This document shows, one piece after another, positions 1 through 64,000 of a stretch of 64,000 nt of DNA. The notes below the pieces were generated by a model. The model ran no database searches, was not told the origin of the DNA, and saw only the letters and a list, made by a program, of their open reading frames with translations. Within the stretch, counting starts at the first letter, position 1. Every line of letters begins with the position of its first letter. The position numbers and the translations under genes were made by a program. Origin of the DNA: Planctomycetota bacterium (GTDB lineage Bacteria > Planctomycetota > J058 > JAJDCQ01); assembly GCA_029260755.1 (NCBI GenBank), contig JAJDCQ010000059.1, positions 1 through 64,000 on the forward strand, read 5' to 3'.

Positions 1-3
1 GGG

Positions 4-172
4 AACCGCGGATTACGCGGATTACGCGGAATGCGAGTTGCCGGCGCGCAGTTCATTGCCGACGCCTGCGCTCCCGTTCCAGGAACAGGAGTCTCGGGCG
101 GAGCACCGCGACGCGTCGGCAATGCCTCGGCGACGCCCGAACCAATCCGCGCGATCCGCGAAATCCGCGGTT
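4..172. repeat. Palindromic element A, arms of 9-bp CGCGGATTA units
   Basis: The left arm (4-31) is built from CGCGGATTA-type units. The right arm (145-172) is its imperfect reverse complement, about 25 of 28 positions. Inside, CATTGCCGACGC (54-65) pairs exactly with GCGTCGGCAATG (113-124), and GTTCC-A-GGAAC lies near the centre (76-86), so the whole 169 bp can fold as one nested hairpin. It may extend past the window edge. No coding sequence is supported here: the short ORFs across it are by-products of the repeat. Bases 173-267 hold no gene either; they contain a REP-like motif copy at 212-233. Confidence 0.75.
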
Positions 173-211
173 AGATCTCCTGTCGGCGTTGAATCAGTGG
201 GAACCGTGGAT

Positions 212-233
212 TTCACACGAGAGGGGCCAGGTC
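212..233. repeat. Copy of the TTCACAC...AGGGGCCAGGTC motif
   Basis: This 22-bp sequence closely matches 9956-9977 beside another palindromic element. The shared core is TTCACAC followed by AGGGGCCAGGTC. A shorter third match is at about 9977-9995. It is non-coding and sits just downstream of palindrome A. Confidence 0.5.
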
Positions 234-267
234 TCGGTGCGAAGATCCGGATGCCCGGGACCCGAAG

Positions 268-2028
268 TCAGCCGCCGTGATGCACGGGCAACGGCGCGGT
301 CGTCAGGCACCGGAACGCGGCGCCCGCGGCGGCGAGCCGGACGGCCGGGTCGGCGTCGGCGAGGCCTCGGGCGATCGCGACCGCGGCCGAGGCGGGCTCG
401 AGGTGCCGGGCGGCCGCGGCGGCCTGGGCGCGGGCGATCGGGTCGCGCTCGCCGAGGACGCCGAGCAGCTCCGCGCCGGCGGCGCGTTCGCCCGCGGCGA
501 CGAGGGCTGCGAGGATCGATGCGCGATGCCGGGGCTGGGTCGTCGCCCGGGCCCGAGCCCGGAGCCGCTCGACATCGCCCGAGGCGCCGAGGAGGGCGAG
601 GGTCCGCTCCGCCCGCTCGATCACCGAGCTCGCCCACGGGAGGTCGTCGGCGCGCGGCCCTCCCCCGAGACGCGCAAGCGCGGCCAGGGTCGAGCGCGCG
701 TCCTCGTCGGCGCGACGGGCCAACGCGTCGACCGCCTCGAGGCGCACGAAGGCCGAGGCGTCGCCGAGGGCGGTCTCGATGCGAGCGCGCTCGGCGTCCG
801 GCTCGTCGCGGACGCTCCGGAGGAGGGCGGCCGTCGCGGCCGCGCGCACGATCGGCTCGGCGTCGGCGGCGAGCGACTCGAGCGCCTCGCGAGCGCGTTC
901 CCCGGCGACGCCATCCCGCGCTCCGAGCGGCGCGAGCGCGCCGGCGGCGGCGACCCGCGTCGCGATCGGCGGCGCGGTCGCGGCCCGCTCGACGGCGGTG
1001 AGGAGCCATCTCGGAATCGCCGGCGATGTCCCGGGCGGCGTCCGGTTCGCCGAGGCGAGGAGCTCCTCGGGCCAGCGCTCGGGGGTCGCCCGACCATCCG
1101 CGGCGCGCCGGGCGAGCCAGAGGATCGCCGCGGTCGGCCCGCTCTCGGCATCATCGGCCTCGAGCTCGTCGATGAGCGCTCCGAGCGGCGCGACCTCGCC
1201 GTGCCGGGCGAGCGCCCACGCGACGGCGGCCCGGGCGACCGGGTCGTCTTCCTCCGCGAGGCGAACGTGGAGCGCCGTCCGGGTCTCGGGCCCGCCCTGA
1301 TCGGCGGCATCGCCGAGCGCGCGGGCGGCGGCGGCGCGGACGCCGGCGGCGCGATCGCGGAGCGCCCAGCGCAGCGGCATCGCGGCGGGGCTGCCGAGGT
1401 CGCCGAGCCGGGCGCAGGCGGCGCCGCGGACGCGCTCGTCGTCGTCGTGAAGGAGGACGCGGCGCAGCGCCGGAAGATGATCGGGCGAGCTCGGGAGGCG
1501 GCCGAGGCACGCGACGGCGAGCCGCCGAACCTCGGGCAGCGGATCGTCGAGGGCGGCGAGGACGAGCGCCTCGGGGGCGGTCCGCCCGGCGTCGTGGAGG
1601 GCGCGTGCCGCGCGCAGGCGCGCCTCGGCGTCGCCGCCGCCGAGGGCGTCGGCAACCGTGGCGAGGGCGACCTCGCGGGTGAGCGGCGCGACGAGCGCGT
1701 CGGGCAGGCCGCCGAGGCCGCCGGCCGCGCGGACGGGGTCTCCGGCGAGAATCGACGCGCGGACGAGGACGGCGCGAGCCCGGGCGAGCACGGCCGGGGC
1801 GACCTCGGGGTCGGCGGCGAGAGCGGCCGCGTCGACCAGGATCGCCGGCGCCTCGTCTCGGCTCCGTTCCTCGGCGAGACGCCGCTCGAGGTCGGTGACC
1901 GTTCCGACCGGGCTGGCGCACCCGCCCGCGAGCCCGAGGGCGACGGCGCCCGCGAGGACTCCGATCCGTCCCCATCGTCCCCGACGGGGAGGGCGTGGCG
2001 TCGTCGACGCGTCGCGGGGATCGGTCAT
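268..2028 (-). CDS. HEAT-repeat lipoprotein
   Basis: This is a 586-residue protein with a basic N-terminus, a hydrophobic stretch and a lipobox ending in Cys37 (LAGGC), so it is probably a lipoprotein. From about residue 130 to the end it is built of Ala/Leu/Arg-rich helical repeats (DPLPEVRRLAVACLG, DERVRGAACARLG, DPAVRLAAAGAAF), typical of HEAT/armadillo-like scaffolds. No catalytic motif is seen. The ATG at 2028 is preferred over the longer frame to 2076 because it places the signal sequence near the N-terminus. It lies 172 bp downstream of the tetraheme protein on the same strand, with a possible promoter of its own. The binding partner is unknown. Confidence 0.85.
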   Translation of the reverse strand: MTDPRDASTTPRPPRRGRWGRIGVLAGAVALGLAGGCASPVGTVTDLERRLAEERSRDEAPAILVDAAALAADPEVAPAVLARARAVLVRASILAGDPVRAAGGLGGLPDALVAPLTREVALATVADALGGGDAEARLRAARALHDAGRTAPEALVLAALDDPLPEVRRLAVACLGRLPSSPDHLPALRRVLLHDDDERVRGAACARLGDLGSPAAMPLRWALRDRAAGVRAAAARALGDAADQGGPETRTALHVRLAEEDDPVARAAVAWALARHGEVAPLGALIDELEADDAESGPTAAILWLARRAADGRATPERWPEELLASANRTPPGTSPAIPRWLLTAVERAATAPPIATRVAAAGALAPLGARDGVAGERAREALESLAADAEPIVRAAATAALLRSVRDEPDAERARIETALGDASAFVRLEAVDALARRADEDARSTLAALARLGGGPRADDLPWASSVIERAERTLALLGASGDVERLRARARATTQPRHRASILAALVAAGERAAGAELLGVLGERDPIARAQAAAAARHLEPASAAVAIARGLADADPAVRLAAAGAAFRCLTTAPLPVHHGG

Positions 2029-2082
2029 GGCTCGCTCCGGAGACCGGGGCTCTCGTTCCTTCCTCGAGGGGAGCACGCCCTC

Positions 2083-2110
2083 ATTGTGACCTCGGCGGCG
2101 CGGGACTCAA
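2083..2110 (-). promoter_or_regulatory. Possible sigma70-type promoter for the HEAT lipoprotein
   Basis: On the minus strand, TTGAGT (2110-2105) and CACAAT (2088-2083) are separated by 16 bp, 55 bp upstream of the ATG at 2028. Both boxes are imperfect, so this is a weak call. Confidence 0.3.
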
Positions 2111-2200
2111 GAGCGGCGTCGGCGTCATCGTCGTGACCCGTTCGCGCAGAAGGGCTCACGGTCTTGCGGACCGTCGCCGAGCGCCGGCTCGCGGGGGGGC

Positions 2201-3679
2201 TCAGCGCCGCCGCTTCCAGTGACGGATCGTCTCCATGTAGCGATCGAAGTCGAACGCGGGGCTGTTGTCGGCGTCGTGGCACTGCTCGCACCGCGCCTTC
2301 CAGTGATGGCGCTCGCGCATCCGGCCGAACCCGGCCTCGGGCTTCATCGCGTGCACGCTGCCGACGCCGTGACACATCTCGCACCCCATGCTGGCGAGGT
2401 GGGGGTCCTCGGCCGGCGTGCGCAGCCCGCTCTCGAACCGGTAGCCGGTCGTGTGGCACTCGAGGCACTCGGGGGCGCGGGCGCGCTTGGGGTCCTTCTC
2501 CTCCATGGCGGTGAACGCGCGGGCGTGCTTCTGCTTCTTCCAGATGTCGTACTGCCATCGGTGGCACCCCGAGCATGCGTCGGACCCGATGAACTTGCCT
2601 CCGCTCTCGACCGGGGGGCGCTCGAGGCCGGCGCCGCCGATCGCCGTCGCCTCGGCCCAGAAGCGGTCGAGGATCGACCGCACCGCGCGGTCGTCGGGGA
2701 TCGACGCGCGCATGAGGGACCCCGCCCGGGCGACGGCCCGAAGCGGACCGTCGTCCGCCGCCGGCTCGAGGCCGACCTCGACGACCCGCTTGCCCTTGTC
2801 GCCGGTGCCGAGGACGAGCCCGCCGTCCGCGAGGGCGATCGGGGCGTCGGGGTTCTCGACGCCGTGCCCGGCGATGGTGAGGAGGATCGTCGGGGCGCCG
2901 TCGACCGCCTGGGCGGCGACGCGCTTGGCGACCGCGGCCGCCTCGTCGAGGTCGCCGTGAAAGAGGAGGATGGCGGGCGCGTCGCCCGCCGTGGCGAGCG
3001 CCGCGGCGATCGCGTCGGCAGGCTCGAGCCACTGCAGCGCGGGGTCGCTCTCGACGGCCGGGCGGAGCGAGGCGCCGATGGCCGCGGTGATCGTGAGCCG
3101 GGGGCCCTCGCCCGGCGCGCGCCAGCGGACGACCCGGGCGAACGGAAAGCGCGCGTCGCCCTCGACGCCCCGATGCGCGACGTTCGCGGCGAGCAGCGGG
3201 ACGCCGGTGGCCGCGCCGAGCTCCGCGAGCTTCGCGGCGCCGAGGCGGAGGTCGAGGTCGCCGACCGCGACGGCCGCGCAGCCGGTCGTCGCGAGCGCCT
3301 CGAGGGCGGTGCGCGCCTCGAGCTCGAGGAGGGCGGGGGCGAGCACCTTCGGACCGGTGAGGTCGCCGGTGTCGAGGTGGAGGACCCCCTCGACGCCGGT
3401 CCGATCGAGCCGCTCACGAAGTCGAGCGATCCAGGATGCGCGCCGCGCGAGGCCGCCGACCTGGCCCTCGCTGCAGCCGCACGGCTCGAGCCATCCGCGG
3501 AGCTCACCGCTCGCCACGACGACGACCGAGGCCTGCTCCTTCGCACCGTCCGCGACGCCGTCGCCGGCCTCGGCGCGGGGGCGGACGGCGAGCACGCCGG
3601 CGCCGGCGGTCGTCGCGATCGCGGCGAGCGCGAGGCCGGCGACGACCCGGCCGGGGCGACCGGTGGGGACCGCGTTCAC
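2201..3679 (-). CDS. UshA-like protein with tetraheme cytochrome c C-terminus
   Basis: This 492-residue exported protein has an N-terminal hydrophobic segment at about residues 10-32. The middle contains an EPCGCSEGQ.GGLARR motif (Cys67, Cys69) and DTGD, resembling the 5'-nucleotidase/UshA-like metallophosphoesterase-derived families seen in planctomycetes and deltaproteobacteria. The last 130 residues carry four CxxCH heme-binding motifs (Cys369, 405, 433 and 464), as in cytochrome c554-type proteins. It probably acts in periplasmic electron transfer; the substrate is unknown. The GTG start at 3679 overlaps the TGA of the DUF1573 gene (GTGA), so the two are translationally coupled. Confidence 0.8.
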   Translation of the reverse strand: MNAVPTGRPGRVVAGLALAAIATTAGAGVLAVRPRAEAGDGVADGAKEQASVVVVASGELRGWLEPCGCSEGQVGGLARRASWIARLRERLDRTGVEGVLHLDTGDLTGPKVLAPALLELEARTALEALATTGCAAVAVGDLDLRLGAAKLAELGAATGVPLLAANVAHRGVEGDARFPFARVVRWRAPGEGPRLTITAAIGASLRPAVESDPALQWLEPADAIAAALATAGDAPAILLFHGDLDEAAAVAKRVAAQAVDGAPTILLTIAGHGVENPDAPIALADGGLVLGTGDKGKRVVEVGLEPAADDGPLRAVARAGSLMRASIPDDRAVRSILDRFWAEATAIGGAGLERPPVESGGKFIGSDACSGCHRWQYDIWKKQKHARAFTAMEEKDPKRARAPECLECHTTGYRFESGLRTPAEDPHLASMGCEMCHGVGSVHAMKPEAGFGRMRERHHWKARCEQCHDADNSPAFDFDRYMETIRHWKRRR

Positions 3680-5133
3680 CTTCCGTCGCCGCCGCTTCCG
3701 CCGCTGCTCCCGGCGCCGGCGGGCGCGCGCGGGGCGATCACCCGGACGGGGAGGCGGACGGTCTCCTCGCCGGCCACGTCGGTCCCGATCAGGACGGCCG
3801 CGTCGCCCGGCTTCGCGTCGGCCGGCGCGGTCACGCGGAACGTGAACGAGACCACGGGCGCGCTGCGGTCCCCGTCGCCTTCGGCCACGCCGCACGCCTG
3901 GCCGCGGAGCGACGCGATCTTCACCTTCTCCCCGTCATCGCGACGCACCGTGATCGGAGCGGAGGTCTTGCCCGCCTCGACGACCACACCGGGCGGGTCG
4001 AGCTGGACGAGGCCGTCGATGATCCCGAAGACGGGCACCTCGATCAGCGGCTGACTCGGATCGGTCGTGAACAGGCGCAGGGTGGCCGTGAACGGGCCCG
4101 GCGGCGCGTCCTTCTTGACGCGGACCGTCGCCTCGAAGCGGCGGCGGTCGATCACCTCGACGAGGTCGACCTCGAGGAGCGCGTTCGCGTCGGTCTCGCC
4201 GGGGCCGACGATCTGGATCGTCTCGATGCCGAGGAGCGGCTTCTGGTCCGGGCGCTCGATCACGATCGCCCGCTCCTTGCCCTCGCCGCGTCGAACGCGC
4301 TGGAGCTCGAGGATCTCGGGCGCCCAGATGACCTCGCCGGTGAGCGTCGCGATCACCGGCACGTTCACGACCGGCTGCTTGGGGTGATCGGTCGTGACCC
4401 GCAGCACCTCGTTCACCAACCCTGGCGGCGCGTCGGATGAGAGCCGGACCGTCAGCTCGATGGCGGGGCGCGCTCCGGCCTCGGTCTTCACCGGGGCGCT
4501 CGTCGCGGTGATCCACGACCGGGGCGTCTCGATCCCCTTCACCGTGAACGTCCTGGTCTTCTTGTCGGCGAGGACGATCCGGACCTTCCGCTCGAGCTCC
4601 GCGCCGCGGACGGTCGCCCCGAAGTAGGCGGCGCCCGGGACGACGTTCCAGAGCGACACGATCTCGGCGCCGATCCGGACCGCGCTCACGTACTGGCCGT
4701 AGTCCTTCTCGCGCGGATCGTTGGTGTAGAGGTAGACGCGGATGTCCTGGTAGCCGATCTTGTCCTTGCTGTCGAAGACGATCCCGATCGTGCCCGCCTC
4801 GCCGGCGGCGAGCGTCTTCTTCGAGGTGAGCACCGCCGTGCAGCCGCACGTCGTCTTGATCTTCTTGATGTCGAGCGGCGCATCGCCCTCGTTCCGGAAC
4901 GCGATCGAGAGCTCGCGCTTCTCGCCCTGGTAGAGCGAGCCGAGGTCGTAGGTCTTCTCGTCGAACTTGATCCGAGGATGAGGCCCCGGGGGAACCTCGC
5001 CGTCGCGGGGCAGGCCGGGCACGCCGACGGGCGGGCGGTCGCCCTGAGCGCTCGCGGGCGCGGCGCCCAGGAGGACGACGAGGGGAAGGACGACGGCGAC
5101 GGCCGTGGCGGCGACGGTCGATCGAGGGGTCAT
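3676..5133 (-). CDS. DUF1573 (ASH/HYDIN-like) exported protein
   Basis: This 485-residue protein has a signal peptide (about residues 1-29, ending ASAQ). The first domain is a clear DUF1573 unit: YDLGSLYQGEK, FRNEGDAPLDI, TTCGCTAV and the GIVFDS segment. Further beta-rich repeats with TTDHPKQP and TTDPSQP motifs follow, so about three Ig-like ASH domains are present. These domains commonly occur in exported proteins of Bacteroidetes and Planctomycetes; their function is unknown. The ATG at 5133 is chosen because GGAGGAG precedes it by about 7 bp and the signal peptide follows. It forms a coupled pair with the tetraheme protein. Confidence 0.85.
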   Translation of the reverse strand: MTPRSTVAATAVAVVLPLVVLLGAAPASAQGDRPPVGVPGLPRDGEVPPGPHPRIKFDEKTYDLGSLYQGEKRELSIAFRNEGDAPLDIKKIKTTCGCTAVLTSKKTLAAGEAGTIGIVFDSKDKIGYQDIRVYLYTNDPREKDYGQYVSAVRIGAEIVSLWNVVPGAAYFGATVRGAELERKVRIVLADKKTRTFTVKGIETPRSWITATSAPVKTEAGARPAIELTVRLSSDAPPGLVNEVLRVTTDHPKQPVVNVPVIATLTGEVIWAPEILELQRVRRGEGKERAIVIERPDQKPLLGIETIQIVGPGETDANALLEVDLVEVIDRRRFEATVRVKKDAPPGPFTATLRLFTTDPSQPLIEVPVFGIIDGLVQLDPPGVVVEAGKTSAPITVRRDDGEKVKIASLRGQACGVAEGDGDRSAPVVSFTFRVTAPADAKPGDAAVLIGTDVAGEETVRLPVRVIAPRAPAGAGSSGGSGGDGR

Positions 5134-5433
5134 CGGGCGCTCCTCCGGGGGGCGAGCCGGGCCGCGAGCTCGAGGGTGCGATGGGGCGAGTTCGGTCGGT
5201 GTCGGGTCTGGATGATACTCGGCCAGGCGGGCGCGGGGAAGCGCACCTCGTTCAGGATGATGACGATGCGAACCGCGCCCGCCCTGCGGGTGGCCGTGAG
5301 CAACGTCGCCGGATCCCGTCTCATCACTACGGAGATGGATGATGGCGAGCGCCGGGGCGGACCCGTCCGCGGGCGCGCCAAACCACGACCATTCCGATGG
5401 ATCCAGGCGCGGGGGCCGACGGCTCCGGCTCGT
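5134..5433. other. Divergent intergenic region
   Basis: About 425 bp separate the divergent genes starting at 5133 and 5559. On the minus strand a TATCAT -10-like box (5217-5212) could serve the DUF1573 gene, but its -35 region is poor. Apart from that and the plus-strand promoter at 5434-5462, no gene, RNA or repeat was recognised. Confidence 0.35.
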
Positions 5434-5462
5434 TTGATGTTCCCGGAGCGGACCGCTAGAAT
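5434..5462 (+). promoter_or_regulatory. Sigma70-type promoter for the four-TM protein
   Basis: TTGATG (5434-5439) and TAGAAT (5457-5462) are separated by exactly 17 bp. The predicted transcription start is near 5469, giving a leader of about 90 nt before the ATG at 5559. Confidence 0.6.
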
Positions 5463-5558
5463 GCGCCGCTCTTCTGCCGCGGGCGGCCCGCGAGGCGAGA
5501 TTCGGCGCGGGATTCCGCGCCATCGACGTCTCGAGCCGAGCCCGCCGAGGAGATTCCG

Positions 5559-6419
5559 ATGGCCGACGAAGGCGCCCCCCAGCCCGAGACTCCGCCCGCC
5601 GCGCCTACGCCGGCGCCGGCGGCTTCGCCCGCGCCCGCCGGGGGCGCCGAGTCGCTCCATCCGGTCAATCAGGCCGGGATCCTCAAGGAGGACGAGGCGC
5701 CGCACAAGGTCATCATCCGGCCCTACCCGAGCATCATCTATCTCTATCCGACCATCCTGGTCGCGCTCGTCTGCGGCCTCGGCTCGCTGTTCACGATGGA
5801 CTCGGTCAACCTCGGCGACGGAAGCGTCAAGCTGCCGAGCGGGATCGAGACGAGCACCGTCTACCCGATCGAGGCGCAGGCGTCGCTCTTCGGGCTGCTC
5901 TTCATCGGAGTGCTCGCGTTCAACCTGAGCGTCCTCGCGTTCGACTTCACCCGCGCGGCGTTCGTCGCCCTGATCTTCTTCTTCGCCTTCATCGGCGTCG
6001 GCGGCTGGCTCCTCGAGAGCCAGACCGGGGCGATCACCAAGCTCGCGGGGATCGTCGGCAGCTTCCACTTCTACGCGAACCCGCAGTTCTACTTCGGCGT
6101 CTTCGTGATCCTGTCCCTGATCTTCGGGGGGGTCTTCATCCAGACGCGGTTCGACTACTGGGAGCTCCAGCACAACGAGCTTCTGCATCACCGGGGTCTC
6201 GTCGGCGACGTGGAGCGCTTCAGCGCCCACTACGTGCGGTGGACGAAGGAGATCCCGGACGTGTTCGAATACTGCCTCCTCCTCTCGGGCCGGCTCGTGC
6301 TCTACGTCCGGGAGCGAGAGAAGCCGATCGTTCTGCCGAACGTGCTGAACATCAACCGCCTCGAGCTGCGCATGGCGAAGATCCAGTCGACCATGCACGT
6401 CAAGGTGGACACCCACTAG
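5559..6419 (+). CDS. Four-TM protein with PH-like C-terminal domain
   Basis: This 286-residue protein starts with a Pro/Ala-rich cytoplasmic tail of about 45 residues. Four hydrophobic helices follow (about 58-80, 107-130, 132-152 and 177-194). A soluble C-terminus of about 90 residues (DYWELQHNELLHHRG...LVLYVREREKPIVLPNVLNI) resembles bacterial PH-like domains, but that match is tentative. GAGGAG precedes the ATG by about 5 bp. It stands alone, with its own promoter and a palindrome after the stop. The function is not known. Confidence 0.75.
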   Translation: MADEGAPQPETPPAAPTPAPAASPAPAGGAESLHPVNQAGILKEDEAPHKVIIRPYPSIIYLYPTILVALVCGLGSLFTMDSVNLGDGSVKLPSGIETSTVYPIEAQASLFGLLFIGVLAFNLSVLAFDFTRAAFVALIFFFAFIGVGGWLLESQTGAITKLAGIVGSFHFYANPQFYFGVFVILSLIFGGVFIQTRFDYWELQHNELLHHRGLVGDVERFSAHYVRWTKEIPDVFEYCLLLSGRLVLYVREREKPIVLPNVLNINRLELRMAKIQSTMHVKVDTH

Positions 6420-6429
6420 CAGAGACCTT

Positions 6430-6447
6430 CGGCCGCGCGCGCGGCCG
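6430..6447. terminator. GC-only perfect palindrome downstream of the four-TM gene
   Basis: An 18-bp perfect palindrome (CGGCCGCG/CGCGGCCG) starts 11 bp after the TAG stop. It could act as an intrinsic terminator, but no T-tract follows. The rest of 6420-6619 shows further GC-rich dyads and the sucC ribosome-binding site, but no clear promoter. Confidence 0.35.
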
Positions 6448-6619
6448 TGCAAAAGTCGTAAGAGAGAAACACTGAGGGGACGCCGGCCGGCAGGAAGGCC
6501 GACGTCCGTGTCGCGGCCGGCGGGTCGGTTGATCGACCCGCGGGGCGTGATCGTGCGTCCTCACCGAGTCTTCGGGGACGAGAGTCCCTTCGAGGGATCG
6601 CAGTCAAGGGGAGCTGTTC

Positions 6620-7774
<1,155 letters not shown>

Positions 7775-7785
7775 GAGAGACCCAG

Positions 7786-8664
<879 letters not shown>

Positions 8665-8702
8665 TCGCCCGACCGGTAGCAAACGACTCAACTGGTAGCG
8701 AC

Positions 8703-8727
8703 CCGCCCGGGCGATCCGCCCGGGCGG
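8703..8727. terminator. Strong hairpin between sucD and mdh
   Basis: CCGCCCGGGCG (8703-8713) and CGCCCGGGCGG (8717-8727) pair perfectly around a 3-nt loop, 38 bp after the sucD stop. No T-run follows. It may terminate or attenuate readthrough from sucCD into mdh, or protect the upstream mRNA from 3' decay. Confidence 0.5.
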
Positions 8728-8779
8728 CGTCGTGTCCGACCATCGAACAATCAACGCTCGATCGAGCAGGAGAACCCAG

Positions 8780-9766
8780 ATGGAGCCCATCCGCGTCGCC
8801 GTCACGGGTGCAGCCGGTGCGATCGGCTACGCCCTCGTCCCCCGGATCGCCTGCGGGGCCGTCTTCGGGCCCGACCGCCCGGTCATCCTGCAGCTCCTCG
8901 AGCTCACGCCGGTGCTGTCGGCCCTCGAGGGCGTCCGGATGGAGCTCGAGGATTGCGCGCCCTCGACCCTCGCCGGGATCGAGTGCACCGACAAGGCCGA
9001 GGAGGCCTTCGACCGGGCGCAGGCCATCTTCCTCGTCGGCGCCAAGCCGCGCGGGAAGGGCCAGGAGCGCAAGGACCTGATCCGCGACAACGCGGGCATC
9101 TTCAAGGTCCAGGGCAAGGCGATCAACGACGCGGCCAGCCGTGACGCCCGCGTCATCGTCGTCGGCAACCCGTGCAACACCAACTGCCTCATCGCGATGA
9201 GCCACGCCCCGAACATCCCGGCCGCGAACTGGTCGGCGATGGTCCGGCTCGATCAGAACCGGGCGAAGGCGCAGCTCGCCAACAAGACGTCGCGGCCGGT
9301 GAGCGACGTCAAGAAGATGGCGATCTGGGGCAATCACAGCGCGACCCAGTACCCGAGCGTCCAGCACGCGACGATCGGCGGCCGGGCCGTCCGCGACGTG
9401 GTGACGGACAAGGAGTGGCTCGACGAGAGCTTCATCAAGACCGTCCAGCAGCGCGGCAAGGCGATCATCGACGCGCGCGGCGCGTCGAGCGCGACGAGCG
9501 CGGCGAACGCGGCGATCGACCACATGCGCGAGTGGTTCCTCGGAACGCCGAACGGCGACTGGTCGTCGATCGGCGTGCCGAGCGACGGCTTCTACGACGT
9601 CCCCGAGGGGCTCGTCTGCGGCGTCCCGACCGTCTGCCGCGGCGACGGGACCTACGACATCATCCGCGACCTCGAGCTGGACGACTTCGGTCGCCCCCTC
9701 TTCGCCAAGACGGTGAAGGAGCTCGAGGAGGAGCGCGACGCGGTCCGGGATCTCCTCGGCAGCTAG
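8780..9766 (+). CDS. mdh: Malate dehydrogenase (NAD-type, type 2)
   Basis: This 328-residue protein oxidises malate to oxaloacetate. The nucleotide-binding loop is [10 protein letters not shown], and [13 protein letters not shown] matches the Thermus/actinobacterial type-2 branch. The substrate loop [15 protein letters not shown] keeps both arginines but has Gln in place of the usual Met. The catalytic histidine lies in [22 protein letters not shown] precedes the ATG at 8780; the longer frame to 8732 lacks a good site. It probably works with the sucCD products just upstream. Confidence 0.97.
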
Positions 9767-9797
9767 CGAGCGCCTCTTCGCACGCAGATCGCAGGAC

Positions 9798-9823
9798 GGG
9801 GCGCGTCGTCTTCGGCGCGCCCC
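9798..9823. terminator. GC-rich hairpin after mdh
   Basis: GGGGCGCG (9798-9805) pairs with CGCGCCCC (9816-9823) around a 10-nt loop, 32 bp after the mdh stop. It is a plausible terminator, though no T-tract is seen. Confidence 0.45.
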
Positions 9824-9880
9824 GCTGCGATGATGGGGATGTCACCACGGAGACACGGAGAACACGGAGGATCTTCTGCA
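9824..9880. repeat. Half copy (left arm) of palindromic element B
   Basis: GCTGCGATGATGGGGATG followed by three CACGGAG-type units repeats the left flank and arm found at 10054-10097. No matching right arm is seen nearby, so this looks like a truncated copy, separated from the complete one by a REP-like palindrome. Confidence 0.65.
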
Positions 9881-9938
9881 TCGCGCCGTCCGCCTGGGAT
9901 TCCAGGGGGATTCTTGGTGTGAGTCCTGGTGTGAATCC

Positions 9939-10043
9939 AGGGGTCAGGTCCAGGATTCACACCGAAGGGGCCAGGTCACACCAGAGGGGCCAGTTCAGCT
10001 ACTGCGACAGATTCGCTCGTGTGATTCCTGGACCTGACCCCTT
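9939..10043. repeat. REP-like palindrome with GGGGTCAGGTCC core
   Basis: The 24-bp left arm (9939-9962) and right arm (10019-10043) are near-perfect reverse complements, with core GGGGTCAGGTCCAGGA and outer TCACAC. The 56-bp loop carries two AGGGGCCAG motif copies. Sequences of this kind are known companions of REP-associated IS200/IS605-like tyrosine transposases (RAYT); no such transposase is in this window. The 9767-10300 stretch holds no gene. Confidence 0.65.
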
Positions 10044-10053
10044 CGATTCACGC

Positions 10054-10251
10054 GCTGCGATGATGGGATGAACCACGGAGGCACGGAGACACGGAGGATC
10101 TCCGGAGCGAGCGCCGAGCGCGCTTCTTCGCTCGCGGGGCAGTAGGCGACGGAGACCTCTTCTCCGGGCGTTCCAGCTGCGCTGAGACTCTGGCGCGTTC
10201 TCCGAAGCTCCTCCGTGTCTCCGTGCCTCCGTGCCTCCGTGGTTCCATCCC
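10054..10251. repeat. Palindromic element B, arms of 8-bp CACGGAGN units
   Basis: The left arm (about 10065-10107) is GGGATGAACCACGGAGG followed by further CACGGAG units and ending TCCGGAG. The right arm (10200-10251) is its reverse complement, with one extra 8-bp unit. Smaller dyads lie in the loop (for example GCGAGCG/CGCTCGC). The element is non-coding; frames crossing it are repeat artefacts. It ends 50 bp before the serA promoter. Confidence 0.75.
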
Positions 10252-10300
10252 TCGCCGAAGGCGAACCTGCTGCCGTCCCGCCGTTGATCCGACCGGGGGC

Positions 10301-10329
10301 TTTACGGGCGGCTGATCGTCGCGTAATCT
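10301..10329 (+). promoter_or_regulatory. Sigma70-type promoter for serA
   Basis: TTTACG (10301-10306) and TAATCT (10324-10329) are separated by 17 bp. The predicted start is near 10336, giving a leader of about 40 nt containing GAGGA before the ATG at 10377. Confidence 0.55.
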
Positions 10330-10376
10330 CGGCGCCTTCGCAGGGTCTCCAGACCCGCCTCGAGGATCCTCCTCCC

Positions 10377-11972
10377 ATGGCCATCGCGCGCGTTCTCATC
10401 TCCGATCCGGTCGCCGACGAGTGCGTCGCGCTGCTCCGCGATGCGGTCGGGATCGAGCCCGACTACCGTCCGAAGCTGCCGCCGGCCGAGCTGCTCGCCT
10501 GCATCGGGGACTACGACGGGCTGATCGTCCGGAGCGGCACCCAGGTGACGGCCGACGTGATCGGTGCGGGCGAGAAGCTGCGCGTGGTCGCGCGGGCGGG
10601 CGTCGGGGTCGACAACGTCGACGTCGATGCGGCGACCCGCCGCGGCGTCCTCGTGATGAACGCGCCCGAGGGCAACACGGTCAGCGCCGCCGAGCATGCG
10701 ATCGCGCTCATGTTCGCCGCCGCGCGGCACATCGCGGCGGCCGACGCTTCGACCCGGGCGGGGAAGTGGGAGCGGGGCAAGTTCCTCGGCACCCAGCTCA
10801 CCGGCAAGACGCTCGGCCTCCTCGGGCTCGGTCGGGTCGGCCGCGAGGTGGCGAAGCGGGCCCGCGGTCTCGAGATGGACGTCGTCGCGTCCGACCCGAT
10901 GGTGAGCGAGGAGCAGGCGCGGCGCTGGGAGGTCGAGCTCGCGCCGCCCGACGAGGTCATCGCTCGGGCGGATGTCCTGAGCGTCCACGTCCCGTTGACC
11001 GACCGCACCCGCGGGCTCGTCGGGGCGGCCGAGATGGCCCGGATGAAGCCGGGCGCGATCATCGTGAACGCCGCCCGGGGCGGCGTCGTCGACGAGGCCG
11101 CCCTCGCGGCGGCGCTGGCCGAGGGGAAGGTCGCCGCGGCGGGCATCGACGTCTACGCCGAGGAGCCGCCGCCGGGCGACAACCCCGTCCTCACCTCGCC
11201 GCACACGTCGTTGACGCCGCACCTCGGGGCGAGCACGCGCGAGGCGCAGGAGCTCGTCGGCGTCCTGACCGCCCGCCAGGTCGTCGGCTATCTCCGGGAC
11301 GGGTCGATCGTGAACGCGGTCAACATGTTCCGGATCGACCCGAAGGTGGCGGCGCGGATCGCGCCGTGGCAGGACCTCGGCGAGAAGCTCGGGAGCCTCC
11401 AGGCGCAGCTCCTTCACGGCGCGATCGAGCGGATCGAGATCACGACGGCGGGCGACGCGCTCGACGACGAGAGCAAGCCGATCCTGGCGCGCGCCGTTCT
11501 GACCGGGTTCTTCCGCCACTTCCTCGAGGCGCCGGTCAACTACGTCAACGTGGCGCACTTCGCTCGCGAGAAGGGGATCCGCCTCGTCGAGAGCGCCGAG
11601 GACGATGCCCGCGGCTTCCGCGACCTGCTGACCGTCGAGGTGACGACGAGCAAGGGGAGCCGGCGGCTCGCCGGCACCATCTTCGGCGAGCGTCGCCCGC
11701 GGATCGTCTTCGTCGACGACTACATGGCCGAGGTGCGGCCCGAGGGCCACATGGTCCTCTTCGCGAACGACGACACGCCGGGGATCATGGGCATGGCGGG
11801 GTCGCTCCTCGGGAAGAACGGCGTGAACATCGCCTACATGTCGATGGGTCGCGACGCCGAGGGCGGGACGGCCCTGGCGGTCCTCGGGATCGACGGGCCG
11901 ATGCCCGACGCGGTCCTCGAGAAGCTCGCGGCGAGCAAGGGCATCGTGTGGGCGCGTCGGGTGGCCCTCTAG
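10377..11972 (+). CDS. serA: D-3-phosphoglycerate dehydrogenase (long type)
   Basis: This 531-residue protein catalyses the first step of serine synthesis from 3-phosphoglycerate. The catalytic region runs to about residue 315, with the NAD loop [13 protein letters not shown], the AARGGVVDE arginine block and the [14 protein letters not shown] histidine block. An intervening (ASB-type) domain and a C-terminal ACT domain ([15 protein letters not shown]...[10 protein letters not shown]) follow. This matches the long, mycobacterial/Bacillus-type SerA, which can be regulated by serine through the ACT domain. The ATG at 10377 is preferred over the frame starting at 10215, because upstream codons run through repeat B and the promoter. 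Confidence 0.97.
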
Positions 11973-12009
11973 AGGCCAGCGACGGGTAACGACGCATCGG
12001 AGGCGAACG

Positions 12010-12567
12010 ATGGGCCTGAAGTCCGACCGCTGGATCCGCGAGCAGGCGCTCGCGCACCGGATGATCGATCCGTTCAACGACGGCCAGGTCGCCGAGGGCT
12101 GCATCTCGTACGGCCTCTCGTCTTACGGCTACGACCTCCGGGTCGCCGACGAGTACAAGATCTTCACGAACGTGAACTCGAGCCTCGTCGACCCGAAGAA
12201 GTTCGACGCGAAGAGCTTCGTCGACTTCAAGGGCCCCGAGTGCATCATCCCGCCGAACAGCTTCGCCCTCGCCCGCTCGGTCGAGTTCCTGCGGATCCCC
12301 CGGAACGTGTTGACCGTCTGCCTCTCGAAGTCGACCTACGCCCGCTGCGGCATGATCGTGAACGTCACGCCGTTCGAGCCGGGCTGGGAGGGGTTCGTCA
12401 CCCTCGAGATCTCGAACACGACCCCGCTCCCGGCGAAGATCTACAGCGACGAGGGGATCTGCCAGGTCCTCTTCTTCGAGGGTGACGAGCCCTGCGAGGT
12501 GAGCTACGCCGACCGCAAGGGCAAGTATCAGAACCAGCCGGCCCTGATCACCCTCCCGAAGGTCTGA
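12010..12567 (+). CDS. dcd: dCTP deaminase
   Basis: This 185-residue protein is close to the usual Dcd length. It shows [13 protein letters not shown] near the N-terminus and the central active-site block [20 protein letters not shown]...LEISNTT, with the catalytic glutamate in LEISN. It deaminates dCTP to dUTP (or dUMP in bifunctional members; the sequence alone does not decide), supplying dTTP synthesis. GGAGGCGA precedes the ATG by a few bases. It lies 37 bp after serA and may share its transcript. Confidence 0.95.
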
Positions 12568-12608
12568 GTCGCCTCGTCCGTCCCCGACGCGATCGCGTAG
12601 AGTCGGGT

Positions 12609-13577
12609 ATGGGAGAGCCCGCGCCTGCGCCCGCACTCAGCCCGCCGGCATCGGGGCGCCGTCGCCTCCGTAACGCGACGGCCGTCGCCGTCGTCGCCTG
12701 CGCCATCGCCGCGGTCGCGGGGCTCACTCGACCGCCGGCCCGAGCTCGTCTCTACGCCGCGATCGCCGAGCACGGCCCCGAGTCGGTCGGCATCCGCGCC
12801 GTCTCCTGGATCCACGGCCTCGGCGATGACGGAGTCCCGGCGCTGATCGAGCTCGCGATCCGGGACGCGGACGTCACCGCCGAGCTCGCCGCGGCGGCTC
12901 CTCGAGGGATCATCACCATCGATGAGATTCCCGAGGACCCGGTGGCGGAGGAGGCGTTCCGGCTCCTCTCGCCGCAGCTCCCCGATGCCGTCCCTCACCT
13001 GGCCGAGGCCCTCGCGTCGAGCCCTTCAGAGTGGCGCCGCGCGGAGATCACCACGCTCATCGTCACCTGGATCCTCGCCCGAGGAAGCGACGGACCGTCG
13101 CCGTCGGTCGCCGATGATCCGGCGGCACGGATCACCGCGGAGGCACTCGCGCGGGCGATCGCGACCGATCCGTCCCCCGGCGTGCGCAGCGCGGCGGTCA
13201 ACGCCCTCTCGCTGTGGACGTTCGAGAATCGGGTCGACGCGGCATGGTTCTCGGCCTGCTGGGACGCCCTCGTCATCGCGGCCGGCCCCGATCAGCCGAG
13301 CTCGATCCGCGACGATGCCTCCATGCTGATGACCACGGTCGTGCACGAGAACACGGACGCGGCCGCCGCCGCGCCGGAGGTCGCCGCGAGTGCCGATCGC
13401 GTGCTCCGTCTCCTCGCCGAGGCGACGCCCCACTCCATGCTGCGCCGGGTCCTGCCCGAGCGCGCCGCGATCTTCGGGGACGCCCTCCGGCCGGCGCTCG
13501 AGGCCGCGGCAGCCGACCCCGATGCGGAGGTTCGTCGCGTCGCTGCCGAGTTGCTCGACGAGCTCGAGGGCCACTGA
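12609..13577 (+). CDS. Membrane-anchored HEAT-like repeat protein
   Basis: This 322-residue protein has a basic N-terminus and one hydrophobic segment (about residues 23-42), a signal anchor. The rest is helical and Ala/Leu-rich, with HEAT-like units (DDGVPALIELAIRDADV, PSPGVRSAAVNALSLW, DAEVRRVAAELLDEL). No catalytic motif was seen. The ATG is preceded by TAGAGT only 5 bp upstream and has no clear Shine-Dalgarno sequence, so a leaderless mRNA is possible. It is related in style to the HEAT lipoprotein at 268-2028. Confidence 0.75.
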   Translation: MGEPAPAPALSPPASGRRRLRNATAVAVVACAIAAVAGLTRPPARARLYAAIAEHGPESVGIRAVSWIHGLGDDGVPALIELAIRDADVTAELAAAAPRGIITIDEIPEDPVAEEAFRLLSPQLPDAVPHLAEALASSPSEWRRAEITTLIVTWILARGSDGPSPSVADDPAARITAEALARAIATDPSPGVRSAAVNALSLWTFENRVDAAWFSACWDALVIAAGPDQPSSIRDDASMLMTTVVHENTDAAAAAPEVAASADRVLRLLAEATPHSMLRRVLPERAAIFGDALRPALEAAAADPDAEVRRVAAELLDELEGH

Positions 13578-13788
13578 CCGGCGAGGGGGCCGTGTCATTG
13601 CCGCGGCGCGCTACGGAAGAAGATGCGTTCCGGTTCGTCCCGCATGACCCCCATCGGAGCGGAACGCGGGCCGGAAACCCTCTCTGACCCGTGCTTTCCG
13701 GACCGGCGGCCTCTCTACCTCGTGGAACGAGCTTTGCGTTTCCCTCGATCGGCCGAAGGAGCGGCCAGCGAGAGAGAGAGAGAACGTC

Positions 13789-16269
13789 ATGTCGTCGCAC
13801 CGCACCGCTTCCGCGGGTCTTCTGGTCGTCCTGACCGTCGCCGCCTTCGCCGCCCCCGAGATCGCCCGTGCCGAGCCCGCCGAGATGGCCGGGCGCTGGA
13901 CGATCGCCGGCAAGTCCGCCGACGGAGCGGACTACGCGGCGACGCTGAAGCTCGATGGCGAGCGGCGCTCGCTCAGCGTCCGGCTCGAGCTCGACCATCC
14001 CGAGCACGGCGGAGTCTGGCTCGGCAAGGGCATCCAGGACCACGGCCAGCTCTGGTTCTCCGTCCGTCCCGAGCACGAGGCGGCGCGAGGCGCGCGCGGC
14101 GCGCTCGCCGGCGAGACCGTCGAGGCGACCGGCGCTCGGATCGAGGGGATCTTCCGCGGCTCGTCGAGCCAGCTCGAGGGCGAGACCGTCCTGATCGACG
14201 CGGCCGAGCAGCGTCATCCGATCGGCGCAGAGACGGCGACGCGCCCGGTCGATGCCGAGGCCATCGACGTCGACTCCTCGGAGAGCCCCGACGCCGCGCC
14301 GGCTGACGCCGCCGCCGACGCCGCCGTCGACGACGACGTCGGAGCGATCCGTGAGGTCGGTCGTCACCTCCTCGCCCTCGCCAAGACCGAGCTCCGCGAG
14401 GAGGCCGTCGACGGGGTCGATCTCGAGCACCGCTTCCGCGTGAGCGACTACTTCCACATCGGCGCCTCCACCGGCGTGCGCCTGATCGACGCGCCCGACG
14501 CCGACCAGCGCCTGACCGACGCCCGCGAGGGCGACCGCGGATTCTGGGCGGCCACCTCGGTCGCGGGCGGCCCCCGCGTTCCGCTGACCACCATCATCCC
14601 GCTCGGCGAGGCGACGATCTCGGCCGGCTTCACGACGGGCGCCCGCCTCACCTACGAGGTGACCGATCGCTACCGGATCCCCGACGGCGTCGCCGGCCCC
14701 GACGGTGCGCTCGAGCAGCTCCGGACGGCCTCGTCCCGGACGTTCGACCTGCCGCTGACCGCCGCCGACGCGCTCGCCATGAATGTGGGCGCGAAGCGGG
14801 TCATGGAGGGCGAGGGCACGGTCGCCCTCAACGGCAGCATCTCGATCGGCACCGACCTGACCGACCTGGGCGGCGACGTCGCCCGGATCGGCGCGTCGGC
14901 CCGGGTCGGCGGCTTCTACCGGATCCGCGGTCACGTGCGGTTGAAGGTCGTGCGCCTCGACGGGACCGAGGTGGCGGTCCGCTTCACCCGCGGGCGGAGC
15001 CGGACGCGCGGCGGCTCGGCCGATCTGTTCCTCGGCCTCTTCGTCGACCGGAACGTCCTCGCCGACGAGATCGCTCCCGAGATCGAGTACATCGACATCC
15101 TGACCGATGAGATCGCCGATGAGATCGCCGATCAGGTCGAGGATGTCGTCCGCTTCCGTCTGGCCTTCGGCGGCGAGGCGAGCCGGCGGAGCCAGTTCGA
15201 CATCACCTACCGGTTCGACCTCTCCGATCCGGCCGCCGCCGCGGCCTACGAGCGGGCGATCCGCGGCGACCTGCGCGCCGCCGACGAGGCGACGGCCGCT
15301 CCGTCGGTCACCGAGGAGCTCCGGATCCTCCTCGACGAGGAGCGCTTCCACCGGTTCGCGAACCTCGACGTGAGCGTGATCCGGGCGAGCCGGTCGCGCA
15401 CCGCGACGGCGACCGACGTCTCGGTCGAGGAGGAGCTGCGCGGCGCGAGCCGGTTCCAGATCTTCCGCTACGAGCGTCACGGCCGGAGCCTCGTCGGGAG
15501 CGATCAGCGCCTGCTCCTCGAGGTCGTCCACGCGCGCACCCCCGAGCACGACGCCGCGGGCCTCCCGCCCGAGGCTCGCGAGCGGGCGCTCCGCTTCCGG
15601 TGGTCGATCGACGACGCGTTCTCGACCTCGGGCGACGTCCGCCGCTTCATCGACTGGATCGACCGGGTCGACCTTCCCGGCGGCGCCGAGGCGACCGCCC
15701 GGGTTCGCGAGAGCTGGCCCGATCGGAACATCTTCCAGCGGATCGGCGGGGGTCGATTCGGCCGGACGACGCGCGAGATCGGGATCGACGTCACCGAGGA
15801 GGGGCTGAAGCGCATCCTCGAGGTCGACGACGGCGCGACGCTGCTCCAGGCCTACGCCGCCGCGTTCGCGCGGATCGAGGGCGACATCCCGCTCTGGGCG
15901 AGCGCCGAGGGGCGCGAGGTCGTCGACGACTGGGACCGCTTCGGCGACTCGTCGGTGCAGAACGACCCCGACCTCGACCGCGCGGTCACCGAGCTCCGCC
16001 GGGCGCGCGGCTTCGTGAAGGACGTCCGCCGGCTCGTCGAGGTCGACGAGCACGACGACGATGCCCGCGCCGAGCGGCTGACCGAGCTCGCCGACGGGAT
16101 GGGCTTCCGCCTCCACGGGATCGCCGCGTTGGCCGCCCTCGCGCCGCGCGACACCCTGAGGACCCGGGTCGGGCTCTCGGGCGAGCACGTCGCCGGCGGC
16201 GGCTTCACGGCCGGCTTCACCGGCGAGCGGTTCCGTCCTCTGGAGGTCCGGATCCCCGAGGGTCGCTGA
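13789..16269 (+). CDS. Large exported protein of unknown function
   Basis: This 826-residue protein has a signal peptide (about residues 1-28, ending ARAEP). Residues 30-130 (MAGRWTIAGKSADGADYAATLKLDG...) look like a small beta-rich domain that recurs in secreted proteins measuring excess over a substrate. An acidic Ala/Asp linker follows at about 150-185, then a long mixed region. A short Asp/Glu/Ile repeat (TDEIADEIADQVED) lies near residue 440. I do not recognise a family for the main body. GAGAGAGAGAG precedes the ATG. The last 53 bp overlap the convergent pseudokinase gene. Confidence 0.75.
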   Translation: MSSHRTASAGLLVVLTVAAFAAPEIARAEPAEMAGRWTIAGKSADGADYAATLKLDGERRSLSVRLELDHPEHGGVWLGKGIQDHGQLWFSVRPEHEAARGARGALAGETVEATGARIEGIFRGSSSQLEGETVLIDAAEQRHPIGAETATRPVDAEAIDVDSSESPDAAPADAAADAAVDDDVGAIREVGRHLLALAKTELREEAVDGVDLEHRFRVSDYFHIGASTGVRLIDAPDADQRLTDAREGDRGFWAATSVAGGPRVPLTTIIPLGEATISAGFTTGARLTYEVTDRYRIPDGVAGPDGALEQLRTASSRTFDLPLTAADALAMNVGAKRVMEGEGTVALNGSISIGTDLTDLGGDVARIGASARVGGFYRIRGHVRLKVVRLDGTEVAVRFTRGRSRTRGGSADLFLGLFVDRNVLADEIAPEIEYIDILTDEIADEIADQVEDVVRFRLAFGGEASRRSQFDITYRFDLSDPAAAAAYERAIRGDLRAADEATAAPSVTEELRILLDEERFHRFANLDVSVIRASRSRTATATDVSVEEELRGASRFQIFRYERHGRSLVGSDQRLLLEVVHARTPEHDAAGLPPEARERALRFRWSIDDAFSTSGDVRRFIDWIDRVDLPGGAEATARVRESWPDRNIFQRIGGGRFGRTTREIGIDVTEEGLKRILEVDDGATLLQAYAAAFARIEGDIPLWASAEGREVVDDWDRFGDSSVQNDPDLDRAVTELRRARGFVKDVRRLVEVDEHDDDARAERLTELADGMGFRLHGIAALAALAPRDTLRTRVGLSGEHVAGGGFTAGFTGERFRPLEVRIPEGR

Positions 16270-17209
16270 GCCGGGCGCGCTGCCCGAGGATCCAGAACAC
16301 GATCAGGACGAGGCCGACGGCCGTCGTCGCGGACGGTGCGATCAGGCGCGCCGGGCCGACCCCGGGGTCGAGCAGGCTGGTGACGAGCCAGACGGCGCTC
16401 GCGAGCGTCGTCGCGCCGAGGACGGCGAGGACGGTCGCGGTCGCCGCCGCGCCCGGAGCGGCGTCGGGCGCCGGCCCGGACCCCGGAGATGAGGCTGGCG
16501 CCGACCGCTCGGGCGCGCCGCCGCCGAGGACCCCGCCGTCGGCGAACGCCGGAGGGATCCCCGCCATCCGGCCGTCGCCGCTCATGACGACCGCGGACAC
16601 CGGAGGGGGGACCGGGCGGGCGAGCTCCTCGGCCGTCGGCTCGGTCGGGCTCCGGCCGAGCTCGCGCGCGCTCTCGTCGCCGGGCTTCTCGGTGAGCGCC
16701 CGGCGGAGCTCGGCCAGGGCGACGCCGGCGTCCGCCCAACGGTCCCCGGGGGCCTCGACGAGGCTGCCGGCGACCAGGCGGTCGAGCGCGACCGGAACGT
16801 TCGTCCCCCGGCCGCCGAGGAGGACGCCCGGCGCGAGCCGCTCGAGCGTCGGCGGCGCGCCGCAGACCGCCTCGTGGATCACGTGCCCGAACGCCCAGAT
16901 GTCGGCCGTCACCGTCCTCGGACCGCCGCGGACGACCTCGGGCGCGCGGGCGTCGAGGTGGTCGGGCGTGGCGGGCTCGGCGAGCGGAGGAGCGTCGTCG
17001 GCAGGCAGGAGACCGGCGTCGGCGAGCGAGGACCCGATGAGGATCGCCTCGGCCGAGATGGCGCCGTGGGGCTGGCCGCTCGCGTGGAGCTCGGCCAGGG
17101 CGCGCAGGACCGCCTCCCCGAGGGCGAGCGCCTCATCGGGCTCGAGCCGCCGCCCGATCCGGCCGTCGAGCGCCCGGCGCAGCGACCTCCGCGGCGTCGA
17201 TCCCGTCAT
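16217..17209 (-). CDS. Truncated Ser/Thr kinase-like protein (pseudokinase), membrane-bound
   Basis: This 330-residue protein begins directly in a kinase C-lobe. The catalytic loop position reads HGAISAEAIL (48-57) instead of HRDxKxxN. There is no glycine loop, no catalytic lysine and no DFG. APE (89-91) and DIWAFGHVIHEAVCG (103-117, helix F) are retained. A Pro/Ala-rich linker and two hydrophobic helices (about 255-275 and 288-310) follow. It is therefore predicted to be catalytically dead and membrane-anchored, perhaps a binding or scaffolding partner. It is convergent with, and overlaps by 53 bp, the large exported protein gene. The function is inferred only. Confidence 0.75.
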   Translation of the reverse strand: MTGSTPRRSLRRALDGRIGRRLEPDEALALGEAVLRALAELHASGQPHGAISAEAILIGSSLADAGLLPADDAPPLAEPATPDHLDARAPEVVRGGPRTVTADIWAFGHVIHEAVCGAPPTLERLAPGVLLGGRGTNVPVALDRLVAGSLVEAPGDRWADAGVALAELRRALTEKPGDESARELGRSPTEPTAEELARPVPPPVSAVVMSGDGRMAGIPPAFADGGVLGGGAPERSAPASSPGSGPAPDAAPGAAATATVLAVLGATTLASAVWLVTSLLDPGVGPARLIAPSATTAVGLVLIVFWILGQRARLSDPRGSGPPEDGTARR

Positions 17210-17224
17210 GGCGTCTCGTTTCCG

Positions 17225-17262
17225 GCCCGACCTGGGCCCGACCTGGGCCCGACCCGGGCCCG
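17225..17262. repeat. 11-bp tandem repeat upstream of the pseudokinase
   Basis: Three and a half copies of GCCCGACCTGG (the last with a substitution) lie immediately 5' of the pseudokinase start codon on the minus strand. They may reflect slippage or form part of its leader. Confidence 0.6.
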
Positions 17263-17461
17263 AGCCGATGCCGATCTTCGGCGCGGTCTCCGCGGTGTCA
17301 AGCGAGATCGGCCCCGGCGCTCGGGCGGCGAGGGCGCGCGGGTTGCGCCCGGATCGGCGTCACTGATACGCTCGCGCCGATCCCGAAGGACGGCCGGGGC
17401 GTCGTCGTCGGAGAGACAGACTGCGCAGGGCGCAGGAAAAAACGACCGACAGGAGGCTCGA

Positions 17462-18166
17462 ATGAAGACGTTCATCCGGAGCGCGCTGGCGCTCCTCATC
17501 GCGGCCGGCGTCGCCACCGGCGTCGCCGTCGGAACCGGCCGCGCGGCCGACGACGACGGCAAGGGGAAGCCGGCCCAGGGCCTCGACGCGGCGGGCGCCC
17601 TCAAGCGTCTCACCGACGGCAACGCCCGGTACGTCAGTCACAAGGAGAAGCACCCCCACCTCGACGAGCATCGCCTCAAGGAGGTCGCCAAGGGCCAGCA
17701 CCCCTACGCGACGATCCTCACCTGCGCGGACTCGCGCGTCTCGCCCGAGCTGATGTTCGACGAGGGCCTCGGCGATCTCTTCGTGATCCGCGTCGCGGGC
17801 AACGTCGTCGACGACGTGGTCCTCGGCAGCATCGAGTACGGCGCCGCCCATCTCCACACGCCGGTCATCATGGTCCTCGGCCACGAGCGCTGCGGCGCCG
17901 TCGGCGCGGCCGTGAAGAACGTCGTCGAGCCGGGCCACATCAGCTCGCTCGTCACCCGGATCCTCCCCGCCGTCCGCGCGGCGAAGAAGCAGGAGGGCGA
18001 CCTCGTCGAGAACAGCGTCCGGGCGAACGTCGAGCTCGTCGTGGGGCAGATCAAGGCGGCCGAGCCGGTCATCGCCGAGCTCGTCCTCGCGGGCAAGTGC
18101 AAGGTCGTCGGCGCCCGGTACGACCTCGATGACGGGAGCGTCACGATCGACCCGTTCGACGAGTAG
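17462..18166 (+). CDS. Exported beta-class carbonic anhydrase
   Basis: This 234-residue protein has a signal peptide (about residues 1-28). Zinc ligands are visible as CADSRV (Cys and Asp-Arg dyad) and GHERCGAV (His and Cys); FVIRVAGNV and GSIEYGAAHL complete the beta-CA fold. It interconverts CO2 and bicarbonate, here probably in the periplasm. AGGAGG lies about 6 bp before the ATG at 17462; longer in-frame extensions cross the pseudokinase leader. A perfect terminator follows, so it is a single-gene unit. Confidence 0.95.
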   Translation: MKTFIRSALALLIAAGVATGVAVGTGRAADDDGKGKPAQGLDAAGALKRLTDGNARYVSHKEKHPHLDEHRLKEVAKGQHPYATILTCADSRVSPELMFDEGLGDLFVIRVAGNVVDDVVLGSIEYGAAHLHTPVIMVLGHERCGAVGAAVKNVVEPGHISSLVTRILPAVRAAKKQEGDLVENSVRANVELVVGQIKAAEPVIAELVLAGKCKVVGARYDLDDGSVTIDPFDE

Positions 18167-18194
18167 TCGACCCGGACCGATCGAGAGCTGCACC

Positions 18195-18225
18195 GAAGGC
18201 CTCGCCCCCACCGGGCGAGGCCTTC
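18195..18225 (+). terminator. Intrinsic terminator after carbonic anhydrase
   Basis: GAAGGCCTCGCCC (18195-18207) pairs perfectly with GGGCGAGGCCTTC (18213-18225) around CCACC. This 13-bp stem lies 28 bp after the stop and is followed by TCTCGT. Confidence 0.8.
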
Positions 18226-18254
18226 TCTCGTCCGGGGCGATGGATGATGGTCGT

Positions 18255-18563
18255 GATGGCAGCGATGTCGGCTTCGCCGACGAGTTCTCACGCCAAGGCC
18301 GCCAAGGCGCCAAGGGCGCCAAGAGTTCCCCTCGGGTCGACGTCGCGGCGCTTGCCAGCAGAACCTCGCGCAAAGGCGCAAGGGCGCAAAGTCGGCGTGC
18401 AGAGCGAGCTTCGCGATCGGAGCTTTGCGGCTTCGCGCCTTTGCGCGAGATTCCGTCGGACCGAGCCGAGGCTCGGGCGCCCGAAGAAGGACTCTTGGCG
18501 CTCTTTTCCCCTTGGCGCCTTGGCGTGAGGAATCGTCGGCGGAGCCGACATCGCTGCCACATC
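18255..18563. repeat. Nested palindromic element C (CGCCAAGG outer, GCGCAAAG inner)
   Basis: The outer left arm (18255-18326) is GATGGCAGCGATGTCGGC followed by four CGCCAAGG-type units. The outer right arm (18491-18563) is its reverse complement. Inside is a second palindrome built from GCGCAAAGG units (18365-18391 pairing with 18423-18449), centred near 18407. The element is about 309 bp and non-coding; six-frame ORFs across it are artefacts. The whole 18226-18594 stretch has no gene. Confidence 0.8.
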
Positions 18564-18594
18564 CAACGAGCCGCTGACTCATCTCCTCTGGCGG

Positions 18595-19602
18595 TCAGGC
18601 GGGGCCGATGTCGACCGCCGTCTCCACCTCGTAGCCCACCGCCCCGAAGCCCCACTCCGCGACCCGCTCGCGTCGGCGTCTCGCGCGGCGGAGCAGCCTC
18701 TTCCGGAACGCGCCCGTCTCGAGCTTGAGCTTGCCCTGGGCGAGGAAGCCGGGCTTGCTTCCCGCGTCGCGGTCCTCGTAGCCGAGCGCGGCGAGCCGTT
18801 TCCCCATGACGTGGTTCATCAGCCCGGCGTCGCGCTCGTCGGCCTCGTTCTTCCACTGGCCGATCCGCGAGGTGTCGATCGCGCCCTTGGCCCGGTCCTT
18901 CCAGTCCCGCTCGGACTCGGGGACGACGCCGGTCGGCACCTCGGGGTCGAGCTGGGCGGGCTCGAAGGGGAGACCGCAGAAGGCGTCGATCGTCTCGAGC
19001 GTCTCGATCGGCTCGCGGACGAGCGTCTCGAAGCCGATCCGGATCATCCTCCCTTCGAACCGGGCGAGGTGCTCCTCGCCGAGCTCCATCGAGCGGACCC
19101 AGCGCATCGAGCGCTCGACGACGTCGCCGCGCGCGAACGGCATCCGTCCGAGCGAGGTGACGGCGTCGCGTCCGTCGCGGAGGATCCAGATCACCCTCGC
19201 GTCGGGGAACCAGTCGAAGATGACCGGCACCCATCGGAGGTGGTCCGGCGTCTTCTCGCCGGCCCGGGCCCGGCCGCGACCGGCGGCGAAGGTCTCGAGG
19301 GTCGCCCGGAGCAGGGCCGGCGGGGTGGCCGGGGCGGCGCGGAAGCGCTCGCCGATCGCGTCGAGGGCGAGGCCGAGGTCGTTCCAGCGCGGCGCGGCGG
19401 CGAGCCGGGCGAGGAGGCCGTCGTGGCTCGCCCCGTCGGTCTCGACGCGGTCCTTGAGGAGGAGCTCCTCGAAGAAGTCGGTCTCGGGCGTGACCGCCAT
19501 CCGGGAGTGGCGGTCGAGCATCGTGGCGAGGAGCGTCGTCCCCGAGCGGGGGAACCCGACGATGAAGACCGGGTCGTAGCCCGACGTGCCGGCCTCGCCC
19601 AC
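18595..19602 (-). CDS. Sulfotransferase (PAPS-dependent)
   Basis: This 335-residue protein starts with the 5'-phosphosulfate loop GFPRSGTTLLATML and has the 3'-phosphate motif RDGRDAVTSL near the centre, with GEKTPDHL and RSMRWV between. It is expected to transfer sulfate from PAPS to a carbohydrate or protein; the acceptor is unknown. The GTG start at 19602 places the PAPS loop at about residue 14, as usual. It follows the 992-residue kinase gene after 8 bp and is probably co-transcribed with it. Confidence 0.9.
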   Translation of the reverse strand: MGEAGTSGYDPVFIVGFPRSGTTLLATMLDRHSRMAVTPETDFFEELLLKDRVETDGASHDGLLARLAAAPRWNDLGLALDAIGERFRAAPATPPALLRATLETFAAGRGRARAGEKTPDHLRWVPVIFDWFPDARVIWILRDGRDAVTSLGRMPFARGDVVERSMRWVRSMELGEEHLARFEGRMIRIGFETLVREPIETLETIDAFCGLPFEPAQLDPEVPTGVVPESERDWKDRAKGAIDTSRIGQWKNEADERDAGLMNHVMGKRLAALGYEDRDAGSKPGFLAQGKLKLETGAFRKRLLRRARRRRERVAEWGFGAVGYEVETAVDIGPA

Positions 19603-19610
19603 GCTCGCTC

Positions 19611-22589
19611 CTAGATGCCGAGCATGCCCTTGAGCTTGCCGAAGAAGCCGGCCGGCTCGGCGGCGGCGCGCTTCTTGATCGGGTCGCTCACGCTCTTGCT
19701 GTTCTTGAGCGCCTCGATGTCGGGGATCGCCATCACGATCGTTCCCTGGGCCGCCGGCATCGGAACGTGGGCGACCTGCTCGAGGCCGAGGACCGGGTGG
19801 ACCTTCGCGTTGAGGTCGTTGATGACCTGCTCGGCGTTCTGATACCGGTCCTCGGGCTCCTTCTCGAGGAGCTTGTTGACGATCGCCTCGAGCTCCGCGG
19901 GCACCTTCGGGTTGACCTGGCGCAGCGGCGGCGGCGTCTCGCAGAGGTGCATCTGGAGGTAGTCGGTCGGTCGCTTCGCCTCGAAGGGGAGCTTCCCGCA
20001 GAGCATGTAGTAGAGCGAGATGCCGAGCGAGTAGAGGTCGGCCCGCTGATCGACGTCGGGGTTCGCGACGCTCTCGGGGGCGATGTAGGCCGGGCTGCCG
20101 GTGATGAATCCGGTCATCGTCTGGTGGATCTGATCCTTGAACTGGCTGTCCTTGTTGAGCAGCCGGGCGATCCCGAAGTCCATGATCTTGACCCGCTCGA
20201 TCCCGCCCTTCTTCTCATCCCGGAAGATCCGGAAGTTCTCGGGCTTGATGTCGCGGTGGACGACGCCGCCGCGGTGGACGGACTCGAGGCCGAGGAGGAT
20301 CTGGTCGAGGATGTGGACGCAGCGCTTGAGCTCGAGGGCGCCGCGCTTCTCGAGGATGTCCGCGAGCTCCTCGCCGGGGACCGACTCCATCGCCATGAAG
20401 TAGGCGCCGTCCTGCGTCTCGCCGGCATCCCAGATGTGGATCACGTTGTCGTGATCGACCATCGCCGTCGCGAGGATCTCGCGCTTGAAGCGCGCCACCG
20501 CGTCGGCCGACTTCTGGGCGTCGAGGATCAGCTTGAGGGCGACCTTGCGCCCGCCGTCGATCTCGTGGGCGAGGTAGACCGCGCCCATCCCGCCCCGACC
20601 GAGCTCCTTCTCGGGGATGTACTTCGTCTCGAGACCCGTTCCGTTGAGCGGGTTCGGGAACATGCACGTCACGCCGATGTCGCCCTTGATCGGAGCGACC
20701 GAGGCGGTCGCCGGCGCGAGCTCGGGCTCGTCGCTGACCGGCTCGACCGGCGAGGCGGCCGGCCGCGCGGCGGCGGCCGGCGCCGGCGTCGGGACGGCCG
20801 CGGACAGCGGCGTCACGCCGGGCACGATCGAGGCGGGCAGCACCTGCGTGCCGGTGCCCGCGACGGGCGGCGCGGCCGGCGTCGCCGGCGGCGGCGTGAC
20901 CGGAGCCGGAGTCGGGGCCGCGGCCGCGGGTTTCACGACCGGGGCGGGCGTCGGGCCGACGCCGGGGATGATCGGCTCCGCCTCCGCCTTCGCATCTTCG
21001 AGCGACATGGGAGCCATGCCGATCATCGTGCCGCCGGCCGGCACCGCGCCGCCGAGGTCGCCCGGCTCGCTCGAAGGCGACGAGGGCGACGCCGGCGGCG
21101 GCGTGGCGTCGATGACGGGCGCGTCCATGGCCATGGTGCCGCCGGGCGGAACGGCGGGGCCGAGGTCCGGGCCGCCGACGCCGGGGATGATCGGATCGGC
21201 CTCCGCCTTGGCGGCGTCGAGCGACATGGGGGCCATGCCGATCATCGTGCCGCCGGCCGGCACGGCCGGGCCGAGCTCGCCGGGCTCGCTCGAGGGCGTC
21301 GGCGCAGGCGGGGGCGGCGGCGGGGCGGTCGTGGCGGTGACGATCGGCGCGTCCATCGCGATCGTGCCGCCCGGGGGGATGGCCGGCGGAAGGTCCGCGT
21401 CCGAGGGCGGGGCGGCCGGCGTCACCGCGGGGGCGGGCGTGGGAGCGGGCGCCCCCGGCGTCGGAAGCACCGGAGCGTCCATCTCCATGGTCCCGCCCGG
21501 CGGCACGACCGGATCGAGACCCTGGCCGCCGCCGACCTCGACGAAGTCCGCGGCCGGCAGCTCGGCCGCCGGCAGTTGCTGCGTTCCACCGGGGCCCGGG
21601 ATGGGCATCGGGCCGGCCGCGCCGGCCGGCGCGATCGGAGCGGGCAACGTCTGGGTGGCGCCGGGCGGAACGAACGCCCCGGCCGTCTCCTGGCTGCCCG
21701 GATCGTCGAACGTCAGCCCGCCGAGCTCGATCAGGTCGGCGCCCGCGGCGTCCGGCGCGATCTCGAGATCGTGACCGCTCGACGCCATCGCGCCCGGCGC
21801 GTCCTGGGTCGGCGCGGACGCCGGAGCCGGGTGCGGCGCCGTCGGGGCGGAGTCGCTCGTCTTGCCGGGTCCGGCCGCCCTCAGCGCCGGGTCGGAGGCG
21901 GCCACCTCGGCGCGGGCGTCGGCGACCATCTGATTGAGCTCGCCCTCGACGAGGGTCGCCGCGATCTGCATCTCGGGATCGGGCACCGGGCGGTCGTCGG
22001 CTTGCTCCTCGGCGGCCGCGGGCGTCGGCGCCGGCGCGGGCGTCGGGCTCGGGTCGGTCGTCGGACTCGGGGCGGGCGTCGGCGCGGGGGCCGCGGCGAG
22101 CAGGCTCTTCACGATGTCGGCGATCGTCGAGCTCGGGCGCTCGATCCCGGCGTACATCTTCGACCGGTAGCGGTCGACCGCCTTGAGATCGTCCTTGTCG
22201 AGATACTCCTTCGCGGCCTCGATGACCTTCTCGTCCCACATCGGCGTGAGCTGGCCATCTTCGATGAGCAGCTCGCCGAGGCGGCGCTCGTCGCCGCCCT
22301 TCTGCTTCATCCGGGCGGTTTCGATCGCGGCGACGTCGACGTGGGGCATCATCCGCTTGAGCATGCCCGAGTAGAAGGACTCCGCCTTCTGTTGATAGGC
22401 CCGGCCGGAGCCGCGGTCGATCAGCTGGGCCTGGGCCTCGGGGACGAAGCCTCGGTTGCTCAGCACCTGGACGAACGCGACCTCCTCGCGATCGGCCGAG
22501 GTCAACGTCGCCCGGGCCGCATCCGGTGTGATCGCCTGCATCTGGAGCGCCACCTTCGCGGCGAGCAGATCACGGAACCTGAGGGACAC
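19611..22589 (-). CDS. Ser/Thr protein kinase with long Pro-rich region
   Basis: This 992-residue protein has three parts. Residues 1-165 are helical, with a GELLIEDGQL motif and no recognised family. Residues 165-640 are Pro/Ala/Gly-rich, with repeated PGGTM modules. Residues 660-930 are a complete PknB-type kinase: GRGGMGAVY, catalytic Lys686, HRDIKPEN (778-785), DFG (804-806) and PAYIAPE. No transmembrane segment is clear, so it is likely cytosolic. A sulfotransferase gene follows after 8 bp. Confidence 0.92.
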   Translation of the reverse strand: MSLRFRDLLAAKVALQMQAITPDAARATLTSADREEVAFVQVLSNRGFVPEAQAQLIDRGSGRAYQQKAESFYSGMLKRMMPHVDVAAIETARMKQKGGDERRLGELLIEDGQLTPMWDEKVIEAAKEYLDKDDLKAVDRYRSKMYAGIERPSSTIADIVKSLLAAAPAPTPAPSPTTDPSPTPAPAPTPAAAEEQADDRPVPDPEMQIAATLVEGELNQMVADARAEVAASDPALRAAGPGKTSDSAPTAPHPAPASAPTQDAPGAMASSGHDLEIAPDAAGADLIELGGLTFDDPGSQETAGAFVPPGATQTLPAPIAPAGAAGPMPIPGPGGTQQLPAAELPAADFVEVGGGQGLDPVVPPGGTMEMDAPVLPTPGAPAPTPAPAVTPAAPPSDADLPPAIPPGGTIAMDAPIVTATTAPPPPPPAPTPSSEPGELGPAVPAGGTMIGMAPMSLDAAKAEADPIIPGVGGPDLGPAVPPGGTMAMDAPVIDATPPPASPSSPSSEPGDLGGAVPAGGTMIGMAPMSLEDAKAEAEPIIPGVGPTPAPVVKPAAAAPTPAPVTPPPATPAAPPVAGTGTQVLPASIVPGVTPLSAAVPTPAPAAAARPAASPVEPVSDEPELAPATASVAPIKGDIGVTCMFPNPLNGTGLETKYIPEKELGRGGMGAVYLAHEIDGGRKVALKLILDAQKSADAVARFKREILATAMVDHDNVIHIWDAGETQDGAYFMAMESVPGEELADILEKRGALELKRCVHILDQILLGLESVHRGGVVHRDIKPENFRIFRDEKKGGIERVKIMDFGIARLLNKDSQFKDQIHQTMTGFITGSPAYIAPESVANPDVDQRADLYSLGISLYYMLCGKLPFEAKRPTDYLQMHLCETPPPLRQVNPKVPAELEAIVNKLLEKEPEDRYQNAEQVINDLNAKVHPVLGLEQVAHVPMPAAQGTIVMAIPDIEALKNSKSVSDPIKKRAAAEPAGFFGKLKGMLGI
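20957..21296. repeat. Two 120-bp direct repeats inside the kinase gene
   Basis: About 120 bp at 20957-21077 recur at 21175-21296 (period about 218 bp). They encode the peptides VPAGGTMIGMAPMSLEDAKA and VPAGGTMIGMAPMSLDAAKA, each followed by EPIIPG or DPIIPG. Shorter PGGTM.MDAP modules occur on both sides. Confidence 0.7.
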
Positions 22590-22822
22590 GTCGCGCTCCC
22601 GTGGGGAATGAGCGTCGGGCTCCGTCCGGACCGGGATTTGGCCGGGTCGGCGGATCGAAGCGAACGACGATGAGAATCAACGAAAGGAGGCGCCCTCCAG
22701 GAGAGGAAACGCCTCGTCCGGGCAGGCGGCGAACCGCCCTAAACCTCGTGAGAAGCCTAACATCCCGACCCGGCGATCGCAACCACGGCGGCGCGCGTCC
22801 GCGCCGTCGGGCCGGGGGCGCC

Positions 22823-23374
22823 TCAGGCTCCGCCGGCCGGCGGATCGGACCGGTAGCGAGCGCGGTAACCCACGTAGAGTCGGGCGTTCTCGCGAACCCA
22901 GGCGCGCTCGTCGTCGCGCAGGTCCCGCCTGGGGCGGGCCGGGCGGCCGACGGCGAGGACGCCGCCCGGGATCCGGGTGCCGGGCGTGACGAGCGACCCG
23001 GCGCCGAGGATCACGTCGGAGGCGATCTCGGCGCCGTCGAGGACGATCGATCCGATCCCGACGATCACCCGGTCGGCGACCCGGCACCCGTGCAGAACGA
23101 CCGCGTGACCGACCGTCACGTCGTCGCCGACGTCGGTCGGGTGGGTCCCGTCGCTGACGTGGATCACCGCGTTGTCCTGGATGCTCGTCCGGGCGCCGAT
23201 CCTGATCGGCATGACGTCGCCCCGGATGACGGCGCCGAACCACACGCTCGAGTCGACCCCGACGGTGACGTCGCCGACGAGCGTCGCGCCGGGCGCGAGG
23301 TAGACGCTCTCGTCGACGGTGGGGGCGTGCTCGCCGTAGGGGAGGAGGAGCGGGCCCGGGGTCGCCGGGCTCAC
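22823..23374 (-). CDS. Gamma-carbonic-anhydrase-like left-handed beta-helix protein
   Basis: This 183-residue protein is made of hexapeptide-type turns (LVGDVTVGVDSSVWFGAVIRGD...VIVGIGSIVLDGAEI). It has the Zn-ligand pattern IHVSDGTH...VGHAVVLHGC of the YrdA/PaaY/gamma-CA family. It probably forms trimers; the activity may be carbonic anhydrase or another hydrolase or transferase. The GTG at 23374 overlaps the TGA of the lipoprotein gene (GTGA), indicating coupling. Confidence 0.9.
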   Translation of the reverse strand: MSPATPGPLLLPYGEHAPTVDESVYLAPGATLVGDVTVGVDSSVWFGAVIRGDVMPIRIGARTSIQDNAVIHVSDGTHPTDVGDDVTVGHAVVLHGCRVADRVIVGIGSIVLDGAEIASDVILGAGSLVTPGTRIPGGVLAVGRPARPRRDLRDDERAWVRENARLYVGYRARYRSDPPAGGA

Positions 23375-24333
23375 GATCGAGTTCGCGCGCGCAGGGTGAT
23401 GCGGAGACGCGCGCCGGTGCCGGGGAACTCGACCTCGAAGTGGTGGCCCTCGTCGTCGACGAGACCCTCGGCGCGCACGGCGCGGCGCGGTCCGATGCCG
23501 CCGACCGCCACGAGCCCGTTCGCGAGCGGGCGAAGCGCGTCGCGGTCGACGGGCCAGGCGAACGCGTCGATCCACTCGGTCGTCATCCGGAGGTTGTCGC
23601 GCTTGAAGATGTTCGCGATCGCGTAGGTGGCCGTCGCGGGGATCGGTCCGATCAGCCACGCGCCCGCCTCGGGGTCGTCGATGAGGATCGCGACCTCGCG
23701 CGTGCCGTCGGGGAGCTGGCCGATCTCGCCTGGCTCGAAGCGCTCGTGGCTGACGCGCTCGATGGCGAGGAGCCCGTCGGCGCCTTCGACGAGGAAGGGA
23801 CGCTCGGTCGTGTAGATGCGCCGACCCTCGGGGGCGTCCTCGAGGTTCCACGGCTCGAACGGGAGGTCGTGGAGGCGGAGCGGCGGCGCGGGCGCCGGCC
23901 GGCGCGCGAGCGCGTTCGCCGACGCCGCCCGGACGAAGCCGAGCTCGGCCTCCCGGCTCTGGCGCCGGAGCTCGGAGGCGGCGGAGGGGTCCTTCCCGAG
24001 TCGCGCCAGGAGGACGTCGGTGAGCGCGCCCTCGGCATCGGCCCGGCGGTGGTTGCGCGGGTCGTTCCGGATCAGACGGATCCACGCCTCCGCCGTGCCG
24101 ACGGTCCGGGTCTCATCGAGATCGCGGAGGTCGTCGAGGAGGCGGGCCGCCTCGCTCGCGTACTCGCCATCGGGGTGGTCGTCGAGGAAGCCCGCCCAGG
24201 CGGGGATCGAGTCGACCTCGCGGGCGGCCTCGTAGGCCTCGAACTCGGTCGCGCAGCCGCCGGCGGTCAGCGGCGCGGCGAGGAGGGTGGCGAAGAGCGG
24301 GATCGCGAGGACGGGGGAGCGAGACGGGCGCAT
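23371..24333 (-). CDS. Lipoprotein of unknown function
   Basis: This 320-residue protein has a signal sequence and lipobox ending in Cys27 (TAGGC). An alpha-helical segment (EAYEAAREVDSIPAWAGFLDDHPDGEYASEAARLLDDL) resembles the tetratricopeptide-like start of some outer-membrane assembly lipoproteins. The C-terminus is beta-rich (AYAIANIFKRDNLRM, HHFEVEFPGTGARLRI). The ATG at 24333 is chosen because the signal peptide begins there; the longer frame has no leader features. It is coupled to the gamma-CA-like gene by a GTGA overlap. Confidence 0.8.
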   Translation of the reverse strand: MRPSRSPVLAIPLFATLLAAPLTAGGCATEFEAYEAAREVDSIPAWAGFLDDHPDGEYASEAARLLDDLRDLDETRTVGTAEAWIRLIRNDPRNHRRADAEGALTDVLLARLGKDPSAASELRRQSREAELGFVRAASANALARRPAPAPPLRLHDLPFEPWNLEDAPEGRRIYTTERPFLVEGADGLLAIERVSHERFEPGEIGQLPDGTREVAILIDDPEAGAWLIGPIPATATYAIANIFKRDNLRMTTEWIDAFAWPVDRDALRPLANGLVAVGGIGPRRAVRAEGLVDDEGHHFEVEFPGTGARLRITLRARTRS

Positions 24334-24443
24334 CGAGCCTCTCCGGTCGGTGGGCGGCGAGGATCGTAGCAGGTCGGGATCGACGAGTCGACGCCCCGAT
24401 GCGTGAGGCGAGCGGCGAGCGGTCGGTCCCCGAGGTGGAGGCG

Positions 24444-24572
24444 CTACGCGGTGACGGCGAGCGCCGTCGCGGCGAGGGCGAGCCCGAGCCACGCGCTTCC
24501 GAGCAGGGTGAGGACGCGCTGGCGGCTCGCGGTGGAGGCGTGGGACGTCGTCTGGGCGGCTGGCGTGATCAT
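24444..24572 (-). CDS. Small single-TM protein (42 residues)
   Basis: The minus strand reads MITPAAQTTSHASTASRQRV followed by a hydrophobic segment LTLLGSAWLGLALAATALAV and a stop. GGAG lies about 7 bp before the ATG. The gene lies in the 388-bp gap between the lipoprotein and kinase genes and could be a small membrane protein. No homologue is known to me, and short ORFs in high-GC DNA arise easily, so the call is tentative. The rest of the gap has no other recognisable feature. Confidence 0.4.
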   Translation of the reverse strand: MITPAAQTTSHASTASRQRVLTLLGSAWLGLALAATALAVTA

Positions 24573-24721
24573 CGGATGGCTCCGGCTGCTTCTCTCCGTC
24601 TCTCGTCGGCGGATTGGACTGCCGATCGCCCCGGGGAGTTCCGCCGAAACCTCGCCCTTGCAGAAACCTCACGATCGGATCGCGCCGGCGACGGGCTCGA
24701 AGCTCCCACCCGGCAACGGGA

Positions 24722-27700
24722 TCAGCGTTCGAGGAGCGGGGCGAGCTCGGGGTCGAGGAGCGCGATCGCCCGGACGAGTCGATCGGCGTCCGCCGCCCTC
24801 CCGAGGTCGGCGGCCGCCGCGAGGCGTGCGATGCTCCCATCGTGAATCCCGGCGCGGGTCCGCGCGAGAACGGCCGTCGGCCGATCGCTCGACGGTGGTT
24901 CGCCGGCGGCGCCCGTGCGCGCGAGGACGTAGCCCGTCAGGTCGCCGAGCCGGTCGTCGGTTCGCGGGAGCGTCGAGGCGATGTGGCGCGCCTCCTCGGT
25001 GAGCGCGCGCGGGCCCCCCGCGCCGGCGGTGACGCCCGCGTCGGCGAGGGCGCAGAGGGCGACCGCGCCGAGCGCGTCGCGCCGGCCGGCGGCGAGCTGC
25101 GAGAGACTCGCCTGGATCGCCCCGTGGCGCGGCGCCGCGGCGAGGCCTCCGATCCCGGCCTCGATCGCGCCGGCGCGATCGCCGAGCGCCTCGAGGTAAC
25201 GGGCCACGTTGATCTCGATGTCCCAGGCCGAGTAGCCGGCCGCTCGAGCGCGCTCGAGGTGGGCGAGCGCGTCCCGGAGCTCGCCCTCCCACCCGGCGAC
25301 GTTCGCCTCGAGATGCTCGAGGCCGTCGCGTCCGACCGCGAGCGCCTGGTTGTAGAGGAGATTCGCGGGCTTGGGCTCGGGGATGATCGCGTCGGCGATC
25401 GCGAGGATCGCCGTCAGGTCCTCCCAGCGATGGCCGGCGGCCCCGTAGCCGCTCGCGAGGAGGTGCCCGAGGGACGGGCGCCCGTCGACCCACTCGAGCG
25501 CGTCGAGGCGGTCGGCGGCGACGGCGTCCTCGCGCAGCGCGACCGCGGCCCGCGCGGCCAGGGCGCGGTCGCCCGCGACCGCCGCGGCCAGGCCGGCCCG
25601 GGCGACGGCGTCGGCGCTCCGGAGCGGCTCGAGGTCGGGCGCCACGCGGAGCAGCGCCTCGGCGACGGCGCGGGCCCGGGCGCGTCGCTGCGCCAGCCCG
25701 GTCGGGCCGAACGCCGAGGGGTCCGCCCGGGCGGGGACGGTGACCCGGGCGAGCTGCTCCGAGGCGAGGCGCCAGGCGGCGCGCTCGTCGCCGCGGTCCG
25801 CCGAGGAGGCCGCCTCGAGCCAGGCGAGGGTCGCCGCCGGGCCGCCCGCCGCCGCCTCGTCCAGCCTCGCCCGGGCGACGAGGGCGGGGTCGGGCGCAGG
25901 CGCATCGACGACGACGGCCTCGAACGTCACGGCCGGGCCCGACGACCCCCAGCCCGCGCGGGTGGCGACGGCCGCGACCGCGAACGGGTGGGCGAGCGCG
26001 ATCTCCGCGCGTGGCGTTCCGTCGGTCGCCTCGAGGCTGGCGCGGATGACATCGCCGCGTCGCTCGAGGATGAGCCGGCCGCTCGTCGGGATCGCGTCGA
26101 TCGCGGCGCGCCCGAGCAGCTCGCGGCCGTGGCGCAGGACGAGGCGGTCGTCGTCGAGCTCGGCGACGAGCGGGCGCCGGTCGGGGTCGCCGAGGAGGAG
26201 GAGCGGCCCTCCCGAGCCGTCGGCGTCCCGGACGAAGCGCGCCGCCACGCGCGCCGCGGCGCCGACCGGCTCCGGCGCGAGCGCGATCGCTGGGTGGTCG
26301 GTCCGGTCGGGTCGGCCGGTCACGGTGATGGGGCCGACGACGAAGCGACCCTCTCGCATCAGGAGCGAGATCGGTCGCGCCCGCGGCTCGTCGACGGCGT
26401 GCTCGTCGGCCTCTGCGACGACCCGACCGTCGAGGAGAACCCGCGTGCCGGCTTCGCTCCCCGGAGCGAAGACGATCGTGTGGCCTCGAGCGTCGAAGAC
26501 GGAGGCGGGCGAGCGGCGCTCGGCGATCACGAGCGCCTGCTGCCGCGCGTCGAGGACGAGGTGGGCCGACGGCTGGGAGTCGTCGGAGAGCCGGAGCGCG
26601 AGCCTGCCCTGGTCGATGGCCTCGGCCGAGAACCGGAGCTCGAAGGTGGGGGCGGTCCAGCGGGCGTCGCCGATCAGAAGCGCCGCCGTCGACGAGTCGT
26701 TCGCCGGCGCGAGCCTCCAGTCCGGGCCATCCTCGGTCGTCGCGGGAGAGAGGGCGACCTCGGCCGGCGAGCCGCGCGCGAGGAGGGTGCCCGCCTCGCG
26801 CGACTCGACGGAGCACGCGGAGCCGAGGTCTCCGTAGCGCACCCGGACGCGTCCGTCGGCGAGTCGGGTCGCCTCCCCCGCGAACGCGGCGCGGAGCGCA
26901 TCGGGCCCGCGTCGCGCGACGGCCGCGAGCGGCTCGGCCCGGCGCCCGGCGTCGTCTCCGAAGAGCGGCGCGCGGCGGAGGACGGCGCCGCGGTCCGCGA
27001 GGGTGAAGACGCGGGTCCACCCGGTCGGCGGCGGCGGCTCGGGCGGCGCCGGCCGGACCCCGTCGTCCGGGCCGGGGCCGACCTCGATCGGGTCGGTCTC
27101 GCGGCCGGATCCGATCGTCGCCCGGACGCCGAGCGCGACCCCGACGCCGAAGACGAGGCCGAAGACCGCGGCCGCCGCGATCACCGACGGCGAGGTCCAG
27201 AGCCCGGCGCGGGAACCGCCGAGGATCACGCCGGTCGACGGCCCGGGTCGGATCGAGCCGCTCTTGCGGCGCTGCGGCGCGGGGCGGCGCGGGCGAGCGG
27301 GCGCCTCGCCCCGGCCGACCGCCTCGAGCGCGGCGAGGCCTTCGGCGGGGGTCTGGTAGCGCGCGGTCGGGTCGCGGTGGGTGAGGTTCGCGACGAGCTC
27401 GGCGAAGCCGGCCGACAGCCCGATCACTCGCTCCCGCGGGTCGGGGCAGTCCTCCTCGACGTGTCGGTGCATCGTGTCGAGGGCCGTCTCGCCGGTGAGC
27501 GGCAGCGCGCCGGTGGCGGCCCGGTAGAGGAGCAGGCCGACCGCGTAGAGGTCGGCCCGGATGTCGAGCCCGGCCGTGCCGCTGACCTGCTCGGGGGCCA
27601 TGTAGCTCGGCGTCCCGAGGGTGAACCCGGTCTGGGTGAGGGTCGACTCGCCGGCGACCTTGGCGAGGCCGAGGTCGGCGAGCTTGGGGACGCCCCCTGC

Positions 27701-28189
27701 GGGGAGGAGGACGTTGCTCGGCTTGACGTCGCGGTGGACGAGCCCGGCCGCGTCGATCGCGGCCAGCCCGGCGAGGATCGCGCGACCGAGGGCGACCACC
27801 TCGGCCTCCGGCAGCCGGCCGCGACCGGCGAGGATGTCCTCGAGGCTGTCGCCGTGAACGAGCTCGTAGGCGATGAACGGCAGCCCGGTGACCGGGTCGC
27901 TGCCCGAGGCGTAGACACCGACGACGTTGTCGTGGGTGACCCGGGCGGCGGCCTCGCCCTCCCGCTGGAACCGCGCCAGCGTCTCGGGGTCGTCGGCGAT
28001 GTCGGGGAGGAGCACCTTGAGGGCGACGCTCGCGCCGCCGCCGGGGGGCCGGGCGCGGAAGACCAGGCCCATCCCGCCGCGTCCGATCACCTCCTCGATC
28101 GCGTAGCCGCCGATCTCGCTCGGGAGATCGGCGAAGGGGTCGGGACGCGACGGGGTGTTCCAGGTGGCGTCGTCGTTCCCGGTCACCAT
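24722..28189 (-). CDS. Transmembrane Ser/Thr protein kinase with large exported domain
   Basis: This 1155-residue protein has an N-terminal PknB-type kinase (residues 29-290): GRGGMGLVF, Lys58, HRDVKPSN (152-159), DLG in place of DFG (172-174) and APE (198-200), with all key residues present. A basic Pro-rich linker precedes one TM helix (about 333-357). The exported C-terminal part of about 800 residues has a beta-rich section (380-780, possibly LamG/concanavalin-like) followed by helical TPR-like repeats. It probably senses a periplasmic or envelope signal; the target is unknown. It is the next gene downstream of hpnR on the same strand, after a 55-bp gap. Confidence 0.92.
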   Translation of the reverse strand: MVTGNDDATWNTPSRPDPFADLPSEIGGYAIEEVIGRGGMGLVFRARPPGGGASVALKVLLPDIADDPETLARFQREGEAAARVTHDNVVGVYASGSDPVTGLPFIAYELVHGDSLEDILAGRGRLPEAEVVALGRAILAGLAAIDAAGLVHRDVKPSNVLLPAGGVPKLADLGLAKVAGESTLTQTGFTLGTPSYMAPEQVSGTAGLDIRADLYAVGLLLYRAATGALPLTGETALDTMHRHVEEDCPDPRERVIGLSAGFAELVANLTHRDPTARYQTPAEGLAALEAVGRGEAPARPRRPAPQRRKSGSIRPGPSTGVILGGSRAGLWTSPSVIAAAAVFGLVFGVGVALGVRATIGSGRETDPIEVGPGPDDGVRPAPPEPPPPTGWTRVFTLADRGAVLRRAPLFGDDAGRRAEPLAAVARRGPDALRAAFAGEATRLADGRVRVRYGDLGSACSVESREAGTLLARGSPAEVALSPATTEDGPDWRLAPANDSSTAALLIGDARWTAPTFELRFSAEAIDQGRLALRLSDDSQPSAHLVLDARQQALVIAERRSPASVFDARGHTIVFAPGSEAGTRVLLDGRVVAEADEHAVDEPRARPISLLMREGRFVVGPITVTGRPDRTDHPAIALAPEPVGAAARVAARFVRDADGSGGPLLLLGDPDRRPLVAELDDDRLVLRHGRELLGRAAIDAIPTSGRLILERRGDVIRASLEATDGTPRAEIALAHPFAVAAVATRAGWGSSGPAVTFEAVVVDAPAPDPALVARARLDEAAAGGPAATLAWLEAASSADRGDERAAWRLASEQLARVTVPARADPSAFGPTGLAQRRARARAVAEALLRVAPDLEPLRSADAVARAGLAAAVAGDRALAARAAVALREDAVAADRLDALEWVDGRPSLGHLLASGYGAAGHRWEDLTAILAIADAIIPEPKPANLLYNQALAVGRDGLEHLEANVAGWEGELRDALAHLERARAAGYSAWDIEINVARYLEALGDRAGAIEAGIGGLAAAPRHGAIQASLSQLAAGRRDALGAVALCALADAGVTAGAGGPRALTEEARHIASTLPRTDDRLGDLTGYVLARTGAAGEPPSSDRPTAVLARTRAGIHDGSIARLAAAADLGRAADADRLVRAIALLDPELAPLLER

Positions 28190-28244
28190 CGCGGGTTCAG
28201 CGTAGCGAATCGCGCGAGCGGGTGTCCAACGGGCTCGGCGCGGA

Positions 28245-29750
28245 TCACGTCAGGACCGGCGTCGTCCGCTTCTTCTCGGGCACGTGGACGAAGAGGTCGT
28301 TCTGGGCCACCCGCTCGACCGCGGCGGGCGGCGGACGCATGGCGTAGCGGACGGGGCGGTCGTGCTCCTCGGTGAAGCGCCCCGCGTCGTAGACGTCGGT
28401 GAACTTCCAGAGCATCCGGGCGAAGTTGGTCTGGCCGCGGAGGAAGAGCGACCCGGTCCGCAGCATCGTCGCCCGGAACGCGGCGAAGCTCATGTGCTTC
28501 CGGCTGATGATCTCCTGGGTCTCGACGAGCTTCCGGTAGAAGACGGGGAGCGGCAGCTTCGTCGGGACGACCGCGTGCTGCACGTCGAAGAGGCGGTAGT
28601 CGTGGGTGGTGAGCCGGCGCTGCTCGGTGAGCCAGAGCTCGGTCCCGGGGTAGGGCGTCGCGACGGTGAGGTGGACGATCTCGGGGACCTCCAGCGCCCA
28701 CTCCTGGATGACGCGGAAGCGCTCCTCGTCCCAGCTCGGATCGGCGATGATGTTGACGGCGACGGTCATGCCGATGTCGCGCGCGATCTCGAGCGCCCGC
28801 TCGTTCTCGCCGACGTTCACCCGCTTGCGATGGTTGCTCAGGCCCTCGGCGTCGATCGCCTCGAGGCCGAGGAACATGTAGTGGAGGCCGAGGCGCTTCC
28901 AGTAGCGGAAGACCTCGTGATGGCGGATCAGGACGTCGCAGCGCGTCTCGAGGTAGTACTCCTTCTTGATCCGACGCTTCTCGAGCTCCCTCCCGATCGC
29001 GAAGCCGTGCTCGGGGTGGATGAACGCGACGTCGTCGACGAGGAACACGTTGGGCTCCTCGATGCTCGCCATCTCCTCGGCGACCGCCTCGGGCGAGCTC
29101 TTCCGGTAGCTCCGGCCGTAGAAGGTCCACGCGCTGCAGAACGAGCAGTCCCACGGGCAGCCCCGCGTCATCTCGATCGACGCGCACGGATCGAGGATCC
29201 CGATGAAGTAGTTCCGCCGGCGCCGGGTGAGGTGCCGCGCCGGTGGGCACGCGTCGAGGTTCTCGAGGAGGGTCGGCTGCGGTCCGGTCCCGTCCCGGGT
29301 GACGACGCCCGGCAGCGTCGCGAGCTGGGGGTCGCCGAGCGCCTCGAGGACTCGAGGGAAGATCACCTCGCCCTCGCCCCGGATCACGGCGTCGATCGCC
29401 CCGTCGCCGTGCTCGATGAGCTCCTCGGCGACGAACGAGGCGCTGTGGCCGCCGACGATGCAGAACGTGTCCGGGTTGTCCTCCTTGACCCACTTGCAGA
29501 GGTCGATCACCTCCGGGATGTTCGCGAGATAGTTCACCCCGAACGCCACGCAGCGCGGCTTGAACTCGCGCACCTCTCGCTTGAGGTCGCCGGGCTTGAA
29601 GATCTGGAGGTCGAGGAGACGGACCTCGTGGCCCGCGGCCTCGGCCGCGCCCGCGACGCGCTCGACCCCGAGCGGTTCGAGGCGGAGGTAGACCTCGGTG
29701 TAGAGGAGCGGGCTGGGATGGACCATCAGGACGCGCACGGCGGGCTCCAT
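28245..29750 (-). CDS. hpnR: Hopanoid C-3 methylase (B12-binding radical SAM)
   Basis: This 501-residue protein matches the HpnR family along its length. The N-terminal cobalamin-binding-type domain contains VHPSPLLYTEVYLRLEPLGVER and VGGHSASF (with VIRGEGE). The radical SAM core RGCPWDCSFCSAWTFYGRSY carries the CxxxCxxC cluster. Family blocks VDDVAFIHPEHG, YYLETRCDV, GLHYMFLGLEAID, IIADPSWDEERFRV and TPYPGTELW follow. HpnR adds a methyl group at C-3 of hopanoids, giving 3-methylhopanoids. No squalene-hopene cyclase or other hpn gene lies in the window. The ATG at 29750 lies about 19 nt after the predicted transcription start. Confidence 0.93.
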   Translation of the reverse strand: MEPAVRVLMVHPSPLLYTEVYLRLEPLGVERVAGAAEAAGHEVRLLDLQIFKPGDLKREVREFKPRCVAFGVNYLANIPEVIDLCKWVKEDNPDTFCIVGGHSASFVAEELIEHGDGAIDAVIRGEGEVIFPRVLEALGDPQLATLPGVVTRDGTGPQPTLLENLDACPPARHLTRRRRNYFIGILDPCASIEMTRGCPWDCSFCSAWTFYGRSYRKSSPEAVAEEMASIEEPNVFLVDDVAFIHPEHGFAIGRELEKRRIKKEYYLETRCDVLIRHHEVFRYWKRLGLHYMFLGLEAIDAEGLSNHRKRVNVGENERALEIARDIGMTVAVNIIADPSWDEERFRVIQEWALEVPEIVHLTVATPYPGTELWLTEQRRLTTHDYRLFDVQHAVVPTKLPLPVFYRKLVETQEIISRKHMSFAAFRATMLRTGSLFLRGQTNFARMLWKFTDVYDAGRFTEEHDRPVRYAMRPPPAAVERVAQNDLFVHVPEKKRTTPVLT

Positions 29751-29775
29751 GGCCGGTAGGGCCTTGTGGTCGAGA

Positions 29776-29804
29776 ACCTTAGCCCGGCGGCGATCTCGAT
29801 TCAA
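29776..29804 (-). promoter_or_regulatory. Sigma70-type promoter for hpnR
   Basis: On the minus strand, TTGAAT (29804-29799) and TAAGGT (29781-29776) are separated by 17 bp. The predicted start is near 29769. Confidence 0.6.
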
Positions 29805-29836
29805 CAGCGATCTCGGACGGGCGAGCCCCGGTCGGC

Positions 29837-29865
29837 TTGACGGGCTCGCCTCGCCGCGATAAAAC
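29837..29865 (+). promoter_or_regulatory. Sigma70-type promoter of the winged-helix/ispH operon
   Basis: TTGACG (29837-29842) and TAAAAC (29860-29865) are separated by 17 bp. The predicted start near 29872 falls inside the twin operators. It runs divergently from the hpnR promoter, whose -35 box is about 33 bp away. Confidence 0.65.
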
Positions 29866-29899
29866 ACTTTGCAGAGCAAAGTCGCTTTGTGACGCAAAG
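29866..29899 (+). promoter_or_regulatory. Twin operators ACTTTG-N5-CAAAGT
   Basis: Site 1 (29866-29882) reads ACTTTG-CAGAG-CAAAGT, a perfect dyad. Site 2 (29885-29899) reads CTTTG-TGACG-CAAAG. Centres are 18 bp apart, just downstream of the -10 box and over the likely start site. The spacing and position fit dimeric repressor binding by the winged-helix protein encoded in the operon. Confidence 0.65.
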
Positions 29900-29955
29900 T
29901 GCTCGCGGGCGTCGAAGCCGAAGAGCGGCGCCCGCTCGAGGAAGGGATCGAGAGA

Positions 29956-30654
29956 GTGAGCGACCCGACACGCCCGACGCCCGACGCCCCGCGCGGGACA
30001 TCCGGCACGGCGGCGCCTCCCCGGCCGGATCCGGATCCCGCCGAGGCGCTCGAGACCCTCCGGGCGATCCGCACCTTCCTCGAGGCCGGCGACGACCACG
30101 CCAGCGGAACGCGGCTCCCCGCGGCGAGCGCGTTCCTCGCCGGCTCGCTCGCCGCCATCGGCGCGGTCGTCCTCGAGACGGACCTGCTCCCTCTGCCCGA
30201 GCCGCGAGCGTTCCTCGTCGTGTGGGGCGCCGTCTTCGGCCTCGCCTTCGTCGGCTCGTTCGCGCTCGCCGAGGTCGGCGCCCGGATCCGTGGGCTCCCG
30301 GTCCTGTCGATCCTCGCCCGACGGATGACGCTCGCGTTGCTCCCCGCCCTGCTCGGCGCGGGCGTCGCGAGCGTCGCGATCCTCGCGAGCGGGTCGATCT
30401 CGGCGCTCCCGCCGGTGTGGATGGCGTTCTACGCGACCGGGCTGCTGGCCGCCGCCGGGCCGTCGTGGCGCCCGCTCTCCCTCGTCGCGGCCGCGTTCCT
30501 CAGCGCCGCCGCCGCCGCCGCCCTCGCCGCCGAGGACGGAAGAAACATCGTCATGGGCGTCGCCTTCGGCGGCATCCATCTCGCATACGCCGTCAGCCTC
30601 TACCTCCGCAGGAGCGACCCGTGGGACGAGCACGATCGACTGGCCGGGCAGTGA
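29956..30654 (+). CDS. Integral membrane protein partnered with a winged-helix regulator
   Basis: This 232-residue protein has a Pro-rich N-terminus and a short helix (PAEALETLRAIRTFLEAGDDHASG), then about six hydrophobic helices (FLAGSLAAIGAVVL, AFLVVWGAVFGLAFVGSFAL, ALLPALLGAGVASVAIL and others). It ends in a YLRRSDPWDEHDRL tail. A membrane protein next to a small winged-helix regulator is a recurrent arrangement in acidobacterial and planctomycete genomes; the function is unknown. The GTG at 29956 follows GGAAGGG. The last codon overlaps the next start (GTGA). Confidence 0.75.
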   Translation: MSDPTRPTPDAPRGTSGTAAPPRPDPDPAEALETLRAIRTFLEAGDDHASGTRLPAASAFLAGSLAAIGAVVLETDLLPLPEPRAFLVVWGAVFGLAFVGSFALAEVGARIRGLPVLSILARRMTLALLPALLGAGVASVAILASGSISALPPVWMAFYATGLLAAAGPSWRPLSLVAAAFLSAAAAAALAAEDGRNIVMGVAFGGIHLAYAVSLYLRRSDPWDEHDRLAGQ

Positions 30655-31088
30655 CCAGGCGGGCCGACCGCGGCCCCGTCGCCTCGCCCGCCTCGCGCGC
30701 CGCCGCGCGGGCGGCCGAGGAGAGTGATGCCTCGGTTCCCGACGCGCTCCCCGACGCGATCGAGGGGCTCGATCGCGTCATCCACGAGCGGGCCCGCCTC
30801 GCGATCGTGAGCGTCCTCGCGAGCGCCGGCGAGCTCAACTTCTCGGAGCTGCGGTCGCTCACGCGCCTCACCGACGGCAACCTCAGCGTCCACGCCCGCG
30901 TCCTCGAGGAGGCCGGCTACCTGAAGGTCCGCAAGGGCTACCAGGGGCGGCGTCCGCGGACGACCTACGCGCTCACCGCGCGCGGGCTGACGGCCGTGCG
31001 CGGGTACGTGGCCGCCCTCGAGCAGATCGTCACGAGCGTCCGCCCCGGTCCGCGCGGCTCCGGCGCCGACGGGGGGAGCGTCCGATGA
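30651..31088 (+). CDS. Winged-helix transcriptional regulator
   Basis: This 145-residue protein has a basic disordered N-terminus and then a compact winged-helix fold: IHERARLAIVSVLAS, ELNFSELRSLTRLTDGNLSVHARVLEEAGYL (helix-turn-helix) and KGYQGRRPRTTYALTARGL (wing). This matches the MarR/ArsR-like HTH_34-type family. It probably binds the twin operators at 29866-29899 and represses its own operon. Its GTG start overlaps the upstream stop (GTGA), and its own TGA overlaps the ispH ATG (ATGA), so all three genes are coupled. Confidence 0.88.
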   Translation: MTRRADRGPVASPASRAAARAAEESDASVPDALPDAIEGLDRVIHERARLAIVSVLASAGELNFSELRSLTRLTDGNLSVHARVLEEAGYLKVRKGYQGRRPRTTYALTARGLTAVRGYVAALEQIVTSVRPGPRGSGADGGSVR

Positions 31089-32053
31089 CGAACGAGCTTC
31101 AGCGGCGAGAGCTCGTGGATCCGGGCGAGCCGACGATCGTGCGGACGCCGCCGTCGTCCGCGTCCGGGGCGTCGATGGAGGTCGTGCGCGCCTCGGCTAT
31201 GGGGAAGTGCTTCGGCGTGCGTGACGCGATCGATCTCGCCCTCGAGGAGCGCTTTCGCGGGCGCCTGACCGTCCTCGGCGATCTCGTCCACAACCGGCAG
31301 GTGATCGAGCGGCTCGACGCGCACGGCGTCGACCGCGCGAGCTCCCTCGATGAGAGGATCGAGACCGGCTCGGTCATGATCACCGCCCACGGGACGAGCG
31401 ACCGGGTCCGGGACGAGGTCCGCGCCCGCGGCTACGAGCTCATCGACGCGACCTGTCCGCTCGTCGAGAAGGTCCACCGCCGGGCCCGCGAGCTCGAGCG
31501 GGACGGCTTCCACGTGGCCGTCGTCGGCAAGAAGGGGCACGTCGAGGTGCGCGGGCTGACCGGCGACCTGAGCGAGGCGAGCGTCGTGACGACCGAGGCC
31601 GACCTCGAGGACCTCCGCGGGCGGGCGCGGGTGGCCTTCGTCGCGCAGACGACGGAGACGACCGAGCGGTTCGACGCGATGGTCGCCGCCGCCCGGGCGC
31701 TCCTCGAGCCGGACGGCGTCGAGATCGCCTCGATCGACACGACCTGTCAGCCGACCCGCGATCGTCAGGCGGCGCTGCGTGAGCTGTCGCGGAGCTGCGA
31801 CCTCGTCATCGTGGTCGGCGACCCGACGAGCAACAACAGCCGCAAGCTGGCCGAGACGGCCCGCGCGCTCGGCGTCGACGCGCATCGCGTCGGGACGCCG
31901 GCCGACCTCGACCCGCGCTGGTTCCGGGGTCGTCGCCGCTGCGGGATCACCGCGGGCACCTCGACGCCCGACGAGTCGATCGACGCGGTCGAGGGCGCGA
32001 TCCGGGTGATCGCCGGCGCGCAGGCGGGCGGGGCGATCGACGACGCCGCCTGA
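31085..32053 (+). CDS. ispH: 4-hydroxy-3-methylbut-2-enyl diphosphate reductase
   Basis: This 322-residue IspH catalyses the last MEP-pathway step, making IPP and DMAPP. The three iron-sulfur cysteines are visible in GKCFGVRDA, DATCPLV and DTTCQPT. HNRQV, TAHGTS, GHVEVRGL (usually GHPEV, catalytic Glu kept) and TSNNSRKLAE are present. About 30 extra residues precede the core. It overlaps the regulator gene by ATGA, so the isoprenoid (and hopanoid) precursor enzyme is under the winged-helix regulator. Confidence 0.95.
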   Translation: MTNELQRRELVDPGEPTIVRTPPSSASGASMEVVRASAMGKCFGVRDAIDLALEERFRGRLTVLGDLVHNRQVIERLDAHGVDRASSLDERIETGSVMITAHGTSDRVRDEVRARGYELIDATCPLVEKVHRRARELERDGFHVAVVGKKGHVEVRGLTGDLSEASVVTTEADLEDLRGRARVAFVAQTTETTERFDAMVAAARALLEPDGVEIASIDTTCQPTRDRQAALRELSRSCDLVIVVGDPTSNNSRKLAETARALGVDAHRVGTPADLDPRWFRGRRRCGITAGTSTPDESIDAVEGAIRVIAGAQAGGAIDDAA

Positions 32054-32074
32054 CCGAGGGCGGCTCGCGAAGGC

Positions 32075-32950
32075 TCACCCCTCGTCGCCAGGCTTCGCGT
32101 CTTCGTCCGGCTTCGGCTCGTCGTCCGGCTTGCCGTCGCCGCCGCCGCTCGGCGCCGGGGCCAGCGCCTGGAGCTTCACGAGCCGGGCGAGGATCTTCTG
32201 CGCCCACGAGCTGGCCGAGAGCGAGAGGTCCTTCGCGTCGGCCTTCTCCTTGACGATCCCGGCCAGCTCCTTGGCGCTCGTGCCGGCGGCGAGCGATGCG
32301 GCGAGCCAGCTCTCGAGGACGGCCTGCTCGAGGTAGGCGCGCTCCTGGAAGCCCATCACCTCGCGCTCGGCGAGGTCCTTGATGATCCCGAGCTTGCCGT
32401 GGACGTCGGCCTCGGCGTAACCCGGATCGCGGGCGACCGCATCCTGGACGGCGCCGAGGACGAGCTTGTGATGAGCGACCCAGCTCGTCGAGGCGCGGAC
32501 GACCTTGAGCGGCTCGAGCTGCTCGAGGGTCGGATGGCCGCCGATCGTCTCCGCGATGAAGGCGAGGGCGAGCGCGTTCTGCACGTCCTCGGGCGGCTCC
32601 GAGAGGCTGACCGTCTTCTTGCCGCCGGCCTTGCGTTCGGCGTTGATCGCCTTGAGCCGCGTCTGCGCGATCGTCCGGGCGTCGGCGAGGAGCTTGATCC
32701 GCGCCTCCGCCGTCCGTCCGCGGCTCACCTCGGAGAGGGTGACCGACTCGACCCCTTCCCCGGCCTCCTTGAAGCTGATCGCCTTGTCGGCCTTGCCGAC
32801 CGAGATCATCGCGAGCTTCTCGCCGGCGTTCGCCGTGGCCCATCCCTCGCCCAGCTTCTCCGCGAGCGGGTCCGCGGGGTCGTCGGCGCCAAGGAGGATC
32901 CCGCAGACCGCGGCCAGGACGGCCAGGGGGACGGCACGGTGGACCTTCAT
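32075..32950 (-). CDS. Exported protein of unknown function
   Basis: This 291-residue protein has an N-terminal hydrophobic signal (about residues 3-20, MKVHRAVPLAVLAAVCGILL). The mature part is helical and charged (ARIKLLADARTIAQTRLKAINAERKAGGKKT, GKLGIIKDLAEREVMGFQERAYLEQAVLESWLA). The tail is a disordered acidic stretch rich in KPDDEPKPDED. No family was recognised. GGAG precedes the ATG at 32950. It is convergent with ispH, 21 bp apart. Confidence 0.7.
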   Translation of the reverse strand: MKVHRAVPLAVLAAVCGILLGADDPADPLAEKLGEGWATANAGEKLAMISVGKADKAISFKEAGEGVESVTLSEVSRGRTAEARIKLLADARTIAQTRLKAINAERKAGGKKTVSLSEPPEDVQNALALAFIAETIGGHPTLEQLEPLKVVRASTSWVAHHKLVLGAVQDAVARDPGYAEADVHGKLGIIKDLAEREVMGFQERAYLEQAVLESWLAASLAAGTSAKELAGIVKEKADAKDLSLSASSWAQKILARLVKLQALAPAPSGGGDGKPDDEPKPDEDAKPGDEG

Positions 32951-33024
32951 CGCGGGGGTCTCCTCTCGCTTCTCTGGGTCGAGCCGCCGAGTCATGATGG
33001 GCTCGGCTCCGTCGGCGGGTCGGC

Positions 33025-33053
33025 ATGGTATGCGCGCCTCGCCCGGGGTTCAA
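33025..33053 (-). promoter_or_regulatory. Sigma70-type promoter for the exported protein gene
   Basis: On the minus strand, TTGAAC (33053-33048) and TACCAT (33030-33025) are separated by 17 bp. The predicted start is near 33018, with a leader of about 68 nt before the ATG at 32950. Confidence 0.55.
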
Positions 33054-33090
33054 CGCGGGGTCGACCCGTCGCCATCGGAAGAGAGACCAG

Positions 33091-33537
33091 GTGAGCGCGG
33101 ACGCCGGGACGTCGAGACGATGGGTCGCGGTCGTCCTGACCGCGGCGATCCTCCTCGTGCTCGGCTCGGAGCCGCGGTCCGGCAGCGGCGTGGCGCCGTT
33201 TCCGCACGCGGACAAGGTCGCCCACGCGATCGCCTACTCGGTCCTCGGGCTGCTCGCCGCGCGGGCGGCGCGCGGCTCGTCGGGTGGCGCGCTGGCGCCC
33301 ATCGTGGTGGCGCTCGTCACCGCGCTCCTCGTCGGGACGATCGACGAGCTCCACCAGCGGGTCGTCCCGGGGCGAACGTGCGACCTCTGGGACGCGGCGG
33401 CCGACGCCGTCGGCGGGCTGCTCGGCGGAGTGGGCTTCGTCCTGGTCGCTGGCTACTTGAGGACGCGGCGGATCTCGTCCCAGAACGCGGGGTCCTCGTT
33501 GCCGAGCGACCAGATCGCGATCCCGCGGAGGCCGTAG
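33091..33537 (+). CDS. VanZ-like membrane protein
   Basis: This 148-residue protein has helices at about 10-28, 44-60, 68-86 and 105-125. It carries the VanZ-family pattern DKVAHAIAYSVLG...GTIDELHQRVVPGRTCDLWDAAADAVGG. VanZ relatives are linked to teicoplanin resistance or envelope roles; the function here is unknown. The GTG at 33091 follows GAAGAGAG. The C-terminal tail of about 25 residues lies over the end of the convergent GH18 gene (85-bp overlap) and may be unconserved. Confidence 0.85.
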   Translation: MSADAGTSRRWVAVVLTAAILLVLGSEPRSGSGVAPFPHADKVAHAIAYSVLGLLAARAARGSSGGALAPIVVALVTALLVGTIDELHQRVVPGRTCDLWDAAADAVGGLLGGVGFVLVAGYLRTRRISSQNAGSSLPSDQIAIPRRP

Positions 33538-34610
33538 CGACGCGCGACGTCGCACTTTGCCGCGATGGCGCGGGTGTCCTGAAGCCAGACGGTGTGGTCG
33601 ACGCCGGCGTCGTCGCGGTAGTCGAAGTAGGTCTCGCCGCGGGCGGGGACGAACTGGAGCCCGGCGGGGCTTCGACCGAGCCGCGCCTGGGCCGACGACC
33701 ACGTGACGCTGCGGATGCGGCTGCCGTCGGCGGGGAAGTCGTAGCCGTAGAACGGGATCCCGAGCTGGATCTTGTCGGCGGGCATCGTCGTGATCGCGTA
33801 GTCGAGCACCTGCGCCTGGTAGTCGGTCGGCGCGATCGGCCCCGGCCGGCTCGACCACGGGCCGCTGTAGCCGTAGGTCATGATCTTCACGCGGTCGGCG
33901 TGCGGGGCCAGGGCGGGGTAGTCGTAGCCGACCCAGCTCGGACGGTCGGCGCGCTTGCCGGGGATGGTGAGCGAGAAGATCTTCCCCTGGGCGCGGACGG
34001 CCGCGGACATCTCGGCCACGAACGCGCTGAAGGCGTCGCGGGTCGCCGTCTTGGCGTGCTCGAAGTCGATGTCGATCCCGTCGTAGCCGTATCGATCGAT
34101 CTCGTCGAGCATCGCCGCGATCGCCCGGGCGCGCCTGGCGGGGTCGGCGAGGACGGCCGGCAGGTTGTCGCGGTCGTGCACGTCGAACACGGTCGGGATC
34201 ATCAGACCGCCGGCGTTGTGGACGGTCGTGATGAGCGCCTGGTCGCGCGCGCCGGTGCGGGTCGAGAGGGTCCCGTCCGCCTCGAGGCCGTACCAGAACG
34301 GGTTGAGCTCGTCGAGGCCGTTGCCCGCGTTGTCGGAGACCGTCTGGCCGCCGGAGGTGCGCGACCAGTAGGGCAGCCAGCCGGCGACCTCGAAGGTCGG
34401 CCCTGGCGGCGGGGTCGGCGCGGGCGCGGGCGTGGGGACCGGCGTCGGGCTCGGGGCGGGCGCGCTCGCACCCGGGAGGGTCGCCGAGCCGCTGCCCGCG
34501 GCGACCGTCCCGCGGGAGCCGCTCCCGCCTCCGCTGCAGCCGATGATGGCGACGCCGAGCGCGGCGACGAACGCCGTGGTGGGAACGCGCGACGGGTAGC
34601 GTTGGGTCAT
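33453..34610 (-). CDS. Glycoside hydrolase family 18 lipoprotein
   Basis: This 385-residue protein has a lipobox ending in Cys25 (AIIGC), then a Ser/Gly and Pro/Thr-Ala linker. The GH18 barrel begins at FEVAGWLPYW. The catalytic motif YDGIDIDFE (DxxDxDxE) is intact, and VKIMTYGYSG and KIQLGIPFYGYDF are typical. It may act on chitin-like or peptidoglycan (muramidase/SleL-like) substrates at the cell surface. GAGGAGGACCCGA precedes the ATG at 34610. It is divergent from the ABC transporter gene. Confidence 0.93.
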   Translation of the reverse strand: MTQRYPSRVPTTAFVAALGVAIIGCSGGGSGSRGTVAAGSGSATLPGASAPAPSPTPVPTPAPAPTPPPGPTFEVAGWLPYWSRTSGGQTVSDNAGNGLDELNPFWYGLEADGTLSTRTGARDQALITTVHNAGGLMIPTVFDVHDRDNLPAVLADPARRARAIAAMLDEIDRYGYDGIDIDFEHAKTATRDAFSAFVAEMSAAVRAQGKIFSLTIPGKRADRPSWVGYDYPALAPHADRVKIMTYGYSGPWSSRPGPIAPTDYQAQVLDYAITTMPADKIQLGIPFYGYDFPADGSRIRSVTWSSAQARLGRSPAGLQFVPARGETYFDYRDDAGVDHTVWLQDTRAIAAKCDVARRYGLRGIAIWSLGNEDPAFWDEIRRVLK

Positions 34611-34746
34611 TCGGGTCCTCCTCTCTCTCGCACTCGGTCTAGCCGGAGCGGTCACGCCGCCGTGCGTCGAAGATTCCTCCCCGCGAGCGGGGTCTTGCGG
34701 AAGATCCCGTTGACAGGCGACTTGCGGTTGGACATCCTCGACCCGG

Positions 34747-36675
34747 ATGGAGGAGCCCGACGCCGAACGAGAGGCCGCGCCCGAAGGCGAGGCGACGCCC
34801 GAGACGCCCCCGTCGCCCCCGACGGCCTCGGGGGCGCCGGTCGGCGTCGTCGCGACCCTTCAGGCGGCGCTTCGCAACATAGCCTTCCTCCGGACGACCT
34901 ACCGGCCCTACCGTCGCTGGCTCGTCATCACCTGCGGGCTGCTCTCGCTCCAGAGCATGTTCGAGGGCGCCGTCCTCGCGTGCCTCGTTCCCGCGTTCGC
35001 CTTCATCACCGGCGAGGCGGCCGAGCCGACGAGCTCGCTCGGCCAGGGTCTGCGGGCGGCGCTCGAGGCGGTCGGCCTGTCGTGGAGCTTCGGCTCGATC
35101 TTCCTCGTGATCGTGCTCCTCTCGCTCGCGCGGGCCGTCACGAGGATCGCCGGCGACATCCTGGCGGCGCGCTCGGTCGCATCCCTCATGCGCGAGCTCC
35201 GCGGGCGCGTCTTCCGGAGCCTGCTCGAGACGAGCTGGCCCTACTTCACCCGTCAGCGGATGGGCGATCTGATCGCGCTCGGATGGAGCGAGACCGGGAA
35301 GACGGGCGCGCTCTTCCGGACGTTGATCCTCCTCTACAACATGGCCTTCGCCGCTCTCTGCTACGCGGTGATCGCCGCCTGGATCGCGCCGGGCGTGACC
35401 GCGGCGGCGCTCGGCCTGGCCGGGGCGACGACGCTCCTCCTCATGCCGCTCTACGGGCGAGGAAAGGCCGTCGGGCGGCGGTCGGTGTCGACCGGCAAGA
35501 ACGCCCACCAGGTGCTGACCGGGCTGCTCGTCGGCTGGAAGGCGGTGAAGGCGAGCGCGATCGAGGAGCAGGCGGCGACCCTCTTCGATCGGCGCCTCGA
35601 CGCGGTGGAGCAGGTGGACGTCGCCCGCGGCCGGGTGAACGCGCTCATAGCGTCGGTCTTCGAGCCGGCGGTCGTCCTCTTCGTGATCGCGTTCGTCTGG
35701 GGAATGCGCGCCGCGTTCGAGGTCAGCCTCGCCGAGGCGAGCGTGATCGGGCTGCTCCTCTACCGGATCTACCAGCAGGTCTCGGCGATCCAGCGCTCGT
35801 TCGGCAACCTCGCCCTCGCCGTCGGCGGCGTCGAGATGGTGACCGAGTTCGAGCGCGAGCTCGGCGGCGCCCGCGAGCCGCGCGGGGCGACGCCCGCGCC
35901 GCCGCTTCAGCGAGCCGTCCTCGACCGGGTCGAGTTCGCCTACGAGCGCGACCAGCCGGTCCTGCGCGGGGTGAGCCTCGAGGTCGCCGCCGGCGAGCTC
36001 GTCGGCATCGTCGGCGAGAGCGGCGCGGGCAAGTCGACCGTCGCCGACATCCTCCTCGGCCTGCTGCCCCCCGACCGCGGTCGCGTCACGATCAACGGGC
36101 GCGACCTGGCCGAGCTCGACGTCCGCTCGTGGCGGCAGCGGGTCGGCTACGTCGGGCAGGAGACGATCCTCTTCGACGCGTCGATCCACGACAACGTAGC
36201 GCTCTTCGACGACTCGGTCACGCGCGAGGACGTCGTCCGCGCGGCCGGCCTCGCCGCGGCCGATGCGTTCGTCACGGGGTTCCCCGAGGGCTACGAGACG
36301 CTCGTCGGCGACCGCGGGACCCGCCTCTCGGGCGGTGAGCGCCAGCGGATCGCGCTCGCCCGGGCGCTCCTGCGCCGCCCCGAGCTCCTGGTCCTCGACG
36401 AGGCGACGAGCTCGCTCGACGGAGCGTCCGAGCGGGCCGTCCTCGACGCGCTCGACGGGCTCCGGTCCGAGCTCGCGATCGTCAGCGTCGCCCACCGCCT
36501 CTCCAGCGTCGCCGCCGCCGATCGGATCGTGGTCCTCGCGGAGGGACGGGTGGTCCAGAGCGGGCCGCCCGAGGAGCTCCTTCGCGAGGAGGGACCGTTC
36601 CGCCGCCTCCACGACCTCCAGGGCGGGGCCGGCGCCCCGGTGGACGCCGGCGATGCTCAGGATCGACGCGGATAG
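34747..36675 (+). CDS. MsbA-like ABC exporter (fused permease-ATPase)
   Basis: This 642-residue protein has a six-helix membrane domain (about residues 55-360) followed by the nucleotide-binding domain: Walker A GESGAGKST, Q-loop VGQETILFDASI, signature LSGGERQR, Walker B LLVLDEATSSLD and switch AHRLSS. It is likely a homodimeric exporter for a lipid-linked sugar or glycolipid, given the surrounding glycan genes. TTGACA (34710-34715) lies upstream, but the -10 box is unclear. Its 3' end overlaps the convergent sulfotransferase by 19 bp. Confidence 0.92.
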   Translation: MEEPDAEREAAPEGEATPETPPSPPTASGAPVGVVATLQAALRNIAFLRTTYRPYRRWLVITCGLLSLQSMFEGAVLACLVPAFAFITGEAAEPTSSLGQGLRAALEAVGLSWSFGSIFLVIVLLSLARAVTRIAGDILAARSVASLMRELRGRVFRSLLETSWPYFTRQRMGDLIALGWSETGKTGALFRTLILLYNMAFAALCYAVIAAWIAPGVTAAALGLAGATTLLLMPLYGRGKAVGRRSVSTGKNAHQVLTGLLVGWKAVKASAIEEQAATLFDRRLDAVEQVDVARGRVNALIASVFEPAVVLFVIAFVWGMRAAFEVSLAEASVIGLLLYRIYQQVSAIQRSFGNLALAVGGVEMVTEFERELGGAREPRGATPAPPLQRAVLDRVEFAYERDQPVLRGVSLEVAAGELVGIVGESGAGKSTVADILLGLLPPDRGRVTINGRDLAELDVRSWRQRVGYVGQETILFDASIHDNVALFDDSVTREDVVRAAGLAAADAFVTGFPEGYETLVGDRGTRLSGGERQRIALARALLRRPELLVLDEATSSLDGASERAVLDALDGLRSELAIVSVAHRLSSVAAADRIVVLAEGRVVQSGPPEELLREEGPFRRLHDLQGGAGAPVDAGDAQDRRG

Positions 36676-37634
36676 CCGACCCTCCGACAGACATCGGCCG
36701 CGACCGCCTCGAACGCCGCCGCCGCGCGAAGCGAAAGGACGGGCTTGCGCGGCGAGGCGTCGACGCGGGCATCGAGGACCGACCGGTCGATCGTGACCCC
36801 GGCGTGGCGCTCGATCCGCTCGACGGCGTCGGAGCGGCGGTCGATCAGCTCCTCGTAGCGGATGAGCCGCGCCCCGAGCCGATCGCCGAGGTCGAGGAAG
36901 CTCTCGACGATGTTCGCCCAGTGGGCGAGGAACCTCGCCGGACCGCCGATGCGCACGCGCGGCTCGATGATCGTCCAGCCGTTGGGCGCCCGTCCCTGGT
37001 AGGAGCGCAGCGCATCGAGCGGGTGGCGGACGAGGAGGACGAAGCGGGCCCGGGGATAGAGCCAGCGGAGATAGAGCCCGTGGTGGGCGGAGAGTCGCAC
37101 CCACTTCGCGCCCCAGCGCTCGAAGCCGCGCTGACGCGCCGGGGCGCCGAGGAGGTCGTCGACGAACCGACGGTGGGTCGCGCGGAGGTGCGCGACGCCG
37201 GGGTGGAGGTTGGCGACGTGCGCCCGCAGCAGCCAGGTCGGGTCGCTCGGGGCGGCGCTCGCGCGCCGGACGGCCTCGAAGGCGTGTCTTCGTGTTCGGC
37301 CCGGCGTCCGGGCGAGGCTCGCCACGGTCGCGGCGAGGCGCGGAATCGGTGCCCAGTCGCCGTAGGGCTCGCCCCAGACGAGCGACCGCCCGTCCGAGGA
37401 GAGCATCCGCTGGAGCAGGCTCGAGCCCGATCGCCAGCCGGCGCTCAGGACGAAGAGGGGGGCGTCGTCGTCGGCGCGGTCGAACGGTCCGGGCGCCGGC
37501 GGGGTCGGCTCGGTCGCCGCGATCTCGTCGACGAGCTCGATCGCCCGCGCGATGCCGTCGGCGCGGAGCTCGCGCGGAACGAGGAGGCGCCGGAGGGCGC
37601 GTCGGAATCCGGGCCGATCGGTCACGACAGCCAT
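36657..37634 (-). CDS. Sulfotransferase
   Basis: This 325-residue protein shows the PAPS 5'-phosphosulfate loop SAGWRSGSSLLQRML, then the 3'-phosphate motif LLVRHPLDALRSYQ and the RYEELIDRRSDAVERIE helix. It is expected to sulfate a carbohydrate made by the adjacent cluster. The ATG at 37634 overlaps the stop of the fusion gene by 13 bp; a GTG at 37625 forming a GTGA overlap is an alternative. An upstream extension of 69 residues is arginine/proline junk and was rejected. Confidence 0.88.
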   Translation of the reverse strand: MAVVTDRPGFRRALRRLLVPRELRADGIARAIELVDEIAATEPTPPAPGPFDRADDDAPLFVLSAGWRSGSSLLQRMLSSDGRSLVWGEPYGDWAPIPRLAATVASLARTPGRTRRHAFEAVRRASAAPSDPTWLLRAHVANLHPGVAHLRATHRRFVDDLLGAPARQRGFERWGAKWVRLSAHHGLYLRWLYPRARFVLLVRHPLDALRSYQGRAPNGWTIIEPRVRIGGPARFLAHWANIVESFLDLGDRLGARLIRYEELIDRRSDAVERIERHAGVTIDRSVLDARVDASPRKPVLSLRAAAAFEAVAADVCRRVGYPRRS

Positions 37635-40621
37635 CCTCCGGACGACGGCGAACGGACGGGGTCGAGGACGATCCCGAGCGATCGAGACAGCGGGGTGCGG
37701 AGTCGGTGCCGGGCGGCGACGCCGAGGAGCGCGGCGACCGCGCGCAGACGCCGGGCGCGCAGCTCGACGTCGAGCTTCCGGTCGAGGACGGCCCCCGGCG
37801 TCGTCGCGAGGAACGAAGGGTCGATCCCGCGCTCGCGGCACCAGCGCGGATAGCGGAGCTGGAGCTCGAGGACGATCGCCGCGTGGGACGTCCGACTGGT
37901 CGCGAGGTTCGAGGTCGGGAGGTCCCGCTTCTCGATGACGACGCGATCGATCGCTCCGATGGGTTCGAGGGCCGCGACCCGCATCCAGAGGTCACGGTCC
38001 TCTGCCGTGCGCAGGCGCGGGTCGAACCCGCCGGCCGCGTCGAACGCCGACCGGCGGACGAGGACGCAGCCCGGCGTGCGCGCGAGGGCACGCCAGAAGC
38101 AGCGACGGGCCGTCTCGGGCGGGCGCCCGACGATCGCGTCCCCGTCGCGGAGCCGTCCGCTCGGCACGCTTCGCGACTGGCCGTGGACCACGCCGGCGCC
38201 CGAGCGCTCCGCCTCGGCGAGGAGCGCGGCGACCGCGCCCCGCAGGAGCGTATCGTCGGCGTCGAGGAAGAGGAGCCAGGGGGCGTGACCGGCCGCGGCG
38301 CCGGTGTTCCTCGCGGCGGACGTCCCGGCGTTTTTCTGGCGGATCACGACGCATCGGCCCTCGAACCGATCGAGCACCGACGCCGTCTCATCGGTGCTCC
38401 CGTCGTCGACGACGATCACGCGACCGACGACGGGTCCCTGGGCGAGCGCGCTCTCGATCGCCGTGGCGATCCAGCGGGCGGACTCGAAGGTCGGGATGAC
38501 GATGTCGACGAGCCCGCGCGCCTCCGACCGAGGCGACGCCGGGATCGCCGCGCGAGACGCCGGGCGCGGGCGGCGAGCGGTCCGGCGTCCTCCGGCGAGC
38601 CGGGTGACGAGGCGACCGAGGGTCGCGAGGCTGGCGGCGGGGAGGCGGCTCGGCGCGGTCAGCAGGGTCGCCGCGGCCCGGAGGAGGAGCGGCATCTCGG
38701 TCCGCCAGCGCTCATCGACCCGGATCGAGCTCGAGCTCCCGAAGCGCATCCGGTTGCCCGCGATCTGGTGCTGCTCGCGGGAAGCCCAGTCGAGCTGGTC
38801 CGGCTCGATCTCGAGGCCGACGTGCTGCATCACCGAGGCGAGGACCGGCCCCGGAGCGGCGGCGAGTCGCTCGTAGGCCACCTCGAGGTGCGGGCAGGCG
38901 GCGAGCGCCTCGGCGAGGGCGATGGCGCCGCCGACGTGGCGGACCGAGCTCCTCAGCGGAGGGCGACCCTTCCGGAGGTTCGAGAAGACGACGGCCGCGC
39001 CGTGGCGCACGATGTGAACGGGAACGACGACGAGGGCCGGCAGGGCGAGGAGGCGCCGGAGGCGGGCGGCGTCCTTGCTCGAGTCGACGATGAACGGCCG
39101 CCCGCTCGCCGCCCGGAGCGCACGCAGGACGGCGAGGTTGTCGCGCGCGAACCGCTCCGGATCGGCCGCCTGGAGCTCGAGCTCGAGGAGGCGCGGCGCG
39201 CCGGCGGCGGCGAGCGACGCGTCGACGCGGCGCCAGAGGGGACAGGCGAGCTTCCGTGGGGCGCCGCAGGGACAGGGCGTGTCCCCGAGCCCCGCGCGGG
39301 CGGGGTCGGCCGCGTCGAGCTGCTTGAGCTCTCCGGCGCCGAGCACCGCTCCGTGGGCGCCGAGGAGCGAGTCGAGCAGCGTCGAGCCGGAGTGGCTCTG
39401 CCCGGCGATGTAGATCAGGGTCGGAAGCTCGCCCTCCGGGGCCGGGCGTGGCGACGCTCGCGCGGCGCCGCGGGCGAGCACGCCGCGCGGCCGTCGCGCG
39501 CTCGCCGAAGGGCGCGAAGGGGCCGGGTCGAGGACGCGCCCCGGGCGTTCGGCCAGGCGATGCCGCGCCCGGAACGCGGCCAGGGCGCCGGCGCCGAGGC
39601 GCGCGCGGAGCGCCGGGTCGTCGCGAAGGCGACCGAGCGCGGCGGCCCAGGCGGCGGGCTCGTCCGCCGGGACGAGCAGGGCGCTCTCGCCGTCGACGAC
39701 CAGCGCGCGGAGCGCCGGGAGGTCGGTCGCGACGATGGGGAGGCCCGCCGCCATGTACTCGACGACCTTGAGGGGGCACATGTACGGCGCGTCGTCGCCG
39801 CCGCCGGCGACCGCGACCCGGCGTCCGTACGGGGCGATCGCGACGTCGATCGAGCGGCGATGCTCCGCCGACTCCGATGGCGCGACGAAGCCGCTCAGGA
39901 CGACGTTCTCGAGCGCGTCGAGGGGGGCGCGCCAGCGGTCGAGGTCCGCCTCGGCGCCGCCGACGATCTGGAGCTCCGCCCAGGGGCAGAGGCGGGCGAT
40001 CTCGACGACGAGCTCGATGCCCTTGCCCGGGTAGAGATGGCCGGTGTACCCGACGACGAGCCGGTCCGCGTCCCGCCGCGGCGGGGAGCGCGGGAGCTCG
40101 TCGGCGCCGTTCGGGACGGTCCGGATCCGATCGGGTGGGATCCGCCAGGCGTCGCGGTAGGCGTCGCGAAGCGCGCCCGAGACCGTCACGATGTGGCGAA
40201 GCCGAGACGAGCGGAGGAGGAGGCGGAGCCACGCCGAGGCCCGGGTGCCCGGGAGGTAGCCGCCGTGATGGAGCTCGACGATCGCCGGAATGCCGAAGGC
40301 GAACGCGGCGACGGTCGCGGCGGGGACGTAGCGGGCGTAGATGAGATCCGCCCCGGCCGATCGCGCGGCGAGCGCGGCCCGCAGGGCGAAGCCGGCGCCG
40401 GCGAGGCTCGGCTCCCACGGGAGAGCCTCGATCCGGAGCGAGCTCGGGACGCCGTAGAAGGCGTGGACGTCGTCAATGCCGGGCTCGCGGTCGACGCGGT
40501 CGGGGGCGAGGACGACCACGTCGTGGCCGGCCGTCTGAAACGCCGCCGCCATGCGGACCGTCTGGATCGTGTTCGCGGCGCGGGCGGGCAGGGGCGTGGT
40601 GGCGACGCAGGCGATGCGCAT
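37622..40621 (-). CDS. Three-domain fusion: GT4 glycosyltransferase, sulfotransferase, GT2 glycosyltransferase
   Basis: This is a 999-residue protein. Residues 1-360 are a GT4-like (GT-B) domain with VGYTGHLYPGKG and the donor-binding PLKVVEYMAAGLPIVATD. Residues 400-660 are a sulfotransferase with YIAGQSHSGSTLLDSLL (PAPS loop), VDSSKD and VHIVRHGAAVVFSN, plus a Cys-rich insert (Cys450, 452, 460). Residues 705-920 are a GT2 (GT-A) domain with VDIVIPTFESARWI, VVDDGSTDETASVL, NAGTSAARNTGAA and the DXD-type LFLDADDTL. It could add and sulfate sugars of one glycan. The spans between are Arg/Pro/Ala-rich linkers. The gene is continuous with no internal stop. Confidence 0.88.
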   Translation of the reverse strand: MRIACVATTPLPARAANTIQTVRMAAAFQTAGHDVVVLAPDRVDREPGIDDVHAFYGVPSSLRIEALPWEPSLAGAGFALRAALAARSAGADLIYARYVPAATVAAFAFGIPAIVELHHGGYLPGTRASAWLRLLLRSSRLRHIVTVSGALRDAYRDAWRIPPDRIRTVPNGADELPRSPPRRDADRLVVGYTGHLYPGKGIELVVEIARLCPWAELQIVGGAEADLDRWRAPLDALENVVLSGFVAPSESAEHRRSIDVAIAPYGRRVAVAGGGDDAPYMCPLKVVEYMAAGLPIVATDLPALRALVVDGESALLVPADEPAAWAAALGRLRDDPALRARLGAGALAAFRARHRLAERPGRVLDPAPSRPSASARRPRGVLARGAARASPRPAPEGELPTLIYIAGQSHSGSTLLDSLLGAHGAVLGAGELKQLDAADPARAGLGDTPCPCGAPRKLACPLWRRVDASLAAAGAPRLLELELQAADPERFARDNLAVLRALRAASGRPFIVDSSKDAARLRRLLALPALVVVPVHIVRHGAAVVFSNLRKGRPPLRSSVRHVGGAIALAEALAACPHLEVAYERLAAAPGPVLASVMQHVGLEIEPDQLDWASREQHQIAGNRMRFGSSSSIRVDERWRTEMPLLLRAAATLLTAPSRLPAASLATLGRLVTRLAGGRRTARRPRPASRAAIPASPRSEARGLVDIVIPTFESARWIATAIESALAQGPVVGRVIVVDDGSTDETASVLDRFEGRCVVIRQKNAGTSAARNTGAAAGHAPWLLFLDADDTLLRGAVAALLAEAERSGAGVVHGQSRSVPSGRLRDGDAIVGRPPETARRCFWRALARTPGCVLVRRSAFDAAGGFDPRLRTAEDRDLWMRVAALEPIGAIDRVVIEKRDLPTSNLATSRTSHAAIVLELQLRYPRWCRERGIDPSFLATTPGAVLDRKLDVELRARRLRAVAALLGVAARHRLRTPLSRSLGIVLDPVRSPSSGGWLS

Positions 40622-40634
40622 CGGTCGATCGGCC

Positions 40635-41840
40635 CTACCCGGTCACCGCCGCTCGCTCGGCGAGGACCTCTCGGAAGAGGGCGACGGTCGAGTCGGCGGC
40701 GCTCGCCAGGGAGTAGGTGGCGAGGACGTGGTCGTGCGCGGCGCGGCCGAGGCGGCGGCGGCGGTCGGGGTCCTCGAGGAGGGCGACGATCGCATCGGCG
40801 AGCGCGCCGGCGTCGGACGGAGGGACGAGGAGGGCCGAGTCGGGGTCGGCGCCGCCGCCGAGCGCCTCGACGTTCGAGGGGATCGACGTGGCGACGATGC
40901 CGACGCCGACGGCCGAGGCCTCGAGGAGCGCGTTCGGGAGGCCCTCGCGGAGCGAGGGAAACACGAAGAGGTCGGCGACCCGGAGGTAGTCGGGCACGTT
41001 GCCGACCGAGCCGCGCCACTGCACCGCGCCGCGCGGGAAGCGCGCGAGCCAGCGATCGAGGCGGGCGCGGTCGGCGCCGTCGGCGGGCTTGCCGAGGATG
41101 ATCAGGACGGGGCGGAGCGAGCCGGTCCGCTCGCCGACCCGGAGCCAGGCCTCGAAGAGGGCGTCGGGCGCCTTGTGGGGGTCGAGGCGTCCGACGAAGA
41201 CGACGCACGGACGGTCGGGGAGGTGGAGGTCGTGCCGGAGGGTGCGTCGCTCGGTCTCGTCGCGGAGCGGACGGAAGCGGTCGGCGTCGATCCCGTTCGG
41301 GATGACGCGCAGGCGCGTCGGATCGGCGCCCTCCCCGGCGACGTAGTCGCGCGTGGCCGCGCTCACCGAGACGATCCGGTCGGCGCCGAGGATGAGGCGC
41401 GAGAAGAGGCGCCCGCCGAGGAGGCTCCGGATCCAGCCGATGTGCCAGTCGTTGACCATCCGCACGACGAGGGCGCGCCCCGTCGCCCGCGCGGCGATCG
41501 CGGCCGGGATCGCGCCGAGGCCGTAGCCGGCGAGGACGTCGGCGGACGGGGCGAGGCTCGTCGCCACGGCCGCCGTGCCGCCGACGAAGAAGGCCCCGTT
41601 CACGGCCGTCCCGCCGAAGAGGCGCGGGAGGGGGACGCGCGACACCGGGACGCCGACGATCCGGTGATGGAGGGGCTCGCCGGTCGAGGAGGAGCGGCGC
41701 CGGAGGACCTCGCCGACGTAGGCGCAGGTCACGATGCGCATCCGGACGCCGCGGGCGGCGAGGAGCGGGACGATCGACCGGAACTGGCCCTCGGTGCCGC
41801 CGCGGCTGTCGAGGAACGGGATGACGCTCACGACGCGCAT
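40635..41840 (-). CDS. GT4-family glycosyltransferase
   Basis: This 401-residue protein has a GT-B fold start (MRVVSVIPFLDSRGGTEGQF), acceptor domain, VIPNGIDADRF, the VFVGRLDPHKAPD motif and the donor-site PSLREGLPNALLEASAVGVGIVAT (EX7E). It transfers a sugar from a nucleotide donor to a growing surface glycan; the specificity is unknown. It overlaps the upstream GT4 gene by 13 bp and lies 13 bp before the fusion gene, so the four glycan genes form one operon. Confidence 0.92.
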   Translation of the reverse strand: MRVVSVIPFLDSRGGTEGQFRSIVPLLAARGVRMRIVTCAYVGEVLRRRSSSTGEPLHHRIVGVPVSRVPLPRLFGGTAVNGAFFVGGTAAVATSLAPSADVLAGYGLGAIPAAIAARATGRALVVRMVNDWHIGWIRSLLGGRLFSRLILGADRIVSVSAATRDYVAGEGADPTRLRVIPNGIDADRFRPLRDETERRTLRHDLHLPDRPCVVFVGRLDPHKAPDALFEAWLRVGERTGSLRPVLIILGKPADGADRARLDRWLARFPRGAVQWRGSVGNVPDYLRVADLFVFPSLREGLPNALLEASAVGVGIVATSIPSNVEALGGGADPDSALLVPPSDAGALADAIVALLEDPDRRRRLGRAAHDHVLATYSLASAADSTVALFREVLAERAAVTG

Positions 41841-43033
41841 CGCGGCGCCTCGGACACGCAGGTCCGGTAGGTCTCGACGAGGGCGGCGATGGATCGGTCC
41901 CAGCGGAAGCGCTCGACGAGGGAGCGGCGGGCATCCGCGTTCGACGTCTCGTCCCCGGCGAGCGAGGCACGATCGGCGAGCGCCGCGCCGATCCCGGCCG
42001 CGAGCCGATCCGGGTCCTCACTCGGCACGACCCGAACCCGATCCCCGAGCTCGGCCGCGAGGCCGCAAGCGTCGGTGACGATGCTCGGCGTGCCGACGAG
42101 GAGCGCCTCGAGGAGGCTGGCCGGCTGGTTCTCGGAGCGGGAGGGCAGGACGATCACGTCGGCGGCCCGAAGCGCCGAGGCGCGCTCGCCGAGCCCATCG
42201 AGCTGCCCGGTGAAGACGACCCGATCGGCGATGCCGAGGGCGGCGGCGCGAGCGGAGAGGGCATCGCGGCAGCCATCGTCCGGACCCGCGAAGAGGAGCG
42301 ACGCGCCGGCGAGGGACGCCGGGAGACGCGCAAACGCCTCGAGGAGGACGTCGGGGCCCTTCACCGGATGGAGGCGGCCGAGGAACCCGACGACCGGCCG
42401 GTCGGCATCGATGCCATGCCGCGACCGGAACGCGACCGGGTCGGCCGGAGCATCGGCGATCGCCGCATCGATCCCGTTCGGGATCACCACGATCCGCGCG
42501 TCCGCCACCCCGAACGCCCGGTAGTGCGCCCGCTCGAGCTCGGTCTGCGCATGGAGCCGCGCGGCCCCGTCGACGAGCCGACGTCCGAGGAGAGCATCCC
42601 AGACGCGCTTCGCCGCGGTCCGCCCGAGCTCCGCCGGCATGCCACCCCGAGCGCTCAGGACGTAGGGAACGCGCCCGCGCCGAAGGGTCGGCCAGGCGGC
42701 CGCGTTCAACGTCGTGCGCACATCGTGGAGGTGGACCACGTCGTGAAGGCGGACGAGCCGCGCGAAGGCGCCCGGAAGCTCCACCGGAAGAAACGCCCGA
42801 CGCCAGGCGAGCTCGTTGCTGATGTTCCGGAAGCGGTGAACCGTCAGCCCATCGACCCGCTCCACCTCGGCCCCCGCCCGGCTCGAAGCATCCCGAGCAT
42901 CCGTCGTGACGACGGTGACGATGTGCCCGGCCGCCGCGAGCCGCCGCGTGATCTCGACCCCGGCGCGGACGGAGCCCCCGTAGGCCCACGCCGGCGCGAA
43001 GTAGGGGATGACGTAGAGGATGCGAAGGGGCAT
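41828..43033 (-). CDS. GT4-family glycosyltransferase
   Basis: This 401-residue protein has MPLRILYVIPYFAPAWAYGGSV at the start, a VVHLHDVRTTLNA segment, VIPNGIDAAIAD, the VGFLGRLHPVKGPDVLLEAF motif and PSRSENQPASLLEALLVGTPSIVTD. Like its neighbour it builds the surface glycan. The ATG at 43033 is used because the GT fold begins directly there; an upstream in-frame ATG (43090) would overlap the preceding gene's stop by 17 bp. Confidence 0.92.
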   Translation of the reverse strand: MPLRILYVIPYFAPAWAYGGSVRAGVEITRRLAAAGHIVTVVTTDARDASSRAGAEVERVDGLTVHRFRNISNELAWRRAFLPVELPGAFARLVRLHDVVHLHDVRTTLNAAAWPTLRRGRVPYVLSARGGMPAELGRTAAKRVWDALLGRRLVDGAARLHAQTELERAHYRAFGVADARIVVIPNGIDAAIADAPADPVAFRSRHGIDADRPVVGFLGRLHPVKGPDVLLEAFARLPASLAGASLLFAGPDDGCRDALSARAAALGIADRVVFTGQLDGLGERASALRAADVIVLPSRSENQPASLLEALLVGTPSIVTDACGLAAELGDRVRVVPSEDPDRLAAGIGAALADRASLAGDETSNADARRSLVERFRWDRSIAALVETYRTCVSEAPRCAS

Positions 43034-43073
43034 CGACGGGGCACCGAGGTCGTGCAGAACGACACCGTAACCC

Positions 43074-44432
43074 TCAGCGCGGTCGGCCACAACCGTCGTC
43101 GGCGCCCGCCCTGGAGGGTCCGACGTGGTGGCGAACGAACGCGTCGACGAGCGCGACGCTGTCGCTCTCCTCGGGAACGTGGAAGAAGCGACGCAGGAAC
43201 CGCCGTCGAGCGCGACCGAGCTCGTCGTCGATCGCCGCGGTGTCGGCGTCGCCCTCGGCGCGGCGAAGGAGCTCGCGCCACCCGTTGGACTCCTCGAGGA
43301 TGCGGAAGAGGCGGCGAGCCTCGAGGTCGGTCGTATCGATCATGAGGCGGTCGCGGGGCCACACCGCGTCTCCCCACGCCGGGACGGCGATGACCGCCCG
43401 GGTCAGGAGCGACTCGAGGAGCGCGAGCGAGTTGAAGCCGAGGACGAGTCGAGCCCGGGCGAGCAGCGGCGGAAGCGGCTCGGTGACCTTCACGGTGACC
43501 GCGTGGCCCGCGGGTGCGATCGCGGCGAGGAGGCGCTCGACGTTCGCGGCGTCCTCGGCGTTCTTGCATTTGATGATCGGCTCGAGGCCGCGCGCGACGA
43601 GCGCCGGGGATGCCTCGACGAGCTCGGCCGCCGCGGCGCGGAACGTCTCGGGCGAGCGGTAGCGCGGCGAGGCGTAGGAGAGCAAGACGACGGCGTCCCG
43701 CCTCGCCGGCGCGGGGAGCTCCATGTCGTGCCACGGGGCGAGACGCGGCGCTCCGGTGAGCCAGACGCGATCCGGAGGGCAAGCCCCCGAAGCCTCGAGC
43801 ACCTCGCGGGTGCGCTCTCCGAAGACCGCGACGGGTCCGGAGAACCGGAGGCCAGCCCGACGATGGCGAGCGACCGTCGTGGCGAGGCTCCCTGGGATCG
43901 TATGGTTCTCCTTGAGGAGGACCAGGAACGGGACGCCGAGCCGACCGCACGCGCGGCGGAGCGACTCGTCCTGCCAGTAGTCGATGTTCGCGGACATGAT
44001 GGCGCCGACGTCGTGTCGACGGACCGCGAGGCGAACGAAGTCGAGGGCGAACCGGTCGGTCAGGCGACGGGCACGGTCGTAGCGTCCACCCCCGTAGGTG
44101 AGGTGGTAGGTCTGCTGCCGCATCTCCTTGGGAACCCACGCGGCCTGCAGGCGACCGACGATGGCCGACGAGACGGTCAGGTAGCGGACCGAGCCGCGCC
44201 GACGAAGCTCGGCTATGTCCTTGTCGAAGAGCAACCGCTCGATGCAGAGGACGACCGGTGGGCCCGCGCCGCCGCCTTCGTCCGAGATATAGCTGGCGGC
44301 GAGATCGGCGGCGACGCTCGGACCGACGAGCCGGGCCACGGCGCCGAGGATGCGCGGATGGCCGACGAGGTGCTGGCGAAGCGAGGCGGCCAGGCGGCCG
44401 ACGACGCTGGCGGTCTGGGCCGGAGCGCTCAT
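43074..44432 (-). CDS. Surface-carbohydrate glycosyltransferase-like protein (GT-B)
   Basis: This is a 452-residue protein. No close family is recognised, but the C-terminal half has features of GT-B and capsule-transferase proteins: a donor-site-like VLGFNSLALLESLLTRAVIAVPAWGD, and PIIKCKNAEDAANVERL. The N-terminal half contains VVLCIERLLFDKDIAEL and FLVLLKENHTIPGSL. It is the first gene of the minus-strand glycan operon and divergent from the nonulosonic acid operon. A similar-style protein lies at 53136-54686. The call is inference from motif and context. Confidence 0.7.
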   Translation of the reverse strand: MSAPAQTASVVGRLAASLRQHLVGHPRILGAVARLVGPSVAADLAASYISDEGGGAGPPVVLCIERLLFDKDIAELRRRGSVRYLTVSSAIVGRLQAAWVPKEMRQQTYHLTYGGGRYDRARRLTDRFALDFVRLAVRRHDVGAIMSANIDYWQDESLRRACGRLGVPFLVLLKENHTIPGSLATTVARHRRAGLRFSGPVAVFGERTREVLEASGACPPDRVWLTGAPRLAPWHDMELPAPARRDAVVLLSYASPRYRSPETFRAAAAELVEASPALVARGLEPIIKCKNAEDAANVERLLAAIAPAGHAVTVKVTEPLPPLLARARLVLGFNSLALLESLLTRAVIAVPAWGDAVWPRDRLMIDTTDLEARRLFRILEESNGWRELLRRAEGDADTAAIDDELGRARRRFLRRFFHVPEESDSVALVDAFVRHHVGPSRAGADDGCGRPR

Positions 44433-44479
44433 CGAGGTCTCACGATACCTTGGGGCCCATCGACTCGCCACCGCACCCG

Positions 44480-44508
44480 TTGCGGAATCCGTCCCGCCGA
44501 ACTAGCTT
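44480..44508 (+). promoter_or_regulatory. Promoter placing the start site at the GTG of the cytidylyltransferase
   Basis: TTGCGG (44480-44485) and TAGCTT (44503-44508) are separated by 17 bp. The first expected transcribed base is about 44515, which is the GTG start codon; there is no Shine-Dalgarno sequence. The mRNA is probably leaderless. Confidence 0.5.
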
Positions 44509-44514
44509 CCATTC

Positions 44515-45306
44515 GTGATCGTCGCCATCGTCCAGGCCCGGATGGGCTCCACGCGGCTGCCCGGGAAGGTGCTCGCGACCGTCGGCGAGAGCCGGACGAT
44601 CCTCGGGCTCCTTCTGGAACGACTCGCTCGCTCGGAGCGACTGGACCGCGTGGTCGTGGCGACCACCGACGACCCGGGCGATGACCCGGTCGAGGCGCTG
44701 GTTCGACACGCGGGCGGCCACGTCTTTCGGGGAAGTCGCGATGACGTTCTCGACCGGTACTGGCGAGCCGCCCGAGCGCACGAGGCCGACGCGGTCGTCC
44801 GCATCACGGCCGACTGTCCGTTCATGGATCCCGCGATCGTCGATGCGGTCGTCGACCGCTGGGAGGGCTCGCAGCGGCGCCTCGACTACGTGGCCAACCG
44901 ATTCCCGGTGAACCGATGGCCCGACGGCACCGGCGTCGAGCTGATCGGAGCGGCGGCGCTCGAGCGAACGTGGCGCGAGGCGGTCACCGACCCGGAGCGC
45001 GAGCACGTGACGCAGTACATTCGAAAGCACCCGGAGCTCTTCGAGATGGGAACGATCGAGCGACGGGACGATCGGTCGGCCCTTCGCCTCACCGTCGACC
45101 ATCCCTGCGACCTCGACCTCATCCGTGCGATCTGGTCGCGCCTGTTCCCCGACCACGGCAGTCACTTCGGCCTCGAACGGGTCCTCGAGGTGCTGGATCG
45201 GGAGCCCGAGCTCGCCGCGCTGAATGCGCACATCTCCCCGAGCGAGGGGCTCGTTCGCTCCGAGGAGGCGTGGGCGCGGCGCTCGCATGAGAAGGGGACC
45301 TCATGA
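44515..45306 (+). CDS. spsF: SpsF/PseF-type cytidylyltransferase
   Basis: This 263-residue protein begins with the SpsF family motif IVQARMGSTRLPGKVL. VVVATTDDPGDDP, FRGSRDDVLDRYWRAA, RITADCPFMDP and TVDHPCDLDLIRA follow. SpsF proteins are CMP-KDO-synthetase homologues found in spore-coat and pseudaminic-type gene clusters, probably activating the nonulosonic acid with CTP. The family N-terminus coincides with the GTG at 44515. It overlaps the ATP-grasp gene by ATGA. Confidence 0.85.
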   Translation: MIVAIVQARMGSTRLPGKVLATVGESRTILGLLLERLARSERLDRVVVATTDDPGDDPVEALVRHAGGHVFRGSRDDVLDRYWRAARAHEADAVVRITADCPFMDPAIVDAVVDRWEGSQRRLDYVANRFPVNRWPDGTGVELIGAAALERTWREAVTDPEREHVTQYIRKHPELFEMGTIERRDDRSALRLTVDHPCDLDLIRAIWSRLFPDHGSHFGLERVLEVLDREPELAALNAHISPSEGLVRSEEAWARRSHEKGTS

Positions 45307-46310
45307 GCGCGACGAAGATCCTCGTGACCGCGGTCGGCGCCCCGCCGGGCCTGGCGGCGTGTCGGTCGCTGGCGGCCGAGGGCCACGAGCTGGTCGTCGT
45401 CGATGTCGACCCCTGGGCCCCCGGGTTGTTCCTGCCGGGCGTCACGGCGCGTCTGGTGCCGCGGGCGGGTGAGGAGGCGGCCTACGTCGAGCGGTTGCTC
45501 GCGATCTGTCGCGAGGACGGGGTCGGCGCGATCGTCCCTTGCGTCGAGGACGAGGTGGTCGCCATCGCCCGGAATCGTGCGGCGTTCGCGGCCGCCGGCG
45601 TCGGAGTGCTCGTTCCGGAGCCGGAGGTGCTCGATGCCGTCGTCGACAAGCTTCGACTCGTCGAGACGGGCGCGCGGTCGAACGTCTCGGTGCCGCGGAG
45701 CTGGCCCCTCCAAGGTGCCGGCGCCGAGCCTCCCGCCCCGCCGCCGCTCGTGGTGAAGCGGCGGGCCGGTCACGGCGCCCGCGACCTCCACTGGGTCGAC
45801 GACCTTCCGGGCTGGCGCCGTCTCCTGGCGACGATCGACGACCCGGCGGCGTTCCTCGTTCAGGAGAGGGTCACCGGAGGGGCGGGGAGCGTCTACGCCG
45901 TCGGTCTTCTCTACGACTCCGCCCACCGCCGTCGGGCCACGTTCTGCTCGCGGAGCCTGGCGACGCTGTTTCCGCGCGGCGGACCGGCGACGGCTGGTGA
46001 GCCGGTCGACGAGCCGGACCTCGTCGCGGCGGCGACGCGGCTCCTCGACGCGACGGGCGGCTGGGTCGGCCCCGCGATGATCGAGTTCAAGCGCGAAGAC
46101 GGCGACGGGTCGTTTCATCTCCTCGACGTCAACCCGCGGATCTGGGGATACAGCCAGCTCGCCACCGCCTGCGGGATCAACTTCGCCCATCTGACGGCGG
46201 AGCTCGCCCTCGGCCGTGAGCTCGGCGCCGTGCCGTCGTCCTGGCCGACGGACGTCCTCCTCGTCCGGACGCCGACCGACCGCATCATCCGTCGAGAGGA
46301 CCTGCCTTGA
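45303..46310 (+). CDS. ATP-grasp protein of the nonulosonic acid operon
   Basis: This 335-residue protein has an N-terminal Rossmann-like preATP-grasp domain (ILVTAVGAPPGLAACRSLAAEGHELVVVD). The grasp region shows LVVKRRAGHGARDL, VQERVTGGAGSVYAVGLL, and the metal-binding segment MIEFKRED...LLDVNPRIWGYSQLA. It resembles carbamoyl-phosphate-synthase-large-subunit-like ligases that accompany nonulosonic acid clusters. The reaction is unknown; it might add an amino acid or acyl group to the sugar. It is coupled to both neighbours (ATGA upstream, TTGA downstream). Confidence 0.8.
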   Translation: MSATKILVTAVGAPPGLAACRSLAAEGHELVVVDVDPWAPGLFLPGVTARLVPRAGEEAAYVERLLAICREDGVGAIVPCVEDEVVAIARNRAAFAAAGVGVLVPEPEVLDAVVDKLRLVETGARSNVSVPRSWPLQGAGAEPPAPPPLVVKRRAGHGARDLHWVDDLPGWRRLLATIDDPAAFLVQERVTGGAGSVYAVGLLYDSAHRRRATFCSRSLATLFPRGGPATAGEPVDEPDLVAAATRLLDATGGWVGPAMIEFKREDGDGSFHLLDVNPRIWGYSQLATACGINFAHLTAELALGRELGAVPSSWPTDVLLVRTPTDRIIRREDLP

Positions 46311-47350
46311 GCGGAGCGGATCGTTTCCGGATCGGAGCGCGCGAGGTCGGCTCGGGTCGGCCCTGCTTCGTCATCGCGGAGATCGGGAGCAACCACGGCG
46401 GCGAGCTCGAGACGGCGCGGCGATTGATCGTCGAGTCCGCCGACGCCGGCGCGGACGCCGTGAAGTTCCAGACGTTCCGTGCCGACGAGATCGTCAGCCG
46501 TCGGCGGCGGCCGGAGGTGCACGAGCTGCTCCGCGGGCTCGAGCTTCCGGCGGACTGGCACGCGCCGCTACGTGACGCGGCGGGCGCGAACGGCGTCGAG
46601 TTCCTCTCGACGCCATTCGATCCTCGGAGCGCCGATCTCGTTCGCTCGGTCGATCCGCCGGCCTACAAGATCGCATCCGGCGACGTCACGAACATGCCGC
46701 TCCTCCGACACGTCGGCGCGTTCGGACGTCCGGTGCTCCTGTCCGTCGGCGCGGCCACCGAGGACGAGATCGCCGCGGCGGTCGCGACCCTCCGCGCGGC
46801 CGGCGTCGAGGCGCTCGTCCTGCTCCAGTGCGTCGTCAGCTATCCGACGCCGGTCGAGGCCGCGAACATCCGGGTGCTCGACTGGCTCCGGGCGCGATTC
46901 GACCTCCCCGTCGGCTACTCCGATCACAGCCCCGGCGTTCTCGTTCCCCTCGGGGCCGTCGCCAGAGGCGCCTGCGTGATCGAGAAGCACGTCACCTACG
47001 ACCGGACGGCCGACGGCCCTGACCATGCGTTCGCGCTCGAGATCTCAGAGCTCCGCCGGATGGTCGAAGAGATCCGGACGCTCGAAGCGGCCCTCGGTAC
47101 CGGCGTGAAGGACGTCGCCGACGTCGAGAGAGACGCGCGCTGGCGGGCGCGGCGTGGCCTCTACGCGAGGCGGGCCGTCCGCAAGGGCGAGGTGTTCGGC
47201 GCCGCGGACATAGCCATCCTCCGGCCAGCCGAAGGCCTCGCGCCGAGCGAGCTCGAACGGGTGATCGGATCGCGGGCGGCACGCGACGTCGACGCGCTCG
47301 CGCCGATCGAAGCCCAGGACCTCGTCGAGCGGGACGGCCCGACGTCGTGA
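46307..47350 (+). CDS. pseI: NeuB/PseI-family nonulosonic acid synthase
   Basis: This 347-residue protein condenses a 6-deoxy-diacetamido hexose with phosphoenolpyruvate. Family blocks: IAEIGSNHGGELETA, VKFQTFRADE, FLSTPFD, YKIASGD, CVVSYPTPVEAAN, VGYSDHSPG, EKHVTYDRTADGPDHAFALE, and a C-terminal SAF-type domain (RGLYARRAVRKGEVF). Together with PseB, PseC and PseG it points to pseudaminic-type acid. It starts at TTG (46307), overlapping the previous stop. Confidence 0.92.
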   Translation: MSGADRFRIGAREVGSGRPCFVIAEIGSNHGGELETARRLIVESADAGADAVKFQTFRADEIVSRRRRPEVHELLRGLELPADWHAPLRDAAGANGVEFLSTPFDPRSADLVRSVDPPAYKIASGDVTNMPLLRHVGAFGRPVLLSVGAATEDEIAAAVATLRAAGVEALVLLQCVVSYPTPVEAANIRVLDWLRARFDLPVGYSDHSPGVLVPLGAVARGACVIEKHVTYDRTADGPDHAFALEISELRRMVEEIRTLEAALGTGVKDVADVERDARWRARRGLYARRAVRKGEVFGAADIAILRPAEGLAPSELERVIGSRAARDVDALAPIEAQDLVERDGPTS

Positions 47351-48282
47351 TCGAGGTCCGGATCCTCGTCGATGCGGGACGCCAGGTCGGGCTCGGTCAT
47401 CTGTGCCGCTGCCTCGCGGTCGCGACGGAGCTTCGCCGGCGGGGGGCTCCGGTGGTCGTCTCGGGCAGGATCGAGCGTCCCGCGGACGAGCTGATCATCG
47501 CGGCGGGTCTCGAGTACCGAGCTCTTCCCTCATCGATCGACGCGGACGCGGACGCGGACGCTCTCGTCGGCGCCGGGACGTGCGTCGCGATCGTCGACCT
47601 GGCGCCCGGCGCCGCGATCGAGCGTTACGAGGCGATCGCCGCCCGCTGCGAACGCCTCGTCGTCCTCGTCGATCGCGACCGACGAGAGCTGCCCGGACAG
47701 GTCATCGTCGACGCGACCCTCCAGGCGCTCGAGCGTCCCCCGAGACCACGCGAGACCGGGGGCGTCGTGCTCGTCGGGCCCGGTCACGCGCCGATGGACG
47801 CGGCGTTCTCGACGGCGCGCGCCGCGGCGGCGCCGGTCGGCGAGCTCGCCCGGATCTTGGTCACGATGGGCGGGACCGACCTCGCCGGCGCGAGCGGCTG
47901 GATCGCCGACGCGCTCGCGGCGCCCGGACGCACGATCGTCCCGGTCCGGGGCGTCGCGCCCGCCGCGATGGCCGACCTCCTCGCGGCGGCCGACCTCGTC
48001 GTGTGCCCCGGGGGGACGACCGCCTATCAGGCGGCCTGCGTCGGCGCGCCGATGCTCCTCGTCCCTCAGGTGGCGAGTCAACTCGACAGCGCGGGTCGGA
48101 TCGCGGCGACGGGCGCGGCTCGCCTGGTCGGCCTGGCCGACGAGGTCGACGCGGCGGCGATCGCGGTGGCCGCCGCGGCGGTGGAGGCCGCGCCGATCCG
48201 GACCGCGATGCGAGCCGCCGGACGCGCGCTCTGCGACGGACGGGGCGCAGCGCGGATCGCCGACGCAATCGGCGCGCTCTGA
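47347..48282 (+). CDS. pseG: PseG-type UDP-sugar hydrolase
   Basis: This 311-residue protein has a GT-B-like fold that in PseG hydrolyses UDP-2,4-diacetamido-2,4,6-trideoxy-altrose. It keeps the N-terminal ILVDAGRQVGLGHLCRCLAVA (GH plus RCL, catalytic His region), the IVDLAPG segment, LVTMGGTDLAGAS and VCPGGTTAYQAACVGAPMLLVP. It starts at GTG, overlapping pseI (GTGA). Its TGA stop directly abuts the reversed stop of pseC (joint sequence TGATCA), with no intergenic DNA. Confidence 0.88.
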   Translation: MIEVRILVDAGRQVGLGHLCRCLAVATELRRRGAPVVVSGRIERPADELIIAAGLEYRALPSSIDADADADALVGAGTCVAIVDLAPGAAIERYEAIAARCERLVVLVDRDRRELPGQVIVDATLQALERPPRPRETGGVVLVGPGHAPMDAAFSTARAAAAPVGELARILVTMGGTDLAGASGWIADALAAPGRTIVPVRGVAPAAMADLLAAADLVVCPGGTTAYQAACVGAPMLLVPQVASQLDSAGRIAATGAARLVGLADEVDAAAIAVAAAAVEAAPIRTAMRAAGRALCDGRGAARIADAIGAL

Positions 48283-49479
48283 TCAGGCGGTCGCGGTGAC
48301 GTCGAGGGCCGCGCGGAGGCGTTCGAGGACACGGGCCTGCTCGTCGGCGGTGAGCCCGACGAAGAGGGGGAGGGTCAGCCCGCGCCCGGCGTGGTCCTCG
48401 GCGCCGGGGAGGTCGTCGGCCGACGCGCCGAACCGATCGCGATAGAACGGATGGTGGTGCAGCGGGACGTAGTGGACCTGGACGCCGATTCCGTCGGCCC
48501 GGAGACGATCGAAGACGGCGCGACGACGGCGCCGGGCGCTGGCGACAGGCCCGAGGATCCGGACCACGTAGAGGTGATAGGCGGACCGCGCGCCCGGCTC
48601 GGCCGCGTCGCCGACCGGCGCCAGCTCGGGGAAGCGCTCCGCGAGGGCGGCGTCGTAGCGCGCGGCTGCCGATCGACGTGACTCGACGAAGGTCTCGAGG
48701 CGGTCGAGCTGACTGCGACCAAGCGCGCACTGCAGGTCGGTGATCCGGTAGTTGAAGCCGAGCCCGGCGACCTGATATCGCCACGCGGCGCCCGCGTCGG
48801 CGGAGTCGTCGTCGCCATCGCGAAGGACGGCGTGGTGCCGGAGCGCCCGGAGCCGCGCCGCGAGCTCGACATCGTCGGTGGCGACGGCGCCCCCCTCGCC
48901 GGTCGTGATCGCCTTCACCGGGTGAAACGAGAAGACGGTCGCGCGCGAGCGGGGGTGCGATCCGACCGGGTGACCTCCGGCGTGCCGACTCCCGAGGGCA
49001 TGACAGGCGTCCTCCACGAGCACCGCGCCGGCGGCCTCGGCGAGGTCGGCGAGCCCGTCGAGGTCGCAGGGGCGTCCGGCGAAGTGGACCGCGGCGACGA
49101 CCCGTGGGCGATCGCAGCGGGCGAGTGCCCGCTCCAGCGAATCGGGATCGAGGTTACCCGTCTCGGGGTCGACGTCGGCGATGACCGGGCGCGCGCCGGC
49201 GAGCACGGCTGCGGCCGCCGTGGCGACGAACGTGTTCGCCGGAACGACGACGTCGTCGCCCGGACCAACGCCGAGCGCGGCGTAGAGGGCGTGGAGCGCG
49301 GCCGTGCCGCTCGAGACGACGACGGTCTCCGAGGATCCCACCGCGGCCGCGAGCGCTCGCTCGAAGGCCGCGACCTCCGGCCCCTGGGTGAGCATCCGGG
49401 AGCGAAGGACGCGAACGACCGCGTCGACGTCGCTCTCGTCGATCGACTGACGCCCGTAGGGGATGCTCGGCTCGGTCAT
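48283..49479 (-). CDS. pseC: UDP-4-amino sugar aminotransferase (PseC-like)
   Basis: This 398-residue DegT/DnrJ/EryC1 aminotransferase starts with the PseC signature IPYGRQSIDESDVDAVVRVLRS followed by LTQGP. VVSSGTAALHALYAALG binds PLP phosphate, and FSFHPVKAITTGEGGAVAT holds the Schiff-base lysine. It aminates the 4-keto product of PseB. The ATG at 49479 is the downstream half of an ATGA overlap whose other half is the stop of a decayed pseB copy, so it once followed an intact pseB. Confidence 0.93.
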   Translation of the reverse strand: MTEPSIPYGRQSIDESDVDAVVRVLRSRMLTQGPEVAAFERALAAAVGSSETVVVSSGTAALHALYAALGVGPGDDVVVPANTFVATAAAAVLAGARPVIADVDPETGNLDPDSLERALARCDRPRVVAAVHFAGRPCDLDGLADLAEAAGAVLVEDACHALGSRHAGGHPVGSHPRSRATVFSFHPVKAITTGEGGAVATDDVELAARLRALRHHAVLRDGDDDSADAGAAWRYQVAGLGFNYRITDLQCALGRSQLDRLETFVESRRSAAARYDAALAERFPELAPVGDAAEPGARSAYHLYVVRILGPVASARRRRRAVFDRLRADGIGVQVHYVPLHHHPFYRDRFGASADDLPGAEDHAGRGLTLPLFVGLTADEQARVLERLRAALDVTATA

Positions 49480-49648
49480 CCCGACGGGGCGAGCAGCGCG
49501 CGGATCACGTCGAGCCAGGCGTCGTCCCGGCGGAACACCACCAGCCCCCTCCGAGGCTTCTCGCCGGCGAGGAGCCGCCAGATGAACCCTCTCCCGAGGG
49601 ACACCGTTCGTGCGGTGATCAAGACCGATCGCTCCTCGAGGGCCTCAC
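49476..49648 (-). pseudogene. Decayed second copy of pseB (both ends kept, middle lost)
   Basis: From 49476 to about 49540 the DNA matches the 3' end of intact pseB (49973-50040). From about 49545 to 49648 it matches the 5' end (about 50855-50956). The intervening ~800 bp are missing. The ancestral GTG at 49648 and the identical AGGAGACGGCGC ribosome site remain, but a one-base deletion gives a TGA after nine codons. The upstream region (49649-49731) is also homologous to that of pseB. Confidence 0.85.
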
Positions 49649-49703
49649 GCGCCGTCTCCTCATCCCACGGTCACGGGCCGACGGATCGGCCCACGCGAGC
49701 CGG

Positions 49704-49731
49704 AAGTCTAGCAAAACTCCGTCGAGCGACC
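49704..49731 (-). promoter_or_regulatory. Duplicated upstream element of the pseB copy
   Basis: AAGTCTAGCA...CGAGCGACC lies 56 bp upstream of the relic GTG. It matches 51013-51041, which lies 57 bp upstream of intact pseB. The shared box reads TAGACT on the minus strand and may be a -10 element. Bases 49732-49859 show no recognisable gene. Confidence 0.5.
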
Positions 49732-49859
49732 CACCGCCCTCGGCTCACGAGCCAGCCAAGTCTGGCGACGCCATCTCGCAGGGAGGCGCCGGTGGACACC
49801 GAGCCTGAAGCCGGAGGCGCTTCGCGATATGATCGTCTCGGAGAAGGAGGCGACCGGTA

Positions 49860-49976
49860 TGGTCCAGGCCCCGGAGCGTCAGCGGTCCCTCCGAGCCGGA
49901 CGAAAGACGCGAGTGACCGCGGCGGCATCGCTCTCGCAGATCGACTGACTTCCGAAGGGACGTCGGGCTCGGTCAC
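49860..49976 (-). pseudogene. Decayed 5' fragment of a second pseC copy
   Basis: About 115 bp from the GTG at 49976 (overlapping the intact pseB stop as GTGA) match the first ~115 bp of intact pseC (49365-49479). A one-base deletion after codon 7 shifts the frame, so MTEPSIPYGRQSIDES becomes VTEPDVPSEVSRSARA. The rest of the gene is lost or unrecognisable. Confidence 0.8.
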
Positions 49977-50956
49977 CCCGACGGGGCGAGCAGCGCGCGG
50001 ATCTCCTCGACGTCGAGCCAGGCGTCGTTGTCGTCGCTTCCGTAGCGGAAACCATCGGGCACCGCCGCGCCCTCGAGTGAGAGGCGCGACGCCTCGAACG
50101 AGTGACTCGGCTGAAGGACGAAGAGGTCGCCCAGGTCGATCGTGCGACGCCCGTCGTCCTCGCCGATCAGGAGCTCGTGGAGCTTCTCCCCGGGACGGAT
50201 GCCGACGACCTCCCGCTCCACGCCCGGCGCGATGGCCTCGGCGAGGTCGGTGATCTTCACGCTGGGGATCTTGGGGATGAACACCTCGGCTCCGTGCATC
50301 ATTCCGAGGCAGCGCTCGACGAATGCGGTCGCCTGCTCGAGGGTGATGAAGAAGCGTGTCATGCGCTCATCGGTGATCGGGATCTTCCCGCCGGAGGCAG
50401 CGCGCTCCCGGAACAGAGGGACGACGCTGCCCCGGCTCGCGAGGACGTTTCCGTAACGGACCACCGAGAACCGGGTCGGCGTTCCACTGGCATAGGCGTT
50501 CCCGGCGATGAAGAGCTTGTCGGCGCAGAGCTTCGTCGCGCCGTAGAGGTTGACCGGGTTGACGGCCTTGTCGGAGGAGAGCGCAACCACGCGCGAGACG
50601 CCAGCGTCGATCGCGGCGTCGATGATGTTCTGGGCGCCCAGGACGTTGGTCTTCACCGCCTCGAACGGGTTGTACTCGGCCGCCGGCACCTGCTTCAGTG
50701 CGGCGGCGTGGATGACGACGTCGACGTCGTGAAAGGCACGGTAGAGCCGGTCGCGATCGCGGACATCGCCCAGGAAGAAGCGAATCGCGGGATGGCGGAT
50801 CTGCCTGGCGAGCTCCGACTGCTTGAACTCGTCGCGGCTGAAGACGACGATCCGCCTCGGGGTCGCGTCATCGGCGAGGAGTCGCCGGATGAACGCTCTC
50901 CCGAAGGACCCGGTTCCTCCGGTGATCAGGACCGACCGCTCCTGGGGAGGCTTCAC
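49973..50956 (-). CDS. pseB: UDP-N-acetylglucosamine 4,6-dehydratase (PseB)
   Basis: This 327-residue short SDR starts with VLITGGTGSFGRAF. It shows FSRDEFKQSELAR, DVRDRDRL, HAAALKQVP, YNPFEAVKTNVLGAQN, LSSDKAVNPVNLYGATK (catalytic YxxxK) and RYGNVLASRGSVVP, all typical of the inverting 4,6-dehydratase PseB. It makes the 4-keto-6-deoxy sugar used by PseC. The GTG at 50956 follows AAGGAGACGGCGC. It is divergent from a GT4 gene and now followed by a decayed pseC copy; the working pseC lies about 500 bp further on. Confidence 0.93.
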   Translation of the reverse strand: MKPPQERSVLITGGTGSFGRAFIRRLLADDATPRRIVVFSRDEFKQSELARQIRHPAIRFFLGDVRDRDRLYRAFHDVDVVIHAAALKQVPAAEYNPFEAVKTNVLGAQNIIDAAIDAGVSRVVALSSDKAVNPVNLYGATKLCADKLFIAGNAYASGTPTRFSVVRYGNVLASRGSVVPLFRERAASGGKIPITDERMTRFFITLEQATAFVERCLGMMHGAEVFIPKIPSVKITDLAEAIAPGVEREVVGIRPGEKLHELLIGEDDGRRTIDLGDLFVLQPSHSFEASRLSLEGAAVPDGFRYGSDDNDAWLDVEEIRALLAPSG

Positions 50957-51057
50957 GCGCCGTCTCCTTTGAACGTTTCGGCGGGACTCTCGGGACGCCC
51001 CGAGGACCGAAAAAGTCTAGCAGAAACTCGATCGAGCGACCGTCCCGCGGTATCACG

Positions 51058-51086
51058 CTGATGATGGGCCCGTATTCGTCCATAAT
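51058..51086 (+). promoter_or_regulatory. Promoter of the GT4-methyltransferase pair
   Basis: CTGATG (51058-51063) and CATAAT (51081-51086) are separated by 17 bp. The predicted start is near 51093, leaving a leader of about 27 nt that contains GGGGGAGG before the GTG at 51120. Confidence 0.5.
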
Positions 51087-51119
51087 GAGCTCGTGCCGCG
51101 CGGCCGGGGGAGGCCTCGA

Positions 51120-52385
51120 GTGGAAGCGAGCGCATCTCATTCGGTCGGAGCCCTCTCCGCGCTCTCGCTCGAGCGTCGGCGACCGCCGGCGCGGCGTCGT
51201 CGGGCGCTCCGCGTTCTGGTCGCCGCCGGCGTCTACCCTCCGAGCCACGGCGGCGGCGGTCTCCGGATCCATCGGACGTACCGACGTCTCGCCCGAATCA
51301 CTCCGACCGAGGTGTTCGCCGTGGCCCGAGCGGGTCGGGGCGTCCCCGCAGGGCGGCGTGTCCACGACGGAGTCGTCACGCACCGGACGCGCGGCCCCGA
51401 TCGGTTCGTGTCGCAGTTCGTGGAGGTCGGCCGCGCCGTCCTCACGAGTGGCCCCCATCGGCTCGACGCGATCCACGCGCTCGGGCAGTCGATGGTCGCC
51501 TACGCAGCCGCGACCTGGGCGCGGCTGCTCGGGATCCCGCTCGTGCGTGAGCTGACCGACCATCCGAGTCTTCCGGAGGGAGACCGGGCCGCCCTGCGCC
51601 TCCTGCGGAGCACCTTCACGGGCGCCGACCTGGCGGTCGCGATCAGCGCGTCCGTCGAGGAGTGGTACCACGAGATCGGCGTTTCGCCGGGTCGCGTGTG
51701 GACGCGTCCGAATCCGGTCGAGCTCGGACGGTTCTCGCCCTCGAGTCCGTCGGAGCGGCAACGCGCGCGTGAGAGGCTCGGGGCGGCGGACGGGGAGATC
51801 GTGCACTTGCTGCTCGGTCGATTCGCGGCCCGGAAGAACCAGCTCCTCGCGCTCGAGGCCCTGGCGCTCCTCTCGCCCGAGCATCGCCTCGTTCTCGTCG
51901 GACCGGCCTTCGACGAGGACTCTTCTTATCTCGAGCAGGTTCGTCGTCGAGTCGGCGAGCTCGCGGTCACGGACCGAACGATGATCCGGCCCGCCGCCGA
52001 CCTCGACGTCGTCTCCTTGTATCACGCCGCCGACTCGCTCTGGCTACCGTCGCTCTCCGAAGGGTGCCCGAACGTGATGCTGGAGGCGCTCTGCTGCGGA
52101 GTCCCGGTGATCGCTTGTGACGACCTCGGGCAGGGGGATCGCGTGCGCAACGGATGGAACGGATGGAACGCGCCGCGCCGCGCGGACGCGTTCGCAGCCG
52201 CCGCGCGGCGAGTCGAAGCGACGCTCCTCGGGAGCGAGATTCGCCGGCGAATCGCCGCCGAGGCCGCGGACCGGTTCGATGCCGAGCGCCTCGATCGCGC
52301 CTTCATCGGGCGGCTCGAGGCGGTCGCCGGCCGTCGGCCCGGAAGGGACCGGCGCCCGCTCGTCCGCTCGGAGCGCTCGCGATGA
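51120..52385 (+). CDS. GT4-family glycosyltransferase
   Basis: This 421-residue protein has a GT-B core beginning ALRVLVAAGVYPPSHGGGGLRIH, HALGQSMVAYAAATWARLL, the LLLGRFAARKNQLLALEAL motif and PSLSEGCPNVMLEALCCGVPVIACD. The GTG at 51120 is preferred over the GTG at 51093 because GGGGGAGG sits 6 bp upstream and the earlier codon coincides with the predicted transcription start. It overlaps the methyltransferase by ATGA. Confidence 0.88.
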   Translation: MEASASHSVGALSALSLERRRPPARRRRALRVLVAAGVYPPSHGGGGLRIHRTYRRLARITPTEVFAVARAGRGVPAGRRVHDGVVTHRTRGPDRFVSQFVEVGRAVLTSGPHRLDAIHALGQSMVAYAAATWARLLGIPLVRELTDHPSLPEGDRAALRLLRSTFTGADLAVAISASVEEWYHEIGVSPGRVWTRPNPVELGRFSPSSPSERQRARERLGAADGEIVHLLLGRFAARKNQLLALEALALLSPEHRLVLVGPAFDEDSSYLEQVRRRVGELAVTDRTMIRPAADLDVVSLYHAADSLWLPSLSEGCPNVMLEALCCGVPVIACDDLGQGDRVRNGWNGWNAPRRADAFAAAARRVEATLLGSEIRRRIAAEAADRFDAERLDRAFIGRLEAVAGRRPGRDRRPLVRSERSR

Positions 52386-53170
52386 ACGACCCGACCGCGG
52401 CCGGGGCTCGCGACTACGCGTCGCGCCAAGCGATCCAGGCATCCCAGTACGCGCGCCCGTACCACTGGGACGAGGCCCGACGGGTGGAGGCGGTTCGATA
52501 CGCCCGAACCACGTCCCTTCTGGCGGACCTGGCGACCGAGGCCCTCGATCGGTCGCGCGGCCGGATCACCGTCGCCGACGTCGGGTGCGGAGATGGACGT
52601 GGGACGTGGCTCCTCGTCGAGGAGCTCTCCCGGCGCGCCATGGACGTCCGGGCGGTCGGGGTCGACGTCTGCGCCGACGCCGTGCGGTGGGCGCGGGAAC
52701 GAGTCGGCCCGCTCGACGCTCACGCCCGCTGCCGATTCGTTCACGGAGAGGCCGTGGACGTTCTCCGGGAGCTCCCGGACGACGGCGCGCCTCGAGTGGT
52801 CGTCTTGCGCGAGGTGATGGAGCACCTCGAGGAGGAGACGTTCGCGCTCCTGGCGCGCGTCATCGTGGCGGCGCCCGAGCCGACCGCCCTGCTCGTGACC
52901 GTGCCGTCGGTGAACTCTCCCGTCAGCGCGAAGCATCTCCGCCACTACAGCGCCGAGTCGCTGACCCGGCAGCTCGAGTCCGCCGGAATGGCGGTGGAGC
53001 GGCTGACGGGTTTCGGGTTTCGGCCTCGGTCCCTCTACGGTCCCCTCATCACGGCCAAGGCGATTCTCAACGGCGTACCGTTGCTCTGGCGAACGATGAA
53101 CGCGACCTGGAGAGAGGTCCGGCCGGCGTGGGCGATCACGCTGGCGGCGCGGGCCTCTCGATCTCGGTGA
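52382..53170 (+). CDS. SAM-dependent methyltransferase (class I)
   Basis: This 262-residue protein has the SAM loop VADVGCGDGRGTWLL, acidic motif VGVDVCADAV and post-motif LREVMEHLEEETF. The C-terminal part is typical of UbiE/Methyltransf_11-type enzymes. It probably O-methylates a glycan sugar or lipid-linked precursor. Translation is coupled to the GT4 gene (ATGA). Its last 35 bp overlap the convergent gene 53136-54686. Confidence 0.88.
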   Translation: MNDPTAAGARDYASRQAIQASQYARPYHWDEARRVEAVRYARTTSLLADLATEALDRSRGRITVADVGCGDGRGTWLLVEELSRRAMDVRAVGVDVCADAVRWARERVGPLDAHARCRFVHGEAVDVLRELPDDGAPRVVVLREVMEHLEEETFALLARVIVAAPEPTALLVTVPSVNSPVSAKHLRHYSAESLTRQLESAGMAVERLTGFGFRPRSLYGPLITAKAILNGVPLLWRTMNATWREVRPAWAITLAARASRSR

Positions 53171-54686
53171 CGCGATCGGCGGAGGCAGCCGCCGCGATCA
53201 ATCCGTCACAGAACGCGGCCAGGGCCGGGGCGTGGGATTCGATCGTGCGCGCCTCGACCCGTCCCCAGAAGGCCTCGCTCGGGAAGTCGAACGAGGCGGC
53301 GAGCGAAGCAGCGATCCAGAGCTCCAGGCGCTCATCGCTCGCCGGCGGCATCGAGAGCGCCTCTCGAGTCCGGTCGGCTACCTCGGCGTCCGGCCCGGCG
53401 ACGACCAGCCCCTCACCGATGGCCGCGAACGGCGAGGCGCCGACGACGAGCGCGGGACGCCCGAGGAGGAGCGCCTCCCAGGCGGCCGTTCCGGTGATCA
53501 CGGCGACGAGCTCGGCGCGCCGGATCATGTCGAATCCGTCGGCGAACGGCGAGATCAAGCGAGTGCGCGGGAGGCGTCGGATCCGATCGTAGAAGCCCCG
53601 CGGACGTCGGCCGAGCATCGGGAGGTGCTCCTTGACCACGAGCTCGAGCTCCTCGGGGATCGATCGGCGGAGGAGCTCGATGACCGCGAGCTGGTCGGTT
53701 CGCCAAGGCGCGAGGACCATCGTCGACGCCTCCGGATCGACGTGGAGAGGATAGAAGGCGAAGCGTTCAGGCGGATCCCTCCACGAGGTGAAGGGGCCCG
53801 CGCGGCCGAGCCGCCGCGCGCGCAGCGACTCTCGGAGATCGCTGGCGATCTGCTCGGACGTGGGAACCTCGCGCAGGTGGCTAGGCGCACGACGGAACCG
53901 CTCTCGCGCCGCATGGACGAGAGATCCGGCGGCCTGCTTCGCGATCGCCAGGGCGGAGGTTCGCTGCTCGAACGCGCGTCGTCGGCCGACGGAATAGTCG
54001 GGCGGTCTGGGCCGACTCCGGAAGTCCGCGAGCCAGCGACGAGCCCCCGGGCGAAAGGAGGCGATCGCGACGTCGTCTCGGAGGGAGCGCGAGAAGAGCC
54101 TGCGGACCGGGGCGAGGAGGCCGCGCGGCGAGTCGTCGAGCACGCGGCGCGTTCCGATCCGCGTCGACGCGATCCGACGGAACGGAACTCCGGTCACGCG
54201 GCAGGCCTCAGCGAGGGCGAGCGCGGGCGAGCCGGCCACGACGTAGGAGAAGACGACGTCGGGTGACTCCTGGTCGACGACGGAGAACGCCCACTCCAGG
54301 AGCCCGGTGACGTATCGGCGCACCGGGTCCGCGCTTCGGCAGAGACGACGGAGAGGTGAGGTCGGCAGGGTCGCGCCCGTCACCAGCGCTGCGCCGACGT
54401 GGCGGTCGGACACGATCAGCCTCGAGACGATGTCCGGATCGCATCGCGCCGCCAAGCTCGCCAGGCGAGCGGGGTCGCTCGGTCGGGCGAGCCACGTCGC
54501 TTCGAGGGCCGCGAGGTGATGGAGCGGAGCGATCGATGGGGCCCGCGCCGCGACCTGCGCCGCGACGGCGGCCTCGCCCGTCGCGAGCGCGCTCACCCTG
54601 AGAGCGGGGTCACGGCGGGCGAGCTCGTCGACGATCGCGAGAGGCCAGTGGACGAACCGAGGGGCGAAGACGACGAAAGCGTGCAT
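53136..54686 (-). CDS. Surface-polysaccharide glycosyltransferase-like protein
   Basis: This is a 516-residue protein. The C-terminal half shows TDQLAVIELLRRSIPEELELVVKEHLPMLGRR and the VITGTAAWEALLLGRPALVVGASPF segment common in KpsS/capsule-type transferases. The N-terminal half has a GT-B-like layout (VFSYVVAGSPALALAEACRVTGVPF). The acceptor and donor are unknown. The ATG at 54686 is chosen; the longer frame upstream is arginine-rich junk. It lies 8 bp after the SGNH gene and is likely co-transcribed. Confidence 0.72.
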   Translation of the reverse strand: MHAFVVFAPRFVHWPLAIVDELARRDPALRVSALATGEAAVAAQVAARAPSIAPLHHLAALEATWLARPSDPARLASLAARCDPDIVSRLIVSDRHVGAALVTGATLPTSPLRRLCRSADPVRRYVTGLLEWAFSVVDQESPDVVFSYVVAGSPALALAEACRVTGVPFRRIASTRIGTRRVLDDSPRGLLAPVRRLFSRSLRDDVAIASFRPGARRWLADFRSRPRPPDYSVGRRRAFEQRTSALAIAKQAAGSLVHAARERFRRAPSHLREVPTSEQIASDLRESLRARRLGRAGPFTSWRDPPERFAFYPLHVDPEASTMVLAPWRTDQLAVIELLRRSIPEELELVVKEHLPMLGRRPRGFYDRIRRLPRTRLISPFADGFDMIRRAELVAVITGTAAWEALLLGRPALVVGASPFAAIGEGLVVAGPDAEVADRTREALSMPPASDERLELWIAASLAASFDFPSEAFWGRVEARTIESHAPALAAFCDGLIAAAASADRVTEIERPAPPA

Positions 54687-54694
54687 CGGATCGG

Positions 54695-55789
54695 TCAGTC
54701 GTCGCCGCGAGCCGGGAGGATGGGCGCGAGGCGCTCGGCGAGGAGCTCGGTGAATCGGGCTCGACCCTCGGCGGAGAGATGGTCGCCGGCGGCGAAGTGC
54801 CGCAGAGCGATCCTGTCCTCCGACGAGAAGTCGAGGAGCGGGACTCCGTGCTCGCGTGCCCAGCGATCCAGGTCGTGATTGTACCGGACGAGATCCTCGG
54901 GGAGCGGCGTACCCGCCGCCGCACGACGCTTGCGGTAGCGAACGAGGACGAGGATGACCCCGCGAGATCTCGCGAGGTCGAGGATGCGCGGGAGGAGCGA
55001 GGACCCGACCACCTCGTCGAATCGAGGCGCGGGTGCTCGACGCGGCGAGCTCTCGTCGGCGCCGAGCTCGGGGATCATCCGATCCTCGGCGAGCTCGCGA
55101 GCGAGGGCTCGGCGGACCTCTGGCTCTTCGACGCCAGTCAGGGCCGCGGAGACTGATCGGACGTGCGTGTCGACGAGGGAGTGCAGGGTGATCCCGTCTC
55201 GGTAGATGGCCCACCGGCGGAACAGCTCGGAGCGGACGGGACCGCGCGCCGGTCGCCACGCGAGCTCCTCGAGGACGGGCTCGTGGCTCGAGCTCAGGGC
55301 AGCCACGGCCGGAGCGTAGGGGCCGAGCGTCCGGTAGGTCGGGTCGGTCAGAACCGAGTCCCGAAAGCAGAGCACGACCGCGTCGGGGGCGGTCGCGTCG
55401 GCGGCTAGGATGAAGTTCTTCAGGGCGAGGAAGTACCAGGCCGTCGCGGCGCCGCCGTGCGAGACCGCGGTGACCGGGCGGTCGAGCGCGCGGGCGAGGA
55501 GATCGGGATCGACGCCCTCGCCGACCATCGAGTTGCCGATCACGACGACGTCGTACGGTCCGTCCGCCATCTGCGACTCGATCCGGTGGATCTTCCGCTC
55601 GGCGATGACGCCGCCGTGGAGGAGGCTCGACCCGATGACGATCGCGGTCACCGCGGCGGCGTGGGCGGCCGCGGGCCAGACCCGGGTCGTCGGGGCCTCG
55701 GGCGCGTCCGTCGTCGGCGGCGAGATCGAAGCCGGCGAGTCGTCCGGCCCCTCAGAACTGGAAGTAGATGAAGCTCTGCTCACCTTCAT
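54695..55789 (-). CDS. SGNH-type (DltD/AlgX-like) partner of the MBOAT
   Basis: This 364-residue protein has a cytoplasmic Ser-rich tail, one TM helix (about residues 39-58) and an SGNH hydrolase domain. Block I is VIGNSMVGEGVDP (the GDS serine kept as GNS), Gly/Asn blocks follow, and GDHLSAEGRA carries the catalytic Asp-His. Such proteins act with MBOAT enzymes in O-acylation of surface polymers. It overlaps the MBOAT stop by 38 bp, so the pair is coupled. Confidence 0.82.
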   Translation of the reverse strand: MKVSRASSTSSSEGPDDSPASISPPTTDAPEAPTTRVWPAAAHAAAVTAIVIGSSLLHGGVIAERKIHRIESQMADGPYDVVVIGNSMVGEGVDPDLLARALDRPVTAVSHGGAATAWYFLALKNFILAADATAPDAVVLCFRDSVLTDPTYRTLGPYAPAVAALSSSHEPVLEELAWRPARGPVRSELFRRWAIYRDGITLHSLVDTHVRSVSAALTGVEEPEVRRALARELAEDRMIPELGADESSPRRAPAPRFDEVVGSSLLPRILDLARSRGVILVLVRYRKRRAAAGTPLPEDLVRYNHDLDRWAREHGVPLLDFSSEDRIALRHFAAGDHLSAEGRARFTELLAERLAPILPARGDD

Positions 55790-57143
55790 GCCCCAGGACG
55801 ACGGTCAGGAGAATCATCGCGGCGTGCGCGAAGACGCGCGCTCCCGCGGCGAGGCGGCCCGGGCGCTCACGCGAGAGCCAGCCCAGTCCGCCGAGGAGCG
55901 TCGCGTAGAAGGCCACGAACGAGGCGACCGTCGCGGCCGCGACGAGGGCGTCTCCCTCGACCCCGATCGGGCTCGTCAGCGCGGCGAGCCACCAGGCGAG
56001 GCTCGACGCCCGGAAGAGTGACCAGCCGATGAGAGTCCACCCGAGCATGACCGCTCGCGCCCCGGCTGTCGAGACGACTCCTCGAGGCCTCCACCGACCG
56101 CCGAGGCCGAGGCGGTGATACCCGAACACGAGGAAGGCGTGGTAGAGCCCCCACGCGACGAAGTGCCAGGCCGCGCCATGCCACAGGCCCGAGAGCCCCA
56201 GCGACGCGACGAGCACCGCGACGAACCGCACCGGCCGGTCTGCGCGTCCCCCCAGCGGGATGTACACGTAGTCCCGGATCCAGCTCGAGAAGGAGATGTG
56301 CCAGCGTCGCCAGAAGTCGGAAGGGCTCACCGCGGCGTACGGATGGTCGAAGTTCTCCATCAACTCGAAGCCCAGGAGGCGGGCGATCCCCCGCGCGAGA
56401 TCGGTGTACGCGGAGAAGTCGGAGAGGATCTGGACGGCGAAGGCGGCCGTTCCGACGGCGAAGAGGACCAGGGGGGGAGACTCGAGGAGATACACCTTCC
56501 CGACCATCGGGGCCAGGTTGTCGGCGACGACGAGCTTCTTGAAGTATCCGGACACCAGGAGCGGGAAGGCGCTCGAGAAGCGCGGCCAGCTCCACGTCCG
56601 GCGCGCCTCCACCTGGGGGAGGAGCCGACCGGCGCGTTCGATCGGGCCGGCGACGAGCTGGGGGAAGAGGGCGACGAAGACGGCGACGTCGAGGAAGCTC
56701 GTGCGCGCTTCGATCCGTCCGCGGTAGACGTCGATCGTGTAGCCGAGGGTCTGGAACGTGTAGAAGGAGATCCCGACCGGCAGGAAGACGCGGAAGGTGA
56801 TCGGGTCGAGCTCGAGGCCGACGCTCGTGAGGACCGCGTGGACGTTGTCCGCGAAGAAGTTGAAGTACTTGAAGGCGCCGAGCAGGCCTAGGTTCGTGGC
56901 GAGGCTGACGCCGAGGAAGATCCTGCGCTGAGCGGGGCGGGCCGCGATGCCGCGGGCGCAGCCGTAGTCGACGATCGTCGAGGTCGCGATCAGGATGCAG
57001 AACCACGGGTGGATCCACCCGTAGAAGACGTAGCTGGCGACCAGGAGGGCGACGTTCTGGGCCCTTCGCCAGCGGCCGAGGGCCCAGTAGACGCCGAAGA
57101 CGACGACGAGGAAGAAGTGGAACTCCCAGTCGGTGAACGTCAC
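55752..57143 (-). CDS. MBOAT-family O-acyltransferase (AlgI/DltB-like)
   Basis: This 463-residue polytopic protein has many helices and the MBOAT signatures SDFWRRWHISFSSWIRDYVYIPLGG and GLWHGAAWHFVAWGLYHA (active-site His). FPQLVAGPIERAGRLLPQ also matches. It passes an acyl (often acetyl) group across the membrane to a glycan. The GTG start overlaps the GT4 stop (GTGA), and the SGNH gene overlaps its end. It lies amid glycan genes, so surface-polymer O-acylation is the likely role. Confidence 0.92.
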   Translation of the reverse strand: MTFTDWEFHFFLVVVFGVYWALGRWRRAQNVALLVASYVFYGWIHPWFCILIATSTIVDYGCARGIAARPAQRRIFLGVSLATNLGLLGAFKYFNFFADNVHAVLTSVGLELDPITFRVFLPVGISFYTFQTLGYTIDVYRGRIEARTSFLDVAVFVALFPQLVAGPIERAGRLLPQVEARRTWSWPRFSSAFPLLVSGYFKKLVVADNLAPMVGKVYLLESPPLVLFAVGTAAFAVQILSDFSAYTDLARGIARLLGFELMENFDHPYAAVSPSDFWRRWHISFSSWIRDYVYIPLGGRADRPVRFVAVLVASLGLSGLWHGAAWHFVAWGLYHAFLVFGYHRLGLGGRWRPRGVVSTAGARAVMLGWTLIGWSLFRASSLAWWLAALTSPIGVEGDALVAAATVASFVAFYATLLGGLGWLSRERPGRLAAGARVFAHAAMILLTVVLGHEGEQSFIYFQF

Positions 57144-58285
57144 GGCGCCCGGGCGCTGGCGAGCGCCTCCAGGTATCGGTCGGCCATCGACCCCGCGGTG
57201 TAGCGCTCGGCGATGGTGTCACGGGCCGCTCGCCCGAGCCGCTCGGTGAGCGCGTCGTCGACCAGAACGCGGCGGAGCTGCGCGGCGAGCGGCGCCGGCC
57301 CCTCGCCGTCGACCAGCAGGCCATTGTCCCCGTCGACGATGACGTCGGCCGCGCCGCTCACCGGCGTGGAGACGACGGCGAGCCCGTGCGCCATCGCCTC
57401 GAGGAGGGCGTTCGCCATCCCCTCGACGACCGAGCTACTGACGAACGCGCGGGCGCGGGCGAGCACCTCGTGGGGGCGGTCGTGGAAGCCGCGAAGGAAG
57501 ACGGTGTCCGCGAGGCCCTCCTCGCGGATCCGGGCGGCGAGGCGGGCGCGCTCGGGACCCTCGCCGTAGATCTCGAGGGTCGGCGTCTCGGTGAGCCCGT
57601 CAGCGTCCCGGAGGAGCAGACCCCAGGCGTCCAGGAGTCGGTCCAGGTCCTTCTGCCAGACGAGGCGGCCGAGCGCGACGACGCCCTGGCGCGGACGCCC
57701 GGTGGCCACGCGGTCGACGGCCTCGAGGTCGACGCCGTTCGGCGCGAGGACGATCCGGTCAACCGGGATGCCGGCCTCGACGAGCTCGCGCCGGATCGTC
57801 GTGGTCGTGGCGAGGAACCGATCCGCTCCACGCACGATCCGGGCCACGACTCCGCCGAGCGGCTCACGCCGGGCGCGGGGGAAGTCGGCGCCCGCGCCCG
57901 AGCTCTGGAGGCGCACGACGACCGGTCGGCCGACGACGCGGCCGACCACGACGGCGGTCGCGACGTAGTGGGAGACGGAGCTCGCAATGGCCCCCCGGCA
58001 GCGCGGGAGGAGACGCAGGAGCGTCCAGGCGAGGGCGAGGTTGAAGAGGAGCGGACCGAGGAACGCGACGGTCGGAAAGGGCAACCGCCGGACAGGCACG
58101 CCCTCGACCCGATCACTCGCCGGGAGTCCGCGGAGGCGTCGAGTGAGGACGAGGACCGGGATGCCGCGGCTTCGGAGCTCGCGGGCGACGCGGAGGAGGG
58201 CGACCTCGGTGCCTCCGACGAGCGGATGGAAGCCGAACGCGACGATCAGGACGGGCGCCCGCGGACGGCAGGGGGAGGCTCGCAT
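57140..58285 (-). CDS. GT4-family glycosyltransferase
   Basis: This 381-residue protein has VLIVAFGFHPLVGGTEVALLRVARELRSRG at the N-terminus, LAPNGVDLEAVDRV, VVALGRLVWQKDLDRLLDAW and SSSVVEGMANALLEAMAHGLAVVST. It transfers a sugar in the same locus. The ATG at 58285 is used; a GTG six bases upstream is an alternative. It lies 11 bp after wecC. Confidence 0.9.
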   Translation of the reverse strand: MRASPCRPRAPVLIVAFGFHPLVGGTEVALLRVARELRSRGIPVLVLTRRLRGLPASDRVEGVPVRRLPFPTVAFLGPLLFNLALAWTLLRLLPRCRGAIASSVSHYVATAVVVGRVVGRPVVVRLQSSGAGADFPRARREPLGGVVARIVRGADRFLATTTTIRRELVEAGIPVDRIVLAPNGVDLEAVDRVATGRPRQGVVALGRLVWQKDLDRLLDAWGLLLRDADGLTETPTLEIYGEGPERARLAARIREEGLADTVFLRGFHDRPHEVLARARAFVSSSVVEGMANALLEAMAHGLAVVSTPVSGAADVIVDGDNGLLVDGEGPAPLAAQLRRVLVDDALTERLGRAARDTIAERYTAGSMADRYLEALASARAP

Positions 58286-58296
58286 GACGCCGACGA

Positions 58297-59514
58297 TCAG
58301 TCCGCGCGGCCCGGGTAGAACCGAAGCACGCGCACGCCGTCGAGGGCGCCGGCGGCGCGGGCGGCCTCGAGGTCGCGGGCGACGCGGCCGTGCTCGACGA
58401 GGACGAGGACGGCCGCCGCCCCTCGGACCAGGGCCGCGAGGTCGTCGCCGTAGCCCATGCCCGGGACGAGGGGGTCGTGCTGCTCGACGGTCAGCCCTTC
58501 CGCGCGGAGGCGCTCGACGATGGCGGTCGCGGGGCTGCTCCGCACGTCGTAGGTCTCGGGCTTGTAGGCGGCGCCGAGGGCGACGATGCGGCCGTCGCCG
58601 GGATCGCCGAGCTCGGCGCGAATACGCGTGGCGATGCGCTCGGGCTGCTCGTCGTTGATCGTTCTCGCCGTTCGGAGGAGCCGGGCTCCGTCGCGGTCGG
58701 TCTCGGCGAGGAACCAGGGGTCGACCGGGATGCAGTGGCCGCCGACGCCGATCCCGGGCATGAGGATCCCGACGCGGGGGTGACAGTTGGCGAGGTTGAT
58801 AGCCTCCACCGGGTCGACCTCGAGCCCTTCGCAGAGGCGGGCGAGCTCGTTCGCGAGGGCGACGTTGACGTCGCGGTAGGCGTTCTCCATCAGCTTCACC
58901 GACTCCGCCGTCACGTCGTCGGTGATGAGGAGCTTGCCCTTCGCGAACGAGGCGTAGAGGGCGCGGGCGGCCTCGGCGCTCCGGTCGTCGACCCCGCCGA
59001 AGAGGCGGTCGTTGTGGACGATCTCGAGGAAGACGTTGCCGGGCAGGATCCGCTCGGGGCAGTGACAGAGCATCACGTCGCCGGGCACGGCGTGCCCCGA
59101 CCGCTCGAGGATCGGCTGGATCACGTCGCGGCACGTCCGCGGCGGGACGGTCGACTCGACGATGACGAGGTTGCCCGGGCGCAGGTGCGGCACGATCGCC
59201 TCGGCCGCGGCGCGCACGGCCGAGAGATCGGCGGCGCGCCGGTCGGGGTCGAGCGGCGTCGGGACCGCGAGGATGAAGACGTCGGCGGGCTCGGGCGTCG
59301 GCGAGCCCCGGAGGTTCTCGCGGACGGCCGGCTCCTGGCGGATCGCCGCGATCTCCTGCTCGGTGATCGGCAGGACGTCGCCGGCGATCGCCTCGAGCAC
59401 CTTCGCGTCGAGGTCGACGCCGACCACCTCGTGCCCGCCGCGGGCGAGCATGATCCCGAGCGGCAGACCGACGTAGCCGCATCCGAGGACGACGACCCGG
59501 CGCCGCTCGCTCAC
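58297..59514 (-). CDS. wecC: UDP-N-acetyl-mannosamine dehydrogenase
   Basis: This 405-residue nucleotide-sugar 6-dehydrogenase has the NAD loop VLGCGYVGLPLG, VPTPLDPDRR, ESTVPPRTCRDVI, the lysine/asparagine block ESVKLMENAYRDVNVALANELA and the catalytic cysteine in GIGVGGHCIPVDPWFL. It follows wecB, so UDP-ManNAc to UDP-ManNAcA is the likely reaction; other C-6 oxidations cannot be excluded. The GTG start overlaps the wecB stop (GTGA). Confidence 0.93.
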   Translation of the reverse strand: MSERRRVVVLGCGYVGLPLGIMLARGGHEVVGVDLDAKVLEAIAGDVLPITEQEIAAIRQEPAVRENLRGSPTPEPADVFILAVPTPLDPDRRAADLSAVRAAAEAIVPHLRPGNLVIVESTVPPRTCRDVIQPILERSGHAVPGDVMLCHCPERILPGNVFLEIVHNDRLFGGVDDRSAEAARALYASFAKGKLLITDDVTAESVKLMENAYRDVNVALANELARLCEGLEVDPVEAINLANCHPRVGILMPGIGVGGHCIPVDPWFLAETDRDGARLLRTARTINDEQPERIATRIRAELGDPGDGRIVALGAAYKPETYDVRSSPATAIVERLRAEGLTVEQHDPLVPGMGYGDDLAALVRGAAAVLVLVEHGRVARDLEAARAAGALDGVRVLRFYPGRAD

Positions 59515-60683
59515 GGCGCGAACGCGCTCGGCGCGGCGACGTCGATGCCCACGGCGCGAACGAGCGCGGCGGCGATCCGGGCGCACGCCTTCCCGTCGCC
59601 GTAAGGGCTGGCGCCCGGGCGCATCCGCTCCCACGCATCGCCGCGGGGGAGGAGCTCGTCGAGCGCGCCGAGGATCGTCTCGGTCTCGGTGCCGACGAGG
59701 CGCGAGGCGCCCGCCTCGACCGCCTCGGGGCGCTCGGTGTTCTCGCGGACGACCAGGACGGGGACGCGCAGCGACGGCGCCTCCTCCTGGATCCCGCCCG
59801 AGTCGGTCACGATCACGGTCGAGCGCTTCATCACCCAGACCAGCGCGTCGTAGGGGAGCGGCGCGAGGAGGCGCACGTTCGGCAGGCCGGAGAGGGCGTC
59901 GAGGGCGGCGTCGCGGACGTTCGGGTTGAGGTGGACCGGGAAGACGACCTCGACCTCGTCCGGCCGTTCCGTCGCGACGCGTCGGAGCGCCTCGAAGGCG
60001 TGCGCGTGCCCCTCGCCGAAGCTCTCGCGGCGATGCAGGGTCACCAGGATGAGCTTGCGGTCGGTCGCCTCGAGCCCGTCGAGGCCGAGGGCGGCGTCGG
60101 GCAGGCGGTCGCGCTCGGCGATGTCGAGGAGCGCGTCGATCACCGTGTTGCCGGTCACGAGCACGGTCGCCGGGTCGATCCCGTCGGCGAGCAGGTTCGC
60201 CTCCGAGGTGGCCGTCGGCGGGAAGTGGAGGTCGGCGACCGGCCCGAGGAGGCGCCGGTTCATCTCCTCGGGGAACGGCGAGCGCTTGTTGCCGGTCCGC
60301 AGGCCGGCCTCGACGTGGGCGACCTGGATGTCGGAGCCGTGGAGGAACGCGGCCAGGCCGCACGCGAACGCGGTCGTCGTGTCCCCCTGGACCGCGACGA
60401 CGGCCGGCCGGATCTCGTCGAGGAGCGACGAGAACGCGGTCAGCGCCCGCGCGGCGACCTCGGTCGGCGTCTGGCCGGGCCGCATGAGCCCCATGTCGTG
60501 ATCGGCCGCGAGGCCGAACACGGCGAACACCTGATCGAGCATCTCCTTGTGCTGGCCCGTCGAGACGACGAGCGTCTCGACGGCATCGCCGTGGGCGGCC
60601 CGGAGGTGGGCGACCAGCGGGAGGAGCTTGATCGCGTCGGGCCGCGTCCCGACGACGACGACGATCCGGGGCCGCTCGCTCAC
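59511..60683 (-). CDS. wecB: UDP-N-acetylglucosamine 2-epimerase (non-hydrolysing)
   Basis: This 390-residue protein interconverts UDP-GlcNAc and UDP-ManNAc. Blocks: VVGTRPDAIKLLPL (usually GTRPEAIK), VQGDTTTAFACGLAAFL, HVEAGLRTGNKRSPFPEEMNRRL, TLHRRESFGE (usually HRREN), FPVHLNPNV, DSGGIQEEAPSLRVPVLVVRENTERPEA. Catalytic Asp, Glu and His are kept. The GTG start overlaps the epimerase stop (GTGA). With wecC it supplies a ManNAcA-type precursor. Confidence 0.95.
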   Translation of the reverse strand: MSERPRIVVVVGTRPDAIKLLPLVAHLRAAHGDAVETLVVSTGQHKEMLDQVFAVFGLAADHDMGLMRPGQTPTEVAARALTAFSSLLDEIRPAVVAVQGDTTTAFACGLAAFLHGSDIQVAHVEAGLRTGNKRSPFPEEMNRRLLGPVADLHFPPTATSEANLLADGIDPATVLVTGNTVIDALLDIAERDRLPDAALGLDGLEATDRKLILVTLHRRESFGEGHAHAFEALRRVATERPDEVEVVFPVHLNPNVRDAALDALSGLPNVRLLAPLPYDALVWVMKRSTVIVTDSGGIQEEAPSLRVPVLVVRENTERPEAVEAGASRLVGTETETILGALDELLPRGDAWERMRPGASPYGDGKACARIAAALVRAVGIDVAAPSAFAP

Positions 60684-61630
60684 AGCTCGTAGACCTCGCG
60701 CATCCAGTCGATCGTCTTCGGGAGCCCCTCCTCGAGGGTGATCGACGGGTCGTGGCCGAGGTCCCGGATGGCCTTGTCGACGTCGGGCCGCTTGTTCGTC
60801 ACGTTCGCCTCCTCCTTCGGGAGGTAGGTGACGAGCGAGTCGTCGCGACCGACCCGCTCGAGGATCATCTCGGAGAGCTCGCGGACGCTCCGGTACTCGG
60901 TGCCGCCGACGTTGTAGGTCTCTCCCGACCGGAACCGCTCGACGCCGCGGACGAGCGTCGCCATCAGGTCGTCGACGTACATGAACACCCGGTGGTAGCC
61001 CTCGAAGACGGTGTAGGGCTCGCCCTTGAGCGCCCGGTAGGCGAAGAGGCAGACGACGCTCCGGTACGGGTGGTAGCGCTCGCCCGGCCCGTAGGCGTTG
61101 AAGAAGCGGAAAACCATCGTCTCGGTGCCCTGCTGCTCGATCGAGTTGCGGATCTGCTGCTCGTTGACCCACTTGCTGATCGCGTAGTCGTTCAGGTGCA
61201 CCGGGGAGCGCGCGTCGAGCGCGTCCTCGCGGTAGGGGACGCCCTCGGGGAGCTCGCCGTAGACCTCGCTGCTGCTCGCGAAGATAACTCGGAACCTTCG
61301 CCGCTCCTGGAGCCGGATGAGGTGCTTCGTCCCGATGACGTTCGTCTTCCAGAGCTGCTCGTAGTGGTCCTCGCCGTTGAGGCGGCCGAACTCGGCGGCG
61401 AGGTGGTAGACGAGGTCGCCCTCGCCGAGCTCGAGGTCGTCGACGACCCGCTGCAGCTGCCGGAACTCGGCGAGGTCGCAGCGCCGGTAGCGCTCCTGCC
61501 AGGAGTGCTCGACGCCGGTGACGTGCACCTCGAATCCGGCGGCGCCGAGGGCGGCGACGAGAGGTCGGCCCAGGGTGCCGAGCCCGCCGGTCACCAGGAT
61601 GCGGCGGGGTCGGAACGGGGTGTCGCTCAT
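60680..61630 (-). CDS. Extended-SDR nucleotide-sugar epimerase/dehydratase
   Basis: This 316-residue protein has ILVTGGLGTLGRPLVAALG (GxxGxxG), YHLAAEFGRLNGEDHYEQLWKTNVIGT, SSSEVYGE, the YAISK catalytic pair, RFFNAYGPGERYHPYRSVV and MYVDDL. This is the pattern of UDP-glucose 4-epimerase-type enzymes; the exact sugar is unknown. It is first of the epimerase-wecB-wecC-GT4-MBOAT-SGNH-GT series, in which all genes are coupled or within 11 bp, so this is one operon of seven genes. Confidence 0.9.
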   Translation of the reverse strand: MSDTPFRPRRILVTGGLGTLGRPLVAALGAAGFEVHVTGVEHSWQERYRRCDLAEFRQLQRVVDDLELGEGDLVYHLAAEFGRLNGEDHYEQLWKTNVIGTKHLIRLQERRRFRVIFASSSEVYGELPEGVPYREDALDARSPVHLNDYAISKWVNEQQIRNSIEQQGTETMVFRFFNAYGPGERYHPYRSVVCLFAYRALKGEPYTVFEGYHRVFMYVDDLMATLVRGVERFRSGETYNVGGTEYRSVRELSEMILERVGRDDSLVTYLPKEEANVTNKRPDVDKAIRDLGHDPSITLEEGLPKTIDWMREVYEL

Positions 61631-61725
61631 CGGAGGGTCCTCGCGGGGCCGGGTCCGCGCCCGGGCGCGGGGCGCGTCACCTTACGGCGTGGAGCGGGAG
61701 GGGACAAGCGGGGCGCGCGGAACGG

Positions 61726-63813
61726 TCACCGGTCGCGGATCGGCCAGATGGTGACGGACCGCGCCGTCACCCAGACGAGGCGGTCGCCCGCGATGAGCAG
61801 CTCGCCGGGGATCGCATCCTCCTTCGCGAGCGAGGCGACGACGCGAACGTCTCCGGGGGACGCGAGGACGATCCCCTCGAGGCTCGGCACGAGGACGGCG
61901 CCGAGGCCGCCCGGACGCGACACGACGAGGGCGCGCCCGGGGAGGGCGGCGGTCCGGCCGAGCGCGGCGCGCGTCTCGAAGTGCCATCCGGGCGCGAGCG
62001 CGGGGAGGGTCGCCGTCGCGACGCCGGAGACGCCGGTCAGGACGACGCGGCCGTGCGCGACCCCGTCGAGCCGTCCGCCTCGGGACGTCGTCGCGAGCCG
62101 GACCCCATCGTCGATCCGGATGAGCTCGACCCGGGCCGAGTCGGTCGGAGCGTGGACGAGCACGTCGTCGAGGAGGAGAGGGGGCGACCACTCGTCGGGC
62201 TCGTTCACCCGCTTGCTCCAGGCGACGCGTTGACGCTCTCGCGTGGCCCGGAAGCGGCGCTGCTCGTCGACGATCGACCGGTCGTGGAGCCGAAGCCAGC
62301 GGATCGCGCCCGTCTCGGGATCGAGGCTCGCGAGGGCGCCCGCGTTGGTCGTGACGACGAGGTCGTCACCGCGCGCGGAGATCGCCGCGACCGGCGGTCG
62401 CAGGCTCAGAAGGCCCCGGTAGATCGCGTGGGGGAGGACGTCGGGGAGCTGGGTGGCCGTCCAGCGGAGGCGCTCGCTCCGCGCGACGCGCGCGGCCCAG
62501 CGGAGCGCGCCGGTCGCGCGGTCGAGGGCGACGACCCACGCCTGCTCGGGCGAGGCGGCGGAGAACGCGGCGACGGCGACGGCGTCGCCGGGGATCGGCT
62601 CCGGCGCGCCGACGGCGACGAGGCCGCCGCCGATCTGGTCGAGCGAGCGGCGCCAGCTCAGCGCGCCGTCGCGGGCGGAGACGGCCACCACCGCGGCGAC
62701 GGACGCGTCCGCCGGCACCGGGTTCGGCCAGCGAACGCGCATCCAGGTCGGAACGAGGGGCGACGGCGGCGGGGCGAGGGTCGCGAACGCGACGTCGCGC
62801 TCGACGCGGACGCCGAACGTCGGCGGCAGACGCTGCGAGGCGTGGATCCGACCGGCGCGGCCCTCGAGTCGGCTCGCGCCCGCCGGCGCGGCGACTCTCC
62901 ACACGACCTTGCCGGCGACCAGATCGAAGCCCCGGAGCTCGGAGCCCGTATGGATGAGGACGAGATCGGAGCCCGGGACGGCGCTCGCCCGCGGCTCGAC
63001 GGAGTCGGGGCTCCTCACCTCGGCGACGGCGAACCGGGCGCTCGCGGCGGTCGGCACGCCCGACCTCGCCGTCGCGCCCGCGAGGTCCGGGAACGGCAGG
63101 GTCGCGGAGGCGACGCCCGATGCGGAGAGCGCGCGGTGCGGAGGGTCGGCCGGCCTCGCCCGGTCGAGGACGCCCTCGACGGCGTCGAGCGCGTCGCGGG
63201 CGCGCCGCGCCACTCGCGGGGAAAGCTCCTCGACGAGGAGACCCCGGAGGACCGACCGGGCGGCGCGGAGGCTGCCGGCCTCGACGAGGCCGCTCGCCGC
63301 CACGAGGAGGGCGCGGTCGGTCCCCTCGAGCGCTCGATACGAGGACGCGACGCGGACCAGGTGCTGCGGCGAGCCGCTCGCCCGCGCCCGGGCGAGGGCG
63401 CGTCGACCTTCCCCCTCGAAGCGGCGGACGAACGCGGCGCGGAGCGGCGGCGGCGCGGCGGTCACGCGGCGGCGGACCAGCTCGGCGCACGGCCGGTAGA
63501 GGCGCTCGTCATCCGGGTCTGGACCGAGCATCTCGGACCGGGCCGCGAGGAAGCCGAGCGCCTTCGCGCCGTCATCCCACCTCCCCTTCGCGATCGCCCG
63601 GTCCAACGCCGCGAATCGTTCGACGACGGCGGCGTCGCCCGGGACGGTGACGCCGACGAGCGCGGCCGGGGTCGTGGCGAGTCGCGGCGCGGCGGGCTCG
63701 TCGTCGGCCTCGGCCGTGCAGAGCCAGAGGACGGTGAGGACGGTCGCCGTCAGGAGCGTGGCCGGGACGATCGCGCGCGGAGAAGGGCGTGGCGTGGCGG
63801 CGGGGGAAGGCAT
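61726..63813 (-). CDS. PQQ-like beta-propeller repeat protein, membrane-anchored or exported
   Basis: This 695-residue protein has an N-terminal hydrophobic segment (about residues 13-32), then a helical part (about 60-250) and a long beta-propeller part. Repeats such as VVWRVAAPAG, GALSWRRSLDQ, GALRWAARVARS and GAIRWLRLHDRS are typical of PQQ-enzyme/BamB-like blades. No active-site residues were identified. TAGAAT lies 7 bp before the ATG at 63813 and no Shine-Dalgarno is visible; an in-frame ATG at 63822 overlaps that box. Confidence 0.78.
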   Translation of the reverse strand: MPSPAATPRPSPRAIVPATLLTATVLTVLWLCTAEADDEPAAPRLATTPAALVGVTVPGDAAVVERFAALDRAIAKGRWDDGAKALGFLAARSEMLGPDPDDERLYRPCAELVRRRVTAAPPPLRAAFVRRFEGEGRRALARARASGSPQHLVRVASSYRALEGTDRALLVAASGLVEAGSLRAARSVLRGLLVEELSPRVARRARDALDAVEGVLDRARPADPPHRALSASGVASATLPFPDLAGATARSGVPTAASARFAVAEVRSPDSVEPRASAVPGSDLVLIHTGSELRGFDLVAGKVVWRVAAPAGASRLEGRAGRIHASQRLPPTFGVRVERDVAFATLAPPPSPLVPTWMRVRWPNPVPADASVAAVVAVSARDGALSWRRSLDQIGGGLVAVGAPEPIPGDAVAVAAFSAASPEQAWVVALDRATGALRWAARVARSERLRWTATQLPDVLPHAIYRGLLSLRPPVAAISARGDDLVVTTNAGALASLDPETGAIRWLRLHDRSIVDEQRRFRATRERQRVAWSKRVNEPDEWSPPLLLDDVLVHAPTDSARVELIRIDDGVRLATTSRGGRLDGVAHGRVVLTGVSGVATATLPALAPGWHFETRAALGRTAALPGRALVVSRPGGLGAVLVPSLEGIVLASPGDVRVVASLAKEDAIPGELLIAGDRLVWVTARSVTIWPIRDR

Positions 63814-63825
63814 CGCGCTCATTCT

Positions 63826-63844
63826 AGCATCGGCGGGCGCCGCG
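63826..63844 (-). promoter_or_regulatory. Possible promoter for the PQQ-like gene (leaderless)
   Basis: On the minus strand, CTGAGC (63849-63844) and TAGAAT (63826-63821) are separated by 17 bp. Transcription would start within one or two bases of the ATG at 63813. The -35 box contains the stop of the upstream gene. Confidence 0.35.
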
Positions 63845-63845
63845 C

Positions 63846-64000
63846 TCAGACGGAGATCCCCTTCCAGCGGCCCGACCGGAAGCGGAGCCACGACGCGAGG
63901 GCGAAGCTGATCATGTAGCCGACGTAGGCGAGCCAGACGATCGTGATCGGCGCCTTCAGGACGAGGGCGAGAACGACTGCGAGCGGGACGAAGATCCCCC
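63846..64000 (-). CDS. C-terminus of an integral membrane protein, cut by the window end
   Basis: The minus strand has an open frame from the window edge to TGA at 63846-63848. The visible 50 residues run IFVPLAVVLALVLKAP, ITIVWLAYVGYMISFALA and then SWLRFRSGRWKGISV. That is two hydrophobic helices and a short basic tail. The start and most of the gene lie outside, so the function cannot be told. The PQQ-like gene begins 32 bp downstream. Confidence 0.75.
   Translation of the reverse strand, partial: GIFVPLAVVLALVLKAPITIVWLAYVGYMISFALASWLRFRSGRWKGISV

What the first reader, a model, noticed from the sequence alone, without database searches (positions are those of the whole stretch)
4..18563. 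Three sequence-unrelated palindromic elements share one architecture of 8-9 bp unit arms
Elements at 4-172 (CGCGGATTA units), 10054-10251 (CACGGAGN units) and 18255-18563 (CGCCAAGG outer and GCGCAAAG inner units) are all non-coding. All have arms made of 3-4 imperfect 8-9 bp tandem units and all pair arm to arm in one long hairpin. The unit sequences differ, so they look like separate families produced by a common process rather than copies of one element. Similar unit sequences recur in high-GC metagenomic genomes in my recollection, but I know of no functional description. Repeated units in a long hairpin could be mobile, a recombination substrate, or an RNA/protein binding array.
Basis: partly seen in the sequence, partly recalled or inferred. 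Interest (0 to 1): 0.8.

Follow-up and report, generated by a model that had tools for sequence, protein, structure and literature searches.

The report
Hairpin relics of nuclease-carrying mobile elements
The three DNA hairpins are stripped-down, non-coding copies of a widespread and apparently undescribed kind of mobile element, in which a small nuclease gene (GxxExxY) sits between two mirror-image arms built from short repeated units; this ties many unexplained repeats in bacterial genomes to one gene family.

Summary
In detail: all three palindromes are present, have 7-9 bp unit arms and fold far better than shuffles (RNA z -6.0, -6.9, -15.5). Two families are high-copy in the 12.3-Mb source genome; the third has at least three copies. 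They are one class. In the same genome, a GxxExxY (PD-(D/E)XK nuclease) gene sits inside a CACGGAG element, and a second inside a CGCGGATT element with the window's arms; CGCCAAG/CGCAAAG arms flank GxxExxY genes in related genomes. Most of about 170 GxxExxY genes sampled, bacterial and archaeal, carry such inverted unit arms. Arms and gene move together: at one Bacteroides site the cassette is present or absent between close species; unit type fits the nuclease tree (1 change, P<0.0002) but not the host tree (5 changes, P=0.59). A copy with intact arms and an internally deleted GxxExxY gene shows how non-coding copies arise. Best reading: non-autonomous derivatives of GxxExxY palindromic elements, likely mobilised in trans. 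Mobility is inferred from copy number, site polymorphism and tree conflict; the chemistry (DNA cleavage or RNA-level spread) is untested. No description was found in the papers searched. Four-helix-bundle (IVP/S23) genes show a parallel class with 7-bp units.

The parts
4..33 (+). left arm of element 1: AACC + CGCGGATTA units
   Evidence: 26 of 27 bases identical to the arms of the GxxExxY-coding element L092
34..142 (.). non-coding core of element 1
   Evidence: no GxxExxY remnant
143..172 (-). right arm of element 1
9836..9876 (+). additional CACGGAG left arm (GGATGTCAC CACGGAGACACGGAGAACACGGAGGA), almost identical to the coding element L091
   Evidence: I23; score 39.5, reversed null 15
10067..10096 (+). 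left arm of element 2: GATGAAC + 3 CACGGAGN units
10097..10210 (.). non-coding core of element 2
10211..10248 (-). right arm of element 2: 4 CACGGAGN units + GATGGAAC
10251..10267 (.). local end hairpin of the kind CTCGCC-TTC-GGCGAG outside the arm, shared by many copies
18257..18283 (+). outermost palindromic layer of element 3 (TGGCAGCGATGTCGGCTTCGCCGACGA)
18291..18323 (+). outer left array of element 3, CGCCAAGG units
18368..18391 (+). inner left array of element 3, GCGCAAAG units
18423..18446 (-). inner right array of element 3
18494..18525 (-). outer right array of element 3
18533..18559 (-). outermost layer of element 3, right copy
   Evidence: further copies at L085:8880-9185 and in L383

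Best explanation
The three palindromes are non-autonomous (MITE-like) derivatives of GxxExxY palindromic elements. The full element is about 450-560 bp: [ACC + about 3 tandem 7-bp units of the form CRCNRAK with 1-3 bp spacers] - ORF for a GxxExxY protein, a RecB/Cas4-like PD-(D/E)XK nuclease - [the same array inverted]. Arms and nuclease gene form one mobile cassette. Internal deletion of the ORF leaves arms around a short core, and such relics have multiplied to hundreds of copies in this genome, by inference through nuclease supplied in trans. Most likely mechanism: the nuclease recognises its own unit array, cuts DNA at a target or at related arms, and repair copies the element in (homing-like). 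The element lies just behind stop codons, mostly in the sense direction, where its transcript forms a long hairpin that the host can process, so insertion costs little. Shown by sequence: arms plus ORF as a unit, cassette exchange at one site, presence/absence, deletion relics, copy number. Inferred: nuclease activity, recognition of the arms, copying by repair, supply in trans, RNA processing.
For: Own genome: the only two PF13366 genes found lie inside a CACGGAG element (L091) and a CGCGGATT element (L092); E < 1e-34 to TIGR04256. Window arms match the arms of coding elements (L091 score 39.5 against reversed null 15; L092 24.5 against 11; L107/L144/L236 19-20.5 against about 13). 89 GxxExxY loci of the phylum: median arm score 21 against 10 with mismatched flanks; 77 named loci from many phyla including archaea: 20.5 against 9 for displaced flanks, 61 above the control maximum of 13.5. 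Arm covariation 198 against 67 +/- 8. Bacteroides radA/FAD site: cassette present (451-560 bp) or absent (1-80 bp); L335/L336 filled and L350 empty with flanks 96-97% identical; unit type makes 1 change on the nuclease tree (P<0.0002) but 5 on the radA tree (P=0.59). Deletion relic L380 keeps arms and residues 3-37 of the nuclease (E=3e-11); arm-only hairpins coexist with coding copies. One non-coding CACGGAG family has about 40 copies, 86-96% identical, in unrelated flanks. Nuclease: invariant D63, E73, K75, near-invariant Q87xxxY91, model pLDDT 95, best PDB matches mostly PD-(D/E)XK nucleases but all E > 0.03. ORF on the strand of flanking genes in 130 of 164 cases.
Against: No movement was observed. 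Only two coding copies stand against hundreds of non-coding ones in this genome, and none has CGCCAAGG arms. The empty Bacteroides alleles carry 60-80 bp of other sequence that the filled alleles lack, so a clean insertion with target duplication was not seen and some differences could be loss. Fold matches are weak (best E 0.033). The end hairpins and outer layers of the non-coding copies are absent from the coding copy L091, so the non-coding copies are not simple deletions of L091 itself.
Confidence: 0.7

Rival explanations
1. RNA-level elements like rRNA intervening sequences: the unit arms are a double-stranded RNA stem in host transcripts, RNase III excises it, and the element spreads through RNA (reverse transcription) or recombination; the nuclease or unit arrays act on RNA.
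For: ORFs are strongly co-oriented with neighbours (130 of 164) and sit between stop and start codons of operon genes. The closest known analogue, the Coxiella 23S IVS, has a 28-bp terminal stem, tandem GACAGAT heptamers before its S23p ORF and RNase III excision (PMC4990558). Strong RNA folds.
Against: No RNA data could be examined. PD-(D/E)XK enzymes usually act on DNA. Co-orientation could also reflect selection for expression or against interference. No reverse transcriptase is part of the element.
Confidence: 0.2
2. The elements are REP/REPIN-like repeats moved by RAYT (Y1 HUH) transposases, and GxxExxY genes are passengers.
For: The genome has three RAYT genes. CACGGAG copies carry local end hairpins that differ between the two ends (13 of 13 elements with both), reminiscent of IS200/REP ends.
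Against: The RAYT genes here show no CGCGGATT or CGCCAAGG arms and only an isolated CACGGAG pair in one locus; two of the three are flanked by GGGGYCAGGTC repeats instead, of the GGGGWSAS type known for such transposases (PMC3733652). Unit type follows the GxxExxY tree.
Confidence: 0.06
3. They are vertically inherited regulatory hairpins (terminators or mRNA stabilisers), not mobile.
For: They lie next to 3' ends of genes; none of 20 scored elements in one sample lay between divergent genes.
Against: Hundreds of dispersed near-identical copies in unrelated flanks; presence/absence between close species and conflict with the host tree.
Confidence: 0.04

Closest known systems
IVS elements in 23S rRNA with S23p/IVP ORFs (e.g. 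Coxiella burnetii, PMC4990558)
   Same: Small selfish element, terminal inverted repeats making a long stem, small ORF in the loop, tandem short repeats beside the ORF, tolerated because the transcript is cut out.
   Different: ORF is a four-helix-bundle protein, not a nuclease; the described ones sit in rRNA helices; heptamer units rather than 8-10 bp spacing. Free-standing IVP genes here also have inverted 7-bp arrays, which suggests a sister class.
MITEs (e.g. RUP, NEMIS, Nezha)
   Same: Non-coding, 70-300 bp, inverted repeats, high copy, near gene ends; the window elements work like MITEs.
   Different: The presumed helper is a GxxExxY nuclease, not a DDE transposase; arms are tandem unit arrays; no target duplication established.
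REP/REPIN with RAYT, TIRtrons (PMC3733652)
   Same: Palindromic high-copy repeats tied to one dedicated gene; local hairpins at element ends.
   Different: Different protein family, different motifs; the RAYT repeats of this genome are a separate family.
Homing endonuclease elements
   Same: Nuclease ORF as sole cargo, same-site presence/absence, cassette replacement independent of the host gene.
   Different: Not in an intron or intein, long tandem-unit inverted arms, abundant non-coding derivatives; homing not shown.

Membership tests
GxxExxY palindromic elements (class defined here) | Inverted arms of 7-bp CRCNRAK units spaced 8-10 bp | tested here: met
GxxExxY palindromic elements (class defined here) | GxxExxY (TIGR04256/PF13366) ORF between arms of the same unit type, in the same or a related genome | tested here: met
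   L091 for element 2, L092 for element 1; L107, L144, L181, L236 for the unit types of element 3, in other genomes only
GxxExxY palindromic elements (class defined here) | The element itself encodes the nuclease | tested here: not met
   no GxxExxY remnant in the three window elements; hence called non-autonomous relatives, not full members
MITE | Short, non-coding, terminal inverted repeats, high copy, dispersed | tested here: met
   for the CACGGAG and CGCGGATT families; the third family has few copies
MITE | Ends shared with an autonomous element of the same genome | tested here: met
   for elements 1 and 2; not met for element 3
MITE | Target site duplication | tested here: inconclusive
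   the 310-bp family often has CTAG at both ends, but CTAG may be part of the element
REP/REPIN (RAYT) | RAYT genes flanked by the same repeat | tested here: not met
rRNA intervening sequence (IVS) | Lies in an rRNA gene, S23p ORF, RNase III excision | tested here: not met
   no Rfam match in window 1-20000; no ORF of that kind; excision not testable
PD-(D/E)XK nuclease (the encoded protein) | D...ExK core with QxxxY | tested here: met
   (D63, E73, K75 invariant; Q87, Y91 at least 90%)
PD-(D/E)XK nuclease (the encoded protein) | Significant fold match to a solved PD-(D/E)XK nuclease | tested here: inconclusive
   top matches are mainly such nucleases but E >= 0.033
Homing element | Cleavage of the empty allele and copying by repair | not testable with these tools
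   needs an experiment

The most novel reading that the evidence does not exclude
A superfamily of selfish palindromic elements across bacteria and archaea, not yet described, in which a RecB/Cas4-like nuclease recognises tandem 7-bp unit arms, spreads and replaces its own kind at fixed sites, and litters genomes with hairpin relics; with a sister class built on four-helix-bundle (IVP) proteins and heptamer arms, of which the rRNA intervening sequences would be a special case.
Probability: 0.5. Interest if true: 0.85.

Novelty: new variant of a known kind. Interest (0 to 1): 0.74.

Why it matters
GxxExxY and four-helix-bundle (IVP) genes are widespread, often multi-copy and without known function, and repeats such as CCACAGAGGCACAGAGACACAGAG have gone unexplained. 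Linking them gives the gene family a likely role (selfish nuclease), gives the repeats an origin, and makes a direct test possible: does the protein recognise its own unit array? It also predicts that rRNA intervening sequences belong to a much larger family of hairpin elements. In practice, these repeats break assemblies: several contigs of this genome begin or end in them.

Tried and rejected
RAYT as mobiliser: rejected as main agent, its repeats differ. Rfam: no match. GxxExxY remnants inside the window elements: none. Strict base pairing of unit i with unit i: shuffling unit order within arms does not lower covariation (196.6 +/- 2.5 against 198), so whole arrays are kept alike, not individual pairs. 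Long palindrome as the only conserved structure: the end hairpins of CACGGAG copies are self-complementary but differ between left and right end. Insertion into hairpin tips (nested palindromes): suggestive, with shared outer layers around different inners, but not tested statistically. Target duplication: inconclusive. Phage records: no GxxExxY relative of L091; plasmids: 8 records. Literature: GxxExxY occurs in only two held papers, neither about such elements; searches with the unit sequences found nothing relevant. An alignment of 22 proteins was too diverse for a contig scan, so 6 were used.
Full report
OBSERVATION. Each has arms of short tandem units that pair into one long hairpin; the RNA folding z-scores are -6.0, -6.9 and -15.5 and the third has z -16.5 as DNA. 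The source genome is 12.26 Mb in 276 contigs. The unit pairs occur 331+326 times (CACGGAG, reversed-pattern control 46+53), 196+184 times (CGCGGATT, control 0) and 2+5 times (CGCCAAGG, control 0). Several contigs, including that of the window, begin or end inside such a repeat. In 437 kb of this genome paired CACGGAG arms always face each other in the same way, plus strand left and minus strand right.

THE LINK TO A GENE. The source genome has two genes of family PF13366/TIGR04256 (GxxExxY). One lies inside a CACGGAG element with the ends GGATGTCAC-CACGGAGACACGGAGAACACGGAG, the other inside a CGCGGATT element with the ends AACCGCGGATTACGCGGATT. The extra left arm at window 9836-9876 is nearly identical over 42 bases to the coding element L091 (score 39.5, reversed null 15), and the arm of element 1 matches L092 in 26 of 27 bases. 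CGCCAAG and CGCAAAG arms like those of element 3 flank GxxExxY genes in related genomes (L107, L144, L181, L236), but no coding copy with such arms was found in the source genome. So three arm families that look unrelated carry one protein family.

GENERALITY. Of 148 related genomes 71 have the family. I examined 91 of these genes: for 89 with enough flank the median local inverted-repeat score is 21 against 10 when flanks are dealt out among loci; 48 exceed the 99th percentile of that control, although the control is itself raised by the shared unit sequence. By eye about 80 of the 89 show unit arrays on both sides. In a second, named set of 80 loci from Acidobacteria, Planctomycetes, Verrucomicrobia, Chloroflexi, Cyanobacteria, Bacteroidetes, Proteobacteria, Elusimicrobiota and others, and from archaea (Methanothrix, Methanophagales, Methanosarcinales), 77 have enough flank; the median is 20.5 against 9.0 for flanks 900-1200 bp away, and 61 exceed the control maximum of 13.5. 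The unit follows the rule C-[A/G]-C-N-[A/G]-A-[G/T]; consensus CACAGAG.

ARMS BELONG TOGETHER AND BELONG TO THE GENE. Right and left arm agree on the last unit base in 80 of 81 loci (P = 6e-12). Where units differ from the consensus, both arms changed to the same base 198 times against 67 +/- 8 for permuted right arms. At one site in Bacteroides, between radA and an FAD-dependent gene, the cassette is present in 18 sampled loci and absent in 13. L335/L336 (filled) and L350 (empty) are 96-97% identical in both flanking genes; the filled allele has 475 bp and the empty 80 bp between stop and start codon. Both arms switch together between CACAGAG, CACAGAT and CGCAGAT. The unit type needs one change on the tree of the encoded protein (shuffled 5.2, P < 0.0002) but five on the tree of radA (shuffled 5.2, P = 0.59). 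Hence arms and gene travel as a cassette, independently of the host gene, and the same site has been occupied repeatedly. Across 77 wider loci the unit type also follows the protein tree (3 changes against 8.6).

HOW NON-CODING COPIES ARISE. Locus L380 has intact CACGGAG arms around a GxxExxY gene cut down to residues 3-37 of 116 (E = 3e-11). Genome G085 has a coding copy (L161) and arm-only hairpins of about 63 bp with the same arms; G003 has a 50-bp hairpin of arms alone. In the source genome one non-coding CACGGAG family of about 310 bp has some 40 copies, 86-96% identical, whose similarity stops at sharp ends in unrelated flanks. The window elements are further relatives of this kind.

MECHANISM. 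The protein has the residues of RecB/Cas4-type PD-(D/E)XK nucleases: D63, E73-x-K75 invariant, Q87xxxY91 in at least 90%, a confident model (pLDDT 95), weak but consistent matches to such nucleases (the R2 retrotransposon protein, SSO0001, PvuRts1I, the fdxN excision factor, I-Bth0305I; best E 0.033) and a marginal Cas4 profile match. I propose that it recognises its own unit array and drives copying by cleavage and repair. Elements are placed behind stop codons, and the ORF lies on the strand of its neighbours in 130 of 164 cases (P = 2e-14; strand from the longest open frame, G+C up to 60%). This suggests expression by read-through, with the transcript hairpin processed as in rRNA intervening sequences, whose Coxiella example has a terminal stem, heptamer repeats and RNase III excision (PMC4990558). 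Mobility rests on copy number, polymorphism and tree conflict. Nuclease activity, recognition of arms, supply in trans and RNA processing are inference.

OTHER FEATURES. CACGGAG copies carry a local 7-3-7 hairpin at each end; in all 13 elements with both, left and right stems differ (typically CTTCGCC at one end, GCTCGCC at the other), so ends are distinct and locally conserved by compensation. Outer palindromic layers recur around different inner ones, which suggests nested insertion; not tested statistically. Four-helix-bundle IVP genes (PF05635) have a parallel architecture with strict 7-bp arrays (median 20 against 10; lag 7).

VERDICT. I rate it a new variant of a known kind (MITE and selfish nuclease element), since the pieces are known kinds but this combination was not found in the literature searched, which holds open-access papers only.

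Noticed in passing
window 9939-9962 and 10019-10042 (also around 220-236): Inverted GGGGTCAGGTCCAGGATTCACAC repeats between the two CACGGAG arms; they fit the GGGGWSAS motif of RAYT-type transposase repeats (PMC3733652), and the genome has three such transposase genes, two with GGGGYCAGGTC copies nearby.
   Followed up: partly
L187-L216 (IVP loci of related genomes): Four-helix-bundle (23S IVP) genes outside rRNA are flanked by inverted arrays of strict 7-bp units (AGTTGTT, GGGTTAG, AGTGGAT and others): a sister class with a different protein.
   Followed up: partly
L297-L326: 310-bp CACGGAG family: copies often start and end with CTAG that serves as the TAG stop codon of the neighbouring gene, sometimes on both sides between convergent genes.
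   Followed up: partly
L078:4457-4509: The outer layer CTAGCCCGCAT of the 310-bp family encloses a different palindrome (TATTCACGAGCATC) here, as if palindromes insert into palindromes.
   Followed up: no
L082:5680-5890, L068:1-420: CGCGGATT copies form tandem runs of about 200 bp separated by a conserved 27-45 bp linker (CGGTCTCTCTCGGCGTTGAACC..GTGGG); most copies are centred on this linker rather than on the core.
   Followed up: no
L094, L097 (source genome IVP genes): Long hexamer-like arrays such as CACGGC/CACGGG repeats and a strong palindrome (GGCCGCGTGGGGCGGCC) lie next to IVP genes.
   Followed up: no
G148 contigs C24 and C37 (L328, L331): One Bacteroides metagenome bin holds both a filled and an empty radA/FAD site, probably two species mixed in one bin.
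   Followed up: no

Follow-up and report, generated by a model that had tools for sequence, protein, structure and literature searches.

Two dispersed repeat families side by side between mdh and serA in a Planctomycetota genome, one of which looks like the gene-less form of a GxxExxY nuclease-family unit

Why should the gap between two ordinary genes, mdh and serA, hold a broken copy of a repeat, a palindrome, and then a complete copy of that same repeat? The arrangement was first described within a 64,000-nucleotide stretch of a Planctomycetota genome (contig JAJDCQ010000059.1, hereafter the window). The initial annotation proposed that a REP-like element had inserted into, or mediated the duplication of, a repeat that we refer to as element B. 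The gap lies between the malate dehydrogenase gene mdh (8780-9766, + strand), which is the upstream flanking gene, and the downstream phosphoglycerate dehydrogenase gene serA (10377-11972, + strand). After mdh is a short G+C-rich hairpin with 12-nt arms (9797-9824, +), which we infer to be a possible terminator. It is followed by B1 (9824-9880, +), which consists of a left end, GCTGCGATGATGGG, and the left arm of a B element whose right arm is absent. A palindromic element with GGGGTCAGGTCC cores (9926-10053, +) comes next and directly abuts B2 (10054-10264, +), a complete B element with a left end, a left arm of tandem CACGGAG units (10068-10102, +), a centre, an inverted right arm of CACGGAG units (about 10199-10251, -), and a terminal hairpin, TCGCCGAAGGCGA, typical of B ends (10252-10264).

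We first asked whether these features could be recovered independently, and found that the observation holds. The end GCTGCGATGATGGG is present at 9824-9837 and 10054-10067 as an exact match, and CACGGAG units follow both copies. These are the only two exact copies of that end in the 12.26-Mb genome (pattern GCTGCGATGATGRG, 0 mismatches), while 29 more carry one mismatch, against 5 for the reversed control. Six exact CACGGAGNCACGGAG matches lie in the window, all of them in this gap, whereas shuffled sequences give a mean of 1.98 even with two mismatches allowed. The core GGGGTCAGGTCC occurs exactly at 9940 (+) and 10030 (-), such that the two cores face each other. As single-stranded DNA, both units fold far better than dinucleotide shuffles, with z scores of -7.3 for 10054-10262 and -7.95 for 9926-10053. 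Some details required correction: the palindrome unit is about 128 nt rather than the 105 bp originally given, the complete B ends in the further hairpin at 10252-10264, and most B copies in this genome are bounded by TTCGCCTTCGGCGAA-type hairpins, which the two left ends here lack.

We next examined the palindrome. In a genome search that scored 40 of 565 candidate places, it has at least 45 further copies over most of its length, at 81-89% identity and with recurring ends. The genome encodes three Y1_Tnp genes, and two of these (loci L061 and L063) have inverted GGGGTCAGGTCC on both sides, while the third (L062) has none. The ends of the L063 unit read as the two halves of the window palindrome. 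The best family hit of the L063 protein (1468-2445 of the locus) is the REP-associated tyrosine transposase, but its score of 66.7 bits falls below the curated cut-off of 80 bits for model NF047646, and it bears a C-terminal stretch matching DnaA models. We therefore call the palindrome a gene-less copy of a RAYT-like element, although reading of the palindrome copies did not reveal the GT(A/G)G head of canonical REPs (PMC2817692).

Element B is likewise a dispersed family. The arm motif CCACGGAGRCACGGAG occurs 450 times in the genome, 227 and 223 times per strand, with 0 occurrences of the reversed pattern. We sampled 56 groups of arms (the window plus 54 loci, 221 kb in all, leaving out three stray single hits of 16-17 bases). 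Of these, 32 are a left and an inverted right arm, 10 (including the window) have a doubled left arm (++-), 2 have a doubled right arm (+--), and the rest are single or odd arrangements. Terminal hairpins of the TTCGCCTTCGGCGAA type occur beside B and only once elsewhere in those 221 kb. By reading, about 7 of the 12 other doubled-arm copies share one spacer and 3 share a second one, as amplified sub-families would, while the window composite shares neither. Left and right arms of one copy are no more alike than arms of different copies (31 copies, p 0.26), so arms are shuffled among copies.

These data allowed us to evaluate the proposed origin of the composite, which is partly supported. Both parts are dispersed repeats and the first B lacks a right arm, as claimed. 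We found that 0 of 29 other palindrome loci have a B arm within 700 bp, so the composite is not a recurring unit. The 14-nt end that only B1 and B2 share genome-wide points to a local duplication or a target duplication at this site, and we could not tell which. That the palindrome inserted into B was not shown, and we assign no order to the events. The left arms of B1 and B2 are of different sub-types, and we initially considered that they must therefore be separate copies; however, because arms are mixed within ordinary copies too, sub-type does not tell which left arm belongs to the right arm, and this idea was dropped. A comparison of the mdh-serA gap among close relatives had also been suggested as a check on insertion, but serA lies next to mdh in none of 88 mdh loci examined outside this genome (8 from order relatives and 80 from a broader contig collection, in which an MDH search gave only relatives at 50-59% identity). 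No genus or family relative was among the genomes compared, and no allele of the gap lacking the palindrome was found.

Having established that B is dispersed, we then sought a gene-bearing form of it. The genome holds two GxxExxY genes, members of a PD-(D/E)XK nuclease family of undescribed function, each of which lies inside its own inverted arrays of 8-10-bp units. One of them, at locus L064, scores well above the curated cut-offs (152.6 bits against 35 for TIGR04256, and 147.8 against 22 for PF13366) and lies between B-type arms that match each other as an inverted repeat over 35 of 35 nt. To determine whether this architecture is general, we surveyed 198 genomes of the phylum, 95 of which have GxxExxY, and scored the best gapless inverted repeat between the 200 bp on each side of 71 such genes chosen by protein. 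Among the hits without a locus, taken in rank order down to contig C32 of genome G015, 40 were retrieved and 7 were left out: five starting within 800 bases of a contig start, one with an internal stop, and one further row (contig C589 of genome G149). One locus (L186) is cut by a contig end, and one with an internal stop (L204) was kept. Arms scoring 14 or more were found at 59 of 71 loci, and at 60 of 71 when one locus (L170) is taken at its corrected position, where it scores 17. In contrast, this score was reached by 0 of 71 loci with shuffled flanks, 0 of 67 with flanks 400-600 bp away, 27 of 600 random pairings of flanks from different loci, and 0 of 79 mdh loci (one of 80, L105, was left out). 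The arms are tandem arrays of an 8-10-bp unit with a common look but different letters, including CACGGAG, CACAGAG, CACGAAG, CGCAGAT, ACAGGAT and others, and one genome may hold several nucleases with different units, as in genome G023.

The variety of units led us to ask whether unit type follows nuclease relationship. The nearest nuclease from another taxonomic family has the same unit class in 46 of 59 cases, while label permutations give a mean of 18 and a maximum of 31. Arm similarity and protein identity correlate among different-genome pairs (Spearman 0.38; maximum 0.21 in 2000 permutations) and, weakly, within genomes (31 pairs, p 0.03). As a test of prediction, we took the second GxxExxY gene of this genome, whose arms are CGCGGAT units, and searched for gene-less copies of that unit. 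We found 944 matches at up to two mismatches against 10 for the reversed pattern, although an arm can match in two registers. One such copy lies at 4-171 of the window, followed at about 205-240 by a remnant resembling the palindrome family (GGATTTCACACGAGAGGGGCCAGGTC). Genomes with 5 or more hits of CCACNGAGNCACNGAG carry GxxExxY in 26 of 29 cases and the others in 69 of 169 (Fisher 1e-6); when the genomes are split into size classes, the p-values are 0.0008, 0.04 and 0.06 from small to large. There were exceptions to this covariation. Two genomes with many CACNGAG arms, G049 and G159, lack a GxxExxY hit, though both are incomplete drafts, and in G015 the one nuclease has GAT-type arms while the gene-less pairs are GAG-type.

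We also looked for sites at which the unit is present in one genome and absent from another. In seven congeneric genomes, one gap before a gene that we read as dnaJ by its first residues holds the GxxExxY unit in two and other or no content in five. In two of the latter (G199 and G174, loci L236 and L238) it holds other ORF-like sequence, one resembling a macro domain by eye, so this gap may be an insertion hot spot. In Sphingomonas parapaucimobilis the unit sits between fabD and fabG, where S. paeninsulae and Rhizobium indigoferae have about 30 bases, and in Bacteroides finegoldii it sits after radA, where Parabacteroides distasonis has 13 bases. In these cases the unit runs from arm to arm. 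No target-site duplication was readable by eye at these sites or at the B copies, and the empty gaps differ too much in sequence for an exact junction; together with the fact that the 14-nt repeat in the window flanks B1 plus the palindrome, not B2, this leaves the presence of a target duplication undecided. Phage records contained no GxxExxY gene, but viral contigs contained 3; among these and loci from 8 plasmid-collection records, 6 of 11 loci have arms scoring 14 or more. Those of Treponema, Prevotella, Persicobacter, Fusobacteria and one viral contig do not, and the gene on the Fusobacteria bacterium plasmid (L231) is flanked by a direct repeat (AGATTTAATCCGTGTACCTAT) rather than an inverted array.

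One orthologous pair of nucleases has a dN/dS of 0.07, and the family keeps the residues of an active PD-(D/E)XK nuclease, with invariant E, D and ExK residues and near-invariant Q and Y, a pattern similar to that of Cas4 and RecB-type nucleases. Sequence similarity to Cas4 models is weak (best-matched family in 10 of 19 members, best E 1e-4); CRISPR context was not examined. A sequence search of the PDB found no solved relative, and structure prediction with AlphaFold for two viral-contig members gave an unusable model (pLDDT 40).

To test whether such arms are particular to GxxExxY, we chose genes of another fold, PF05635 (S23p, four-helix bundle), as a comparison. These genes also lie between inverted arrays in 27 of 30 loci (L342-L371; far flanks 0 of 27), which ruled out the idea that only GxxExxY has such arms. 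The PF05635 units are 7 bp, however, and show no agreement between unit and protein (rho -0.13). This extends to many other loci what is reported for the 23S rRNA intervening sequence (IVS) of Coxiella, which has tandem heptamers before its ORF and terminal stems (PMC4990558), and it also means that an array does not by itself prove that the enclosed protein moves it.

Taken together, we read the stretch as a chance neighbourhood of two non-autonomous repeat families, in which the palindrome is a miniature of a Y1-transposase (RAYT-like) element that exists in this genome and B is the gene-less form of a nuclease-linked element, a small GxxExxY gene lying between inverted arrays. We put the probability of this reading at roughly 0.55. 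In this view, the GxxExxY nuclease would recognize the unit arrays, cut at the array-bounded segment or its hairpin or cruciform, and so promote copying or insertion of array-bounded DNA in cis and in trans, leaving many gene-less copies. The analysis itself demonstrates the arms, the gene between arms, the gene-less copies, the match of unit type to nuclease clade, presence and absence at single sites, and purifying selection on one nuclease pair, while binding, cutting, mobility, and the role of the nuclease in driving spread are inferences from these data. In the window, the private 14-nt end suggests that a local duplication or a target duplication joined B1 and B2 with the palindrome. A broader reading, that GxxExxY nucleases define a widespread, undescribed class of selfish element in bacteria, each recognizing its own inverted array of 8-10-bp units and driving the spread of both its own gene and hundreds of gene-less array pairs, of which window element B would be one, is possible but somewhat less likely than not.

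Other explanations were weighed against this reading. The originally proposed insertion into, or duplication of, one B element by the palindrome gains support from the private 14-nt end, the position of the palindrome directly between the B copies, and the missing right arm, but the left arms differ in sub-type and doubled left arms occur elsewhere without a palindrome, so we hold it only tentatively. It is also conceivable, though unlikely, that GxxExxY genes are passengers, with the arrays being spread by another agent such as host recombination, replication slippage or a different transposase, and with small genes such as GxxExxY and PF05635 being captured between arms. The finding that one architecture holds unrelated proteins and the shuffling of arms among B copies would fit this view, while the difference in period between the protein families, the agreement of unit class with nuclease clade across taxonomic families, and the large gene-less family belonging to each of the two nucleases in this genome count against it. 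Least likely is that the arms act as RNA, as hairpins at transcript ends (terminators or RNase III substrates) kept by selection in gaps. The folds are very stable, several copies start close after stop codons by eye, and 23S rRNA intervening sequences with terminal stems are cut out by RNase III (PMC4990558); RNase III excision was not assayed here. This view does not explain a nuclease gene between arms or the unit-nuclease agreement, and the left and right arms of B copies are not matched to each other beyond family level.

Among described systems, RAYT/REP (REPIN) elements similarly pair a gene between two inverted repeats with many dispersed gene-less copies, and their protein and repeat trees have been compared and reported alike (PMC2817692). 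The window palindrome works like this kind, whereas GxxExxY is a PD-(D/E)XK-type protein rather than a Y1 transposase, and its arms are arrays of short tandem units rather than a single palindrome. The 23S rRNA IVS with S23p resembles these units in having a small ORF between terminal inverted repeats, but the GxxExxY units lie between protein genes, carry another protein and have 8-10-bp units, and the window copy is not in 23S rRNA. MITEs derived from DDE insertion sequences are also short, inverted-repeat-ended and present in hundreds of gene-less copies. B shares its arm type with a gene-bearing element as such MITEs do, but the enclosed gene is not a DDE transposase; a DDE transposase with these ends was not sought.

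The window composite is ordinary in itself, and what appears to be new is the pairing of a nuclease family with its own unit arrays, common in this phylum and seen in others, which we read as a mobile or formerly mobile element class that works like RAYT/REP with another enzyme. In the open-licence PMC papers searched, which leave prior description elsewhere possible, mentions of GxxExxY were incidental, PF13366 appeared only in a listing, and nothing was found for PDDEXK_3, for two arm 15-mers, or for four helix bundle proteins with inverted repeats, while searches on the IVS and heptamers gave the Coxiella paper as the relevant one. A cognate DNA array gives a direct, testable substrate for each GxxExxY protein, would explain a large class of unexplained dispersed repeats, and would add a PD-(D/E)XK nuclease to the enzymes tied to gene-less repeat families. 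Dispersed repeats in this genome extend beyond the families considered here: at loci L311, L315, L316, L323, L325 and L327-L330 we observed another one, which begins GATGGCAGCGATGATGGGGGCGAAG, contains GCGAGGCGCGCC in most copies, and has a start that resembles the 14-nt end in the window.

Follow-up and report, generated by a model that had tools for sequence, protein, structure and literature searches.

A winged-helix regulator, its candidate palindromic operators and dedicated isoprenoid isozymes in a putative autoregulatory cassette shared by many bacterial phyla

The window analysed here is a stretch of 64,000 nucleotides from a Planctomycetota draft genome (12.26 Mb in 276 contigs, about 88% complete), and it contains an operon of three genes preceded by a promoter and two palindromes. 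The core promoter on the plus strand (29837–29865) consists of TTGACG (29837–29842), a 17-bp spacer and TAAAAC (29860–29865); the -10 element is weak, and the promoter was absent from the output of a consensus promoter scan. Operator 1 (29866–29882, ACTTTGCAGAGCAAAGT) is an exact palindrome that abuts the -10 element and lies over the expected transcription start. Operator 2 (29884–29900, GCTTTGTGACGCAAAGT) starts 18 bp past the start of operator 1 and carries a single mismatch, an A to G change at position 1, which is the commonest departure at that position among relatives. The centres of the two sites read CAGAG and TGACG, respectively. A search of the whole window for the motif with up to two mismatches returned these two sites only, against 0.05 expected from dinucleotide shuffles. 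The operon, on the plus strand, encodes a membrane protein of ~232 aa (29956–30654; GTG start, TGA stop), a winged-helix regulator (30651–31088; GTG start, TGA stop; HTH_34, PF13601) and IspH (31085–32053; ATG start, TGA stop; TIGR00216), with 4-base overlaps of GTGA at the first junction and ATGA at the second. The preliminary description had reported a promoter with twin dyads 18 bp apart over the start site, followed by these three overlapping genes; direct reading of the sequence, together with profile matches for the genes, confirmed both points. By reading alone, other genes of the window look like those of a Ser/Thr kinase (24722–28189, minus strand), a VanZ-like protein (33025–33537, plus strand), a glycoside-hydrolase-18-like secreted protein (33453–34655, minus strand) and an ABC transporter (34747–36675, plus strand).

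The regulator matched the Pfam HTH_34 profile with 91.2 bits (cut-off 27) over positions 2–80 of 80. It is encoded by the only HTH_34 gene in the whole draft genome, which allows motif and regulator to be paired. AlphaFold2 predicted a winged-helix fold (pLDDT 84) whose C-terminal helix would lend itself to dimerisation, and the best PDB match was 1ub9 (fold E 1.1e-6; sequence profile E 3.4e-17), on which the model was superimposed with an rmsd of 1.6 Å over 97 columns. The protein also passed the broader Pfam HTH_5 profile (29.1 bits, cut-off 22) and scored below the Pfam MarR cut-offs. An ArsR/SmtB metalloregulator was considered and rejected, as the score against NCBIfam NF033788 was 31.5 bits (cut-off 55) and the protein sequence contains no cysteine. 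Lacking cysteine, the regulator would not by itself serve as a thiol sensor or a classical metal sensor.

The membrane protein of the window had no match in Pfam or NCBIfam. It is divergent, yet it matched an HMM of 74 proteins encoded before HTH_34 genes with an E value of 1.1e-31. Its AlphaFold2 model is an all-helical bundle (pLDDT 86.5), and a fold search of the PDB with this model gave nothing significant. A membrane protein of ~200 aa is encoded before the regulator in nearly all loci and in nearly all phyla covered, and this unnamed family is probably a partner of the regulator.

Homologues of the regulator were searched for in contigs using a 7-member HTH_34 alignment, an 18-protein alignment being too diverse. 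They were found in 20 of the 58 sampled genomes of the phylum and in hundreds of further genomes; none was found in the 11 others sampled from the order or class to which the window belongs, which counts against the reading proposed below. The best 80 loci were analysed; these are the most similar rather than a random sample, come mostly from draft MAGs and include relatives that are not independent. They represent about a dozen phyla: Acidobacteriota, Gemmatimonadota, Verrucomicrobiota, Planctomycetota, Hydrogenedentota, Eisenbacteria, Elusimicrobiota, Spirochaetota, Chloroflexota, Rhodothermota, Pseudomonadota and MAGs called Actinomycetota.

At these 80 homologous loci the palindrome was more than 100-fold enriched around the regulator gene, with 53 sites within -1500 to +1000 of regulator genes (195 kb) versus 2 in the other 843 kb, and both of the distant sites sit 140–160 bp before uppS. 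The consensus over the 53 sites of related loci is RCTTTGYANTRCAAAGY. The palindrome was present in 42 of the 80 loci at up to one mismatch and in 62 at up to two, whereas 60 control palindromes made from shuffled half-sites gave means of 0.03 and 1.3, respectively. Among genomes of the phylum that were searched for both regulator and motif, exact ACTTTGYNNNRCAAAGT sites (Y and R being the inner bases) occurred in 8 of the 20 genomes with the regulator versus 0 of the 34 without it (Fisher P 1.2e-4). Operators occupy two places, one before the membrane protein gene (~560–810 bp before the regulator match) and, often, another before the next gene; genome G115 displays both, with exact operators before the membrane protein gene and between regulator and ispH. 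The window has the same order, a RCTTTGYANTRCAAAGY operator followed by a membrane protein gene of the shared family and an HTH_34 gene. A branch of HTH_34 loci (L017, L018 and L084) has no operator and continues with a glycerate-kinase-like gene, an observation that counts against the reading proposed below. Autoregulation of the winged-helix protein through the palindromes, as first suggested from the window alone, is supported by their recurrence upstream of orthologous operons, most of which carry the palindrome, across phyla; the preliminary description had named their absence there as a refutation. On comparative grounds, the pairing of this regulator family with the palindrome is strongly supported.

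We next consider the genes that follow the regulator at 104 loci. A cis-prenyltransferase gene (uppS) was found at 48 of them, directly after the regulator in 45, past a B12-radical SAM gene in one and upstream of the cassette in two; ispH directly follows the regulator at 12. In 57 of 104 loci, then, the gene immediately downstream of the regulator is uppS or ispH; in L098 and L110 it is a gene resembling geranylgeranyl reductase (GGR). At around 40% of loci the regulator is followed by other genes (DUF4153, B12-radical SAM, NIPSNAP, glycerate kinase or ankyrin), which counts against the main reading. A tree of the regulators had low resolution and served solely to show that partner genes switch several times. 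Comparison of loci thus brings out an autoregulatory layout and its link to isoprenoid enzymes, and the connection to isoprenoid output proposed in the preliminary description is supported by the 57 cassettes and by an unlinked GGR-like target in two genomes.

Several of the other partner genes form families of their own. An unnamed B12-binding radical SAM family follows the regulator in L015, L024, L030, L078 and L014, mostly with its own operator; its members start with LLINPFYPKDPxASFGKHVLTP, are 63–66% identical across classes, fall below every NCBIfam cut-off and perhaps act on a lipid substrate. DUF4153 membrane proteins are encoded after the regulator in L069, L073, L080 and L155 or, in G163, behind an unlinked operator. 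NIPSNAP-type proteins are encoded one or two genes past the regulator in Acidobacteria (L077, L086, L104, L106, L121, L124 and L129).

The IspH of the window (LYTB, 253 bits; TIGR00216, 244.1 bits, cut-off 187.85) keeps the three Fe-S cysteines, in GKCFGV, ATCPLV and TTCQPT. The same genome has another ispH of the long PRK13371 type on contig C138 (L008/L012 8394–9656, G000:C138; 502 bits, cut-off 440). A second ispH was present in 12 of the 14 genomes with a regulator-linked ispH and was of the long type in seven, including the window's genome, in which the PRK13371 match was seen. In an unrooted tree in which some unlinked rows have long branches, the linked IspH proteins from different phyla, the window copy among them, formed one clade (support 97/97; 96% of bootstrap trees). 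Verrucomicrobia, too, combine a long ispH with a short one.

A similar picture was obtained for UppS. Of the 12 genomes carrying a linked uppS, most contain a further uppS elsewhere; two Gemmatimonadales drafts (G162 and G163) show only one. In a tree, the linked UppS proteins separated from the housekeeping copies with support of 100/99, L074 and L031 being exceptions; row L182 there is the linked L074 copy and L185 the unlinked copy. cdsA directly follows the housekeeping uppS in all nine cases checked outside the window's genome, and linked uppS genes have no cdsA after them. Mere reflection of the housekeeping uppS cluster as a reason for the linkage was ruled out by the second copies, the separate UppS group and the missing cdsA. 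The separate linked clades and the second copies elsewhere suggest that the switch mostly controls dedicated isozymes rather than housekeeping enzymes. Judged by sequence, the ispH of the window is such a dedicated second copy.

A scan of the whole 12.3-Mb genome for the motif, which the preliminary description had called for, revealed just five sites with zero or one mismatch, at three promoters; six more sites with exactly two mismatches look like background. Besides the two operators of the window, a pair of sites with starts 22 bp apart (contig C148, 8921–8959) precedes a VIT/VWA gene, and a single site (contig C262, 43394–43410) lies ~27 bp upstream of the probable ATG of a gene for a geranylgeranyl-reductase-like flavoprotein. 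The flavoprotein scored 122.7 bits against TIGR02032, under the cut-off of 158.8, and is a relative of geranylgeranyl reductase rather than a member of the family by score. In genome G012, an operator away from the regulator likewise precedes a GGR homologue. The operon on C148 (L009 2704–8959, G000:C148) encodes the VIT/VWA protein, then an exosortase (EpsH/DUF3485) and then a double cytochrome c/EB_dh protein. This target has no clear isoprenoid role, which counts against the main reading.

Taken together, the evidence makes it likely that the locus is an autoregulated winged-helix repressor switch, perhaps with a membrane sensor, that controls dedicated isoprenoid isozymes. What follows on dimer binding, on repression, on the signal and on what the membrane protein does is inferred. 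The HTH_34 protein would bind RCTTTG-YANTR-CAAAGY as a dimer, a pairing drawn from comparative genomics, and two dimers at 29866–29900 would, from their position, sit on the transcription start and keep the operon off. The membrane protein most probably monitors an isoprenoid or membrane lipid, by its state or its amount, or else tethers the regulator to the membrane; in this way it would relieve repression. The operon would then yield more regulator, more membrane protein and the second IspH isozyme, and the distant promoters of the GGR-like gene and the VIT/VWA–exosortase operon carry the same sites. Because dedicated UppS or IspH copies accompany the module again and again, its general job would be to tune isoprenoid supply beyond what the housekeeping enzymes provide. 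More tentatively, and with somewhat less than even confidence, we propose that the unnamed membrane protein family and the HTH_34 repressor constitute a widespread two-protein sensor for the status of polyprenyl or isoprenoid lipids that switches on dedicated IspH or UppS, a general feedback circuit in Acidobacteria, Gemmatimonadota, Verrucomicrobia, Planctomycetota and others.

The strongest competing explanation is that the switch serves hydrophobic-compound, envelope or redox stress and answers to a non-isoprenoid signal, the isoprenoid isozymes being only some of its targets. The VIT/VWA–exosortase–cytochrome operon, the DUF4153 membrane proteins and the B12-radical SAM enzymes are targets that would suit this explanation, and the Fe-S clusters of IspH and of radical SAM enzymes are sensitive to oxygen. 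However, more than half of the loci have uppS or ispH immediately after the regulator, a share far beyond chance expectation; no Fe-S cluster is known from UppS or from the GGR-like flavoprotein; and the cysteine-free regulator of the window would by itself be neither a thiol sensor nor a classical metal sensor. We therefore regard a stress switch as rather unlikely, and continue with the isoprenoid reading.

The position of the operators relative to the promoter bears on the sign of control. A TTGAC-like -35 element occupies one of three fixed registers at 28 of the 37 upstream operators, against a background of 1.2% per 13-bp stretch. In 17 of the 37, none of them of the ispH type and many in uppS-type loci, the operator immediately precedes the -35 element; in seven, six of them of the ispH type, it lies between the -35 and -10 elements; and in four it lies after the -10 element, a layout shared by the window. 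L073 and L074 have the layout of the window too, with TTGACN-N17/18-TAAAGT followed at once by the operator. Operators in all three registers touch the core promoter. The two downstream registers would suit repression, whereas the one upstream of the -35 element could suit an activator, and the sign of control may differ between lineages. The 17 upstream operators end ~2 bp before TTGACA, close to the position of a class II activator, raising the question of whether the regulator is an activator or a dual regulator that helps RNA polymerase from upstream of -35 and represses over the start. In the window and the ispH-type loci, in contrast, the operator lies after the -10 element or between -35 and -10, fitting repression, and most small MarR/ArsR-type winged-helix proteins act as repressors. 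Activation or dual control is accordingly an improbable general description, and repression is retained as the preferred mode.

The gene divergent from the operon, hpnR (28245–29750, minus strand), encodes a hopanoid C-3 methylase (TIGR04367, 802 bits, cut-off 650) and had been suggested as part of the control. For the operators, a main function in coupling hpnR to ispH, and thereby in controlling hopanoid methylation, would be consistent with the intergenic region that hpnR shares with the operon. However, no true hpnR linked to the regulator was found at any other locus, and the operators lie ~60 bp upstream of a plausible minus-strand hpnR promoter (TTGAAT 29804–29799, N17, TAAGGT 29781–29776). 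The suggestion is not supported, given this unconserved linkage and spacing; coordination of hpnR is very unlikely as the main function, and hpnR probably stands outside the switch. Regulator-adjacent B12-radical SAM genes were examined as candidate hpnR genes and rejected, with 25–29% identity and HpnR scores of 34–44 (cut-off 650). That the dyads are instead RNA hairpins (an attenuator or terminator) is hardly credible, for although operator 1 appears on the minus strand in a terminator scan, the same palindrome lies upstream of -35, and hence untranscribed from that promoter, at many loci, stands alone before unlinked genes and is conserved in its sequence beyond mere pairing.

To our knowledge, very little has been described in bacteria of transcriptional control dedicated to the MEP pathway or to the synthesis of undecaprenyl diphosphate. 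The present results point to an undescribed bacterial way of adjusting the making of isoprenoid lipids, suggest what some of the HTH_34 proteins and a membrane family absent from Pfam may do, and prompt the question of why a second, regulated UppS or IspH is retained in these bacteria. Tests can now start from one defined DNA site, one defined protein and a regulon of small size. In the open-access literature, a scope that leaves most subscription journals outside and gives weak evidence of absence, we found no description of this switch, no mention of HTH_34 or PF13601, and nothing joining uppS with a winged-helix regulator or DUF4153 with a transcriptional regulator.

Among known systems, ArsR/SmtB and MarR regulators have the same winged-helix fold and short palindromic operators; the window regulator differs from them in falling below the NCBIfam ArsR/SmtB and Pfam MarR cut-offs and in having no cysteine. 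PH1061 of Pyrococcus horikoshii (PDB 1ub9) is its best match in both sequence profile and fold, but is archaeal and was deposited as a hypothetical protein or regulator homologue; we know of no regulon for it. The housekeeping uppS–cdsA cluster also encodes UppS, whereas the linked UppS is a separate paralogue with no cdsA directly after it. In working, the nearest known regulator may be CrtR of Corynebacterium glutamicum, an autoregulating MarR-family protein that controls the carotenoid (crt) genes and is released by geranylgeranyl diphosphate (PMC5401885, PMC7432914). Its operator is a TTAA-centred site of 15–19 bp (PMC7432914), and identity with CrtR was rejected since the central TTAA is missing from the operators of the window. 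CrtR is of the MarR type and acts on crt genes in actinobacteria, whereas the regulator described here is linked to ispH, uppS and GGR-like genes and is preceded by a membrane protein gene. Both appear to be small autoregulating winged-helix repressors tied to isoprenoid genes, and the release of CrtR by geranylgeranyl diphosphate may serve as a model for the signal proposed here.
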